From: Owenia fusiformis
Lineage: Eukaryota > Annelida > Polychaeta > Sabellida > Oweniidae
DNA: 64,000 bases
Assembly (NCBI GenBank): GCA_903813345.2
Contig: CAIIXF020000004.1
Span: 23,373,985 to 23,437,984 of the forward strand
Direction: 5' to 3'
This document shows, in pieces, positions 1-64,000 of this stretch. Made by a program: the position numbers and the translations under genes. Position 1 is the stretch's first letter; every line of letters begins with the position of its first letter. The notes beneath the pieces are model-generated. The model was given only the letters and a program-made list of their open reading frames with translations, was not told the origin of the DNA and ran no database searches.

Positions 1-19
1 AATGTTGTATCAAAAAGCA

Positions 20-400
20 AAAGTCTTTTCTGGGTCACTGCGAATGGCATGATTTCCTCGAGTCGCTTCAGTTGCAAGGCAACCATACTGGGACCGATTC
101 GCGTCGTTCCACTACTGCCCTTGGTGGGGGCCCGCTACCATACTATATGAATCCCGGAGTTTCCCAAAGCACGTTAGTGGAGGAACCAACCACAGTCTCA
201 CAATCTGTCTCCGGCAAGAGCGGCCAGAGAACCAACCCATGCCAAGGGCCAGTAAACGGTTGGACCTTCGGACCGGGTGTCCGTAGTGACAATGATCAAC
301 AACTCCGTACCTGGGGCTCGAACGCGGGATCTCCGTATCCCCCGGTACATTCGACCACAGTCTAACCCAACCGGCCAAACTGCTCAGGTGTCTAAACTGC
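20..400 (-). repeat. possible tRNA-derived SINE
   Basis: Read on the minus strand, the stretch near 310-330 contains GTTCGAGCCCC, which fits an RNA polymerase III B box. A weak A-box-like TGGGTTAGACTGTGG lies about 50 bases before it. The region is much GC-richer than its surroundings. No A-tail or target duplication was found and the left end may be outside the window. It could instead be another kind of GC-rich repeat. Confidence 0.35.
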
Positions 401-617
401 TAAAAAATGTAATATTTCTTCTACTATTTTGCTTGAATGAACACGAACGTGCCTATAATAATCATATTTTCTAAACCATCTGTTTTGAATTACTAACATC
501 TAATTACAAACAACGACAATCACTGCGCCCAAACGTGTAATTGGCTGCTTCGTCATTGCGCCTTCTGAGATGTGATTTGCAACAGAAGAACAAGAGCGAA
601 TTCGATTATTACAACAT

Positions 618-1911
618 CACGGTGTATAACCCAAACGCTCCTACATACACGACGGAGCGTTTCATTACCGAAATTAAACAAAGAAACGCTCCGGAGTAGG
701 AAAACTGTCTGGCGGGAATGATGAGCCGTCTGACAATTTCCCCAATAATGGGAATAAGAGGTATGAGTTACATATTTCGAGTATACCATTCGATGGGTGT
801 GATATTCATGTTGTACGTGGCTGGCTGTTGACGTTTGAAGCAATTGGGAAGAGCTGTACGAAGCAGTATAGTTATCAAAATTCAAAAACGTATTTGTCAT
901 TCTACCGGTCAAAACCCCTTTTGTCGATACATGTGATTAGTTGAGCCAAGATTAGAGCACCAACGTATATTTTAGTCAAATTCCAATGCTTCAACGCACC
1001 ATACATTATCGTAATAGTGATTTGATGACCGAAAATCCAGTCTTAAAAATGATGACATTCTCATATTCAAGAAACGCTCCGATCTGGTTAACACAGTGAA
1101 TTGGAAACGCTCCGGTAGTCTAGATCAGTTAAGGAAATATATAGCTTGCCTTTCCTTTTCAGGAAGAGAAAGAAAAGATCTATTATACCCCTTGGCATCA
1201 ATAGAAGAAAGATTAATTCACATGTAACTTTTCGTTTTTTTCTATAGTTTTATGATTTAGCACATATGTAGGCATGACATCATCTAATGTATAGGCTTTA
1301 ATCAGCTAGTTGCACGTTTAGCACCACCAGGTTCAGATGTTTCAATTTGCCTAACAAGTACAACACGTTTTTGAGAGATATATTCGATTCGGAACTCTTC
1401 TCTAATAATCTGAAAATGATATCAAAACAAAATGGTAAGAGCGTTTCTAAAATTGTGGTCTAAATCGACGGAGCATTTCGAGGAAAACAAGCGATTTCTC
1501 TAGAACAAGTAATGGATTTGGACTGGGATTTTAGGAAATGAGAATATACGAGTTTGTGATCTACTTCTTAAACAGAAAGATTAACGTTTTCATAGAAATA
1601 CTAGTTTAATTCGTAATTTGTGGTCAAATCGTCATCTTCAGATTCGTTCGATCTACACTACGGAGCTTTGATCAAGCAAATAACAGTTTACCACCAGAAG
1701 TTGAATAAATAAGATCTTTGCTCACGGTATTGTTCATCGAATGGTACATAATATTTCACCATGACATATGATATGTAAGAGAAACGAGAGAAACAATACT
1801 TACGGTCATAGTAGAATCTTCATTAGCCGCCATTTTATTTTGCTCCGGAGCGTTTCCGCGTAAATGTAACGCTCCGTCGTGCATGTAGGAGCGTTTGGGT
1901 TATACACCGTG
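618..1911. mobile_element. non-autonomous TIR DNA transposon (1.29 kb)
   Basis: The two ends are inverted copies starting CACGGTGTATAACCCAAACG and stay similar for about 60 bp, including the shared GACGGAGCGTT. The element is flanked by an exact 5-bp duplication, AACAT, at 613-617 and 1912-1916. The motif GAAACGCTCCGG recurs inside. No transposase ORF is present. The CACNNTG end and 5-bp duplication are compatible with the Transib/RAG-like class, but that assignment is inference from the ends only. Confidence 0.75.
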
Positions 1912-3714
1912 AACATTGTGCTTTTAAATCAATCAATTTTCAAAAGTGTTCATAAGCACTGCGGGACTAACATACTTTAAATCATTTCAGTCGGAGATTT
2001 GTACGTTAAGAACTCAGAAAAAAGTTGAGTCTAATTATATAGTCACCACAACGCGACAGATTTTAGAATAATCGCGTACATCGTACATATGTATATTGAG
2101 ATATTAATTCGCCGTCTTGAAAACACACTGACTCGACACTTCACTTAAACAAAATTATGAAATGCAATCACTAGCATTTCGACAAGAACATGCCAAAATC
2201 TAGCCAATTTGCCCTTTTTGATGAAATGTATTTGTAGGGCTTGTTACACGAGTTGTGTTTGGGTTAACGCCTTAACTGTATGTGGTAATTAATGAGACGT
2301 TGGGCCAAACAAGCCAATAATCGGCCAATAATGTTGCCGAGTACTGTAGGTCATGAAAAAACCTGATTTCTACTCATTCAGTTACATTTACCTGAGACTA
2401 TCATAAAATTTTATGTTAGTCTCAGCATTTACTGACGTTATTTACAAAGGGCAAAATCCGACTGACTGTTATTTTGTTTTTTCTTTTGTTTTTTTACAAT
2501 CGATGGGTCTTGGACGAAATGTTTATTTGAATGGTGATTTGTTGATGACGTTGAATTTTGCCCAATTAGAGAATAAGAGTACTGTACAGTATTATACATG
2601 GCGTCCATACGTCATTGAATTCGAATTCACCAACGGAAGGAAATACCCCAGAATCCATAGCTAAGTACATGTAGATTTGGACCCCTATTATAGGTTTATT
2701 TTTGCATAGATAGGTTCCTTTGAATTCCGGGGCATTACCCATCTTGGGTTACCAGAAAGTCACTTGCATACGTATCCATATACGTCAGTTCACGTAATAA
2801 TGAGGAAAAACGTTCATAGAAATAGAAGAACCCACTTTTGTACGCTATTGAGTTTTTGTAACAATAGCAACGTTTAGATTTTAACTTTCTTCATCCTAGA
2901 TCAAAATACAATTTTGAATTATATTGTTCATTCAGCCATTGGGTTAAGAATGGTAATTGCAATCATGGAAATTACAAAAAAATTAGTCATCACGCGAAAT
3001 TACCTTAATACAAGTGTTTTTGTTGGGCTCGAAAAATCAATTAGTGAACAAATATCCCCTGTAGTCTTTGTATGCCCGTATATATTTTGATTAACATCTT
3101 TAATAACCCAAGCTGCAATACAGATATTTTGATATTGCAATACGAATCATATCACCCTAGTAACAACATAATACACACCAGCAGCTTAACCTTGTATTCG
3201 CGAATGCAACTAACGGCTTCCAGCTGCCGGTTGAACATATTTTTTATGGGAAACTCATTTAAGTATAAATAGGACTTGTCATTATTCCATTCACATTTAA
3301 ATGAGTTATGAGTTATGGACTATCTTAAACATTTTGTATCATTCCTAAGCCTCGATGATACCTACATGTTCATGCATCAATATAGACACGCGTGATAGAC
3401 GTTCAGCATATTGCAATCAGTCCCATGATCGCGCCATAACAGTATTTAATATGTAGTATATTGATGAGTAGCCAGCTAAGAAAAACACCAGACATCTGCA
3501 CATGTACAATAACATGTACTCATAGATAAGAATACACCTTGAAAAATAGCTTACATATAAATATAGCTAGAGCAGTCAAATAATATAAGTACTGTACATC
3601 AATTCTGGGACTTCTTTTGAATAATATCAGTAGAGCAACCGTTGGATTTAGGGACGGAGTCAATAAGTCAAACAATATCACAGTACATCAATTCGGGTAC
3701 CTGTTTCAGCAACA
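1912..3714. other. upstream flank of the GMC gene
   Basis: No coding homology seen on either strand. TATA-like strings lie near 3258-3268 (GTATAAATAGG) and 3554-3566 (CATATAAATATAG). The second is about 160 bp before the GMC start codon and is the better core-promoter candidate. Transcription start unknown. Confidence 0.4.
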
Positions 3715-3853
3715 ATGCAGAAATTGTTAGCATTTGTAATTGGTCTGATTGGAGCTTTATACATGTTGCCAGTGTTTCCCCTCTGGAATACGAGAGTGCC
3801 ACCAAAAGTTACAGAAGTTAACTCTTTACTGACCGAGTATGATTATATAATAG
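3715..3853 (+). CDS. GMC exon 1
   Basis: Encodes the N-terminal hydrophobic segment ([20 protein letters not shown]) and the strand leading into the FAD fold (EYDYII). Donor ATAG|GTAAGT. ATG chosen as the only in-frame start before the FAD motif. The last ~32 bases plus the donor are the seed of the array in intron 1. Confidence 0.88.
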
Positions 3854-6800
3854 GTAAGTCCACCTTTAAATTCTTCTGGAAGATAAGTCTTTAACCCCTA
3901 ACTGTCTGAGTATAATTATATTACAGGAAAGTAGTTAACCCTTAGCTGGCTGAGTATAATTATATAACAGGAAAGTAGTTAACCCTTAACTGGCTGAGTA
4001 TAATTATATAACAGGAAAGTAGTTAACCCTTAACTGGCTGAGTATAATTATATCAAAGGCAAGTCTTTATAACTCTTTAACTGATTGGGTGTGATTATAT
4101 TACAGGTAAGTATTTAACCCCTTAACTGACTGGGTGTGATTATATCAAAGAAAGTCTTTAACCCTTAGCTGACTGGGTGCGATTATATTACAGACAAGTC
4201 TTAACCCTTCACAGACTGGGTGTGATTTTATAACGGGCACGTCTTTAACCCTTAACTTACTGGGTGTGATTATATGACAGGCAAGTCTTTAACCCTTCAC
4301 AGACTGGGTGTGATTACATTACAGACAATTCTTAATCCTTCACAGACTGGGTGTGATTATATAACAGGCACATCTTTAACCCTTAACTGACTAGGTGTGA
4401 TTATATTACAGACAAATCTTTAACCCTTAACAGACTGGGTGTGATTATATAACAGGTAAGTAGTTAACCCTTAACCGACTGGGTGTGATTATATAACAGG
4501 CAAGTCTTTAATTAACCAATAACTGACTCAGTGTGATTAAATGTATATCACAGGCAAGTGTTTAACCCTTTACCGTTTAGATGTGATTATATAACAGATA
4601 AATCTTTAACCCGTAACTGGCTGAGTATAATAATTTATTAAATAACAGTTTTTAACCTATAATTGGCTAAGTATTATTACATAACTGGCAAGTCTTTAAC
4701 CCTCTAACTCTTTACTGACTGAGTATAATTACATTACACGGGTAAATCTTTATGAATTTTGCATGACAATGTTACAGGTAAGGTCTGAACCCTTTACTGA
4801 GTATGACTATTGTATATTAGATATGACTACTGTGTTATGCAATTAACCAATCATTTGCAATTCACAAATGATATAATACAAATGTCCCTCTTCCACATAA
4901 AAACAAAATAATGAGATGACTTCAGGACATTTATGTGTTTATCAAAAAATTCAACAAGCAAAAAGCCTGTATCAAATAATGATGTGTATGCTGTAACATT
5001 GACTTTTTTGACATTGATTCAAAGTGCAAATGTGTAAATACTCCCAAATAATAAAAGATAGAAAAATAAACATAAATGTAAAAATCTTAAGTTTTCCTGG
5101 AACATACAAGAAATATTATTGGCCCAAAAAAGTTAAAAAATTATTTTTGGCTCGGTTGCATGCTTGATCTAAATTATTCATAAAATTGAATTTCTATAGT
5201 TGGTGCGGGGGCTGCAGGTTCAGTTCTGGCCAACAGACTATCGGAAGACCCCAAGAAGACGGTACTCCTACTCGAGGCTGGACGTGACGATACTTATGAT
5301 GACCGCAGCGAGATTCCCATATTTTGCGATCACCTTCAGCTGACAAAATATGACTGGCAGTACAAGACTGTGCCCCAGAAACATTCCTGTAAAGGCCTCA
5401 ATGATCAGGTAATGAGGAAGGCTGCTAATAGGTGGCACAATTGAATCAGGTTAAATGTTGTATTGAATACTGTATGATTCATTTTTTCAAACTATGTCAA
5501 TCGATGTTGTTGCAAATTTCTCAAAAACATATTCATTGAAGATACAAGAAGTAACAACTTAATGAACACATCTCTCTAGTGAAGACCTGTCTCTAATGGA
5601 CATCCCTCCTCCTCACATACTTGGCTAACTTTTATATAAATTAGCCTCTCTGTGATGAACTCCTACCTACAATGAGCACATTTTTGTGACTTGAAAGGTG
5701 TTCACTGTTTGGAGGTTTTTCTGTATAGGATACACTGGTGGATCTGGGGGGGGGGGAGATCAAGTCACAATGTGTTTAATAAATCAATTTTATTTTGATG
5801 ATATTGACTTATAGCCATAAATTAAATGCACAATGCTGCTCCCAAAGTCTCCTAAAGGAGAAATTTATGCTCCTTTTATTCTATTTAAAGGTGAGTTTCT
5901 GGCCAAGTGGAAAACTACTGGGTGGATCAACCCGCATTAACTGCATGCAATATACGTGGGGATCTAGACACGATTACGACCAATGGGAGGCCCTTGGATG
6001 CAAGGATTGGGGGTTCAGAAACCTTCATCAATATTTTCTGAAATCTGTTGGAGTCATTGGTCAGACAAGCACAAATGGTAAATATATATTTTTATTATCT
6101 AATTTTTACTTATGCTTGACTGTGATTGGTCACTTGTATGGCTATGAGGGTCAACTTTAAAAAATTGCCTATTGAAACATCCATTACATCAGTTTGACTT
6201 GATGTTGCATTTTGATGTCATTAGCTTGATTTTTTTATAATTAATGTCTCACCACTGATATTGTATTCTATATCAGCGACTGATCGCTGATATTACGTTC
6301 TATTTCAGTGACTGATGCCCTACTGAAACTAAGTGTGGTGAAACAGACAAAGGGTATAGATGTATTACTCGAGGCAGCTAGAGAACTGGGCTACCCCACT
6401 GGGGACAATACTGGAGAAGGACTTGAAGGTAAGAGATAATTGGCAAAGCCAGACTTTAGACAACTTACAAAATAAAACCATGCTGACTTTTTTTGTTTGA
6501 AACTGTGAAAATGAAATCTAATGTAATTTTATACTGACTTAAACTCAATTTTAGCCTCAACCATTGAAATGTCCTTGCTTTAATTCTAGATCTTTGCTTC
6601 ACCCGTGGTGGCAAAAACCAATGCACTTTTGTCATATATAGCCTATTGACTCCGACTGGCGGATCACGTGGGGGGCTAAACGGCCTCAAAAATGGGCCTT
6701 TTTGGACATAATTTGGCCTTTTTAGGCCACATTATCAAAAATGGACCTTAATTTTTTAAGATTTGGACCCGTCTTTAGGTTTTAGGGGCCCAATATCTTT

Positions 6801-9800
6801 TGCTCATTGAGGCAAAAGTACTGATCCTGATTTGTTCTTAAGAAAGCAATCTTTTGCAGGGTTTACTTTAGTCCTTATTTGGCCAATCTCTGGTAATCTT
6901 TTGCAGGATTTAGTCCTTATTTGGCCAATCTCTGGTAATCTTTTGCAGGATTTAGTCCTTATTTGGCCAATCTCTGGTAATCTTTTGCAGGATTTAGTCT
7001 TTATTTGGCCAATCTCTGGTAGTGGTAATCTTTTGCAGGATTTAGTCCTTATTTGGCCAATCTCTGGTAATCTTTTGCAGGATTTAGTCTTTATTTGGCC
7101 AATCTCTGGTAGTGGTAATCTTTTGCAGGATTTAGTCCTTATTTGGCCAATCTCTGGTAATCTTTTGCAGGATTTAGTCCTTATTTGGCCAATCTTTGGC
7201 AAGGAGAAAGATACCACACCTCAAGAGCATTTGTAGAACCCGCAAGTCTCAGAGCCAATCTTCATGTTTCCACTGAATCTTTTGTAACCAAGGTAAGTTA
7301 CGTAAAAAGGTGTGACCAAGACCTAATTGAAATAGACAAGACTAATTGAAAAAGGCAAGGCTAATTGAAATAGACAAGACTAATTGAAAAAGGCAAAGCT
7401 TATTGAAATAGGCGAGGCAAGTTGAAAAAGGTGAGGTAAATCAGAATAGGTGAGGCAAATTGAAATTGGTGAGGCAAATTAAAATAGGTGAGGCAAATTG
7501 AAACAGGTGAGGCAAATTGAAATTGGTGAGGCAAAATTAAGTTAATGTCAATATTACTGTAACATTATATTTCATGTTTCGAGGTTTTTATTGACAAAAT
7601 GCTGTCATTAATGTTAATCAGTAAACTTTTGTTCAAACACCTCACCTCACCTCGCCTCACCTACATTATATCTGTTCTACCAATTCAACTATTTTAACTG
7701 AAAAAATACTTATTTTGGATTGTAATTCCACTATTCAACTGCAGGTGATCATCCAGAACAAACAGGCTAATGCAATACGATTTGTGAAAGATGGACAAAG
7801 ACTGCAAGTAGGCGCAAAGAGGGAGATCATTCTCTCTGCAGGGGCAGTAGGCTCTCCTAAGATACTTATGCTCTCTGGGGTAGGACCTAAACAGCACCTG
7901 GATGACATGAAGGTACTAGGAAGTATTTTGATCAGTCAGTCATAATTTTTGACTAGGTAGAGGAAACATTTTGTGTTGTACAATAGTATCTAAAGATACT
8001 GTAATAACCCTGGGGTTAGTATTGGTACGATTGTAACTTACTACTCTACGAAAACCATTGTCTTTTTTGACAAACAATGACTTGCGACCAAATGATAAGT
8101 TACAACTTTTCCAAAAATGGACCCTTGGATGGCAAGTTACAGCGCAGCTAAGTTACAACAGTCCAACTGTAGTGTTTAAGCACTTATACAGAGTGACTCA
8201 AAAAGAGTGCCACCCACATAATGTTGCAGTTAATCTAGTTGAGCTGGTCATCTGAAACTTCCTAGGAAGTTGCTCCATGAAGTCTCATTTTAATGTGCAA
8301 AATAACAAGGCAGGAATCATGCAGACAAAGAAGCAATGCAACATTATGCGGGTGGCACTTTTTGTGTTACCCTGTAGATGGTTAAATAAATGCCAAAATG
8401 AAGATGAAATAGATTAAATGGACTGAATGAATGCCCTGCTAATCCGAACACTTTTGGCCAGTCCAAGAGGTGTTCGGATTAGACAGGTTACTGTAAAATG
8501 GAAAGTTTTCAGATACCTCTTGAGGCTGATTTACCTGTTGGAGAAAACCTCCAAGATCATCTCAGGACAAATCTACATATAGAAACAGAGGGAGATATAC
8601 CTGGGAAACATGTGGAATCTATATGGAGCAAATTAAAGTACAGCCTGTTTAGAACTGGTAAGATTTTTTATTTTAACATTCCCATTATAGACCAATATAT
8701 CAATTGTTCTAGTTATTGTGACATCACATATATTTACTGCACCAGCTTAAAAGAATATTTTTCCATTTCTCCTGCATGGTATCTTTGGGAACCTTGATAA
8801 GGGGACTTTCTCTGAAATGTCAAAATTTCTCTTGATCTAAACTTAGGTCATGTGGATACTAAGGTCAAACAGAACAAAATTTCAAGGTCAAATGTCATCA
8901 TGACCTTCTTAGGGAGTCCATAAAAACTGACCTATTGCCTGGTGGAAGGTTTAAACCTGAATTGTTCTTTATTTCAGGCTACATGACTATGCCTTATGGT
9001 TTGGAAGGGACGGGTTTCTTAAAGTCGAAGCACCAAGATAAAGACGACCAAGCTCCACATATACAATATCAGATACAAAACCTGAAATGTTCTTTTATTT
9101 CAGGCTACATGACTATGCCTTATGGTTTGGAAGGGACGGGTTTTTTGAGATCGAAGCACCAAGCTAAAGACGACCAAGCTCCACATATACAATACCAAAT
9201 GATAAGTGTACAAGCACCCCCTGAAGATAAACTCAATCAAGCTAAAAGTAATTATAAACAAAAGGTGAATTTCTTATTGTATTAATTCTTTGAGACAGTT
9301 TCAATCAAGCTGGAATATAAAAAAATTGAGTCTAATTGCTGCACGACTTTGGACCCTCCTCCTTATCTACTTCCCCAACATATCACATCATGTAAGGAGG
9401 TGTGCAGTCACATAGATCATCTAAGAAAATCAGATGTAATATAACTAATATACATTAAAGGTGTATTATAACCATTCTGGAAGTCAATTAAGGATGCATT
9501 TCATCGATATGTCTCAAATGTTACACCTCCCACATTACCACGGTTACCATATCTCTTAAATATTTATTTCAGATTTGGAAAAATTTATTTCAAGACAGCA
9601 AACCAGGATTGACATTCACCAGTATATTACTGCATCCTAAGAGTCGGGGATCAATAAAACTGAAAAGCACAGATCCGTTTGACCATCCCCTCATAGACCC
9701 CCAGTACTTGACAGAGCAACAGGATCTGGATATCCTCATAGAAGGTATATTCTTCAACTTATTTATGCTTAACACTGGTAGTTGTAAGAGAAAGTGGCTG

Positions 9801-10508
9801 CCAAACACCGCCTGCCAAACACCATCCTCAAAAAAGTTGGAGACTGTAACAAAAACTTAAATTTTTATTTCCAGCTCGAGAAATTGCAGAACAATTTGCA
9901 ACGACAGAACCCTTTAAAGCTTTGAATGCTAAAGTTCAAAATGCCATACATCCAGATTGTAAAGTGCACAAAGTTGGAACGAAAGAGTACAATGAATGCT
10001 TTGTGAGACACCAAGCTGTGACAATATACCATCCAGTTGGTACATGCAAAATGGGTGCCCAAAATGATGATTCTGCAGTTGTTGACCCTGAGTTAAGGTA
10101 AGAGTTCATAGAAGAACGATAAACCAAGAGGTTCATCTTTATATGAATATAATCTTTGAATTCTGGGTTAATTTCCTCTTGGTTAAGGTTTGTCTTATGC
10201 CTTTGTACGATATTAATTGACTGTTCGATAACATTAAACTTAACTTTTATTTTGCAAGGCGTTAGTATTTTGGAGTGCTTTAGAACATTTAAATAAACGT
10301 GTTTCAGGGTTTGAGTTATCAAATGACTGTTTTGGAACATTTTAACTACGGTAACTTTAAAAGGTTCACTGTAATTTACAGGGTTCGTGGTATCAAAGGC
10401 CTAAGAGTTGCTGATGCTTCCATTATGCCAACTTTACCATCAGGTAACACAAATGCACCAACCATCATGGTAGCAGAAAGAGCCGCTGATTTAATAAAAG
10501 GACTTTGA
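3715..10508 (+). CDS. GMC oxidoreductase (choline/glucose dehydrogenase-like), 11 exons
   Basis: FAD-dependent GMC-family oxidoreductase that oxidises an alcohol; substrate not predictable from sequence. Exons: 3715-3853, 5200-5408, 5891-6077, 6309-6428, 7171-7292, 7745-7912, 8513-8657, 9104-9264, 9573-9744, 9875-10097, 10382-10508; all junctions are GT-AG and frame-consistent, giving 590 aa, normal for the family. Residues 1-24 look like a hydrophobic signal/anchor. The FAD Rossmann motif VGAGAAGS starts at residue 47. [13 protein letters not shown] is the first GMC signature and [16 protein letters not shown] the second. The active-site pair is His527 ([10 protein letters not shown]) and Asn571 (SGNTNAP). 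If the earlier acceptor at 8978 is used, the protein gains 42 residues. Several exon edges are tandemly duplicated in the neighbouring introns (see separate entries). Identity to family is certain; exact orthology is not. Confidence 0.93.
3822..4800 (+). repeat. ~44-bp minisatellite built from GMC exon 1 end plus its splice donor
   Basis: About 20 diverged units of ~44 bp. The unit reads like CTGACTGAGTATAATTATAT then AACAGGTAAGTCTTTAACCC, which matches the last ~32 bases of exon 1 and its GTAAGTC donor. The first unit is the exon edge itself. Many units keep a weakened donor-like CAGGCAAGT or CAGGAAAGT. Confidence 0.85.
5200..5408 (+). CDS. GMC exon 2
   Basis: Encodes [14 protein letters not shown] and LLLEAG, the FAD ADP-binding unit. 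Acceptor TTTCTATAG|TT, donor GATCAG|GTAATG. Confidence 0.92.
5891..6077 (+). CDS. GMC exon 3
   Basis: Encodes [23 protein letters not shown] signature 1, then [15 protein letters not shown]. Acceptor ATTTAAAG|GTGAGT, donor AAATG|GTAAAT. Confidence 0.92.
6262..6320 (+). repeat. tandem copy of the exon 4 acceptor
   Basis: TTCTATATCAG|CGACTGAT (decoy start 6277) is followed 32 bp later by the true TTCTATTTCAG|TGACTGAT (6309). Use of the decoy would give an early TGA. Confidence 0.75.
6309..6428 (+). CDS. GMC exon 4
   Basis: Encodes [11 protein letters not shown] and [19 protein letters not shown]. Acceptor CTATTTCAG|TGACTGAT. A near copy of this acceptor and exon start lies 32 bp upstream. Confidence 0.88.
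6851..7199 (+). repeat. 42/48-bp minisatellite built from the exon 5 acceptor and exon start
   Basis: Eight units, each carrying AATCTTTTGCAG followed by GATTTAGTCCTTATTTGGCC. Six spacings are 42 bp or 48 bp (AGTGGT insert). The last unit runs into true exon 5. Read in the exon frame each earlier unit stops at TAA. The long ORFs on both strands here are an effect of the periodicity. Confidence 0.9.
7171..7292 (+). CDS. GMC exon 5
   Basis: Encodes [20 protein letters not shown] followed by [13 protein letters not shown]. The acceptor is the last of eight TTTTGCAG acceptors in a tandem array; it alone keeps the frame open, because all upstream copies run into TAA after LW. Confidence 0.9.
7320..7545 (+). 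repeat. ~20-bp degenerate array in GMC intron 5
   Basis: Units like AGGTGAGGCAAATTGAAAT or AGACAAGACTAATTGAAA. Many contain AGGTGAGG, which resembles a splice donor, but similarity to the exon 5 donor is too weak to claim descent. An inverted CACCTCACCTCGCC run follows at 7640-7661. Confidence 0.65.
7745..7912 (+). CDS. GMC exon 6
   Basis: Encodes [23 protein letters not shown] signature 2. Acceptor AACTGCAG|GTGATC, donor ATGAAG|GTACTA. Confidence 0.93.
8189..8374. mobile_element. mariner-type MITE in GMC intron 6
   Basis: Ends CAGAGTGACTCAAAAAGAGT and CTTTTTGTGTTACCCTG form a hairpin that extends through GTGCCACCCACATAATGTTG and its inverted partner. The element is flanked by TA on both sides. 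Confidence 0.65.
8513..8657 (+). CDS. GMC exon 7
   Basis: Encodes [20 protein letters not shown], the conserved GxNLQDH segment. Acceptor GTTTTCAG|ATACCT, donor ACTG|GTAAGA. Confidence 0.92.
8960..9210 (+). repeat. 126-bp tandem duplication of the exon 8 acceptor and exon
   Basis: Two near-identical copies of TTCTTT(T)ATTTCAG plus about 110 coding bases (encoding [15 protein letters not shown]). Offset 126 bp = 42 codons, so inclusion of both copies keeps the frame. Confidence 0.92.
9104..9264 (+). CDS. GMC exon 8 (alternative start 8978)
   Basis: Encodes [20 protein letters not shown] and on to NYKQK. The acceptor TTTATTTCAG|GCTACATG occurs twice, at 8977 and 9103, 126 bp apart. Both acceptors leave an open frame; the shorter exon fits the family better. 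Confidence 0.85.
9573..9744 (+). CDS. GMC exon 9
   Basis: Encodes [20 protein letters not shown] and PLIDPQYL, typical of the GMC C-terminal domain. Acceptor TTATTTCAG|ATTTGG, donor GAAG|GTATAT. Confidence 0.92.
9875..10097 (+). CDS. GMC exon 10
   Basis: Encodes the catalytic histidine in [12 protein letters not shown] and the following VVDPELR. Acceptor TATTTCCAG|CTCGAG, donor TTAAG|GTAAGA. Confidence 0.93.
10262..10402 (+). repeat. 74-bp tandem copy of the exon 11 acceptor
   Basis: GTTTCAG|GGTTTGAGTTATCAAA (decoy start 10308) repeats, 74 bp later, as TTTACAG|GGTTCGTGGTATCAAA (10382). Upstream flanks with TTTTGGA..ACATTT also match. The decoy gives an immediate TGA. Confidence 0.7.
10382..10508 (+). 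CDS. GMC exon 11 with stop codon
   Basis: Encodes [26 protein letters not shown] with the second catalytic residue, and ends AADLIKGL-stop. The final codons contain AATAAA (TTA ATA AAA), so a poly(A)-type hexamer lies inside the coding end. Confidence 0.93.
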
Positions 10509-10649
10509 GTAAACATTAAATGAAAATATAAATACTCATAGCAGAAAGGGCCGCTGATTTAAAAAAAGAACTTTGAGTGAACATTAAATGAAAATATAAA
10601 TACTCATAGCAGAAAGGGCCGCTGATTTGATAAAAGGACTTTGAGTAAA
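10460..10649 (+). repeat. tandem copies of the GMC 3' end (before the foldback)
   Basis: The coding end GCAGAAAGAGCCGCTGATTT through TTTGAGTAAACAT is followed by two more copies (starting near 10540 and 10610) that keep the codons for [11 protein letters not shown]-stop almost intact. The third copy is cut by the foldback element at 10650. Confidence 0.9.
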
Positions 10650-13600
10650 TGTATCAGATGCTGGCACAGTTTTGCCGGAAGTTTGCAAGAAGTAACTTTT
10701 GGCAATGCAGTATGTTAGAGTAACCTAGTAGGTGTAAGAAAATATAAGGTGATGGCCTTTAAAGTGGTAAAAACAATTTTCACGGCCGAATTGGACTTCA
10801 ATTCCTGCGATTTCAGGGGGTACTATAAGACTATTTCATAACATAAAGGATATAGTTGCTATTGTTCTGCTTTCTACAGCACACATTACTAGTCCAAAGA
10901 TGAATAATATCCTAAAGTTATAGGCCGATATCTGTATTAGTCTCAGAAATATTGCAATTAATAGGAAAAAATATGCAATTTTATTCATTTTTAAGTCTCA
11001 CGTATCTTATATTTGTAGCTTCCAGCAAAAGATGGCAGCTTAAATAGCTCAAAATTGTTTTCTAAAAACTAATTCAAGCTTTGTTTGATATTGTAATACA
11101 ATTATAATAATGATAATGTACTATTTATGATTTTTAATATGACTTTATAGTACCCTACCCCTGGAAAGTGGGCGTGGTCAATGTTATCATTTTGCAGCAT
11201 ACAATGAAAAACTTATATTGATAGAAAGCAAATCAATGCATTTTTAACATTTTCACTTGTTACTTGACATTGTAATTCATTCATTACTAAAATATAGGAC
11301 TCTACATATTTATATATACGTTTTCAATTTTGTACAATGTATCATGATGAAATCTAATAGGCTGGTTCATTTTCAGTGTTCACTAACGCATGAAATGTAA
11401 GTCACAGTGTTTCCAAATTACCTTGGCAATGAGAAAGTACCACAAAGACTACATAATATGAGCAGTTTCAAGGTCCTAATACTAATACTTACCGATCTAT
11501 CGGCGTTCAAAAATAGAGAAAGCTGTCGTGAGTGCAGTTTTAACTGACTTTGAACTGAAACTGCTGCTTAATGAATATTTTTCTCAACATCTGTGACTTT
11601 TTTAGACCCCAAACATAAGATACCAAGACATAATGCTACCAAGTTCTGATATTGGAAGTTTCAGAGCTCTAGATCAAATATTCACTTCTGCATGTACTTT
11701 TAAAAAGAGGCAAAAGGACAAAAAACCTGTCAGATATTGTGAAAAATATGAAAGATGCACTATTCAGAACAATTTATCTCTTAAATGTTACTTTTATTTG
11801 ACATAATTTCTGATTCTGCCTCCAGTTAGTACCACCAATAATACATATGAGAAGACTTAACGTCATAGTAAGTGGGAGTACAGATCTATTGGCTTCTGAA
11901 AATGGGAAAAGCTGTAGCAAGTATGATTTTCACCAGTTTTTCATCTAAGACTGCAACTTTCTGAATTTTCTTTTTACAAACTGCACAGTAAGACCAAAGA
12001 CATTAAAGGAAACCTGGTCATTGTACCACCAATAATAGGTAAACATAATATTGGTAATATATACCAAGTGTTTACTTTAATTCCAAGGCATCTGAATTGA
12101 TAAATAAATAAAATCAGTACTTTATTGTATCTTGGGACAAAATACACTGTTTGAATGCTTAGCTTGACATCACAGTATCAAGTGAAAGATACGTTGTTAT
12201 ATACAGCTATATATCACTTTAACTGACTTTACTCTTCAATTTGAAATATGCCTGGCCATCCTAAGAAAAATGCGAAGGAGGGCAAAGAGGGTGCATGGTA
12301 TAATTGGTAATTAAGCTCTTCTAGAGTTTAAAGCTCCCACAATTTTTAAAAACGAAATGGAGAATAAGATGTGAAAGTATAGGATGGACTAATTGTTCTA
12401 AGAAAGTTTTTGAAAGTAACATTGCATGAAATATTTAAGCAAGAGATATGTTCCAAAATACTTTCAGGTAGAAATAAAGCTCCGTAATGTAAAAACAATG
12501 TATTCTCAGTATTCAATAATAACATTCTTTATAGGTTTTTTGGTCTTAAGCATATCAGTGATTATCCCATGGTTGCAAGGATATAGATCGAATATCACAT
12601 GAAGATATATTTGATATGTGGATCAAGTTATAATATTTTAGCAAAAAATTCACAAACCATCGAATATCACTTTTAAACTATCGAATATCACGTCTTAAAA
12701 AGTGATATTCGGTGGTTTGAAAAGTGATATTCCATGGTTTCGATTTTTTTCAAAAAAAAATTTCTTTTTACATTTTTTAATTATTTTCAAAAATATTAAA
12801 AAAAAATTTCAACATTTTTTCACAATTTTTTTTCAATTATTTTTTCAAATTTTTTCTCGAATTATATTTTTCACATTTTTTCGCTGATGATGATTTCCCA
12901 TGGGATAAATAAATTTTTTTTCAAAAATATCAATTATATCCACTCATGGATACAAATATCTTCACCATAGGATATTCCTATATTATATCAATCCGGATGC
13001 TGAAGTCACTTAAAAAATAATAACTAGATGTAACTCCTAGTAAGCACTTCAAGTTTCAGTTCTAAATAAAATACAGTTTAGTTAAAAAATTGTTAAGAAT
13101 ACATACAATTTCACCATTTCTGACTGTATTTTGCATATTTTTAGGTGTCAATGATTCAATGATTATTTGATCACCTCCTAAAACTACTCTCATATTTATT
13201 TGGTGGTACAGTGATATGGAATCCTGTCTTTTGGGGTCTCACGGAATTCTTGTTTTAGAGAAGAAAATCCTGAAAGCTGCAGTTTAATATTATGAATTAT
13301 AGGTGAAAATTGCACTTGCTACACTGCTTCTCCCATTTTTAGATGCTAATAAATCTGTAACTACACTTACTATGACCTTAAGTCTACTCATATGTATTAT
13401 TGGTATTACTAACTAGAGGCAGAATCAGAAATTATGGTAAATAAAAGTAAAATTTAAGAGATAAATTGTTCTGAATAGTGCATTTTGTCACATTTTTTCG
13501 CGATATCTGACTGCATTTTGTGTCTTTTGGGTCTTTTTAAGAGTCCATGCAGATATGAATACTTGGTCTAGAGCTCTGAAATTTTCAATACCAGAATTTG

Positions 13601-14751
13601 GTAGCACTATGTCTTGATCTCCTGTGTTTGGACTCTAACCAAATCACAGTTGTTGAGAAAAAAATTCATAAGTAGCAGTTTTAATTCAAAATTAGTTGAA
13701 ACGGCACTCAAGACAGCTTTCCTCATTTTTGAAAGCTGATAGATCTGCAAGCATTTACATCATGATCTTGAATCTGGGCATACATATTCTTAATGGCACT
13801 ATCTCATTGCCCAGATATTGTGGGAACATTGTGACTTATATTCCATGTGATAGTAAGCACTGAAAATGGACTTGTTGCATTGTGGGGGACCCCATACAAA
13901 ACAAACATAGGGGTAGGGGAGGGGGGGGGGGTTTAAACGTTGATCAGTTCTGCTATTTTTTGTGGCTATTGGTCATATAGTAGATCATTTTGTCAAAAGG
14001 TAAGGGTGATCCGAGAAAAAGTTTGTAAATTGAAACAGCCTATTAGATTTCATCATGATACAGTGTACAAAATTGAAATTGTATATATAAAATAAGTAGA
14101 GTCCTATATTTTAATAATAAATGAATTACATTGTCAAGTAACAAGTGAAGATATTTTATAAGCATTGATTTGCTTTCTATCAATACAAGTTTTTAATTGT
14201 ATGCTGCAAAATGATAACATTGACCACGCCCACTTTCCAGGGGTAGGGTACTATAAAGTCATATTAAAAATCATAAATAGTACATTATCATTATTATAAT
14301 TGTATTACAATATCAAACAAAGCTTGAATTAGTTTTTAGAAAACAATTTTGAGCTATTTAAGCTGCCATCTTTTGCTGGAAGCTACAAATATAAGATACG
14401 TGAGACTTAAAAATGACTAAAATTGCGTATTTTTTCCTATTAATTGCAATATTTCTGAGACTAATACAGAAATCGGCCTATAACTTTAGGATATTATTCA
14501 TCTTTGGACTAGTAATGTGTGCTGTAGAAAGCAGAACAATAGCAACTATATCCTTTATATTATAAAATAGTCGTATAGTACCCCCTGAAATCGCAGGAAT
14601 TGAAGTCCAATTCGGCCGTGAAAATTGTTTTTACCACTTTAAAGGCCATCACCTTATATTTTCTTACACCTTCTAGGTTACTCTAACATACTGCATTGCC
14701 AAAAGTTACTTCTTGCAAACTTCCGGCAAAACTGTGCCAGCATCTGATACA
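10650..14751. mobile_element. 4.1 kb foldback (self-complementary) element
   Basis: Two arms of about 2 kb are inverted copies: TGTATCAGATGCTGGCACAG at the left end and its reverse complement at the right. Near-identical over the outer ~700 bp and more diverged inward, e.g. 11,760-11,960 against 13,270-13,480. The centre near 12,640-12,740 has short AAGTGATATTCG/CGAATATCACTT palindromes. Flanks are GAGTAAA and AAACATAAA, while uninterrupted array units read GAGTAAACATAAA, so a 3-bp AAA duplication is supported. No credible coding sequence inside. Confidence 0.9.
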
Positions 14752-15215
14752 AAACATAAAATGAAACTAGAAATACTCAGTGAACATTATTTCACTCTTG
14801 GTAGCAAAAAGGGCGGCTAATTTAATAAAAGGACTTTGAGTAAACATAAAATGAAAATAGAAATACCCAGTGAACATTATTTCACTATCAGTAGCAGAGA
14901 GGGCTGCTGATTTAATAAAACGACTTTGAGTAAACATAAAATGAAAATAGAAATACTCAGTGAACATTACATCACTATTGGTAGCAGAAAGGGCCGCTGA
15001 CTTAATAAAAGAACTTTGAGTAAACATAAAATGAAACTAAGCTACTTTGAGTAAGCATAAAATGAAACTAAGCTACTTTGAGTAAGCATAAAATAAAACT
15101 AAGCTACTTTGAGTAAGCATAAAATGAAACTAAGCCTAGAAATACTCAGTGAACAATATTTCACCATTGATTGGTAGCAGAAGCGGGTGATTTAATAAAA
15201 GGCCTTTGAAGGTAG
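14752..15215 (+). repeat. continuation of the GMC 3'-end array after the foldback
   Basis: At least four more diverged copies of the unit GTAGCAGAAAGGGCCGCTGA...TTAATAAAAGGACTTTGAG, with longer spacers than on the left side (AAATACTCAGTGAACATTAT). Shorter units AACTAAGCTACTTTGAGTAA repeat at 15,030-15,130. Each long copy carries AATAAA. Confidence 0.88.
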
Positions 15216-17629
15216 AAACACCCAGAGTAAACATACAATGAAAGTAAAATGAACATTTTTACCTTCAAAACACTGAAAATTGATTTGCTCAATGATTATA
15301 ATGTAATTTGCTATCAGTAGTGAAGAGGGCTGCAAGATCAGTAAAAAAATATTTATTATTACCCTACACTCTATCTTTGGGGTATCCCCACTGGTAAAGA
15401 TTAAATGGGGCCATATCTGGGCTATGGGTATGGGTATCGTCATGAAATATGGCAGGTTGGTAGGAAATTGAATGATGTACAAATGTGTAAAATATCAGGG
15501 AGTTATTTCTTAGAATGACAAAGATATTAGGAAAAACTAGGGTTGCCGTTTTTTTTACCACCCTGTACTTACGCTCGGAGTACTCTAAGTGGCTATTTCT
15601 AGATTCAGTGAAATTAATAACCCTCATCAATTTCATAGTTTCAAGTTGGCAGATGAGTTCAAAGCTATAAATAGCAACATTATGAATAGCAAGGCAGGTG
15701 CAGGTTAAAATGTCAAATGATCAAATCTTGCAAAGTTTTTGGTAGAATTAAATTCTTTTAAGAGATACTGAACAAAAGCTTTTGCAATATGTGAAAAGAA
15801 TTAAAGCATATGACTCTATGAATTGTGGGTGATTTAATGCACTCATATCTTGTATCCTAACATTTAAATTTAAGCAACTGGCCTCATTCAAGGTCTTGAT
15901 CCAATACACTTGCGATCCATTGAATGGAGAAATTAGAAGCCATGTTTTGAACAGTAAGATTTAATGTGAGCCCAGGGATGATCTTAAGCGCAAGATCTTC
16001 TTGGGCAGATTACTTCTAATATTTTATTCTCTCTACGACCCTTTAACTAAATGATAAAAATATTATGAAATTAATGCCTACCAAAGGCAGTTTCTCGTAC
16101 CAGCCTCAATCATGATAAAAATCCATAAGGCATTAACATGCAAAATGTCACCAGCTGCCATTTGTTGCAAACACTAACCACCAAACACTGTCCACAAAAA
16201 GTTGGAGACCATAACAATATGTCACCACTTCTAATGGTGACATAATAATTCAAAAGTCCTAATATCATATTAATTAAGTTCAAATGATGTTTAAATATAT
16301 TTCTATTGCATGTTTGTGAACATCGCATTTATTGTACAACATTTTATTGTACTACAAAGAGCTTCAAGCTCCATCTTTTTCCTGCCCCACATCAACCATT
16401 AAGGCAGCTAAGAAACTGGGAAATATTTTGGGAATGTTACTATGTTATTCACTGTAAAATGGACAGTTAGTCCTGTCAAATGGTTATACACACTATTGTT
16501 CCTTGCTGTATACCTGCAGTCTGCAACCAATATTTTGGCGTCGTTGGGGAACCAATTCGACGGTGAAAAAACGTAGATTTTCGACGTCATTTCAGCGATA
16601 AACTAGCAGAAACAATCAACGTCGAAACGAGGTCTGATTCAGTGTTGAAATGGCGTCGAAATTCATCGTTACTTGGACACCAACACAATTTGACACCAAC
16701 ACAATTCAGCATTGAAACAGTGTCGAATTGACGTCACATCTACGTCACATATACGTTGAATCGATGTGGAATTATATTGGCTGTGTACTTGAATAAAGGA
16801 CTAAAAGCAATCCACGAGTTGAGTACATGTAATAATGCACAGAGTTTAATCATATGCACATATAAGTATGAGTTTGAATCCAAGGATCGCTTAATTAGCT
16901 GAATAATGTATTTCCCAGCGCTGTGCTCTGCAGTCCTATGTTGGACTTTAAAGTATTTAAAAATCAAAAGGCGATTAGTTCTTCTGCTAGTGTCATTTTA
17001 ATCCAATAGGTGTCATTGAGTTGCTTCCTCGCTGTGATTGGTTGTTTGAGTTGTCATTGGGTCCCTGTGAAGGAGGCCTGAAAGCAGAATATTATTGGTG
17101 CATTTTGGGAGAATTGCATCATGGGAAAAGGATATTTCAAGAAAATGCATGATGGGAACAACCTGATAGTGATAATAGTTCAAGGTCAGATAAAAAAAAG
17201 CAACTTCTGCAGTTAAAGAATGAAGAAAAGTCAAAAGTTTTCTTATGAAAAAAGAGCTTATTAGTAAAGGGTTAATTCCTTAGCCAGTTAATTTTTGAAT
17301 GTTTCATGCAGACATGAAGGACTTCAGCCCTAATAACATTAAAACAAATCTGAATAAAGCACTTTTCAATTCAAAATCATGGGTCTATAAGAAATATGTT
17401 TATGAACTTTATAGTCAATCATAAAATATGAAACATTCACAGAGCATGAAGTTTGAGTAAGTTTGAGTGCATGCAACTCGAGAGGGCATTATTCCACATA
17501 AAAACGTAATTATCATCAGCTCGGAACAAGACCTACATGGATTAAATGGACTAGGTATTTACAAAACAAAAACACCTACAAAACGTGTACAATGATTGAT
17601 ATTAAAAATGTTTTGATCGTATACCTCAC
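15216..17629. other. intergenic region between GMC and cyclin C
   Basis: No conserved coding exon recognised. The last cyclin C exon should lie here or gene reading stops just after 17,630. Contains a repeat fragment at 15,475-15,565 also present at 42,165-42,245 (both end CCACCCTGT), and a CpG-bearing stretch 16,540-16,745 with many GACGTCGAA/TTCGACGT-type words, probably an old transposon piece. Confidence 0.5.
16118..16250 (+). repeat. dispersed repeat family A copy
   Basis: Shares GGCATTAACATGCAAAATGT, CAAACACTGTCCACAAAAAG and ACAATATGTCACCACTT with copies at 19,998-20,135 and 21,222-21,285, an inverted copy at 45,112-45,235 and a fragment at 9,770-9,835. Non-coding; likely a SINE or MITE. 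Confidence 0.6.
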
Positions 17630-17748
17630 CTGGAAGGCTGAGTCTTCGGTTTAGGCATTTTTTGTAATAACGCCTGGATTTCTTTCTTCTCATCATAATT
17701 TTTCCAGAGTTCGTAGAGTGCCAAAATGTGCCTGGTTATCTCTAAAAT
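17630..17748 (-). CDS. CCNC: CCNC exon 9
   Basis: Encodes ILEITRHILALYELWKNYDE and KKEIQALLQKMPKPKTQPS. Acceptor TCTTTCCAG, donor TTCCAG|GTGAGG. An upstream copy of the acceptor at 17,787 would add 13 in-frame residues. Confidence 0.92.
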
Positions 17749-20700
17749 CTGGAAAGACAATACAATATCTCTGGTGATCTCTAAAATCTGGAATGTCAAG
17801 ACATAATATGCTTTAGTTATATCTAAAATTTGGAATTACATCAAAGTATGCCTTGTCTCATTATAAAATACCTTTTACAATGAGACAATTCTAACTTTTC
17901 AGAACTTCGCTCATTAAAATTCTGACTTTTCTCTGACCTTTCTCAGAGTTCTAATATTCCCAGGCCTTTTTGAGAAAAATGTGAAATTCTTAAAAAAGTG
18001 GTTTGGGTTTTCCTGACTTTTAGCTACCATGGCAAACCTGAGTTCACATGAAACAATCACAGTAAAAAAAACGTCACAGACCATAGGAATGAAGCAATTA
18101 CAGAGCATGAAATTATCACATTCCATGGAACAATCAGAGTACAATAAACAATCACATATCAGAGGACATGAAACTATCACATTACAAAAAAAACAAAGGA
18201 CATGAAAAAATCAAAGAACATGAAAGATTCATAAAACTACACCTTTCCCTGGCCTTTTTGAAAAAAATGTGAAATTCTTTTGGGTTTTCCGGACTTTTAG
18301 CTACCATGACAAACCTGAGTTCACATGACAACGGACAATGAAACAATCACAGAACAAGAAAAATTCACAGATTATAGGACATGAAAAAATCACAGAACAT
18401 GAAAAAATCACATAGAACAATACCTTATCCATGTCCACCGAGAGTTCAGCAAACCACTGTTTGGCATCTTTTTGCTGTATAACACACGCCATATGCAGAC
18501 ATGCTGGAAATACATGTTAATGCTTATTCATATCCATATGGTCACGTGTAAAATCATCACATTTAATCTAAAATGTTCTGCTTTTTTGAGCATGTCAAAT
18601 TTTCCATTTAAAATGCCCTTTTCAAAAACTGATTTGGACTATTCCTTTCCCATGATTTTTAGAAATCTCATTTTCCCCTGATATTTGATCTCTTTTTCTA
18701 CTGTCTTAAAATCTTTCACAATGGAAATATCAGGCCTCCTACAGCCCACGTGGTCGTCAGTTCTGACCTCGCTGACCTCCCATCAAGTTCCCATATCGCG
18801 AAACATGCAGCTATGTGGTTCATGATGTGGAAACTTGATGAACAATGCACATAAGTTTGGGAGAGAGGAACTGTTGGATATTTGCGATGGTTTGGGTAGA
18901 AGGGAATGAAGACTGAAGACAGCGATGTCAGAACTGATGACTGCTTGATTCGAAAACGAGGTAAGAGGCCTGAATGTGCAAATTTAAGCTTTTTAAGTTT
19001 ATCTAATTCTTAATCTTTTTTATCTTACGTGTCTTTATCATAACTGAATAACTGATGCTAATTCATCATTAGAGTGTCAGTTTACAACCAATATGAATAC
19101 AAAATAAAACTTATAATGCTATAAAATAGTGAAGAAAATTCTTTAATCACCTAGGGCTATTAAATAAGGGGGGTAAAATAAACATATATCAGTTCTCAGG
19201 CTATCATTCACAATTCTCCATGCCAGTTGCAGTAAACTCTCTTCATGCCCAATGTCAGCTGCATATTGTATAAGGGGTCTGTAGGGGTGGAATATCACTA
19301 GGCAACAGTCCTGGAATCATAATGCAACAGTTTATTTGCAAACGATTTCCCATAATGCAATAGTATTGTATTCTGTCAAACATTTATGTTGCTTTTAAAC
19401 AATTACCCAAAATGCAATAGTGTAGTCAAAGCTCTAAATTGTATTGAAATGTCAGAAAATCAGACAGTTCATTCAAATTTTTGAGAAAAAATACATGAGC
19501 AGACGAACAAATCCTAAAATCTCACCATCATTTCTAACAGGAAGAATTCACACTCCAACACATGGTTAATCCTGTATGGAAACTCCCCACTGGGGTAGGC
19601 ATAGCTGAATTTATTTTTTACTGAAAATATGAATGTCACATATAGTGATATACATTGCACTTTGAAGAGTGAAATGGCAAAAATATCCTCTGTTTTGACT
19701 GATCAGTTGAATATTTTTTCATGGGTCCAATTTTTGGACCCCTCCCAGGGTTCTCACCAGGAGAGTACCCACTTTATTCTAAGATATGTAAGTTACTCAC
19801 TGATTCACTAAAATATTCTCTTACATATCAAGATACTCATTTCAAATACTCACTGATATACTCAAGACTCACTGTTCAAAATATACTCACTTATCTTTCA
19901 AATACTCACTTAAATTCTGACAAGTTGATATCAACCGGTTGTTAGAGATCACACCAAATTCCTAAATAAATAAAAAAAAAATTTATCAAGCAATGAAGGA
20001 TTTATAGGCATTAACATGCAAAATGTCACCACCTGCTATTTGTTACAGATGCCAAACACTGACTGCTAAACACAAACCACCACCATCCACAAAAAGTTGT
20101 AGACTATAATAATATGTCACCACTTGTGAGGGTGATACAAAAAAACAGGGAGCAGGCAGAATGTAATCATTTTATTAAAGTACCAAAAATTGAAATATTT
20201 CAGTCAGAGGGAAACATGTAAAATAATTAATGAATTCAGTGAAAGATAAAACCGGACACAGTCAGGTGAGCACATTTGGAGGGGGGGGCATGATAAAAGA
20301 AAATTTTATCAGTCATATGCAGAGTGGTAGTTAAAAATATTAATTGATGTGCAGGGTAACTACTCACCTCTACTTTTGAAGCCAGAAAGATACATGTGGG
20401 GGCCATCAGGAGAGGGTCTATGCATTTCAAAGGGTGGCTGGAACAGAAAATAAAGTTGACTTATTTAAAGGCATAGGGTCTATGCACTTCAAAGGGTGGC
20501 TGGAACAGAAGATAAATTTGACTTATTTAAAGGCAGAGGGTCTATGTATTTCAGTATAGTTGGTTGAATTAGGTGAGGGCATCATGTGAATGCCACGGTG
20601 AATTGGCCACCGTGTGTATTCCATCATCTCCTGAAGAAGAAGACTTGATATTTTGAACTGTAGATTTTTTTCAAATGGATATATCAACAATGGGTACTGA

Positions 20701-23700
20701 CTGAACATTAACAGAGAATATCATCATCATTAACTCAAGAGGGGTGTCAATTACAGAGTTCACTTAGTTCCCCCCTAGGCAAATCCTGGCTACGGGCCTG
20801 GTATCCCCATAGGTAACAGAACTTTGAAGTGTTCTATGTTCAACTTCAACATGTTTAGCTATGGTCTAAAGTCCTTAATTTATCAATATTGTGTGGTCAT
20901 TGTATATATTTGTTTAACCTGAGGCTGTGTCTATTTAGAGATAAGTTGATGTCGAATATGGTATAACCTTGCAGGCTCGTAGAGGGGGGGGGGTTAGGAG
21001 TTTGAGTGAACACCCCTGGCCAAAAGTTCTTTCAAAATCATGGTTATGAGGATTTTTCATGTGATTTTAGGCCAGATTTGTCCACGTGAATCCCCCAAGA
21101 ATTTTTCTGAAAAGTGCAAAAGCTGGCTCAATGGGCCTGATCCTGACAGTGAGACTAGTAAACGAGCCTCTTATTAGATCAAACAAGCCATCAACATGGA
21201 ACATTGGAACATTGAATGCGGGATCATACCAAACACTGACACTGTCCACAAAAAGTGGAAACTACAAGTATAACAATATGTCACCACTAAATTGATGTAT
21301 TTCTCTGCGTCCAAGAAACAGCCAGAAATCAAACTACAGGGTGTCAAAAAACAATGGCATCCCCCTCTTCAGCAAAAAGTACTTAATATTACATGGTGTC
21401 TCATATCTCATTTTAAAGACAGTTACCTGAGAAATTTCAGCTTTAAATCATATACTTTTACAGATTTACAGTGGATTGATTGTAAATGGTATGACCACCA
21501 CTTGCATTTTTAGAAAAAGTAACAAGAAAAATGATAGAAACGTAAATTTTCATTTTCTCAAAACTGTCTTGGATAAGAGCTCTGGGCTAAAATGTTTTGG
21601 GACTCTAGTCATAACGAGACATCTTGTAATGTAAGACGTCTTACAAGGCGAGTGGTAAACCATCAGTTTTAGCAAAGAACTCTTACTCGGGATATTATTG
21701 TATTGCAATTTAGCTAAATAATGCATTCAAAGCTGAAAAATCATCTTTATTTTGACAGTTTTACTTTTTCCATGTACCTTAGATATGCTCAGAAATATTT
21801 ATTACTCATAAGAGTAGTGTAAAATCCTCTTAAATTTTGCAAGAGCTCTTTGTCAAGCTGTTATGGAATGCTATTGTATTGTATAAATAGGGCATGGTAA
21901 ATAAACTGGGTGTTTTAAAGAGCAGCATAAAGTGTAATGTTGACAATTTGCATAAATAGATTTTACTGTTTTATATGTCTCTGCTTAAAAGGTAGGTAAA
22001 CACTGTATAAATTATTATGTTGGATGTATTGTTAACACTTTGGAAGTCAAAGATGCATGGGGGAGATGATGTTTATAAATATCTAGACATACGAGTACAA
22101 GCAGTTTTCACTGGATAAATAAAACAAGGTCTAGACTTTAAGGTTCAGCTGGACATTTTGGTAAGAAATTGCTATATCTGCAAATGTTATTTTCTGGTAT
22201 AAAATTAAGTATGAAGGCATGTTTATATTTCCTTGCTTTTTTCAGGAAAGTATTATTACATTATTTACATTGAAATTGAACATTGCCGTACTAGATACAA
22301 AACTGTACATATTATATAAACCTACATGGACTATTTATAACACTCAGTAATCATTTATAATTTATTTTCAGACTTGACATTGATCCATTAAGCCAATTTG
22401 CAGTTGTATTGTTAAGATTGTGTGAACAACTATAGCAAAAGGACACAACCCATAATACTACATATACTTGTAACTGGTTGGGGCTCCCAAAGGGATACCT
22501 GACAAGGTGGCCTATAAAATGTGACTAAATGCAACTTTGGATTTTTTTAAAATAAATGAATATGCTTGCAAGTTACAAATTTGGAAATTGATCTCGCCGA
22601 CAAGTATCTTGAAAAGTGATGAAAAATGACATAATGCACACAAAGGTGACTTTTTCTAACCAGTAACAACTTTTAACAACAATTGAACATAACAGACCAT
22701 TCCTTCCATTTTATGCTTTGAATTCACTAAAAAATAAATAAAATAGACAAAATATGACCAGCAAATGAAAAATGTGGCAAGTGAAAATTTTGAAATTTTA
22801 AAAATGAATAAAGTGATCCTACTACCCCCTCTTGGGGAGCCCTCTGTGTTATGGCATGTGACATGGCCGTCAAGTAGATGATTAGAGTTCACAGTGTTAA
22901 AGCCAGCCAGTTAGCTATTTATATATAGCATGTATAGTGGTCAAAGATATATGCAGTATTTAACACAGACCAGCAATGAACAAGCCTACAATTACATTAA
23001 CTGGACTCCTTGCTATCAGCATTATAATATTCATAGTGATCAGAATACCACTGATTTCACGAACTGGCCATTCCCATAGAATATCAAGGGGTGGTCCCGA
23101 CACGAGAAATTGGCCAGACAGGATTTTATATCAAGAGTTAAAAAGGACAACAGAACCTGATCTAGGATTACAAATACTCAGGTCTTTGCTCAAGAAATGG
23201 CCAAGCAACAAACCTAAGGCATTTATTTATTTACTAATGAACGGCACGCCAGAAGGAATAAGACGACTTTTTTCAGGTCTTAAATCTGTAGATAAAAACT
23301 ACAACGATGAATTCAAGTATCCAATAGTAATTTTTCACGAACCTGGTGTAACGCACTCGCAAAAAATATTAATCCAAAATGCATCGAAATCGTTAATTGT
23401 TTTCCAAATGGTGGAGTTTAAAATTCCAGAGTTTTTGGAAAAAGAAGTACCAAAGAGGGCATGCAGTAAAAATGTAGGATATAGACATATGTGCCGTTTT
23501 CACGCAAAGATTGTCACAAAACATCCACTAATGGAATTGTTTGATTATTATATGAGACTCGACGATGATTCACAATTTAATGGGAATATAAAGTATGATT
23601 TATTTAAAGAAATGAGCGATAATTCATATATATACGGCTACCTGGGAATCACCAATGATTCACCAGAGTGTGTGATTGGTCTATGGGACGCCGTTCGAAA

Positions 23701-26700
23701 ACACATATCGAGGACGTCATTATCATTAACCTGGCCAGAGCCAATGATGTACTATAACAATTTTGAAGTCGCAAGTACGAAATTGTGGCTTAAAAAAGAA
23801 TATCAAGACTATATTGAATACATCGACAAACTAGGCGGGATTTATTATTATCGTTGGGGTGATGCACCGATCAAATCTCTCGCTGTATCATTGTTTGTAC
23901 CTCAGGAAAATATTCATCAATTTACCGATGTATGGTATACTCATGACACTCTATCATACCCGACAGTGCTTACGTTAATGTATACACATAGTATTACTAT
24001 AATAGCTTTGTTTGTGATAATAGCCTCAATTATGACATATTTGCTAAGAAAACATAAATATCTAAAATACGGCCAATCACTGTTGAGGGGAAGTGTCAAA
24101 TGAGAAAGCTATTATATAGAGGGACAATGTCAAAATGCTTATTCTGTCTGATACAGTGTAGGATTATTCCTTTTCTGCAAAAAATATGAAAGGAGTAATT
24201 GTAGTCTGTAGTCAATATATTTACTCATTTACTCATCATACCTTGGTAATCTAATATGCCTGTATGTGTCAAGCATTTAAACTAGATTAATAAATAAAGA
24301 CCACTAACACTGGTGATCCACTCGATTACGATGGTTACCGAAACGGTTCGTTTCGATAACAAAATGTCGGAACATCAAAGGTATGATTTTTCTTTTTCCC
24401 TTATTTCACACGTTGTAGGCAGAATTCCCACAACATTTTTATCACGACATGTATCAGTGTTATGTGTATAAGAAAATGTACATATTTGCGAACAAATAGT
24501 TCAGAAGGCAACAAAATCGTCGATTTAATTTTTATGTAACTTAAAGGGTTCCGATTAGCATCCCGTATAAAAACAATATGGCGGCTCCAGGCGAATCAAC
24601 CGGATCAGTCCATTTTTAAGAAATAAGGGGAGTTCTGTAAAATCCAGTTTATTGAAATTGTCTTTGAGATAAAGTAATCCGTTTATAATGATTTTGAAAA
24701 CGTTATCCAGAGAGTGATTGCGTTCAAAGAATACATGTACAACAGCCAATATAAATCCTTGTATTAGAAACCGGTTTGTCTTGCTTTGTTTCATTTGTAG
24801 GATATTTCATATGCCAAGCTGTGTGCTGTTACGTTATGGGGAAACTTAGATGCCAATTTTTCCTTATTATACACAAATAGAAGATCCTGAAACTTCACCC
24901 ATAAATGTGGAATTGATTTGTCAAAATAAAAATCACCATTTTATAAATGTGTGACGATCTATAATATACTTATGCTATATAACAGTTAGAGGTGTTGACA
25001 CAACAACCTCGAACCTGTGAACCCTTGAGTATTATTCCGGGATTGGGCCTTTTATTATACTAAATGGTGAGCAACACCAGAAACGAGCGTTCGATTTGCT
25101 AAACGATATGCGTCACCCTTTAAGTGTGGAAAACAGCGGATTATATAAAAATGGACTGTAACAAATACCTGGATTTGTTGATTTTTAAAAAAAGTAATTT
25201 TTTGATATCACTTTTTATGCCCGGCATAAAAAGTGATGTCCCATTTTATGCTGGCATAAAAAGTGATATCCCATTTTATGCTGGCATAAAAAGTGATGTC
25301 CCATTTTATGCTGAGCATAAAAAGAGATACTCCATTTTATGCTGGTATTGTTTAGGAAGTGATGTTTAATGGTAGTTCAAGATTTAAGACCCATCATTCT
25401 GGCACAGATTGCTGAACCATTGTTAGTTAAGAATTCCTAATAGAATTAAGAATTATTAGCTGAAACTGAGTTGTTTTGCCCTGGCAAACAATTTTCCAAC
25501 TTGTAGTTCAACTTCTTCTGTCTATTTGTTGACAGTCTGTGATGTCATCATTAATCATCACAATAGAAATGAGGTAATTCACGATGACATCACAAAGTAC
25601 TCTGATGACATCATCAAACATCACAATGGAAACAAGATAATTCATGATGACATCACAAAGCATCTCTGTCATAGATAGAACTCTGCCACATTTCTTAGAA
25701 ATCAAACTACTATGTGACATCATAGATAATCTCACTGTCACAGATAGAATTCACCTAATTCCCATTGTGATGATTGATGATGACATCACAGACTGTCAAC
25801 ACATATAGACAAAAATGAATTTCAAATGCATATTGGGATATTGTTTGCTAGGACAAACAGAACAGTTTCAGCTATTAATTCTTAATTCTATTAGGAATTC
25901 TTAACTAAAATAAGTTCAGCAATCTATGTGAGAAAGATGGGTCTGAAATCTTGAACCACCTTTAAACATCACTTACTAAATAATACCAGCAGAAAATGGG
26001 GTATTTTTATGCTCAGCATAAAATGGGACATCACTTTTTATGCCAGCATAAAATGGGACATCACGTTTTATGCTGGGCATAAAAAGTGATATCAAAAAAT
26101 ATTTTTTTTAAAAACCAACAAATCCGGGTATTTGTTACAGTCCATTTTTATATAATCCGCTGTTGGAATTAAATTGACGATTCTGTCTTCTGAGCTATTT
26201 TTTGCAAACATGTACATTTTCTAAAACATAAGATACTGATACACGTTTGTGAGAAAAATGTCGTCAGGATTCTGCCTACAACGCGTGAAATAAGGAAAAA
26301 AGAAAAATCGTATGATTCGTATAATGCTGATATAATAACCTTATTTTCAACATTATCACATACACCATGTACACACTAAGTGGTTGCTAAGAGGGAAAGT
26401 ACCCCAGAATTCATATATGAATGTATTGCCAAATAAAAATGAGCCTTTAGGTTCGTCTATGTATTCTGGGATATTTATTTAACATATTTAAAAGTTATAA
26501 AATGCATTTCGAAAATATGAAATAGAAAAGGTTATTGTATACTGGGAATTCCTTGAAAGCATCTTTGTATGTATAGAAAATCCTGTCGGAGTGAAACAAC
26601 TTTGGTACTTCTAAAGAGCGGGAGGTATTCTTCAGAGGTCCGTTCAAATTAAGTCATTTGGTCTTAGGACTCTGAAAAGTGTTCCACTTCAAAAGGTGTT

Positions 26701-29700
26701 CCACTCAACAGGCTTCATTGTAGTTACACATTTTCTAACAATAAAACATGCAGAATAAAACTTTAAAAATATTTTTTATTGTTCCAGTGTTATCAATGTT
26801 GAGGCCTGAAAAGTTACTTTTGATATGTTTTTTCACCTACACTCATGTATATAAAAATAGAGTGACATTAATATTTGAGCCAGGCCACAGGAAAGGGGTC
26901 TTATCACAGATTTTTTCAATATTCTGATTTTTTTTGTTTATCTTAGAAAGCACAAAGAGACCTTTCAAATGAGCCATAGCTTATGTCTTAACAATTTTTC
27001 CTTGCATATATACACCAAAAAGTCGGATTTGAATTTAGCACATTTTCCTCTTAATCTTGGGCACATTTTTGGCTCTGTGGCACAATTCTTAATTTTGTGA
27101 TAAGACCGTTTTGCTATGGGCAGGCTCATTTGTTAGTGACTGGTCTATATTGAGACTTCCAACAAGCTGATTGTTCTAGAATCTTGTTACGATCTGCCAA
27201 ACTCAACGAATTGTATGCCTTTTTACATTACACATTTTAGGTCTGGAGGCATTTTAGTAATGGGATAATACTAAGTTACTGTTTTCTCTTTCCTTGTCTA
27301 CAAATGTGTCTGTCTCATATTCGTGATTATAAAACATTTAATGGTTGAATCTTTTCTTTCATAACAGACCCATGGGATGTAAAAAATGTTCAGAATACAA
27401 ATCAAAAACATCCAGTTAATTTCCAATAATGATAAACCAATTAACCACTGGATTCACACCTTTCTCTTAATCCAAACATAAAACATTCAGTTCTTTTCTA
27501 ATAGGATAAACCAATTAACTCCTGTATTCACACCTTTCTAGAGCATCCTGTTGTTTTCCACAATTAGGGGTGTCACCGAGACACACGCTAATTAGGACAA
27601 TATTGGTTCTTTGATTACATTAATGTAAAGATAAATTTTACAACTACAACATTGACTTCAAATATGTGGCTCTTTTCATGTTTTGAGTATTAATGAAATG
27701 TCCAGACAAATCCGGACATTTGATTTTTGATAAAAATGTTCAGATGTTTAGATTGGAGCGCCATCTGGCGTTTGGGAAGTGAATCGGGACTAAATATTTA
27801 TAAGGTAAGTCCTAATTTATCTGAAAACATGTCAAAGTTCAGTGGAAAATCTCATTCTAAGCTGGCGGCGGAGTGATTTTGACCTTGGTGATTTTTACCA
27901 CAATTCTCTTAGAAATCTGACGATAGAGGTAGGTAGTGTCTTAAAGTTTATTTATCTCAAAAATAGGCTATGCGAGTCTCTCCCGCACACTGTGTTATGT
28001 TGCACTAGGCTTGGATACTAGTCGTTAATAAGATACAGGGTAAAATGTTATAATGGCCACCTATGGGAAACTCTTATATTGTCTCCAACCTATACAGGTT
28101 CTACTGTACTTTATTTTAGCGAATGTGTATTTACAGTTTATGATTAACATTATGGTAAAAAACGAACTGATTGATTTTTCCTAACAAAATAATTGTCGAG
28201 GCCAATGCTGGTCGGAGCTTCACGGTTTCAGTTAACCATCTGAACCCTAATCAAAATTATATACAGTGTTCTCCGTAGGATTTTTTTGGTCATATTATGC
28301 CAATTTTTGTGATTTTTCTCATTTTCAAGTGGGTGCGAATTGATTATCACGTGGGTGCAAGCCTGATTTTAATGCTGGGGAGATCACTGGTATATTTATT
28401 CAGAGGGAAAAAATCAATCATAGACGTCATACCTGCAGTAAAATCGTTTGAAGTAGATGGTTCCTGTGGCGATCACTTGCTGCCTCACTTTCAACTGTTC
28501 TCCTAATGCCTGCAGCACTGAAAAGTAACACACGGCAAATGACGTAAAAGAGCAAGATGACAGAAAATGCAATTAAAATCTAAGATCCATCGTCTAGAGT
28601 GATATTATTTTTATGAAGGAGTTGATATCAAATATCAGAACAAATGAGTATATCATGCCTGTAGCCAGCGGGGGTTCGAGAGGTTCGTGCGAACCCCCGG
28701 TCAAAAATTCCCAAAAGTTCATGAAATAAATTAGATAAGATTTAACCCATCAATGAGAAACCATGGCCTTCATATTTCTTGTTAAAGGCAGAGTGTGATG
28801 AGTATCAGAATGGATTTAACCATTTACTGTGCTCATGTGGGGCTATGTAGCGTATTGTGCCTGGGTCACATTTGCTCCGATCCATCGGCCGGCGTCCGGC
28901 AGATTGAGTGTTTCGTTCAAATTTGTATTCAATTTTGAACAAAACACTCAATCTGCACTCAATCGTCACTGTTCTAGCACCATCCACATTATGGCGCTTC
29001 AAACGCGTGTGCCATCCCCAATAATGGCGCAATTGCTCAAGCACCATCCACATTATGGGGCTTTCAGACTCGAGCGCCATCCACATGATGGCGCTCCAGA
29101 CTCCAGCACCATTCACATTATGGGGCTTTACCATAGGCTAAGGGCGATAGAAATCATTTTTTAATAAAGATGTCATGGTAATCGATCTGTGTTTATCTAT
29201 GTTTCTCTTTAGAAAAAAAGATAATACTGGATTCTGTTGGTGCTGCCATCTCTATATCCGCCCAGAACCTATGGGCTTTACGAACCAAGCACCATTCACA
29301 TTATGGGGCTTACAGACCTAAGTACCATCCATATTATGGCGCTTTCAGACTAACGCGGCACCATCAACATTATGGTGTTTTCAAATATAGCACCATCCAC
29401 ATAATTATCGGGCTACTGATTTTCATTTGCCTTGAAGGAGATTTCAACTTTCATTCACAAGCCGCAAACAACGCGACTTCATACGCAAGAGAGTGTCACA
29501 GTCAATTCATGAGATGCCCATGCAGATGCCAACATGTTTGTATATACTTATGTTAAGAGATTAATATTATTATTATAACATGCATTTTTATATATATTTG
29601 TTTGTTTCCTATAAATCGTAGCAAATGTGACCAAGGCATGTGTCCTGTTCGAAACTATAACAAGACCGGTGTGAAAGAAATGATGGTCCCCCAGGGACGG

Positions 29701-32700
29701 GCCCAGGGATTATGGTCCCCTTTCTTATCGGCCCTTACTGGCCCTGATTGTGTATAAGATAATGAGGGAAAGAGTTGTATTTAGGTTACCATATAAATCG
29801 GAGAGTAGGACCATAATTTGATAGGAACTTCTACCCTTTTACACCTGGTCTAGTAGGAGCAAAATCATTTCGACATCAGGATATTAAACCATAGGCTCAG
29901 GGGCGATAGAAATCATTTTTAAATAAAGATGGCATGGTAATCGTTCTGTGTTTATCTGTGTTTCTCTTTAAAGAAAAAGATAATACTGGATTCTGTTGGT
30001 GCTGCCATCTTTATATCGGCCCAGAACCTATGATAAAAACAGTAATTGGCCATTTAATTCAATCATAACAATAGATTTTTTCTGAAAAGTTTCGAATTCA
30101 CAATGAAGCAACGGTGTATCTTTTATAATCAATATTTTATAATGAAGTGTATTTTTGAATTTAAATCTTAAATAAAATAATATTAGCGTCAGAATGAAAT
30201 GGATTACATACGCTATTACAATTTAATAAATGAGAATTGTAGGAACGGTATATACTCTTTTATGATCAATATTCAATCGTGCTATAATAGAATTCAACCA
30301 TTTACTGTGATATATGTAACATATTAGTTCTGTTCGTATCTGTAATTGGAGCTCATGTGGTGTCTAGAAGCAAAATCATTTTATCCGAATATTATAGTAA
30401 TACTAATTGGCCATTTAATTCAATTTTTAATGATGTTTTTTCTGAAAGGTTACGAATTCACAATGACGCAACAGTATATCTTTTAGAATCAATATTTTAA
30501 TGAAGTGTATTTTTAAAATTTAAATCTTAAATAAAATAAGATTAGTGTCAGAATGAACTGATTACATATAACTGTATAACAATTAAAAAAGAAAGGATCG
30601 AACTTTATACTCTTTTATGATCAATATTTGATCGTGCTGAGTCTTGGCCCATATAGACAAACTAGTGACAAAAAAGCTAACTTAATTGACATTAAAAGTT
30701 AATCTTGCAGCAGAATTTGCAAGACGTATATGTTATTGCAAACAATTTTAGACGGTTACATCTTTGATTATAACGCTCAGGCTGACCACGAAGATAGGCA
30801 TATCTTTAAGATACATTCATTATCCGAAGGAAAGTATGTCAATGATAATTAAGTAACTGAATTAGGTATTGCGCGCGGTGCAAATCTGGATGTAAATTAA
30901 ACAAAAAGAGAACCCCACTTGAGAAATCCTGGCTACAGGCCTGTATATAGACAATGAAGCGATGGCTCAAGACTTGTATTTCATGGACTTGCACATCTAC
31001 ATACTACCGAAGGAGAAAGACATTTTGTTAAATCGCACACAGTGCTATCTATTTTTAAAATTCCCAAAGATAATCATAACTTTGTTGTATTGACAAAATA
31101 CAGTGACATCTATACTTACAATTTGCAAAGAAAATCATAACTTTGTTATATTCCTGTTCATCTATCACCTTCAGATCAGCTTCTCTTTCCTTCATAAGAT
31201 CTTGAGGGTCTAACAGCCATTGTTGACTGGAAAAAGAATGTTCATTTAGCACTATATACAACATTTTTGGATTTGTAATATAAACATCTAATTTGGCAGA
31301 TTTTAGAGGATGAGTCTCTTTAACATATTCTTTTGTGTAGGAGGGGGATTTATATTATCCTATGAGGGATATGGGTTGTGACCTCTACAGTCATTATGGT
31401 ATTACAAAAGTGGGTCTCCTGCGCATGTTAGAATTTTTCTTCAAAACTCAACTTTTGTTCAAGTTGATATGATTGTTACTCAAGTCTCTAGCCAATTCTT
31501 GGCTAGAAGTAATTCCATCTGGAACTCCTAGAACTACTCCAGTAAAATTTCTTGCCGGGGTTCAATAAATTTAAGTAATTCTAAAAACTGTCATGTTAAA
31601 GGCATACTGTAACATACAGCCGACAAAATGGTTAAAAAAATATTTTCTCAGGCTTTAGAGTCGATTTCATGGTTTAAAACCTTCTCTGGTGATTCTATTT
31701 TCGAACTATGCATGAAAGTCCATTCTAAGTCGCCTATTGAACCTTGAAAAGTGATATTTAGACTGAGGATTGAAAGGTGTTCACAACTTTCAGCTCATCT
31801 TTATTACGACAGACAGGAAGTGAATTTTCGAGTATACTAATTGGTGATAATGTTCTTTTTTTATGAAGCAAGGAAGTCAAAACATTAATAGAAATCATAG
31901 TAAGCATTAGAAGATCATTTAGAAGTATTTAAAAGTTTTAAATGCGAATAGCTCATTATAGTATTAGTTGATCAGTAATCACATGACGTTTTATGCCAAT
32001 GAAAGAATCAGTTATAATAAAGCTGCTTGGTTGGCAATAGTTCAACAAGTTAAAACAAATACCACGGCTTTCATTTATTAATCTGAATGTTCTTGTTCAG
32101 TACAAAGAAATTTTTGATCGCAATATTTGCGTGTAATATTTAACTTATTTCAACCGTCAAATTCCTCCATTTTTGGTTCTTCCGAGCCACTTCCGGGTCG
32201 GTCAAACGGGGAATCCCCATTTAAATCCAACCGCCATCTTGGAAAGTGATAGAATATCTTTCGATGAAAAAGAAATACGTTCCCATTCTGCCGATAAACC
32301 CAGATAATTGTAGATTCAACTACACAAAAGAATGCTAAAATACCCAGGAATCTATTGAAGTAGGAATGTTATAAAAACCCTTCGACCTTCGACCTGCACC
32401 TTCGACTTACAGGGTGTCCAAAAAGAAAATATTATAGAATTTATTTTTGCCGATCTCAGACCACGCAAGAGTCACTTGATTTGTGGTTCACAGGTGAGAT
32501 CGTTAAGATCTTAAATTGTAGCAACGTTTGCAGTACTCTAGGTATAGTTACAGGGGTGAAATAGCGTTTTCATGTTATCAAATTAAGATTCTGTTGATGT
32601 TGATCGGGTAGTCAATCGGGTAGTTTAAATGGGTTACTTCCTGGTTTTGATTCGATTGAATCAAAGTAAGATTAGAGTTAGTAGCAATCAATTACTGTTC

Positions 32701-33474
32701 TATTTATTGAGTTCCAATTATAGTCTTGTTGTGTGATCAATATTAAAACGGGATATGGCGTCAATAACTTGTTATTTAACTTTGAAATCTTGTCCGAAAA
32801 GTGATGACGTCACTGGGCCTATAAAGTATTTCGCCGATGTAAACTCAAGAGATGGCAGCTATAGCTTTTGACGAGGACAGAGCTCCGTTCAATTTCATAA
32901 TCTATGTGAAGTTGGACTTAGTCGTTTTTCAAAGAAATATTTTGGGACTTTGACAATTTTCATAAGAAAAGTCAAAGGTGCAGGTCGAAGGGTTTTTATA
33001 ACTTTCTTTTTGGCCCGCTTTTTGGATACCCTGTAGGTTGAAGCTGAAGGTCGAAGGTGCAGGTCGAAGGGTTTTTATAACATTCCATTGAAGTAGGTAT
33101 CTTAAGTGTAAGAGGCATAGAAAATTCTCCCATTTTGTAAACGTACAGGCAAAAGATTGAGATGTTCTCAGGACTAAAGTCCTGGCACGGGATAAGAATT
33201 GGCAATATACGGTCAGCGACTGGGTTTGAAGCGAGAGGTGGGAGCTAACAGGAAGTACTGCAAGTACTATTCATATTTAAATAAATTTGCCCTCAAATCG
33301 CAATCACCCCGATAGTCATTCGAAAATACAAGCTTATTCTTAGAAAATTGGTTTCACTTTCAATGTACTTAACCCTATTATCGCCCATTACAAATTGTGA
33401 TTCTTTCAAGCTTCGTTTTAATACGATAAGTCAGTAACTTACTAATGTGAACTCTGCCAAAAGTTCCCTGCCAT
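17630..33474 (-). CDS. CCNC: cyclin C (Mediator kinase module), 9 exons placed
   Basis: Cyclin C pairs with CDK8/19 in the Mediator kinase module in the nucleus. Coding exons on the minus strand: 33474-33443, 31226-31120, 28517-28433, 20438-20369, 19961-19910, 19620-19526, 19310-19151, 18503-18424, 17748-17630; 800 coding bases, all junctions GT-AG and phase-consistent. The start MAGNFWQSSH, the cyclin-box LLQALGEQLKVRQQVIATGT, LMAPTCIFLASKVE, FSYAYPSGEFPYRINHVLEC, DCCLVIFHPYRPL and QQKDAKQWFAELSVDMDK match animal cyclin C along its length. The final exon (short polar tail) was not found; without splicing after 17,630 the frame ends QPSR-stop, giving 267 aa against about 283 in human. Introns are long and transposon-filled; intron 3 contains an antisense gene. 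Several exon edges are tandemly copied. Confidence 0.95.
17741..17842 (-). repeat. tandem copies of the CCNC exon 9 acceptor
   Basis: TTCCAG|ATTTTAGAGAT.ACC occurs at the true exon start (17,748) and 39 bp upstream (17,787); a third copy near 17,829 has lost the AG (TTCCAA). The 39-bp spacing is 13 codons and the reading frame through the second copy is open. Confidence 0.8.
18050..18423 (-). repeat. ~18-bp degenerate array at the CCNC exon 8 donor
   Basis: Units like TGTTCTGTGATTTTTTCATG (minus strand) start within four bases of the exon 8 donor and fill most of the following intron. The shared unit is intronic, so descent from the exon edge is not shown here. Confidence 0.65.
18424..18503 (-). 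CDS. CCNC: CCNC exon 8
   Basis: Encodes CLHMACVIQQKDAKQWFAEL then SVDMDK. Acceptor GTATTTCCAG, donor GATAAG|GTATTG. Confidence 0.93.
19151..19310 (-). CDS. CCNC: CCNC exon 7
   Basis: Encodes DCCLVIFHPYRPLIQYAADI, LLQLAWRIVNDSLRTDICLF and YPPYLIAL. Acceptor TGATTCCAG; donor CCTAG|GTGATT is weak. Confidence 0.93.
19305..19440 (-). repeat. degenerate copies of the CCNC exon 7 start
   Basis: Minus-strand ACTGTTGCATTATGATTCCA just before the exon resembles the exon start ACTGTTGCCTAGTGATATTC. Two more CTATTGCATT(A/T)TGGG units lie further upstream. Confidence 0.55.
19526..19620 (-). CDS. CCNC: CCNC exon 6
   Basis: Encodes KNKFSYAYPSGEFPYRINHV then LECEFFLLEMM. Acceptor ATATTTTCAG, donor ATGATG|GTGAGA. 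One residue longer than human at AYPSGEFP. Confidence 0.93.
19770..19912 (-). repeat. degenerate copies of the CCNC exon 5 donor
   Basis: After TTTAA|GTGAGTATTTGAAA the intron repeats GTGAGTAT-type words (AAGTGAGTATATTTTGAA, CAGTGAGTCTTGAGT, CAGTGAGTATTTGAAA), so several strong donor consensus sites follow the true one. Confidence 0.7.
19910..19961 (-). CDS. CCNC: CCNC exon 5
   Basis: Encodes EFGVISNNRLISTCQNL. Acceptor TTTATTTAG, donor TTTAA|GTGAGT. Confidence 0.9.
20369..20438 (-). CDS. CCNC: CCNC exon 4
   Basis: Encodes HPLKCIDPLLMAPTCIFLAS then KVE. Acceptor TCTGTTCCAG, donor GTAGAG|GTGAGT. The acceptor and exon start are repeated upstream. Confidence 0.93.
20411..20546 (-). repeat. 61-bp tandem copies of the CCNC exon 4 acceptor
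   Basis: The unit holds TTCTGTTCCAG|CCACCCTTTGAAATGCATAG plus AAATAAGTCAA. One full copy (decoy exon start 20,499) and one partial copy lie upstream of the true exon edge, at 61-62 bp spacing. The decoy would shift frame. Confidence 0.88.
22915..22975 (+). promoter_or_regulatory. TATA-like element before the GT15 gene
   Basis: TATTTATATATAGC at about 22,916-22,930 lies ~50 bp before the ATG. No experimental start; weak evidence. Confidence 0.3.
22976..24103 (+). CDS. GT15 (Kre2/Mnt1-type) alpha-mannosyltransferase, intronless
   Basis: 375 aa. Predicted Golgi-type glycosyltransferase of the fungal KRE2/KTR/MNT1 family, which transfers mannose from GDP-mannose to glycans. Residues ~5-27 are a hydrophobic type II anchor. 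Family motifs in order: AFIYLLMNGTPEGIRRLF, IVIFHEPG, YRHMCRFHAKIVTKHPLM, the metal-site-like YYMRLDDDSQF, YNNFEVASTKLW (with the Glu that aligns to the proposed catalytic residue), then GGIYYYRWGDAPIKSLAVSL and the His motif VWYTHDTLSYP. A second hydrophobic stretch sits near residues 333-352, followed by a basic tail, unlike the usual soluble C-terminus. It lies in intron 3 of cyclin C on the opposite strand. GT15 is best known from fungi and sparse in animals, so transfer or retroposition is possible but not shown. Complete start to stop. Confidence 0.9.
   Translation: MNKPTITLTGLLAISIIIFIVIRIPLISRTGHSHRISRGGPDTRNWPDRILYQELKRTTEPDLGLQILRSLLKKWPSNKPKAFIYLLMNGTPEGIRRLFSGLKSVDKNYNDEFKYPIVIFHEPGVTHSQKILIQNASKSLIVFQMVEFKIPEFLEKEVPKRACSKNVGYRHMCRFHAKIVTKHPLMELFDYYMRLDDDSQFNGNIKYDLFKEMSDNSYIYGYLGITNDSPECVIGLWDAVRKHISRTSLSLTWPEPMMYYNNFEVASTKLWLKKEYQDYIEYIDKLGGIYYYRWGDAPIKSLAVSLFVPQENIHQFTDVWYTHDTLSYPTVLTLMYTHSITIIALFVIIASIMTYLLRKHKYLKYGQSLLRGSVK
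24289..24298 (+). terminator. poly(A) signal of the GT15 gene
   Basis: Overlapping AATAAATAAA about 185 bp after the stop codon. Confidence 0.5.
24310..26340. mobile_element. nested inverted-repeat element (outer)
   Basis: Arms at about 24,380-24,530 and 26,168-26,320 are inverted copies (AATTCTGCCTACAACGTGTG, ATGTACATTTTCT, GACGATT.TGT). A related single arm occurs at 42,862-43,015, and both loci carry CTGGTGATCCA(C/T)TCGATTAC at an end. No coding capacity. A second foldback is inserted inside it. Confidence 0.7.
25133..26163. mobile_element. 1.03 kb foldback element (inner)
   Basis: Ends ACAGCGGATTATATAAAAAT and its reverse complement. Each arm carries tandem ~30-bp units CCCATTTTATGCTGGCATAA and AAAGTGATGTC. 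The middle (25,540-25,800) is a second palindrome built from GATGACATCACA and TGTGATGTCATC words. Confidence 0.85.
26341..28432. other. rest of CCNC intron 3
   Basis: No exon or conserved ORF recognised on either strand. One local duplication, AACATAAAACATTCAGTTCT-type words with GATAAACCAATTAAC, at 27,430-27,515. Confidence 0.5.
28433..28517 (-). CDS. CCNC: CCNC exon 3
   Basis: Encodes LQALGEQLKVRQQVIATGTI and YFKRFY, the core of the first cyclin fold. Acceptor ACTTTTCAG, donor CTGCAG|GTATGA. Confidence 0.93.
28975..29400. repeat. ~30-bp tandem repeat
   Basis: Units of the form GCACCATCCACATTATGGCG plus a variable 8-12 bases (CTTTCAGACT...), about ten copies, interrupted by a MITE at 29,132-29,273. 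ORFs across it on both strands are periodicity effects. Confidence 0.8.
29132..29273. mobile_element. 142-bp MITE with 8-bp target duplication
   Basis: Ends CATAGGCT and AACCTATG. It interrupts the tandem array and is flanked on both sides by GGCTTTAC. A second copy of the same element is at 29,890-30,032. Confidence 0.85.
29850..30640. repeat. two-copy ~360-bp tandem duplication
   Basis: AGCAAAATCATTT...TAATTGGCCATTTAATTCAA through CTTTTATGATCAATATT occurs twice (from about 29,858 and 30,367). The first copy holds the MITE and the second does not, so the MITE came after the duplication. Confidence 0.75.
29890..30032. mobile_element. second copy of the 142-bp MITE
   Basis: About 90% identical by eye to 29,132-29,273, same CATAGGCTC...GAACCTATG ends and orientation. 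Flanks TATTAAAC and ATAAAAAC are a degraded 8-bp pair. Confidence 0.8.
31056..31160 (-). repeat. tandem copy of the CCNC exon 2 end
   Basis: Coding AATATAACAAAGTTATGATT.TCTTTG next to the donor recurs in the intron 61 bp later as AATACAACAAAGTTATGATT.TCTTTG. The copy lacks a good donor. Confidence 0.8.
31120..31226 (-). CDS. CCNC: CCNC exon 2
   Basis: Encodes QQWLLDPQDLMKEREADLKV and IDEQEYNKVMIFFAN. Acceptor CTTTTTCCAG, donor AAATT|GTAAGT. Its 3' end is copied 61 bp further into intron 2. Confidence 0.93.
32365..33086. mobile_element. 722-bp foldback element in CCNC intron 1
   Basis: Inverted ends AATGTTATAAAAACCCTTCG, with GACCTGCACCTTCGA following, flanked by direct repeats ATTGAAGTAGG (32,354-32,364 and 33,087-33,097). 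Inner arms carry ACAGGGTGTCCAAAAAG and its inverse. Confidence 0.8.
33443..33474 (-). CDS. CCNC: CCNC exon 1 (start codon)
   Basis: ATG GCA GGG AAC TTT TGG encodes MAGNFWQSSH plus two bases of Tyr, identical to the conserved animal start. Donor CATTA|GTAAGT. Confidence 0.93.
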
Positions 33475-34290
33475 CTTTCTATTATCTAACAGTCGTCGCA
33501 GCGCAATCAACGAACCAGTTCGGCTGGAATTAAGCAGCTTCACTCACAGGGGATTGCATGGAGGGTCGGGCAGAACCCTCCCCAACCTCCTAAGGCTACT
33601 TCTCTTTAAAAAGGGCTCTCGAAAACTGACCTGTGTAGAAAAATAAAAAAAAATATTTTATACTAAATATAAGTCGAATCATTCCTATAAGCTAGATACA
33701 CATTCAACATATAGAATTAGCAAAGGAAAAAAATAATGGAAGCAATCCGTTGACTAGTTGCTCAGAAATGTAGACGGATTCTTCGAAATGATGGAAATCG
33801 ACGTTTTTACGAATTTAATCCGCGTTAAATGAAATACATTTCAGTCTATTTCTTTCTTATATACACTCACCATTAAAAATTGTTACTTCACAGGGTACTT
33901 CCTTTACGTGGCTTCCCTATGGTTACACGTTTATCACGAATTACATCTCAGAACGACTGCCACACGTGGATTTGTGTCGAGACGAAACTTTTGTCGAAAA
34001 TTGTAAATAAATAATGGCCGGCAACCAGATATGAATGAAGATCTGCATTTTCATTGGCCCATTCACAATCGTTATAACAATTAATGATAAATGTAAAGGA
34101 GACATTTGAAACGTGAATAACATATTCGGCGCTTAGTTAAAAAGAAACTTTGATTTTATATAATACAAAATATATTTTTGTGTGTCTTGAAATAGGTGAA
34201 AATCACGTCCAGGCAAAGGTTGAATTTCATTGGTCAGCGAAAGTGACAAGATGGCGGCCCACATCATGGCTCACGTGTCTTGAGAGAAAT
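33475..34290. promoter_or_regulatory. probable CCNC promoter, possibly bidirectional
   Basis: CCNC translation starts leftward at 33,474. At 34,248-34,265 on the + strand is CAAGATGGCGGCC, a YY1-type core-promoter motif, with CACGTG at 34,273. A + strand transcript may start here, but no first coding exon was identified. Confidence 0.4.
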
Positions 34291-34789
34291 ACTAATTATA
34301 GGTAGGTAGAGACTATCGCTGATATGTACTTACTGTTTGACATTGTGTGACTATATTTTGTCCATTATATGAACCATTGTTGATGAAATTGGTAATGTCA
34401 TAGCTGCCTGTAAATGTTTAATAACATCTTTGAATCTTAAAAATGAACTGAGTGGAAATTTCATTTCAATCGATTCATGATTCAATGATAACAGCTTTGT
34501 AACATATTTTTGCCAAGACTTCCTATAACTAAGAACTGCCGTGGCAGACTGGCAATTCCGTAGGCAGTTTTTGAAAAGAGAGGAGGGTTCATTATCAAAA
34601 TTGCATTGGGTTCATATTTGACCGATCAGTTTAGGTGCAAAAATGTTAAAAAAAACTAAATGATTGTTAAAGAATTTTAGACAAGGTCTTGAACCCCCAA
34701 ATGCACCCCCTCCCCCGTGTCCACTCTGGATAAAGACCTGGTTGGGATGCGGAAATGAGTAGTTGATTTTTCATTACCATATTGTTTTG

Positions 34790-36505
34790 AAAGCCTATCT
34801 TTTGCAAGACTTATGCCTGGCACAACCGTCACCATGTTATTAAGTGTTTTTAAGTTTCGTAAGGGTCCTGGCATTACCGTGCTAGTGTTATCATGATAGC
34901 CAGATATAACCGTGACAATGTAATATTATATTGCATGGCCTGTCATGACCATGGTAATGTTAACGCCTGATATGACTGTGACAATGCTATACTAAATTAC
35001 TATACTAAATGGTTATGTTAAAGCTGATATGTATGGACAATGGTTGCAAGGCCTGACATGACTGTGGTTATGTTAAAGCTGATGTGTATGGACAATGGTT
35101 GCAAGGCCTGACATGACAGTGGAAATGTTAAAGCTGATATGTATGGACAATGGTTGCAAGGCCTGACATGACAGTGGAAATGTTAAAGCTGATATGTATG
35201 GACAATGGTTGCAAGGCCTGACATGACAGTGGTTATGTTAAAGCTGACATGTATGGACAATGGTTGCAAGGCCTGACATGACAGTGGAAATGTTAAAGCT
35301 GACATGTATGGACAATGGTTGCAAGGCCTGACATGACCGTGGAAATGTTAAAGCTGATATGTATGGACAATGGTTGCAAGGCCTGACATGACAGTGGAAA
35401 TGTTAAAGCTGATATGTATGGACAATGGTTGCAAGGCCTGACATGACAGTGGTTATGTTAAAGCTGACATGTATGGACAATGGTTGCAAGGCCTGACATG
35501 ACCGTGGTTATGTTAAAGCTGATATGTATGGACAATGGTTGCAAGGCCTGACATGACTGTGGTTATGTTAAAGCTGATGTGTATGGACAATGGTTGCAAG
35601 GCCTGACATGACCGTGGTTATGTTAAAGCTGACATGTATGGACAATGGTTGCAAGGCCTGACATGACCGTGGTTATGTTAAAGCTGATATGTATGGACAA
35701 TGGTTGCAAGGCCTGACATGACAGTGGAAATGTTAAAGCTGACATGTATGGACAATGGTTGCAAGGCCTGACATGACCGTGGTTATGTTAAAGCTGATAT
35801 GTATGGACAATTGTTGCAAGGCCTGACATGACCGTGGTTATGTTAAAGCTGATATGTATGGACAATGGTTGCAAGGCAGTGTCATGACTGTGCTAAAGTG
35901 AAAGCCGATATGACAGTGACAATGCTATACTATATTGCAAGGCCTAACATGACAGTGGTAATGTTAAAGCCTGATATGACCATGACAATGTTTGCAAGGC
36001 AGTGTCATGACTGTGGTAATGTTAAAGCCTGATATGACCGTGACAATGGTTGCAAGGCAATGAAGGCATGTCACTGTGGTAATGTAAAAGCACAATGTGA
36101 CCGTGACTATAGTTAAATTAATTGACATTTAGTAGCATGAGAATACTGTAATGAAAAATTGCATCGTTTATCTACCTTAAATATGTAAATGTAGACTAAT
36201 ACTACTACATGTACTTCTACTTTAAGTCATAATTCATTTCCTCAAACTATAATTGTAATCCCATTCAAGAGCGTGAACATTGTCACGGTCATATCAGGCT
36301 TTAACATTACCACGGTCATGACAGGCCTTACAACCATCGCCACAGTCATATAAGGCTTCAACATATTACCACGGTTGTGACAGGCCTTGCAATATAATAT
36401 ACCATCGTCACGGTCATACCAGATCAGGATTCTTGCGAAACTTAAAAACACTTAATAACATGGTGACGGTTGTACCAGGCATAAGTTTTGCAAAAGATAG
36501 CATGT
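34790..36505. mobile_element. inverted-repeat element with a minisatellite interior
   Basis: TATCTTTTGCAAGACTTATG...CACCGTTATTAAGTG-type arm at 34,798-34,875 is inverted at 36,425-36,500 (about 75 bp, >90% identical). Between them nearly everything is repeats of CTGACATGACCGTGGTAATG-type units. Confidence 0.75.
35011..35880 (+). repeat. 55-bp minisatellite, ~16 copies
   Basis: Unit begins TGTTAAAGCTGATATGTATG and ends CCTGACATGACCGTGG(TTA/AAA). Unit starts at 35,016, 35,071, 35,126 and 35,181 give an exact 55-bp period, the last near 35,841. Copies are highly similar, suggesting recent expansion. Confidence 0.93.
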
Positions 36506-36509
36506 GGTC

Positions 36510-39500
36510 CTCCCCATAAAAATTTTTCAACTGGGTGCTATTTTTCAAGACTGAAAAAATCTGTTCTTTCAGCTCACGATGTCTCAAGGTTACTGCCCCA
36601 GGGTGCGGGTGGGTGCTCACTCCACAGGGTGCCAACTGGGAGGGGGGGATTTAGTTTCAAGTAGGGGGGCCCCTCAGTAAAAGTGACAAGACGACATGGG
36701 GAGATCACTGATACATTTTGTATATTCTCATCAACTGATGAATGGGCTCTTGAAAATTTTCTTATTTAAAATGGGAAATCCTGACTTTAGCAAATCCACT
36801 ACTCCATTTATTTATTGTTCAGACTGTAGATATCTATTCTGTATCTGACTTCAAGTGAGATATGAGAATCAACATCTAGGTATTGCCTTTTGTCTGTCAT
36901 TGAGTAGGGGGGGGGGGGGGGGGGTGTTTAATCTGCCTACCCCCAACTTGATAGATTTCCAGTACATATCATACTATGAGGGTTTGATTTTTTCAATTTC
37001 CCTCCCGATAATAAATGCAGAGTTACGGTTTATGTAATAGCTAAGAAGAATGTTTTTAGCTTAGCGGGAGATGAAATTGTATTCCCAATTTTATTATTTA
37101 GGAAATCATTTGATTAGTCTGAACAGATCATATATGGTGATAGAGTAGTCTGCTAACTTTGAAAGACAGACACAATACAAAAATACCCCGCAATGCAGGG
37201 GGGAGATAGCTGATTTGGTGCCATTTTCAAAAAGATAACGTAAAACAGAAACGATAAGGATTTAAAATCTAAGTTGTTAATAATGCAAACACATTTTGGT
37301 TCAGTGAAATAGACCTTCATTGCCTCAGGGTAAAGTTGAATTGACTAATATTTGAGAAAATAATATTTAAAGTGAGAATCATTTAAACTGAACTCCAGTT
37401 ATTTTCGCATGCTACTATATTTCAAGTGAGTTTTGGAAAATTCGCGAAATATAATGTTGATATAGTTTCTCACAAGAATTTTTTGAAAAGTTTAATGATA
37501 TATTAATCCATGTTTTCATGTAATAAAAATCTAATTCATTACGTATTCTGTATTCTACTTCATTAATTAAAAAAGTCTATCAACATTTCGATTTTTGAGT
37601 ACTATTTCATCACTCATGATACATGTGCAATAAGTAAGTACTCATAGCATGAGTGCTCATTGAGTAACGAAAACTCAATGAAATTAGTGCTTTTTCATCA
37701 CTCATGATATATGTACTCATTTAGTACTAAAACATGCACTTCATAAAAAGTGCTCATAGTGTTAGTGCTCATTGGGTAATGAAAAATTAGTGAAGTTAGC
37801 GCTATTTGATCACTCAATGAGTACTCATTTAATACCAAAACATGCAATAAATCAGTACTCAATCCATAAGTGCTCATTTAGCACTAATATTTACTGAAAG
37901 GAGTACTCACTTAGCGCTAAAATGGCATGAGTACTATTTTAGTACTCAGCATATCTCCATGTGTAGTGCACAGTGTAATATTCTGACTATGTCTGTTGCA
38001 GGAACAGTAATGTTTTGTTTTTGGGGAGAACAGTTGTCTCACTTGGACTGAATATACCAACACAGTTAACAATGGTATGTACAATATTTATATCGTTTTA
38101 CATTTGTATGAGAACTGAAAAAGTTCAACTGAATTTCATATTTTCATATCTGCTTGAGGCCAGAATGCCAACACATGGTGTTTGTTATTTTGTCAATTGC
38201 TTGTATGAAATGGTTGTAATGTATAGTGCATTCATTGTTTGCAGAATACGGCATGGAAGAGGTAATTTAGTAACATATCATGAGTAGCAGTCATTAACGT
38301 GTAACCATAGTGAAGCTTCACGAAACACAAGGTTCAGATTTGCAGAAATGAAAGAAAATGCGATTTATGAATTGGTATGTATATCGTTTACACTTTTTCA
38401 ATGTTTAACATTATGCAGGTGTACTTTGGCCATAACAATGATTTTGAAATATGTCATATGGGGGGGGGGGTCAAGGCATGTAATGCCTGACTGACTGTCA
38501 TAACAGTAGCAATGCATGCCACATTAGCCCTTGGGAAATATCATATCGTCCCTTTGAATAAATCCACATTCAATCCTGACCAGTAAATAAGTTTTTTATC
38601 CCATGATATTCATAATTCTTCTCAGGAAATCATAAGTTATGACATTTGAAAATATTAAAAAAATTAGATAATGTAGACACATCAATGTCAAAAATTTACC
38701 AATACGTATACATTTTCATTAAAAGAAACCAAACACAATCGCTTGTTGCTCAGATATCAATGACCTTGATTGTCTGTGTCACAGCATGATGATGAGAAAT
38801 TACAATTTGTAGTTACCTCGGGTAATGAAACAGGAAGCTTTGTTTGGCAGAAATTCTTGGGAGGTGAATACCATTTTTAAGAGCACGATTGGGCGGGACA
38901 ATTCCGATTTTCTTTCAATATGAAAAAAATCCTGGGTGTTATTCATCGGGAAGTAATAGTTTCATGGGATTTTACAAGTCAATATACATTTTTTATTCAT
39001 GCAATATTTCTGTCACTATATAAGCCAACAACAGAAACTTTTGAAAAGGATAAAATGATCAGAATAATCAATAATTCACTCACCCATACATCATTTTTGG
39101 AGACACAAAAGTGTGAATTAGACACGCGTGAATGAGATATTTGGTGAATTAAATCATGTACAGACATTGATGGTATGGGACAAGTTTAACAGAGTTAGAA
39201 TGTCTAAATCTTAGTTCAAAGTTTCAGTACAGACCTGAAGTGGAAAGACTTTTAAACCATTTACCCACCCGTCATCCATAAATTCACTTGACAGACTATA
39301 AAAAGAGTGTATGTTGACTCAAGAGATAATGTTTATTATAATTTAAGAGGCTCTAAAGGGGATGGCCCTCGCTGACTTTTGATCTCTTGTGTAATATTTT
39401 TATTATATTCAAAGAAATGTCTGAACAGTCCTGTTATACAGTATTTTAAAAAAAAATTGAATGGTTTTCGGAGCTACATGTAGCTTATCAACATATTTAT

Positions 39501-39523
39501 TCTTAGTTATTTTATAATTTCAG
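36510..39523. other. region before the P-like transposase
   Basis: Contains an 18-G run at 36,907-36,924, and at 37,590-37,960 about a dozen degenerate units around GTACTCAT / AGTGCTCATT. Several GT-AG bounded short stretches (e.g. 37,996-38,072) could be exons but cannot be linked in frame to 39,524. Confidence 0.45.
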
Positions 39524-41157
39524 GCTGGCCAACAATGTAAGGTTAGAGAGCCAGAGCCAGAAGTATATATCAACAAAAGATATATATTTGAAGTTTTTAA
39601 AACATGATCCTCAGAGTGACATAACCTGTAAACAAGTGACTGTGATTGTGCAAAAGTATTTCAATGTGTCACTAGTTGAAGGCCACAAGGAATCACTTGT
39701 TCCATTATATTGGAGAACTAGAAATGTGAAGAAAATTGATTTCTCTCATGATGACTGTGACTTTATAAAAGCAAAGGGATGGCAGGTACAGATTAGCGAG
39801 CCTTCACGTACAGTCCTATCCATTGACACGGGAATCACCATAAATGGGCTCAAGCTATTGAAGACTGTAACGCTACTTGAAGACGGAACCGTAAACATGG
39901 AGATTGCTTCTCGCAATATTGATCTACAAGCCCTCAGAATTGATCCTACATATATGAGAACCCAAAAATCCGTCTTAAATATGCTGTGCATATTAGAGAG
40001 GGTTATCATATGTGAAGCAGTGAAAAAACCAAGTGGGCTTTCGCAAAAATATGTTAAATGCACTGAAGAAAAGTTTAAAAATGGGACAGTACAAATGAAT
40101 GTAATCAGAAGTAATTTATGTCTTCGAGTCCAAAACTTCTCTTCCAGAGTAAATTACTGCCAAAAATGCCAAAAGCAAACTTTGTTTTTAGCGAGACCTG
40201 CTCCACCAACATTAACATTTGAAGAACAATTGAGGGAACTGTTTCCTTCCATTACGCATAATATGTCAACCTATCTGAAAGATTTACATGAGAACGACTT
40301 TGCAAAAGGTAATAGATGGTCACCAGAAACAATTCAAGTGTGGCTTAGTCTGTATGCGCACAACCGTAATGACTATAGGCTAATGAAGGAAAGTGGCTTC
40401 CAAGTCCCCTCAGAGTCCACTCTGAAGAGGTATAAAAATGCGGTACAACAAAATCCTGGCTTTAATGACATTACCCTTGAGTGGATGGCCAATGAAGCAC
40501 AACAGCAAGGTATGCCCACGAGTGCTTATTCTGGCGGAATCATTTTTGATGAAATGAAAATTGATGAAAGAATTTCAACCCAATCTAAGGGCAAAGATTT
40601 AGAACTTAAGGGTTTCGTTGAAGGCAGCCAAGAGTCCCAAGATTTACAGAGAATCAAGAGCAAGTCTCTTGCTCCTATTGTAGCGAGCCAGATACTACAG
40701 CTGATATACCTGGGGTTTAATGGCTTTCGTTTCCCTTTCGCTTTCTTTCCGGTGACAACTGCAACTGCCACTGATTTATACAGAATCTTTTGGAAGGCAG
40801 TGCGTAAGTTGGCAATGAACGGCTTCAATGTTATGTATAATAACATTGACGGTGCTATAACCAACAGACAATTTCTCGGAATACATTTTCCCCTTGGAAA
40901 TGGGCTGCTTCAGCGATATGCAGTCCAAAACCAATGTAACCCACTTCAAAAGATAGTTTTTATAATGGACATAAAACATGTGATAAAGAAAATCAGAAAC
41001 AGCATCTATTCAAGTGGTGATGCAGACTTTCACACCAGGAAACTTTTGCATCAAGGTCGGGCCATCACCTGGAAGATGTGGATTAACGCATATCTTTGGG
41101 ACAGGAGTAATCCCATATCTGTCCATAAACACCTTGATCGTGAGCATGTTTATCTTA
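39524..41157 (+). CDS. P-like transposase exon A
   Basis: Long exon, acceptor ATAATTTCAG, donor CTTA|GTGAGT. Reading frame open from 39,525. Holds the first Asp (FDEMKI), the second Asp (NIDGAI) and the DIKHVIKKIRN motif. Confidence 0.85.
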
Positions 41158-44100
41158 GTGAGTATACTTTAGTAAACATATGTTAATGAGCCATGACATT
41201 TATAAGGGTTATGTACTGGGAGGTTTTGGATATGGGGTTTATCCAGAGGGAGATATGTATATCTACCTGAGGGACCGTAGGGGCCGAAGGTAGATGTGCA
41301 TATCTCACGAGGGATGAACCCAATATCCAAACCGACCGTACATAACTGCTTTATCCTATACCAAGTAGAGTTTTCAGGGGCATATGGCCATTTCAATAGT
41401 ACAAGGTGTAAAAATAAACAAATCATTCATATGCAAAGTCATTTTATTGCATTACCAGAAGCGGGAAGATATGCACCGGAAGCGGGAAGATATGCACCGA
41501 AGCGGAAGATATGGCGGGAGATATGGAGGTTCTGGATATGGAAACCTCAAAATCAGGATACGGGATATATCTTACCAACTTATCTCCCTAAAACCCTACT
41601 TGGCATAGGATAAAGCCTTTTATCTACAATTTGTTTTGTTCAAATTAAAGATATTTGATTTTGAATAAATGAAAGCTTCAGATGTATCAAGGTAAGTCTG
41701 CCGATAACATAGATGCAAGTATGTGGTAGCCATTATCCCCAAAATGTGGCCTATCTGTTTGAGATGTTATTGCCAAATAAGAAAAAGTTGCTGCTGTAGA
41801 AGTGTATATTGTGCCAAAGAGGTTCATCTGTTAGTTCTGACTAATAATAATATATGGTTCTTCCAACTAACTTGAATAATTTAACTTTATTTTATTTTGT
41901 CATGTTAATGCCTTGTATTCCCTTTGCAATGAGTCTTAGACATAGGTGGGATATTCATTACTTAGGGAGATGAAATAAATTGAACAGTTTTCCTCATATA
42001 TTTGTCATTTGAGGGAATTATGCTCTGATGTTTTGCACATTTGTACTGCATTCAATGTTATTCATCAGACTTAACTTGCTCCAGTGCTGTAACATTGTGA
42101 CCACCAGTCTGTTGGCAATGACATGTGGTAGGCAAGTAGGGTATTGATTGATGTAGAAAAGTCATAAATATCAGGAAGTAATTTCCTAAAAATGACAAAG
42201 GTATGAGGAAAACAGCACTAATTTACCATTTTTGACCACCCTGTTAAGGTATGCTGATGTTTTTCACTAGATCTTTATGGTGTTTCAGAGCCATCATCGA
42301 AGATGCGCAATGCATTTGCTGAGCATGCCCTATCATCAGACATGCTGCAGCTGATGAGAGAGTTCAGATCCAGCAAGGGAGCGGGGGGCTCTTATCTAGA
42401 TGGTGCAGTGGAGCTCCTTGAGATGACATCTATTCTAGTTGACTTCTTCAATCACCATCAAAACCTCACTAAGGAGACATACAAGGAGAAGTTGAAAGGC
42501 ATAATTAAGGTCAGTTGTATGAATTGTAAATTATGATACAGCACGTAAACCTAAGTTTAAGTGTTTCAATTGAGAGATGTTGCACTGAAAGAGGTTCATT
42601 CAACATTCAGTCTGTTGTACCTCCACTAACAGGGGTGTTCCAGTTCTAGGGGTGTTTTACTCTACAAGTTTCACTGTATTTCGCTCTGCAGTGATCTCCC
42701 AGCATTGAAGCAAGTGGGGGCAGCACCCACCTGGAATTGTTAAAACATGCTTGCACCCATCTGAAAATCCATTTGCACCCACTTGAAGATGAGAAAAATA
42801 GCCATATTTTTGCCAATTTTGGTCTGCATTGTGACAATGATAATTTTCACTGTTTTTTGAAATACCGTTTATGTAGCTTATGTGAGGAATTAAATCAATG
42901 ATTCTGTTGTCTTTTAAAGTATTTGTTGCAAATATGTGCATTTTCGTAAACATATGATACTGATAAAGGTTTGTGATAAAAATGTCGTGGGAATTCTGCC
43001 TACAATGCGTGAAAGTAAGTAATCGAATGGATCACCAGTGATTATTGAAGATAAATATTTAAGATTGCAAGCAATGTCACAGAGGCCGTCATAGACATTT
43101 TGACATTTTTTTTGTTGAACCAAAGGTGAAATCTAAAAGGAGGAGGGAAAGTATCACAACAGATTTCGGAGAGTCATGTGTTGTATTTTAGGATTTGAAC
43201 AGGTGCATATTTATTTAGGCCAATGCATTACCTCCAGAAAAAGTACTCCTAAAGATATAAAATAATTTTGACTTGAGACCGGGAAGATACAAACAACCCA
43301 TCCACATGTTTTTAGCTCACATGGTGAGCTTTTGCAATCACTCACTTGTTTCTGAAATGTTTTCATGATTTCCAACACCTTCCACCCCTGCTTTTTATTA
43401 TTAATTTTTCATGCAGCAATATGTTGCGTTGCGACGCACAGTTAACCCCTTTAAAGGAATGAATGATTCCTTTTAGATGAAGTGGAAAACAATATTCTCA
43501 TTTAATTTGCCATAGGGAAAGCTCATGCAATGCATTGCTTTCAGCTAATTCTGGTCTACCATAATGGATATCTTTTAAACCCCTGGAGGAATCATGTATT
43601 CCTTTGAAGGGTATAACTGTATATCAAAACACAACATATTGATGCAACAACAATTGAAGGGGTGAAAGGGGTTGAAAATCAGAATAACATTTCAGAAAAA
43701 ACACGTGGATGGTGTCTTGCCTGTCTTTTAGTCAAAGTTATTTTATCTCTATGAGTGCTCTAAGACTTTAAGCTTGAAAATTTGAAGGTAAAATGACCTA
43801 ATTTGACCATTTTTTGACGTAAAATATCATTTAATGTTGACATTTAGTGAGCAATTTGGAGAGATTGCTTAAATTTACTTACAATTGAAATCATTGCAAG
43901 AAATAATGAAGTATTCAAGACAAAGTTTGAGAAACTTAGATTTGACTTAGATTTTGAAGTTGACATAGATAAATATTTTACTTCCAAGTTCAACCCAGGT
44001 CCTAGTAGGAGCATATAGAACATAGGTAAGGAAGTTAGAGGTAGGAGAAAATGTGTTGATAGAATAAAAAAGAAAAGATATTAAAGCTAAGAAAGGTATA

Positions 44101-46633
44101 GAATGCCTCACCCAGAGGGCCTCCTGATCAATTTGATAATAGTCATGGGCGTAGCACTATTGTTCTAAGTAGTACGTCACCATGGACGCCCACATGAGAG
44201 CAAGAGTTGAGAGAAGCAGAAAAGCGTTGAGGTGGTCTGTGGGGTTCTCCCCCTAGGAAATTTGTTTAATTTGGTTGTACAGGGTGTATTTGGAGCGAAT
44301 TTGAAACCATCTGGTATACCTGTGCGTACCCAGCATACTGGGCGCTATGCCCATAAAACATGTAATAGTGTACATGTTTTGACATGGGAACTCATTTTTT
44401 ACTTTAAACGTTTCAGTAATAGCATATAAATGAAAGGATATAAGTAAATTGGTGAGAGAAAATGTCTTAGACACACAATAACATCCATTTTGATATGTGG
44501 ACATATACCTGGCCTCATTTCCACATGATCCACAGTGAAGGTGCTGCACTATATAAAAGAGTGTTCACATTGAAATGTTTGAAAAGTGTTTAGTGAGAGT
44601 GTCATTAGTGTCAAATTGGAAACATACAATTATTGATTGCTTTTTAGGTACACACATGGTTTAAAGAGTGGGAATTAGCAGTGATGGAAGCTGGACTCCC
44701 TAATCCAACTCACTTCTTGATATCTCCACAGACCAGAGAAGATATCAGTTCTTGCATCATTGGATTTGATGAACTTTGTGCAAATAGGTAGTAGTATATT
44801 ACTACTTTGATTAACCTCTTGAATACCAGCCTCTAAAAAGGGTTTGAAACCAGGGCATTTTTCATTTTCTGCTAGTTTTCTGGATATTTACATCTAAAAA
44901 CACTATGTTTGATATTTGATTTTATAAGAATAGTAACCATAGACCCATTTCATACATTCTAAAACATATTTGTGAAGATTGGATAAGAAATGCCAAAGTT
45001 AGAGCAGTTTTAGTGAAAAATTCTATGACAGATATATCTGTCGCTCTGGGTTCCAAATGGATTTTATTTGTGACAGATATATCCGTCATTCTGGGTATTC
45101 AAGAGGTTAAGGTTATTATGTCACCACCAAAAAGTGGTAACATAATGTTATGGTCTCAATTTTTTGTGACGCCTGTTTGCATCCGGTGGTTGGTGTGAGG
45201 CGGCTGGCTTCTGTTACAATTTATTACATCTTCCAATAGCTTAACAAATACTGTTTAGAGTGACTTCAATTGTTTCTGAATCATCTACAAGGTTTCAGAA
45301 CTTCTGACTTTAGCTATGAAATTTGACCTTCAATGACCTTCTCAAGGTCAAAAAAGGTGAAAAGGTCTTTTTTCAACTTGCTTCAAACTGACTAAATTTT
45401 TTTTCAAAATCATCAAGATATCAGAAGCTCAAATCTGACTGAAGATATGACATCTGACCTTCAATGACCTTCTCGAAATCAAAAAAAGTGAAAAATTATT
45501 TTTTCGACTTGCTTCAGATAAACAATTTTTGTCATATTCATCTACAAGGTCTCAAAAGTTCATATCTTAGTCGACTTAGGATTTGAGATTTGACTTTCAG
45601 TGACATTCTCAAGGTCAAAAAAGGTCCTTTTTCAACTCGCTTTCAAGTAAACAGAATTGTTTAGGCTTTGGAATATTGTCATGTTAATGCCTTGTCAGTT
45701 TTTATTAAATTTTGGTACAAATGGGATCATTTACATGTTCACTGTATAATGTATTAGTATGCTCTCAAGTATTAGTGGTGTATTACCTAGCTGATGACTA
45801 CTTTTAGCATACATAAAAACATGAACAAATAACGAAATATAACATTTAATTGAATCGGCTGAAACATTATAACATTGTTAAGATAATATCAATTTGAAAA
45901 AGCATATCAGAGCAGTTGAATGGATGCTCTCACATGTTCTCTTTAAATCAAAATAGCAGGCAATTAAGCATTTTGGGGTGATAGCGACTACCAAAGACAA
46001 GTTTGCAATTATTTTTCCGCATTAATGAACGATATGAATAATTTACATTTTTATTTGCAAATATTATATTATAATAGATGTCACATTCAAGAGAACTCAA
46101 TTTAGTGAATCATTTTGTGGTATCAGATTGTGATTGTGTTTTGCATGTTAATTCACAGTTTTGGGATATATGAGAATAGTTTTTCTTATGACTGGTGTAC
46201 ACTTAGAGTTTCCTTTTGTTGCTTGATTACTAAACAACATTTGGTCCTTTCCCTTTGTCATTTTTGCTTACATATTTTGGTGCCTTGACACTGTAAATGT
46301 AATTTGTACATTTTTAGATTTGACTTGGATCCATCTGGATCCATAAACCCAGCTAGGATCAACAGTGACATTATTGAGAATATCTTTTGTCAGCAACGGG
46401 GTATTCTAAATGGAAATAACACCAACCCAAATGTAGCTCAATACTCATCTACCATCAATACAGTTATTCTTACACAATCCACAAGAAGTCACAAGGGTAA
46501 TGCTGCTAGATCTAAAAGAAGTTGTGCTCCTTTCGCTCACACATCAACAGTACCAAAGAAAGGAAAGGCCGTGAAAGACGTTACAATGAAAGCAGGTAAT
46601 ACACATTTTACATCTAGGCATGCATTCTCATGA
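39524..46633 (+). CDS. P-element/THAP9-like transposase, 4 exons placed
   Basis: Exons 39524-41157, 42289-42509, 44648-44787, 46318-46595 join in frame by GT-AG junctions; without a further exon the frame ends at 46,633. Family features in order: a C-x2-C pair (YCQKCQK), the RNase H-fold first Asp in GIIFDEMKI (40,548), NNIDGAITNR (Asp at 40,848), MDIKHVIKKIRNS (matching the family's DPPHLxKNxRN), HVYLKPSSKMRNAFAEHAL after the first junction, and SDIIENIFCQQRG (Glu codon 46,376), the family's final catalytic Glu. This is the D...D...E order of the P superfamily, acting on DNA in the nucleus. Upstream exons, including any THAP zinc finger, were not found, so the protein is N-terminally incomplete here. 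The frame is intact over 2.3 kb of coding sequence. Confidence 0.85.
41208..41346. repeat. 139-bp hairpin
   Basis: GTTATGTACTGGGAGG.TTTGGATAT and its inverse at 41,316-41,346, with an inner palindrome ATATCTACCT / AGGTAGATGTGCATAT. In intron A-B of the transposase gene. Confidence 0.7.
41348..41616. mobile_element. 269-bp MITE
   Basis: Inverted ends GCTTTATCCTATACCAAGTA / TACTTGGCATAGGATAAAGC directly follow the hairpin. Inside are three ~16-bp tandem GAAGCGGGAAGATATGCACC-type units. Confidence 0.7.
42289..42509 (+). CDS. P-like transposase exon B
   Basis: Encodes KPSSKMRNAFAEHALSSDML and VELLEMTSILVDFFNHHQNL. Acceptor GTGTTTCAG, donor TTAAG|GTCAGT. Confidence 0.85.
42862..43040 (-). repeat. 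fragment of the 24-26 kb foldback family
   Basis: GTCGTGGGAATTCTGCCTAC and flanking sequence match the arms at 24,380-24,530 and 26,168-26,320. Confidence 0.7.
43180..43790. mobile_element. bivalve-like interspersed repeat (short copy)
   Basis: Left end CCAATGCATTACCTCCAGAA and AGCTCACATGGTGAGCTTTT; right end TTTTATCTCTATGAGTGCTC. Same family as the 55.1-56.7 kb element, including ATGCAGCAATATGTTGCGT. Confidence 0.65.
44648..44787 (+). CDS. P-like transposase exon C
   Basis: Encodes VHTWFKEWELAVMEAGLPNP and ISPQTREDISSCIIGFDELC. Acceptor CTTTTTAG, donor AATAG|GTAGTA. Confidence 0.8.
45112..45235 (-). repeat. dispersed repeat family A, inverted copy
   Basis: Reverse complement of the unit seen at 16,118-16,250 and 19,998-20,135 (GTGGTAACATAATGTTATGG.CTC, TTTTTGTGACGCCTGTTTG). 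Confidence 0.6.
46318..46595 (+). CDS. P-like transposase exon D
   Basis: Encodes INPARINSDIIENIFCQQRG with the catalytic Glu, then NPNVAQYSSTINTVIL and a basic tail. Acceptor CATTTTTAG, possible donor GCAG|GTAATA. The frame would stop at 46,633 if unspliced. Confidence 0.85.
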
Positions 46634-48239
46634 CAGCATGGAGTAACGAGGAGAACTAAGCTAATGTTAGAAATCTTTTATCCAATAATGCTGTATTTGT
46701 TATACTTGCTGATACTTACCACTACAGTGATTACACATACTAGTTTTCTGCATGAGAAAAATGCATGAGAAAAATTCTGCATGAAAAGTTAAAATTTTGC
46801 ATGAAATCCCAAATTTTTTCGATATATTCAGGGAATTGAAATTTCTTCACATATTATATGTAGCCTTTAAGTGTAAAGGGGCAAGTTTGAGAATTTTAGA
46901 AAAGATTTCACATTTTCCCTTAGTTATCCTCACAATGGCAGTTTTTTTGGTCAAGATGAGTGACAAATATGAGATATGAGAGGGTTGCCTGGAAATTAAT
47001 TTGAAATGAGTAACACCAGAGAATATTCTTGATATGAAAACACCTGTCTTCATAAAATTGTATTGACCTGGTCACACTTCAGATATTTATTTATTTAGAT
47101 AAAAAATGTCAGAAATGCCAATGTAAGGCTTAACTTCTTGTTTCAGTATTTAGTCATAGAAATTTTAGTTGTTTATACATAAAATATACCTATTTGACAT
47201 ATAATGTGTTTTTTAAATGATCCCAAGTGGCTACAGTATGTAGGGGGATTTGAGGAAATAGGAATTTCCATAAATTTTAAGATCTTTCTGAGGCATAAGC
47301 TTAGGCATAGCAAGCCAATTTAACTTACACATATTGTATCATTTTTCTGATTTGAACTTGAAAAATTCAAAAAGGCTTTCTTATGTGGGATTTAGCAATA
47401 ATATTCTAATCTCTTCAAAGTATGTCTATATTCCAGATAGCAGTTATGATATTCTTTCTGATATGTGCCTCATAAATTAAAGGCAGAATCTGACCTATAG
47501 GGGGTGACAAAATTAAAAACATTAAAAACGTTCATTTGCATTTGTTTATTGGGATTCCCTACTCTGTGGAGCATTTTGAAGTTTTAAACATTTTTTTGCA
47601 AAAGGAACAATTGCCAAATATAATTCAACTTTCAAAGGTTTTATTACATTACTGTACTTCACTTGAGCTTATGTCGTAATTCAACATTATATCATGTATA
47701 CTGTTATTAAATTAAAATATTAGCTTTATTTAAATTGCTCATTTTCTTATTAACAATATTTTACTGGAATGATTGTCAAATATTTTCTGCCATTTTCATC
47801 AATACCCAAGTAATAGTATGATTTAATGTACATAAAATAGCAAAACTCGGATGGCTGCATGTATAAACATTTCGAAGAACAGTTTTTGTTTGCATTTAAT
47901 TAATTTGTAGACATAATGTTCCTGATATATTTGTCAGGACTGCAATACTGCAATAATGAACTTATTATGAAGTACTGAGAAAGAAAAAAAATGCCAAGCG
48001 TGTCTCCACCAGAACAGTTTTCAGTATTTAATGTGCGAGTCAATAGTTAGATGCATATAAATACTTGAACAATTGCAATGGATTGTTCCAGTAATTATTG
48101 TATCTGTACATGTTTATCAATTTGAACCACAATCCTAGTGTGATACGACTTTGAAAAGGCAAAACTGACAGCCTTTACTGAATACATAAACTTGGCATTT
48201 CAAATACAAAAATGCATTTTATAGTGCTCCACTTTTAAT
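46634..48239. other. AT-rich spacer after the transposase
   Basis: No coding homology or clear element ends seen. AAATTAAAGGCAGAATCTGA near 47,476 recurs at 56,838. Confidence 0.45.
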
Positions 48240-50680
48240 ATTTCATTGTGAAAAAGTGAATGATATTGCCTAATGACAGTATATAGTAAAGTAATAGCCA
48301 TCAATGTAGGCTGATATTGACTAATAACAGTATGTAGTGAGAACCATAAACATATTTAAATACTGCCTGAATAACTGCAGTAATGCTCATGAACATATCC
48401 TGGCCTAATGACAATATATAGTAAGATAATACTGTAATAGCCATCAATGTAGGCTGATATTAACAGTATGTAGTAAGAACTAAACATATTTAAATACTGC
48501 CTGAAAATTGCAGTAATGCTCATGAACATATCCTGGTACTGTCTAATGACAATATGTAGTACTGTCTATTGATGTACCCTGATACTGCCTAATGACAATA
48601 TATAGAAGTGGCTGTCAATATAGCCTAAGCCTGATACCGACTTATGACAATATATAGTTCTGTCTATCAGTATAGCCTGATACTGCTTAATGACAATAAT
48701 GTACCCGGATACTGTCTAATGACAATATATAGTAGTGGCTATCCATGTAACGTGATACTGTCTTATCACAATATATACTACTGTCTATCAATGTAATCTG
48801 ACGCTGCCTAATGACAATATATAGTGCTGTCGATCAATGTAATCTGACGCTGCCTAATGACAATATATAGTGCTGTCTATCAATGTAACCTGATACTGTC
48901 TAAAGACAATATATAGTAGTGGCTATCAATATAACCTGATACTGTCTAATGACAATCTAAAGTACTGTCTATCAATGTAATCTGATACTGTCTAATGACA
49001 ATATATAGAACTGTCTATCAATGTAATCTGACCCTGCCTAATGACAATATATAGACCTGTCTATCAATGTAGCCTGATACTGTCTAATGACAATATATAG
49101 TAGTGGCTATCAATATAACCTGATACTGTCTAATGACAATCTAAAGTACTGTCTATCAATGTTACCTGATACTGGCTAATGACAATATATAGTAGTGGCT
49201 ATCAATATAACCTGATACTGTCTAATGACAATCTAAAGTACTGTCTATCAATGTAGCCTGATACTGTCTAATGACAATCTAAAGTACTGTCTATCAATGT
49301 TACCTGTTACTGTCTAATGACAATATATAGTAGTGGCTATCAATATAACCTGATACTGTCTAATGACAATCTAAAGTACTGTCTATCAATGTAGCCTGAT
49401 ACTGTCTAATGACAATCTAAAGTACTGTCTATGAATGTTACCTGATACTGTCTAATGACAATCTATAGTAGTTGCTATCTATATAATCTGATACTGTCTA
49501 ATGACAATCTAAAGTACTGTCTATCAATATAACCTGATACTGTCTAATGACAATCTAAAGTACTGTCTATCAATGTAATCTGACGCTGCCTAATGACAAT
49601 ATATAGACCTGTCTATCGATGTAGCCTGATACTGTCTAATGACAATATGTAGTTCTGTCTATCAATGTAATCTGACGCTGCCTAATGACAATATATAGTG
49701 CTGTCTACCAATGTACCCTGGTACTGTCTAATGACAATATATAGTAGTTGCTAATTATATAGCCTGATACTGCCTAATGTCAATAAATAGTACTGTCTAT
49801 CAATATAACCTGATACTGTCTAATGACAATCTATAGTTCTGTCTATCAATGTAATCTGATACTGACTAATGACAATATGTATTAGTGGCTATCAATATAG
49901 CCTGACACTGTCTAATGACAATATATAGTACTGTCTATCTATGTAACCTGATACTGTCTAATGACAATCTATAGTAGTTGCTATCTATATAACCTGATAC
50001 TATCTAATGACAATCTAAAGTACTGTCTATCAATATAGCCTGATACTGACTTATGACAATATATAGTACTGTCTATCAATGTAACCTGATACAGTCTAAT
50101 GACAATATATTGTACTGTCTATCAATGTAATCTGACGCTGCCTAGTGACAATATATAGTACTGTCTATCAATGTAACCTGATACTGTCTAATGACAATCT
50201 ATAGTAGTTGCTATCTATACAACCTGATACTGTGTAATGACAATCTAAAGTACTGTCTATCAATATAGCCTGATACTGACTTATGGCAATATATAGTACT
50301 GTCTATCAATGTAACCTGATACTGGCTAATGACAATATATAGTAGTGACTATCAATGTAACGTGATGCTGCCTAGTGACAATATATAGTACTGTCTATCA
50401 ATGTAACCTGATACTGTCTAATGACAATCTATAGTAGTTGCTATCTATATAGCCTGATACTGCCTCATGACAATATATAGTACTGTCTATCAATGTAATG
50501 TGATACTGTCTAATGACAAGATATAGTAGTGTCTATCAATGTAATGTGATACTGTCTTATGACAATATATAGTACTGTCTATCAATGTAACGTGATACTG
50601 TCTAATGACAATATATAGAAGTGGCTATCAATGTAGCGAGGCAATGCCTAATAACAATATATAGTAGTGTACATTACATC
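48240..50680 (+). repeat. 46-bp minisatellite, ~50 copies
   Basis: Unit: TACTGTCTATCAATGTAACC then TGATACTGTCTAATGACAAT then ATATAG, 46 bp. Two unit types (ACTGTCTATCAATGTAA and AGTGGCTATCAATATAA) recur in ordered groups, indicating higher-order repeats. Lies between the convergent transposase and helicase-PHD genes. No ORF. Confidence 0.93.
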
Positions 50681-51326
50681 GGTCAATAGTCAATATTGTT
50701 GAATTTAAATATGGCAATCAAAATCAATGTTCAATGAGCATTTAACCTAGATTATGATATAAGTGATAGCAGACCTTTCATCTAGCTGTTACTCACTGTT
50801 GTATGTGAGATAAGACTAAATCAGTATAATTAGAAGGGTACTATAGCTCACATGCTCACTCTTGACCATCAGTAGAAAGGTGATAGATGTTACCTTTTAC
50901 TTTTACAAGTGGTGGATGTTAATTATTGATTTTAATATTTATAGTTTTTATGGAATCAAGGCACTTTCACATGGGCATTTGGCTTTAAAATGTTGATCAT
51001 AATCATTTGTTTATGTAATATAGAAATTGTGATACCTTGTTAATATTTCCTAAATGCACTCTAACATTATAAGTTGTAACACTGGGCATAGGTATGTCAA
51101 AGGCAGCTTCATATTATGCAGTTCAAGTTACCCCTCCCTTGGTTATATAACACACACCATTTAGAAAATATATATGAAATTGCACTTTCTGTGTCAGACA
51201 AGGTTGCTGTTGTTGACATTTGAAAGACAAATGGTAATGGGAAGTGCCTTTAATCCATGATAATAAAATATATCAACCTCATTCATGAGCATCCTCCATT
51301 TTTATACAGGGAAAGTAAGGTTGCTA

Positions 51327-51559
51327 CAGGGTGTCCCAAAACTTCATGCATTATCAGGCAAATGATAGTGGTGCACAAATCTGATATTCATTATCCTACA
51401 AGAAATGTCTTATTGACGTCAATTTACAAGAGGGGGACCAATATGTGTATAAGAGATGGTACGTGATTTTAAGTCCTATAACTCTTAATTGCTCCACTTT
51501 TTCATTCTTCAGAGGTGTAACATCCAGAAATAAAATTATTAAGTTTTTTTGACACCCTG
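51327..51559. mobile_element. mariner-type MITE (233 bp)
   Basis: CAGGGTGTCCC...GACACCCTG ends flanked by TA at both sides, just downstream of the helicase-PHD stop codon. Same end type as 59,407-61,566. Confidence 0.75.
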
Positions 51560-51594
51560 TAAAGTTATGTGATCCATGTTATTACAAAGATTGA

Positions 51595-52682
51595 TCAAAG
51601 TTCACAATGGTGACAACTCCATTTAATATCAGCTTTCTGGAGTTGTTTCCATTCTTCATTGTCATCTATCTCAGCACAATCTCTGTGATACCATCTATCA
51701 CATCCATCACACTGAATTGACTCTGTGTCAAAATCACAGACCTGTTGGCAATCAGGGCACTTGTAATCATTTTTTGATGCCTTTTTTGATTTAGTTTTTT
51801 TTGAAAGTACCACTCCAGATGTACTTGATAAAACATTCACTTTGTTGAATCCCAACCTTTTGGGAATTTCCTGCTTGAGTTTCTCAATAATGGTACCTCT
51901 ATTTTTCTTGTCATTAACTGTCATTTGAATATTGTACGATTTTGCAATTGTTAAGAGGTGTTGTATTTTGAAAGGGATGTTATCAGTTTCTTGGATTGTG
52001 CTCAAAATCAAGTGATGAGAATGCTGTTTCCCAAGACTGGTGTCTTCGCAAACACTTTGAAATGTTAACTTTTCTGATTCTCGCTTGTCAACTTTCTTCC
52101 TCAAGGCTTCCTTTTTTTCGATGGCAAGCTCGCTTACAAAGTCCTTTCGAAACTGTTTCACGAGAACTCTGGTAAAGAGGCTCACAACTTCAATGTATAA
52201 AGGCTGCAAAAGTGTTAGATCTTGACCCTGGAATAAGTCAATCCAACTCTGTTTGAGGTCTGCATCCTCTTCTAAAATTTGTCGTGTGTATGAATTAATG
52301 TTCTGGCCGTGAATTGCAAGATTTTTCACAGAAAGTAAGCTCAAAGCTTTCGAAGATAGATTCCTAATGAAATGAAATGCTTCATCTGTAATGTGGGCTA
52401 ATCCCTGATTCATGTTTTGCCTCTGTGTTGTTGTAGAGAGGCTGCCCTCATCTTTGGACTCTTCATAAATCTGAGCCTCTGTTCTCATGACCGATGATAA
52501 CAATGAGATTTTACTGAAATGGTTTCTGATTTGTCCATGAGTCTTGGGGTCAATGCTGTGTACCCTTTGTTTTGCCAAGCGCTGGTGGTTATAACGCACC
52601 TTGGCAAATGTATATCCACCTACATATCTCAGTGACCCTCTTGCGCCATCTACCATGTCAACTGTCGGTACATTTCTTGGTA
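51595..52682 (-). CDS. terminal exon with PHD finger and stop
   Basis: Acceptor TTATTTCCAG. Encodes VGGYTFAKVRYNHQRLAKQR, HITDEAFHFIRNLSSKAL, a KKTKSKKASK basic stretch, and the PHD finger CPDC...CDGCDRWYHRDC...CHHC. Confidence 0.88.
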
Positions 52683-55600
52683 CTGGAAATAAGAGTTAAA
52701 GTTACAGTGAAGTAAGTTTAAGAAGAACATAGCCTCTGTGCACTTCTTCAGAGGATAACCAAACTACAATTACCCTCATACTGTTCCTACTGGGTGTTCA
52801 TTAAGTAATAATAGTACGTGATAGATTTTGTCAAATTGTAATAAATCGTAGTTAAATTTTCAGCTTGTCTAGAAATGTAATTTTGGCATCATGATAAACG
52901 ATTACATCTCATTTCTTCTAAGCCCTGTTTTGGGAACCAGAAAGATGTTATTGTATACAACTCCACCAACTCAATTGAAGTGTTCTATTAGAATTCATTG
53001 CCCAGATAAACACCAATTAACTTAAAAAGAGATGCCATTCAAATGTCTATACCAAGAAAGTAAATAATGTTTGGGGGATGTGTTTCAATTTTTGTTTAAA
53101 TTATTAATCAGGCCATAAGAAGTAGATTGTTTGTTTTGCGTCCTGGCAAAATCCAAATCATTCAAGGGTACGAGGAAAACAAACACAAACTCAAGAAAAA
53201 GCACAAACTTGTTTGCTGAGAAATGTATACATTTTATGGGCATAAAAAGAGATGACTTACCAATTTGCAGTGATTACAAACACATGTCTACACATTTTAT
53301 TCAACATATTTAAACATAGCTATTATTCAAGGGTTAAATAAAAAAATTCACAATGTATGCCAAAGTGATGAATAACACGGTCAATTTTGACGCACATCAA
53401 ATTATCTGCCATTTTGTCTGATTCTGATTGAATGAAATGCTATGGTACTGTCAGACCCTTGTGATTGCTATTCGGATGTGTTTGTTTTTTCTGATTACTC
53501 AAAATCATGCAAGCAAGGGGACGCAAAACGAAGAATGTACTTCTTATGGCCTCATTTAGTATTTGGACATAATTTTTTTTTCCAATTTTAGCATTTTGCT
53601 ATGCATTGTCATTTATAGCACTATTTTTCATTAATTGTTAATATTGTAATATTGATATTTTTGTGCTTTTAGAAGAAAGATAACATATGAAGCCAATGTA
53701 ATACATTTGGTTTTCAGACATTATAATGTTCATTGTTTTCTAAAATCTATAATGATTGGTTAAAACTGTAAAATGGGAAACCTAGTATCAATACTTAGTG
53801 AACACCCTGTATTTTATACACATATGCCATGGAAGTAAAGTATATGATGAAGTTCTCATGCCCAGTGATTGTGAAAATGGGAGCAGGCAACTTCTGGAAA
53901 AATGTAAAAATGTGGAAGATTTATTTTTGAAAAAGTTTACAATTGAATTCCTTATGAATAAGCGCACGGTATGGTAAAATTTGTGAGGTCTTCTGCATTT
54001 TGTTTTTGAATCAAAAAAGGTACAGTCCATCAGTCAGTCAGTCAGTCCGTCCGTCCGTCCATCTGGAAGATAACTTGAATACTAGATGACAGATTTTTTT
54101 CATATTTGGTGCAGAGATTTATGTTGGTGAATAGTTATATGAAGAATGCCACTGCTTTAAAAATTGCAAAAATCAAAAGTTTTCCATTTTGAAGCAAAGT
54201 AATAAATATTATCGATTGACATATTCACAACATCTATCTATTTCACATACATTCCGTATTTTTATAGCCCCCTACTCAGTCCCATTTTTACGATCACTGA
54301 GTGTGGTTTGTGCTTTATTGAAACCATGGCCATTTTAGTTTTTCACACTTTATTTTGTTACAAGTTATGAAATTCTGATGACAATTCACTTTTAATGAAA
54401 ATGTATCTTATGATGTTATCACAATATTTTATATCATCAAAAAATGTCCAAATGGCTACTATTTGATATGTGTAGTTTGATTATTTCCTTATATTATGAA
54501 AAATAATTCCATCTGTACATACATAAGCTTTGCACATTAACTTTTGTCAGTTTGTCTATTATAATTGCTGTGGTCAAAAACCATAACTGCTAGTTTTGTT
54601 GCTGAACAGTGCTATGTATTCATTCAAAAATGAACTTCGTCTATAGCTTACTTTCTATGGTAGGTAAGGTAAGCTCCACCTCTTGCAGAACCCTTTTCAC
54701 AACAGTTTCTCTTATCACCTCAGAAACCCCTTGCAATGTGCTTAACATAGCAACATCAATGTCACATGCTGAAGCTCCTGTTAGTTGTTCTATGTGATGC
54801 AATCTCTCAGGCCTGGTCATGATTGCCTGAAAATTCAAAATTAAAGACCATTAACTACTTTAGACTTCAGATTGCCTGTCAAATGCTCTGATAAATTGAA
54901 AAAGTCACCGGTTGTTCATGGTGCCTCAATGTGGAACAAAGTTTAGCTTCAAAATATGTTAAAGTTAATGAAAGTCTCCAAAGCTTAAAAAATAGCCAAA
55001 AGAAACTGATTCAAAAATGAAAACATCATTTTGACACCTCCATTTAAGTTAACCAGGAATTTAGAAATTTTACTGTACTGATTCAGAGTATGTATGATTT
55101 TTAAAGCATAGCTATATGCTTAAAAAGGACCATATACATATCTCAACATATTTCAGAGAATCATATGTTGGATTGTAACCTTTTTCTGATGAATGAAACA
55201 GGTGCACATGTCAGACCAATGCATTACCACCAGGAAAAGTACTTATAGAGATGAGAAAATAGTTTTGACTTTGAGACGGGGAAGTTACAATCACATCATC
55301 AACATGTTTTTGGTTCACACAGTCAGCCTATGGGATCGACCAGGCGTCCGTCCGTCGCTCCGTTGGTCCGTCCGTCCGTCAACATTGGCCGCACAAATTA
55401 AAACTGCTATTCAGAATTGAGTCATATCCACAGTCATTTTATGCATATTCATAATACCTATTTGACCTATCATCGCCATTTCCCAAGTTCGCCCAGTTTC
55501 CGAGAAATTGCTGATTTTGATGTCAAAGAGTAAAGTTTTCTGTAAATACTAGACACTTTGTTGAAGTAGAACTTTCAAATAACTTGTAGTAGTTGCTGTA

Positions 55601-58600
55601 TAGGCAAATTATGTCCTCTGAAGATTTCAAAGCTCTTGGAATTACAGTTTTTGGTGCTTAGTCAATAAAATTTGACAAAAAGTAGGACTTAGTCATTTTC
55701 AGGAAACTTTCTTATGTATAAAGTCAATGGCAGGTTTTGTGATTGACAAGTTTCTCAAAGTTTGCCGTATACTTGATCATTTCTTGCAATGAATTACATC
55801 ATAACTAGATTTAGCATTCCCTACATATTGCTCAATATATGTCGGCATCAAATTTTTACCGTTTTTGAGATATTTGATGTAAAAAAAAAACCAGTAAAAA
55901 TAAGTTATTTTTCAACTTGCTTCAATTTGACCAATTTTTTTTTTGAAAATCATCTACAAGTTACCAGGAGTTCAAATCTGACATTAGTTTTAGGATTTGA
56001 CCTTTACTTGACCTTTAGTGACCTTTAAAAGGTCAAAAAGATTGATTTTTCAAATTGATTTTTGGATGTAAATTTTGGTCAGCTTAATCACAAAAGACCT
56101 TACTGAGCTCTAAATAAGTAAAATTTTCAAGGTCAACGGTCATCAAACTAGGTCACACAACTGTGCTGTCTAAGTTTCTCAAAGTTCGACACTACAAATC
56201 CAAATCAATATTTTGGTTTGAAAGTCAGGATATACATTCCTCTGAAGGTTCCAAACTGTGTGAGCACGGGACTTTGGGTCCTATTTTTTTAGAAATGTCC
56301 TGATATTCAGCCATTTGCACACCTAATTTTTCATTGTTTGATGCAGCAATATGTTGCGTCTTGAGACACAGTTATCCTGTTTAAAGGAATAATACATTCC
56401 ATAGGTGGTTTTAAAGAAATCAATTTTGGGTGACCAAAATTGAGCTGAAAACAATGTAACACATGAATTTTCCCTATGGGAAAATAACATGGGAAAATTG
56501 GTTTCTTTTATACTTTAGCCCGAAGGTATGCTTTTGTTCCTTTAAGAGGTTTAATGTGAATTTAAGCAAAACATATTCATGCATGAAACATTGAAAAATA
56601 GGAGTGAAAAGGGCTGAAAATTAGGACATTTCTTAAAAAACATGTTGGTGGGTTGTTTGCACGTTCCCTGTCTCAAAGTTCAAAATTTTTCATCATCTCT
56701 ATGAGTGCTTGTCCTGGATTCAATGCACTGGCCTAACATCAGAACCTGTATAAATCCTCAGATAACACACAGGTTGTCATCGAAACAATCGATAGCCACA
56801 ATGCTGTTACTGTTGTTCCTTAATTAGTTTATGTTTAAAGGCAGAATCAGATCTATGGGGGTGACAAAATTACAAGCAATTGAGCTACCATTCTATTCCT
56901 TACAATCTCAAATACAATATCTCCCAAAAGATGTTTAAATTCTCCTAAATAATAAGAATGTCAACCATTGTTATAGAAAAATAACACATTATTGTAAAAA
57001 TCTTTAGTTTTCCTGAACTTTAAGTGTTCACTTAGGAGATTTTTAGAAAATAGAATGACATCAGCCAGAAATATTCCGAAATTGAAACAATATTTTGTTA
57101 GGCTGTTTGATAGATCTGATTCTATCTTTAATATTATATTATTTAGCTTGCCCTAATGCCTTTGGGCAATTGGCAAGCCATCTATTATATATTTGTACTT
57201 TGACTTATCAAAACTGTACTCCTGGTATTTTTGTATAGGATTTAGTTTTGCGATTCTGGCTGTTGTGCTAAAATCACAACAAATGATTCATGCGAACTGC
57301 CTATTAAATCCCCTGGTATTTGTTGAATGTGTTTCGTTTTGTGTAAAACGATCATCCAGTGTCATCAGTTAATTGGATACTTGCAACATTATATCTTACA
57401 CTGGCTTACTAGATCATATACAAGCAAAAATGATGAGTAGTAGAGATTGAGGTGTAGTGATTGTAAATCTTATCAAGATATGACATTGTGTAGGCTTTAT
57501 AATTGTATATAAGGTAAGCTAGATTACAGAGCTTGAAGAATCAGAGCATAATGAAAGGGCAGCGAGTTGTTTGTAGAATGAATTGGGGGAGTTTTTTCAT
57601 GCATTTCGCTTATGTTTTTTACATAAAAAACAGGAATACAGTTTAAAACATTTTTTTGACGATAAGATTACAACATATAATCCAAAGAATTGTTATCCCA
57701 CCAAACAAAGTTCGATGGGTTCGTTTGGGATATAGGAAAGCCCTTCATCCGTCTGTGTGTTCAGGCGATAACTGAAATACCGGTTGACAGATTTGATTCA
57801 AATTTTCTCACAAAATGATTTTCAAGATTGCTGCTGAATTACAAAATGGCGACCATTTTTAATAAAAAATGGATTCTTTGATAACTCAAACACAAGTTGA
57901 CGGATTTGATTCAAATTTTATATGCTGATGCCTAAGGACAAAGGAGCTCCACTCAAGAAGAGATTTTCAAGATGGCTGCTAAATTTAAAAATGGCAGTCA
58001 TTTTTTGTAAAATAAAGAACTCTATGATAACTCAAACACCAGTGAACGGATTTGGTTCAGATTTTATATGATGATGCCTAGGGACACAGAAGCTCTGTAA
58101 GAGAAAGAATCTGAAGATTGAGGCTGAATTTCAAAATGGCATTCATTTTTTATAAAAAACATAGATTTTGATAACTGAAATACCAATGAACGGATTTTGT
58201 TCTCAATTTTTTATGATGATGCCTAGGGACAGAGAAGATTTTTCAAGAAAGTGGAATTTCTGTTTTTGGTTCTAGTTTCTCATTTTTAAGGATAATCCAT
58301 AGATTAAAACAACAAGTATGGTTATTTTTGGCACACATGCCTTCCAAGCAGATTAAGATAACATGAAAGTTAATCTTTAATACACATCTCATTCATATCA
58401 TTGGGTTGTGATATAAACCAAAATAACCCAATAATGTGTATATTAAAGATTTAGTTCCCTGGATAATCCTTAAAAATGAAAAATATTTTTTGGATTATGT
58501 GGTGTAATCGTAAAGTCAATAAAACATTTTAAACTGTATTCATGTTTCTAAGATGAAAACCATAAGCGAATTATGCATGAAAAAACTCCTCCAATTCATT

Positions 58601-59378
58601 CTACAAATAACTTGTGGTCCTTTGAACTTGTTTCATCGGCAAAATTTTATAGCTATGATATTGTCTCAAAATGCGCGCAATCAAAACTCGCTAAATGAAC
58701 CAGGAGTACAGTAAATAGATTATCATTTATAAAAAATCATTGCCTGAAAGTTTGAATAAGCCTCTGTCTCAACTGCCTGTGTGACAACATCTTGCCGGAT
58801 TGGCTCCATGGCTGTTGTGATATGGGTAACCTCACATGACAAATAAACATCTAGGTATTCTTTCCTGGATGCCACAAGAATCTCAAATAAATCCAGTTCT
58901 TTTTCATGGAGACTGTCACATATAATATTACACCAGTCATTTACATCTACATGATCAGAAGGCACTCCTGGTGCAAGTTGTTGAAATGGCATGCATGGCT
59001 CTTCAAAATCATCTTCGTTATTATTATGCAGTGGTTTCAAATTAGTGTCATTGATATCTGTGGTGGTGATGGAAGAACCCACACAGCAGCTATGATCATG
59101 TTCAATGGAGCTTTCGGAAATGTTGTCATAAAATTCTGTTGTTTTGCTATCTTGTTTAACTATTTTTGTAGGATCAAAATTCTTAAGTCGCAGTCCATGA
59201 ACAGATGTTGCCCTTCCCACAGCTACACCAAGCTGGCCTGGGTAGTTCATGTACTGGCAATCTACTTCAAGATAGGCAAACTGACATCCTTGTGATTTGT
59301 TTACAGTATACGCAAACCCAGGTTTCAGAGGTATTTGTTCACGCGTGCATAAAACAGCGTCTTGTTTAGGATCGTATA
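51595..59378 (-). CDS. Pif1-like helicase C-terminal region joined to a PHD-finger protein
   Basis: Exons on the minus strand: 59378-58744, 54826-54652, 52682-51595, phase-consistent. Order: SF1B helicase C-terminal motifs PLKPGFAYTVNKSQG and PGQLGVAVGRATSVHGL (as in Pif1/RecD-type enzymes), a ~100-residue acidic linker, a helical part (RPERLHHIEQLTGASACDID), then GSLRYVGGYTFAKVR, a long helical/basic region, and a C-terminal PHD finger (C-x2-C-x12-C-x2-C-x4-H-x2-C, then C-x2-C) ending four residues before the stop. PHD fingers commonly bind histone tails. Walker A/B exons were not found; just beyond 59,378 sits a 2.2 kb transposon and upstream exons would lie past it or be lost. The 58,744 junction uses a rare GC donor. 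If that intron is not spliced, the helicase exon ends at 58,723. Convergent with the P-like transposase 5 kb away. Confidence 0.7.
52683..54651. other. helicase-PHD gene intron
   Basis: No coding homology. A CAGTCAGTCAGTCCGTCCGT tetranucleotide run lies at 54,028-54,062 and a mariner-like end (ACACCCTGTA) at 53,804. Confidence 0.5.
54652..54826 (-). CDS. linker exon
   Basis: Acceptor GAATTTTCAG, donor GAAA|GTAAGC. Encodes AIMTRPERLHHIEQLTGASA and VAMLSTLQGVSEVIRETVV. Confidence 0.7.
55150..56750. mobile_element. 1.6 kb inverted-repeat element with GTCCGTCC core
   Basis: Arms of ~130 bp: CAGACCAATGCATTACCACC...TAGAGATGAGAAAATAGTTTTGACTTTGAG-type sequence at the left, inverted at 56,640-56,740. 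Inside: GTCCGTCCGTC run at 55,345-55,380 and ACCTTTAGTGACCTTTAAAA motifs. Non-coding. Confidence 0.7.
57214..58711. mobile_element. 1.5 kb inverted-repeat element
   Basis: Ends CTGTACTCCTGGT / ACCAGGAGTACAG; a further inverted pair is TTGTAGAATGAATTGGGGGA (57,569) with TCCAATTCATTCTACAA (58,589). Interior 57,780-58,230 has about four ~125-bp units with AAAATGGC and GATGATGCCTAGGGACA. Its right end lies 12 bp from the helicase exon's read-through stop. Confidence 0.7.
58744..59378 (-). CDS. helicase exon
   Basis: Acceptor TTATTTTCAG. 211 codons with YTVNKSQG and VAVGRATS. Ends TCAAACTTTCAG|GCAATG; the alternative read-through stop is at 58,723. Confidence 0.8.
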
Positions 59379-59406
59379 CTGAAAATAAATTGGAAAGAAT
59401 ATAATA

Positions 59407-61566
59407 CAGGGTGTCAAATAAGCCCTATCCCCCCCCCCTCTACAGCCAAGACCAAGTTATATGGTACCAAGTGTGATATATCATTGGAAAGGTCTTCCAA
59501 AGTTACGTTGATTGGCATATATCTGACACATGTCAATCAATCTCACAAATTTTTACATTATATCAATTGAGGTGACCATAGGCCTAGAAACATGGCAATT
59601 TGGCATACCAGATTTTCTCGCATATACGCCCCCCTAAATATTTAGGCCCATGGGCCAAAAATCGAATGTAGTACGCTTATACGCCCATGGGCCTATAAAA
59701 ATGACTATTTATTGATTTTTTCAATAAATTCAAGAGTATTTTGTCACTGGCAGATCGTTCTGTCGTTACTTTGTTTCAACATTAAGTTCAACGCTGTGCC
59801 GTAAGTGGCAGTGGTGGATCGTTCTGTTGTTACTTTGTTTGAACATTAAGTCCAACGTTTTAGGTGACATTTCCTTTATAATTCTTACAAAACATGCGGT
59901 AGGACTACAACAGTAGGTACGGTAGTCTTTGAGGAACCATTGTATTCATCAGCTCTTCTCACCTTTATGCCCACTGGGCCAAAAATTGAAAGTAGTACAC
60001 TTATACACCCATTGGCGAAAAATAAGAGGTAAAATAACAGATGAAATTACCCCTTCTTTCAGTTATACACCCAGGGCTTATATGCGAGAAAATCCGGTAT
60101 TTGGCAGAATTTTAAGAATCGAGTATAAGAAAAGTCAAAGGACCTAAAGATGACTAAATACACCCTATGCAGACAGAGCCTGTGGGAAATATTTGGTGCG
60201 GAGCAAATGAGCGGAGGGTGCGGAGCTAACGGTTATTTTTGAATTTAAATTTGGGATATTTCTGAAACTAAGCCGTTTTGGGACTTCAAATATACCAAGA
60301 TATGTGTATTTGACACCAAATATCAATACAATTGTGAAAATAGTAGCGCAATTCATTCTATAGCGACGCAGTGTGCCTTAAACCTTTCCCAGACCTATAT
60401 ATTTTGAAATTATCCTTTTAATACTGAGTCCCCAGCATTCATAAAAAATGGTGTTCAAGGTGCACTATCTATACAAATTATTTTTACATCTTGGAAGCCA
60501 GGCAGTATCTGTGTGATTTTATAAAAATTCGGAAATTTTTTCAGATATGAGCCCCCTCTAAATATTGGGTGCGGAGCAGCTCCATAAACGTAGCTCCGCA
60601 CCCAATATTTAGAGGGGCTCATATCTGAAGAACATTTCCGAATTTTTATAAAATCACACAGATACTGCCTGGCTTCCAAGATGCAAAAATAATTTGCATG
60701 GGTAGTGTATCTTGAACACCATTTTTTATGAATGCTGGGGACGCAGTATTAAAAGGATAGTCTCAAAATATATAGGTCTGGGAAATGTTTAAGGCATACT
60801 GCGTCGCTATAAAATGAATTGCACTACTATTTTCACAATTTTATTGATATTTGGTGTCAAATACACATATCTTGGTATATTTGAAGTCCCAAAACTGCTT
60901 AGTTTTTGAAATATCCCAATTTTAAATTCAAAAATGACCGTTAGCTCCGCACCCTCCGCTCATTTGCGCCGCACCCAATATTTCCCACAGGCTCTGTCTG
61001 CATAGGGTGAAATATGTATATGGCAATGAATTCAACCAATTTCTGGATAGGGTTAGATGTGTAGAAAATAGAGGTTAATGTACACTCTTCATTATAATAT
61101 AACACAGAGAAAAATGATGTTTGGGCTAAAAGTAGGCTTTTATTTATTCATTCACTATAAAAACATTAAATATGAGCATTTAGCGTAAATGAACAAATTA
61201 CAAACAAACAATTACATGATAAATATATGGCATTCAGATTCATTAAAAACATTATTCCAAATGGAATAAACTTCATGCATGGAAAAATGGTGAAAACCTT
61301 TTTGTTTCAAGTTGAATGTGAAAAAGATCAACTTTTTGATATATTTCTGAGGTCATATCCTTCTCATTTTGACGCAATGAAAGCTGCTTAAAGAGGGTAC
61401 AGTAACTATAAAGGACATCATGAAAATATAGGTGAATTTCATCCAAAATACTTGAAAGTTGGTGAGTTAACATAACTTTGGATGATCTTTCCAATGGTAT
61501 ATCACACTAGGTACCATCTATTAAGGTTTTAGGTGTAGCAGGAGATGGGACTTATTTGACACCCTG
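59407..61566. mobile_element. 2.16 kb mariner-type element with a nested palindrome
   Basis: Ends CAGGGTGTCAAATAAG / CTTATTTGACACCCTG, flanked by TA on both sides. Arms remain similar inward. No transposase ORF. Inserted 28 bp upstream of the helicase exon's acceptor. Confidence 0.8.
60161..61009. mobile_element. 849-bp near-perfect palindrome
   Basis: Starts CACCCTATGCAGACAGAGCC and ends with its exact inverse; arms of ~420 bp match at >90% by eye and meet near 60,585 at GGAGCAGCTCC. Non-coding; should form a long RNA hairpin if transcribed. Confidence 0.88.
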
Positions 61567-61625
61567 TATAGAGGTTCTTGTGTAAGGTCGTCCATTCTGA
61601 GCTTTGATAATTCTTCTTTATCCAG

Positions 61626-61684
61626 TCAAAGATGAGACAAAGAAACATTACCAAAGAGAGTCAAGAATGGACTATATTGCTCAG
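61626..61684 (+). CDS. candidate exon 1 of an unidentified gene
   Basis: Acceptor TTTATCCAG, donor CTCAG|GTACAA. In one frame it reads KDETKKHYQRESRMDYIAQ, which joins phase 0 to 62,606. Not recognised. Confidence 0.4.
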
Positions 61685-61784
61685 GTACAAGTACAAGAAA
61701 GCTTTTCTCATATGATTTTGTATTATGGCATATTTTTGCAATAGCCTAGCTTTAAATTTCATCTTTCGCTTATGGCATCATAAC

Positions 61785-62426
61785 GGTAACTGGTCAACTC
61801 GTACCCAAGACAAGTCGTACCCAAGACAACTCGTACCCAAGACAACTCGTACCCAAGTATATATTTTGTTTTGAATCAAGCATTGGACTGGGAATGTGAA
61901 TAGATATACATATTATAATTGTAACATACTGTTCAGAATAGTTTAAAGTTTGAAGAAGAATTTTCGGAAGAAATTGATTTCATTTTGTGACAATTTATAT
62001 TGACTAATATTTTATATTGGTCACATATTCAGGATGTTCGAGTGAAGAGACATATGTTTATTCCACATATTCATAATCATTTTTCAAAATATTGTATGTT
62101 TATGAATGTTTGGAACAAGTGTCAGATCTAATGTTGTAATTATATTTATTTATATATATATGTTTGACAAAAAATGTTGAGAACAAGCGCTTCAAGCACT
62201 TCTTTTATTTAATAAAAAATGCTTTACTGATCCATTGAGAAAAAATGTCGTCTAAATTCAAAAAAATATTGAGGCTTATTTGATTCACATTGTAACATTA
62301 AAGCATTACAAACTCAATTTTTTCCCTAATATGCACCCATAATACTGAAAATAATCTTGGGTACGAGTTGTCTTGGGTACCAGTTGTCTTGGGTATGAGT
62401 TGTCTTGGGTACGAGTTGACTAGGAA
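61785..62426. mobile_element. inverted-repeat element with CGTACCCAAGACAA tandem ends
   Basis: Left end has four CAACTCGTACCCAAGA units (61,794-61,857), right end has four inverted units (62,356-62,420). Flanked by a 10-bp direct repeat GCATCATAAC at 61,775-61,784 and 62,427-62,436. AT-rich, no ORF. Confidence 0.75.
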
Positions 62427-62605
62427 GCATCATAACAATATTGTTGAAAATGCTTTATTGTTATGATGTCACAGCTTATTTTTCTAGAATGAGCATGGCT
62501 ACTGATACTTGTAGAAACAATGTATTTGTTGCCATATTATGTTGTTGATTTTTATAAACCAATTATGTCACAAGTAAATCTCATCTTGCACGTGTAACTT
62601 CTTAG

Positions 62606-62701
62606 GATGAAAGATGGCAAAATTTTGCATGGGGTAAAGATGGCTGGCTGTATCTTTGTTACTCATATGAGAAAAGTGGTTCCTGTTCAATCATGTTCTC
62701 A
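62606..62701 (+). CDS. candidate exon 2 of an unidentified gene
   Basis: After acceptor AACTTCTTAG the frame reads DERWQNFAWGKDGWLYL then CYSYEKSG, with coding-like composition (three Trp, no stop). Stops at 62,703 if unspliced and no clear donor is seen. A different frame is open to 62,864 and cannot be excluded. Confidence 0.4.
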
Positions 62702-63002
62702 TAGAAACATTGGAAACTACAAAAATGGTCCCATATTAAGTCATATTAGGCTCATAATTGCCATTCACAAATTTAAAGTCACAAGCAACCAAGAATCACT
62801 TGAACAGGTCTGTCTAAATTATGAATGTATGTTTTTTATACCAATTAAGAACTTTATTAGTTAGAGTAAACCACCATAGTACATTGATTTACATTGATAT
62901 TGATTTACATTGATATTTTTCACAATGAACCTTGCAACATAACTGTAACTGTGACTCACATACAGACACTTGTGACATGTCTCACATACTGTGACTTGTA
63001 AA

Positions 63003-63300
63003 GTGACTCATATACTAGGACTTGGGACATGACTCGCATACTTGGACTTGGGACATGACTCGCATACTTGGACTTGGGACATGACTCGCATACTTGGACT
63101 TGGGACATGACTCGCATACTTGGACTTGGGACATGACTCGCATACTTGGACTTGGGACATGACTCGCATACTTGGACTTGGGACATGACTCGCATACTTG
63201 GACTTGGGACATGACTCGCATACTTGGACTTGGGACGTGAATCACTTACTGGGATTTGGGACATGACTTGCATACTGGGACTTGAAGTCTGTCTCACATA
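63003..63300. repeat. 26-bp minisatellite
   Basis: Unit GACTCGCATACTTGGACTTG plus GGACAT, about eight near-identical copies with diverged edge copies. Open frames across it are periodicity effects. Confidence 0.92.
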
Positions 63301-63439
63301 TTGAGACTAAAGATAAGATTCACATACTGGGACACTGGTGTGAATTATTGGTTATTAAAAGATATGCGTGACCTCTAAATGTTTCTTTTACAACAAAGTT
63401 CACAATTTTTCAAAGAAAAAGTTCTTCAAATACCACTTT

Positions 63440-63790
63440 TTAAAATTAAAAAAACCAACATTTCACCTGTCACACTTTGATAACATTGGGAAAGAGTATA
63501 AGCCAAAGTGCTCTAAACTTTATATGGGGCCTTTAACATTGATGTTGACCTTGATTTATTGTGAAAGGTTGTATAGCGAATGTTGGGTAATTGAGGATGA
63601 GCTTCACTTTATCACAAGCTGTATAAAGATCTTACAACTTTTGCTTGAACCTTAAAATCTGATCCGAAACAGTGCAAAGATCCAGATAAACTGTTTGAAA
63701 CTATTATGTCAAGTAAAAGCTCTCATGTTAACTTACATTTAGCCCAATTTGTTTATCACTCTTTCAAAAATTTGGAAAATGATTCATATT
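63440..63790 (+). pseudogene. LINE-like reverse transcriptase C-terminal remnant
   Basis: Reads SECWVIEDELHFITSC, matching the C-x-x-(I/V)EDExHF-x3-C signature at the C-terminal end of many LINE ORF2 proteins; after a frame change it continues DKLFETIMSSKSSHVNLHLA. Short, frameshifted and isolated, so a dead fragment. Confidence 0.5.
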
Positions 63791-64000
63791 TTATAAACAT
63801 TTTTAAAAACACATGTATTATGGATACATCACACTGATATTCTGTTGTCATACCCTGACATGTGAAACTGATGTAAAGTAGTTTTGTAATATGTAGTTGT
63901 AGTTTGTAGTTTTTTGTACACTGTGGTGACTGATATGTCATTTACATGACATGGTTATTGAGTCAATAAAAGATATATCAGTGATCTCCCCATGTCACTT

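Follow-up and report, generated by a model that had tools for sequence, protein, structure and literature searches.

Mirage-like tandem arrays at exon edges of conserved genes in the annelid Owenia fusiformis

The window, a 64,000-nt stretch of contig CAIIXF020000004.1 from the Owenia fusiformis assembly GCA_903813345.2, contains two genes, and spliced alignment bears out an earlier note that placed them on opposite strands. The GMC oxidoreductase gene (3715..10508, + strand) has 11 coding exons, identified by spliced alignment to E. coli BetA and by Pfam GMC_oxred_N/C. Exons 1-6 lie at 3715-3853, 5200-5408, 5891-6077, 6309-6428, 7171-7292, and 7745-7912, and exons 7-11 at 8513-8657, 9104-9264, 9573-9744, 9875-10097, and 10382-10508, the last with the stop codon. 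The starts of exons 1 and 9 and the link between exons 9 and 10 were placed by hand from the reading frame. The cyclin C gene (CCNC; 17630..33474, - strand) has nine well-supported coding exons by spliced alignment to human CCNC and by Pfam Cyclin_N and Cyclin_C_2, while a weak additional exon (17077-17041, - strand) lies outside this span.

Arrays were detected with TRF. For the junction test, the 40 nt around each junction, with the junction at the centre, served as a 40-mer probe for another direct copy within 500 nt. Its score was set against 912 null scores, obtained from the flanks of the 456 examined junctions after reversal or inverse complementation. The GMC exon 1 donor array (3885..4709, + strand) is built from a 44-bp unit of about 34 nt of exon end and about 10 nt of intron. 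The end of exon 1 matches the array consensus at 35 of 42 positions (score 49; maximum of 23 among 3000 random stretches), and the junction itself scores 35 (null fraction ≤0.001) with a match that includes only about 6 nt of intron. The exon 4 acceptor is present in two copies of 32 bp (6255..6316, + strand; score 31, null fraction ≤0.001), and the exon 5 acceptor forms a 42/48-bp array (6867..7199, + strand; score 80, null fraction ≤0.001). The copy numbers first put forward for exons 1 and 5, about 20 and 8, come down in TRF to 16.5 units of 44 bp and 7.6 units of 42 bp. The exon 8 acceptor and exon start occur in two copies of 126 bp (8953..9194, + strand; score 67, null fraction ≤0.001). 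The first copy is open and in frame, and splicing to it is predicted to add 42 residues. A proposed array at the 3' end of the gene is real. A 68-bp unit that includes the stop codon is repeated across the 3' coding end at 10471..10649 (+ strand, TRF), and a 4.1-kb palindrome separates this block of last coding bases plus stop from more copies of the unit at 14752..15135 (+ strand, TRF), in which the coding end with its stop recurs over 14752-15036. At the exon 11 acceptor, the 40-mer search within 500 nt did not support a tandem copy (score 24, null fraction 0.032). The acceptors of exons 9 and 10 share 15 of 16 positions with each other (null 0.005), which we take to reflect similar pyrimidine tracts; this pair was absent from the earlier list.

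In CCNC (- strand), junction search located one degenerate copy downstream of the exon 2 donor (31039..31140; score 40, null fraction ≤0.001) that matches at 32 of 40 positions and has TT in place of the core GT. The exon 4 acceptor lies in a 62-bp array (20411..20553, TRF and junction search; score 65, null fraction ≤0.001) with 37 of 40 bases matching at the junction. The exon 5 donor has a short downstream copy (19834..19930; score 31, null fraction ≤0.001; 20 of 23 bases), and the exon 9 acceptor a 39-bp array (17724..17835, TRF and junction search; score 46, null fraction ≤0.001). For the exon 7 acceptor a tandem copy within 500 nt was not supported by the 40-mer search (score 21, null 0.127). 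Thus, eight of the ten splice edges named in the earlier note exceed the reversed and inverted null (≤0.001), but the acceptors of GMC exon 11 and CCNC exon 7 do not. The note had also credited every copy with its own splice signal. This holds for GMC exon 5, where AG is retained in 7/7 upstream copies, but not for GMC exon 1, where GT is retained in 2/10 copies found, or for CCNC exon 2.

The suggested recurrence of such arrays extends beyond the window. We surveyed another 35 regions, selected on Pfam hits and regardless of repeats: a main sample of 27 regions (210 introns) and eight proteasome regions as replication. Exons below 45 nt, 6 identities or 20% identity were excluded along with their introns, a filter that also cost some short but sound exons, among them L034 2935-2964 and L030 894-936. 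The intron-poor matches C8:24993385 and C3:19347324 were left out, as was C222; the ALDH list is partial (12/214 candidates scored), and L007 contains 3000 N. Two junctions, L004 6894 and L021 5010, are doubtful, as the exon beside each of them aligns weakly. Under a strict cut (score ≥34 and a match that spans the junction), a second straddling direct copy was found at 22/484 junctions, or 20 without the two doubtful ones, against 1/484 in the reversed and 0/484 in the inverse-complement control. The main sample contributes 19/420 junctions (17 without the doubtful ones; reversed 1, inverse complement 0) and the replication 3/64 (both controls 0). Donors and acceptors are both affected in the main sample (8/210 and 11/210), and the replication has 0/32 donors and 3/32 acceptors. 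An earlier scan with 50-mers, a masked centre and 1-kb flanks had given 17/420 spanning sample junctions at a score cut of 36 (reversed 0, inverse complement 1); it was blind to units below 50 bp and was superseded by the 40-mers, with the trivial diagonal excluded. Splice-site copies therefore occur at about 4.5% of sampled junctions, about one in twenty, and are no oddity of GMC and CCNC. The window, with 5/36 junctions passing the strict cut against 19/420 in the sample (Fisher P 0.03), thus ranks among the richest cases within an ordinary range. Introns are rich in direct copies throughout, and exon interiors are poor in them. In the main sample such copies were found at 630/5903 points inside introns (16 in the reversed and 168 in the inverse-complement control) and at 25/1452 points inside exons (both controls 0), and 16 of the 79 arrays in gene spans cross a junction.

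Could the arrays be stuttered or mis-joined repeats of the assembly? All come from a single assembly, and when a second GMC haplotype was sought there, only the locus itself and dispersed repeats came up. However, copies diverge within arrays, units differ between genes, and junction-crossing arrays were detected by TRF in 12/35 regions even with the two doubtful junctions excluded, so we regard an artefact as very improbable. Crossing units span 22 to 255 bp, and copy identity ranges from 100% (L006, L008, GMC exon 5) down to about 80%, which fits an array that is turning over. The mitochondrial genome was sought through COX1, with no match.

Arrays of this kind match the "mirages" that, according to the account in PMC3087553, were first named in lancelets more than 20 years ago in work on Adh. 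The cases described in amphioxus include Adh3, the globins BflGb6 and BflGb9, PGBD5, and troponin C (PMC3087553; PMC3902484). As characterised in these sources, mirages are minisatellite-like tandem duplications across an exon-intron boundary, on the 5' or the 3' side, with many copies that carry AG/GT signals. Likewise, the annelid unit spans the boundary, both 5' and 3' boundaries are affected, and many copies, though not all, retain AG/GT. Unit size is also similar, amphioxus units being given as 10-72 bp in Adh3 and about 150-160 bp in the globins (PMC3087553; PMC3902484). A model put forward for the amphioxus globins (PMC3087553) would make mirages the marks of introns newly gained by tandem genomic duplication, a process that likewise copies splice signals. 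Against this stands the age of the introns, a comparison that covers GMC only. The array-bearing GMC introns 1, 4, and 7 lie at query residues 47, 219, and 364, positions common to 5/10, 7/10, and 9/10 GMC paralog models. Judged from these models the GMC intron positions are old, and, unlike in intron gain by tandem duplication, no new GMC intron is seen. In addition, no crossing array, whether in the sample, the window, or the replication, flanks both ends of its intron; each reaches a single end. Given the GMC positions and these one-ended arrays, recent intron gain is an extremely unlikely source of the arrays.

The copies might instead be decoy splice sites maintained by selection, as the earlier note had suggested, and might serve to regulate splicing or titrate factors. 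A perfect site is present in all copies found of L006 (8/8), the L008 donor at 2800 (19/19), L034 (16/16), and GMC exon 5 (7/7), but these arrays are near-identical throughout, and so there has been little time for core loss. Overall, the core dinucleotide is retained in 82/103 copies, window and the two doubtful junctions included. Among the 15 arrays scored, out of 16 submitted, the mean intact fraction is 0.81 for the core against 0.86 for other dinucleotides, the core being higher in 10 and lower in 4, and most cores are lost in GMC exon 1 (0.20) and L014 (0.33). Crossing units are multiples of three in 9/21 cases against 7 expected, which does not amount to a clear preference for frame. 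Averaged over arrays, decoy cores are neither preserved nor purged; the suggestion of selection is not supported on these counts, and we give it very little credence.

The non-random seeding at exon edges proposed in the earlier note depends on the null. As first designed, flanks were to be 1.5 kb long and arrays re-placed within non-coding DNA; the flanks used were 1 kb and then 500 nt, and arrays were re-placed over the whole gene span, with a further version in which exon overlap was limited to 60 nt. In the main sample the whole-array shuffle gives no excess (16 crossings observed, 21.4 expected), whereas the version with exon overlap ≤60 nt gives 16 against 9.7 (P 0.022). Unit-length nulls, devised after the whole-array result was known, give 16 against 8.8 (P 0.005) in the main sample, 14 against 8.5 (P 0.021) without the two doubtful junctions, and a weak excess of 17 against 10.4 (P 0.014) when pooled with the replication, where the ratio is 1.63. 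Approximate versions give 16 against 6.9 (P 0.0002) with the shortest period taken as unit and 17 against 9.4 (P 0.004) at a lower TRF score. The window, which had been picked for this feature, gives 5 against 1.7 (P 0.009). Junctions might then be true hot spots of tandem duplication that preferentially seed mirages, through, for example, transcription, R-loops, nucleosome edges, or the higher G+C of exons (0.438, against 0.337 in introns). Units of at least 25 bp point the same way (16 against 9.2, P 0.006; a subclass inspected after the main result), as do young arrays with at least 95% match and units of at least 25 bp (9 against 4.2, P 0.003; post hoc). For young arrays a rough density test had given 9 against 2.0, and the exact version, which we prefer, gives 8 against 4.2 with one doubtful junction dropped. 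Besides the whole-array shuffle, three results speak against hot spots: the gene bootstrap interval of the pooled ratio (0.97-2.27) includes 1, removal of the array-rich L008, L015, and L021 leaves 8 against 6.3 (P 0.27), and the replication alone gives 3 against 2.0 (P 0.30). Coverage of intron points in the sample is 4-5% within 100 nt of an edge, like that of the junctions, against 14-18% at 200-1000 nt; the window has no such thinning (25/140 points at 21-100 nt, 20/134 at 101-200 nt). A preference for exon edges above chance is unproven, and we think hot spots unlikely, if by no means far-fetched. We are similarly doubtful of a broader joint reading. By that reading, some exon- or transcription-linked process would make young duplications about 1.6 to 2 times commoner at junctions than in intron interiors, 4-5% of splice sites, those of CCT and proteasome genes included, would bear near-perfect decoys (up to 19 or more) that splicing must ignore, and terminal exons could turn into arrays of interchangeable last exons, as in PSMB5.

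The explanation that we consider probable is that these are mirage-type minisatellites, the outcome of ordinary local tandem duplication and turnover that happens to straddle exon edges. What is observed is the existence of the arrays, on donor and acceptor sides, at about 4.5% of the sampled junctions, in old GMC introns and without a clear preference for frame. Stretches of tens to a few hundred bases would by chance be duplicated across an edge, and the resulting arrays would then expand, homogenise, and decay. Such duplications may arise at a high rate anywhere in the genome, and those within exons would be purged by selection. A duplication that crosses an edge would be nearly neutral, because the copy adjacent to the exon body yields the same mRNA and the remaining copies are intronic. 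The spliceosome would choose the exon-proximal copy, probably by exon definition, a choice that we infer from the sequence. Unequal exchange or slippage may then alter copy number. A weak additional preference for exon edges may exist and is not required by this explanation; if the unit-length excess is real, chance alone is an incomplete account.

Tandem repeats at splice boundaries are also described in human segmental duplications, where internal tandem repeats at exon-intron boundaries are credited with 27 intron modifications after inspection (PMC2812944). That case, as presented there, alters intron structure or alternative splicing in recent duplicates, whereas the conserved annelid genes keep their homology-predicted exons. 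Another source lists 792 human introns within tandem repeats and dual-specific AGGT sites, for example in UBC (PMC10809524). Splice signals are likewise repeated in tandem units, but there whole introns lie inside repeats and the UBC intron spans a whole number of units, whereas the annelid arrays straddle one edge. Our literature search found no paper on O. fusiformis minisatellites, and we do not claim that none is in print. Lancelet mirages appear in the sources cited as gene-by-gene reports, thought possibly to be a cephalochordate habit (PMC3087553; PMC3902484). Their occurrence in an annelid, at about one junction in twenty, suggests that mirages are not limited to cephalochordates. Arrays of near-identical sites offer many natural experiments on splice-site choice in which the exon-proximal site would give the normal mRNA, and any junction bias of tandem duplication becomes directly countable. 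Amphioxus mirages are backed by RT-PCR and haplotype copy-number differences (PMC3087553; PMC3902484), whereas the annelid arrays are known from the sequence of one assembly. The annelid set differs from that of amphioxus in its host, in the 484 junctions counted, and in that it includes an array at a terminal exon, in PSMB5, and one at a gene's 3' end, in GMC.

Two oppositely oriented genes of the window were modelled: one for a GMC oxidoreductase (+ strand, 11 coding exons) and one for cyclin C (CCNC; - strand, nine solid coding exons). Both models come from spliced alignment with a purpose-written aligner and are concordant with Pfam; reading frame decided where GMC exons 1 and 9 start and how GMC exons 9 and 10 are linked. 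A TRF run on the window lists its arrays. An earlier note had claimed tandem copies at ten named splice edges of these genes, each with its own splice signal. Scored against a null of 912 scores, eight of the ten edges stand far above it, the exceptions being the acceptors of GMC exon 11 and CCNC exon 7. The splice signals are likewise divided, with cores intact in 7/7 copies of the GMC exon 5 array and in 2/10 of the exon 1 array. A separate 19-bp array of 11 units (window 7325-7535) starts 32 nt past the GMC exon 5 donor, and several of its units contain a donor-like GTGAGG motif. The duplication at GMC exon 8 is 126 bp long, in frame and open, so either copy could be the exon start. The claimed repetition of the GMC 3' end is borne out, with copies of the unit to the left and right of a 4.1-kb palindrome (window 10650-14751). 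The palindrome, which lies within this array, has outer arms of ~725 bp (96.6% identical) and inner arms of 81% identity, and looks as if a foldback element had been inserted into the array.

The window occupies positions 23373985-23437984 of contig C4 in an assembly that comprises 498.26 Mb in 525 contigs, and the contigs C1-C12 make up ~478 Mb (96%) of it. The family matches are confined to these twelve, except for four on contig C222. The erythrocruorin linker domain PF16915, which we take to be annelid-specific, is above cut-off in the assembly (three matches, best E 5e-7); its absence from 14 control genomes carries little weight, as all are prokaryotes. The published description of an Owenia fusiformis assembly gives 505.8 Mb and 12 chromosome-scale scaffolds (PMC9977687). 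Taken with the linker domain, these figures make that annelid the probable source of the window.

Further genes were sampled as 27 regions of 6-10 kb from Pfam match clusters of CCT/HSP60, aldehyde dehydrogenase and GMC genes, with intron-poor matches excluded. These gave 210 called introns (208 GT-AG, 2 GC-AG). A straddling second copy, that is, a direct copy of the 40-mer centred on the junction, lies within 500 nt at 8/210 donors and 11/210 acceptors (two of the 19 are doubtful, with weak flanking exon alignment). Reversed and inverse-complement control flanks gave 1/420 and 0/420. The replication, whose design was fixed before the sequences were retrieved, covered 32 introns in eight proteasome regions and found second copies at 0/32 donors and 3/32 acceptors, with 0 in both controls. 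Some arrays are long. The CCT2 donor (region L008) has 19 further near-identical copies at 53-bp spacing, and the CCT8 acceptor has 8 further copies. The same CCT2 intron holds another array of 53-bp period (L008 4767-5070). In PSMB5 (region L034, 3635-5001) an 83-bp unit containing the last coding exon, its acceptor and the stop codon is repeated ~16 times, reaching the end of the stretch taken. On visual inspection, the encoded C-terminal ending could be the same in most copies, and hence several could act as last exon.

Such structures were named mirages in amphioxus Adh3 and are also reported from globins, PGBD5 and troponin C (PMC3087553, PMC3902484). In the globins both boundaries are reported to be hit, many but not all copies contain the signals, and regular splicing is undisturbed; the authors considered mirages possibly general in cephalochordates (PMC3087553, PMC3902484). 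The arrays in the window and the sampled genes share this structure. Human cases are known at boundaries and within repeats (PMC2812944, PMC10809524). The arrays described here are mirages in another phylum, now with a rate: 22/484 junctions have a second copy in the sample and replication pooled.

A duplication straddling a donor would give exon-E/I-E/I-intron, and one straddling an acceptor intron-I/E-I/E-exon (the slash marks the junction). From homology and from exon definition we infer that the exon-proximal site is the one used. With the copy adjoining the exon body spliced, the mRNA would be the same as before and the remaining copies would be intronic, so edge-crossing duplications would probably be nearly neutral. 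Duplications internal to exons, by contrast, are rare, with 1/79 arrays lying wholly inside a called exon. Crossing units are divisible by three in 9/21 cases against 7 expected (two doubtful junctions and two higher-order periods included), so the extra copies are not evidently retained as coding sequence. The earlier suggestion of selection for decoy sites is not supported: core dinucleotides are kept at 0.81 versus 0.86 elsewhere in the copies (15 of the 16 arrays supplied were scored), which points to neither strong purge nor strong retention. The window gene's intron positions recur in GMC paralog models at query residues 47 (5/10), 219 (7/10) and 364 (9/10), and the arrays at these positions thus sit at old introns.

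Whether exon edges are targeted depends on the null chosen. Point coverage in the sample is 3.8-5.2% at junctions, 4.3-5.4% at intron points no more than 100 nt from an edge, 13.9% at 200-400 nt, 17.9% at 400-1000 nt and 1.7% at exon points; the deep intron values are inflated because long arrays are counted many times. Window coverage near edges equals that deeper in (25/140 points at 21-100 nt, 20/134 at 101-200 nt). Shuffling 79 whole arrays over the gene span gives 21.4 expected crossings against 16 observed, and limiting exon overlap to 60 nt gives 9.7 (P 0.022). We regard as fairest the null that places every array as one seed of unit length on the collapsed gene, since the founding event is the duplication of one unit. 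Under it, 16/63 sample arrays cross against 8.8 expected (P 0.005), 14 against 8.5 without the two doubtful junctions (P 0.021), and 8 against 6.3 when three array-rich genes are also removed (P 0.27). Approximate variants give 16 against 6.9 (shortest period) and 17 against 9.4 (lower TRF score). The window gives 5/16 against 1.7 (P 0.009) and the replication alone 3/15 against 2.0 (P 0.30). Pooled, 17/76 cross against 10.4 expected (P 0.014), a ratio of 1.63 with a gene bootstrap of 0.97-2.27. These results are compatible with a weak edge bias and do not establish one; of the non-random seeding claimed in the earlier note, a weak, unproven bias is what is left. Better preservation is another possible source of such a bias, since the exon copy is under constraint. 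Against this, the excess sits in young arrays (≥95% match, unit ≥25 bp; 9 against 4.2 expected, pooled), a subclass chosen afterwards.

Other elements lie in and beyond the two genes. GMC intron 6 holds a dispersed element (window ~8233-8380) with at least dozens of genome matches at ~73-86% identity, some forming inverted pairs among the matches listed. CCNC intron 3 contains, on the opposite (+) strand, a nested single-exon Glyco_transf_15 gene of the 2-alpha-mannosyltransferase family (22964-24103, Pfam E 3.5e-46), and also an inverted pair of 30-bp arrays (25203-26084) that resembles the termini of a palindromic element. Outside GMC and CCNC, large minisatellites occupy 35010-36058 (18.8 units of 55 bp) and 48698-50670 (42.9 units of 46 bp). 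An open frame with a TNP-like RNase H domain by Pfam (39507-41186, +) looks transposon-derived, and another (51595-52695, -) has a Pfam PHD finger.
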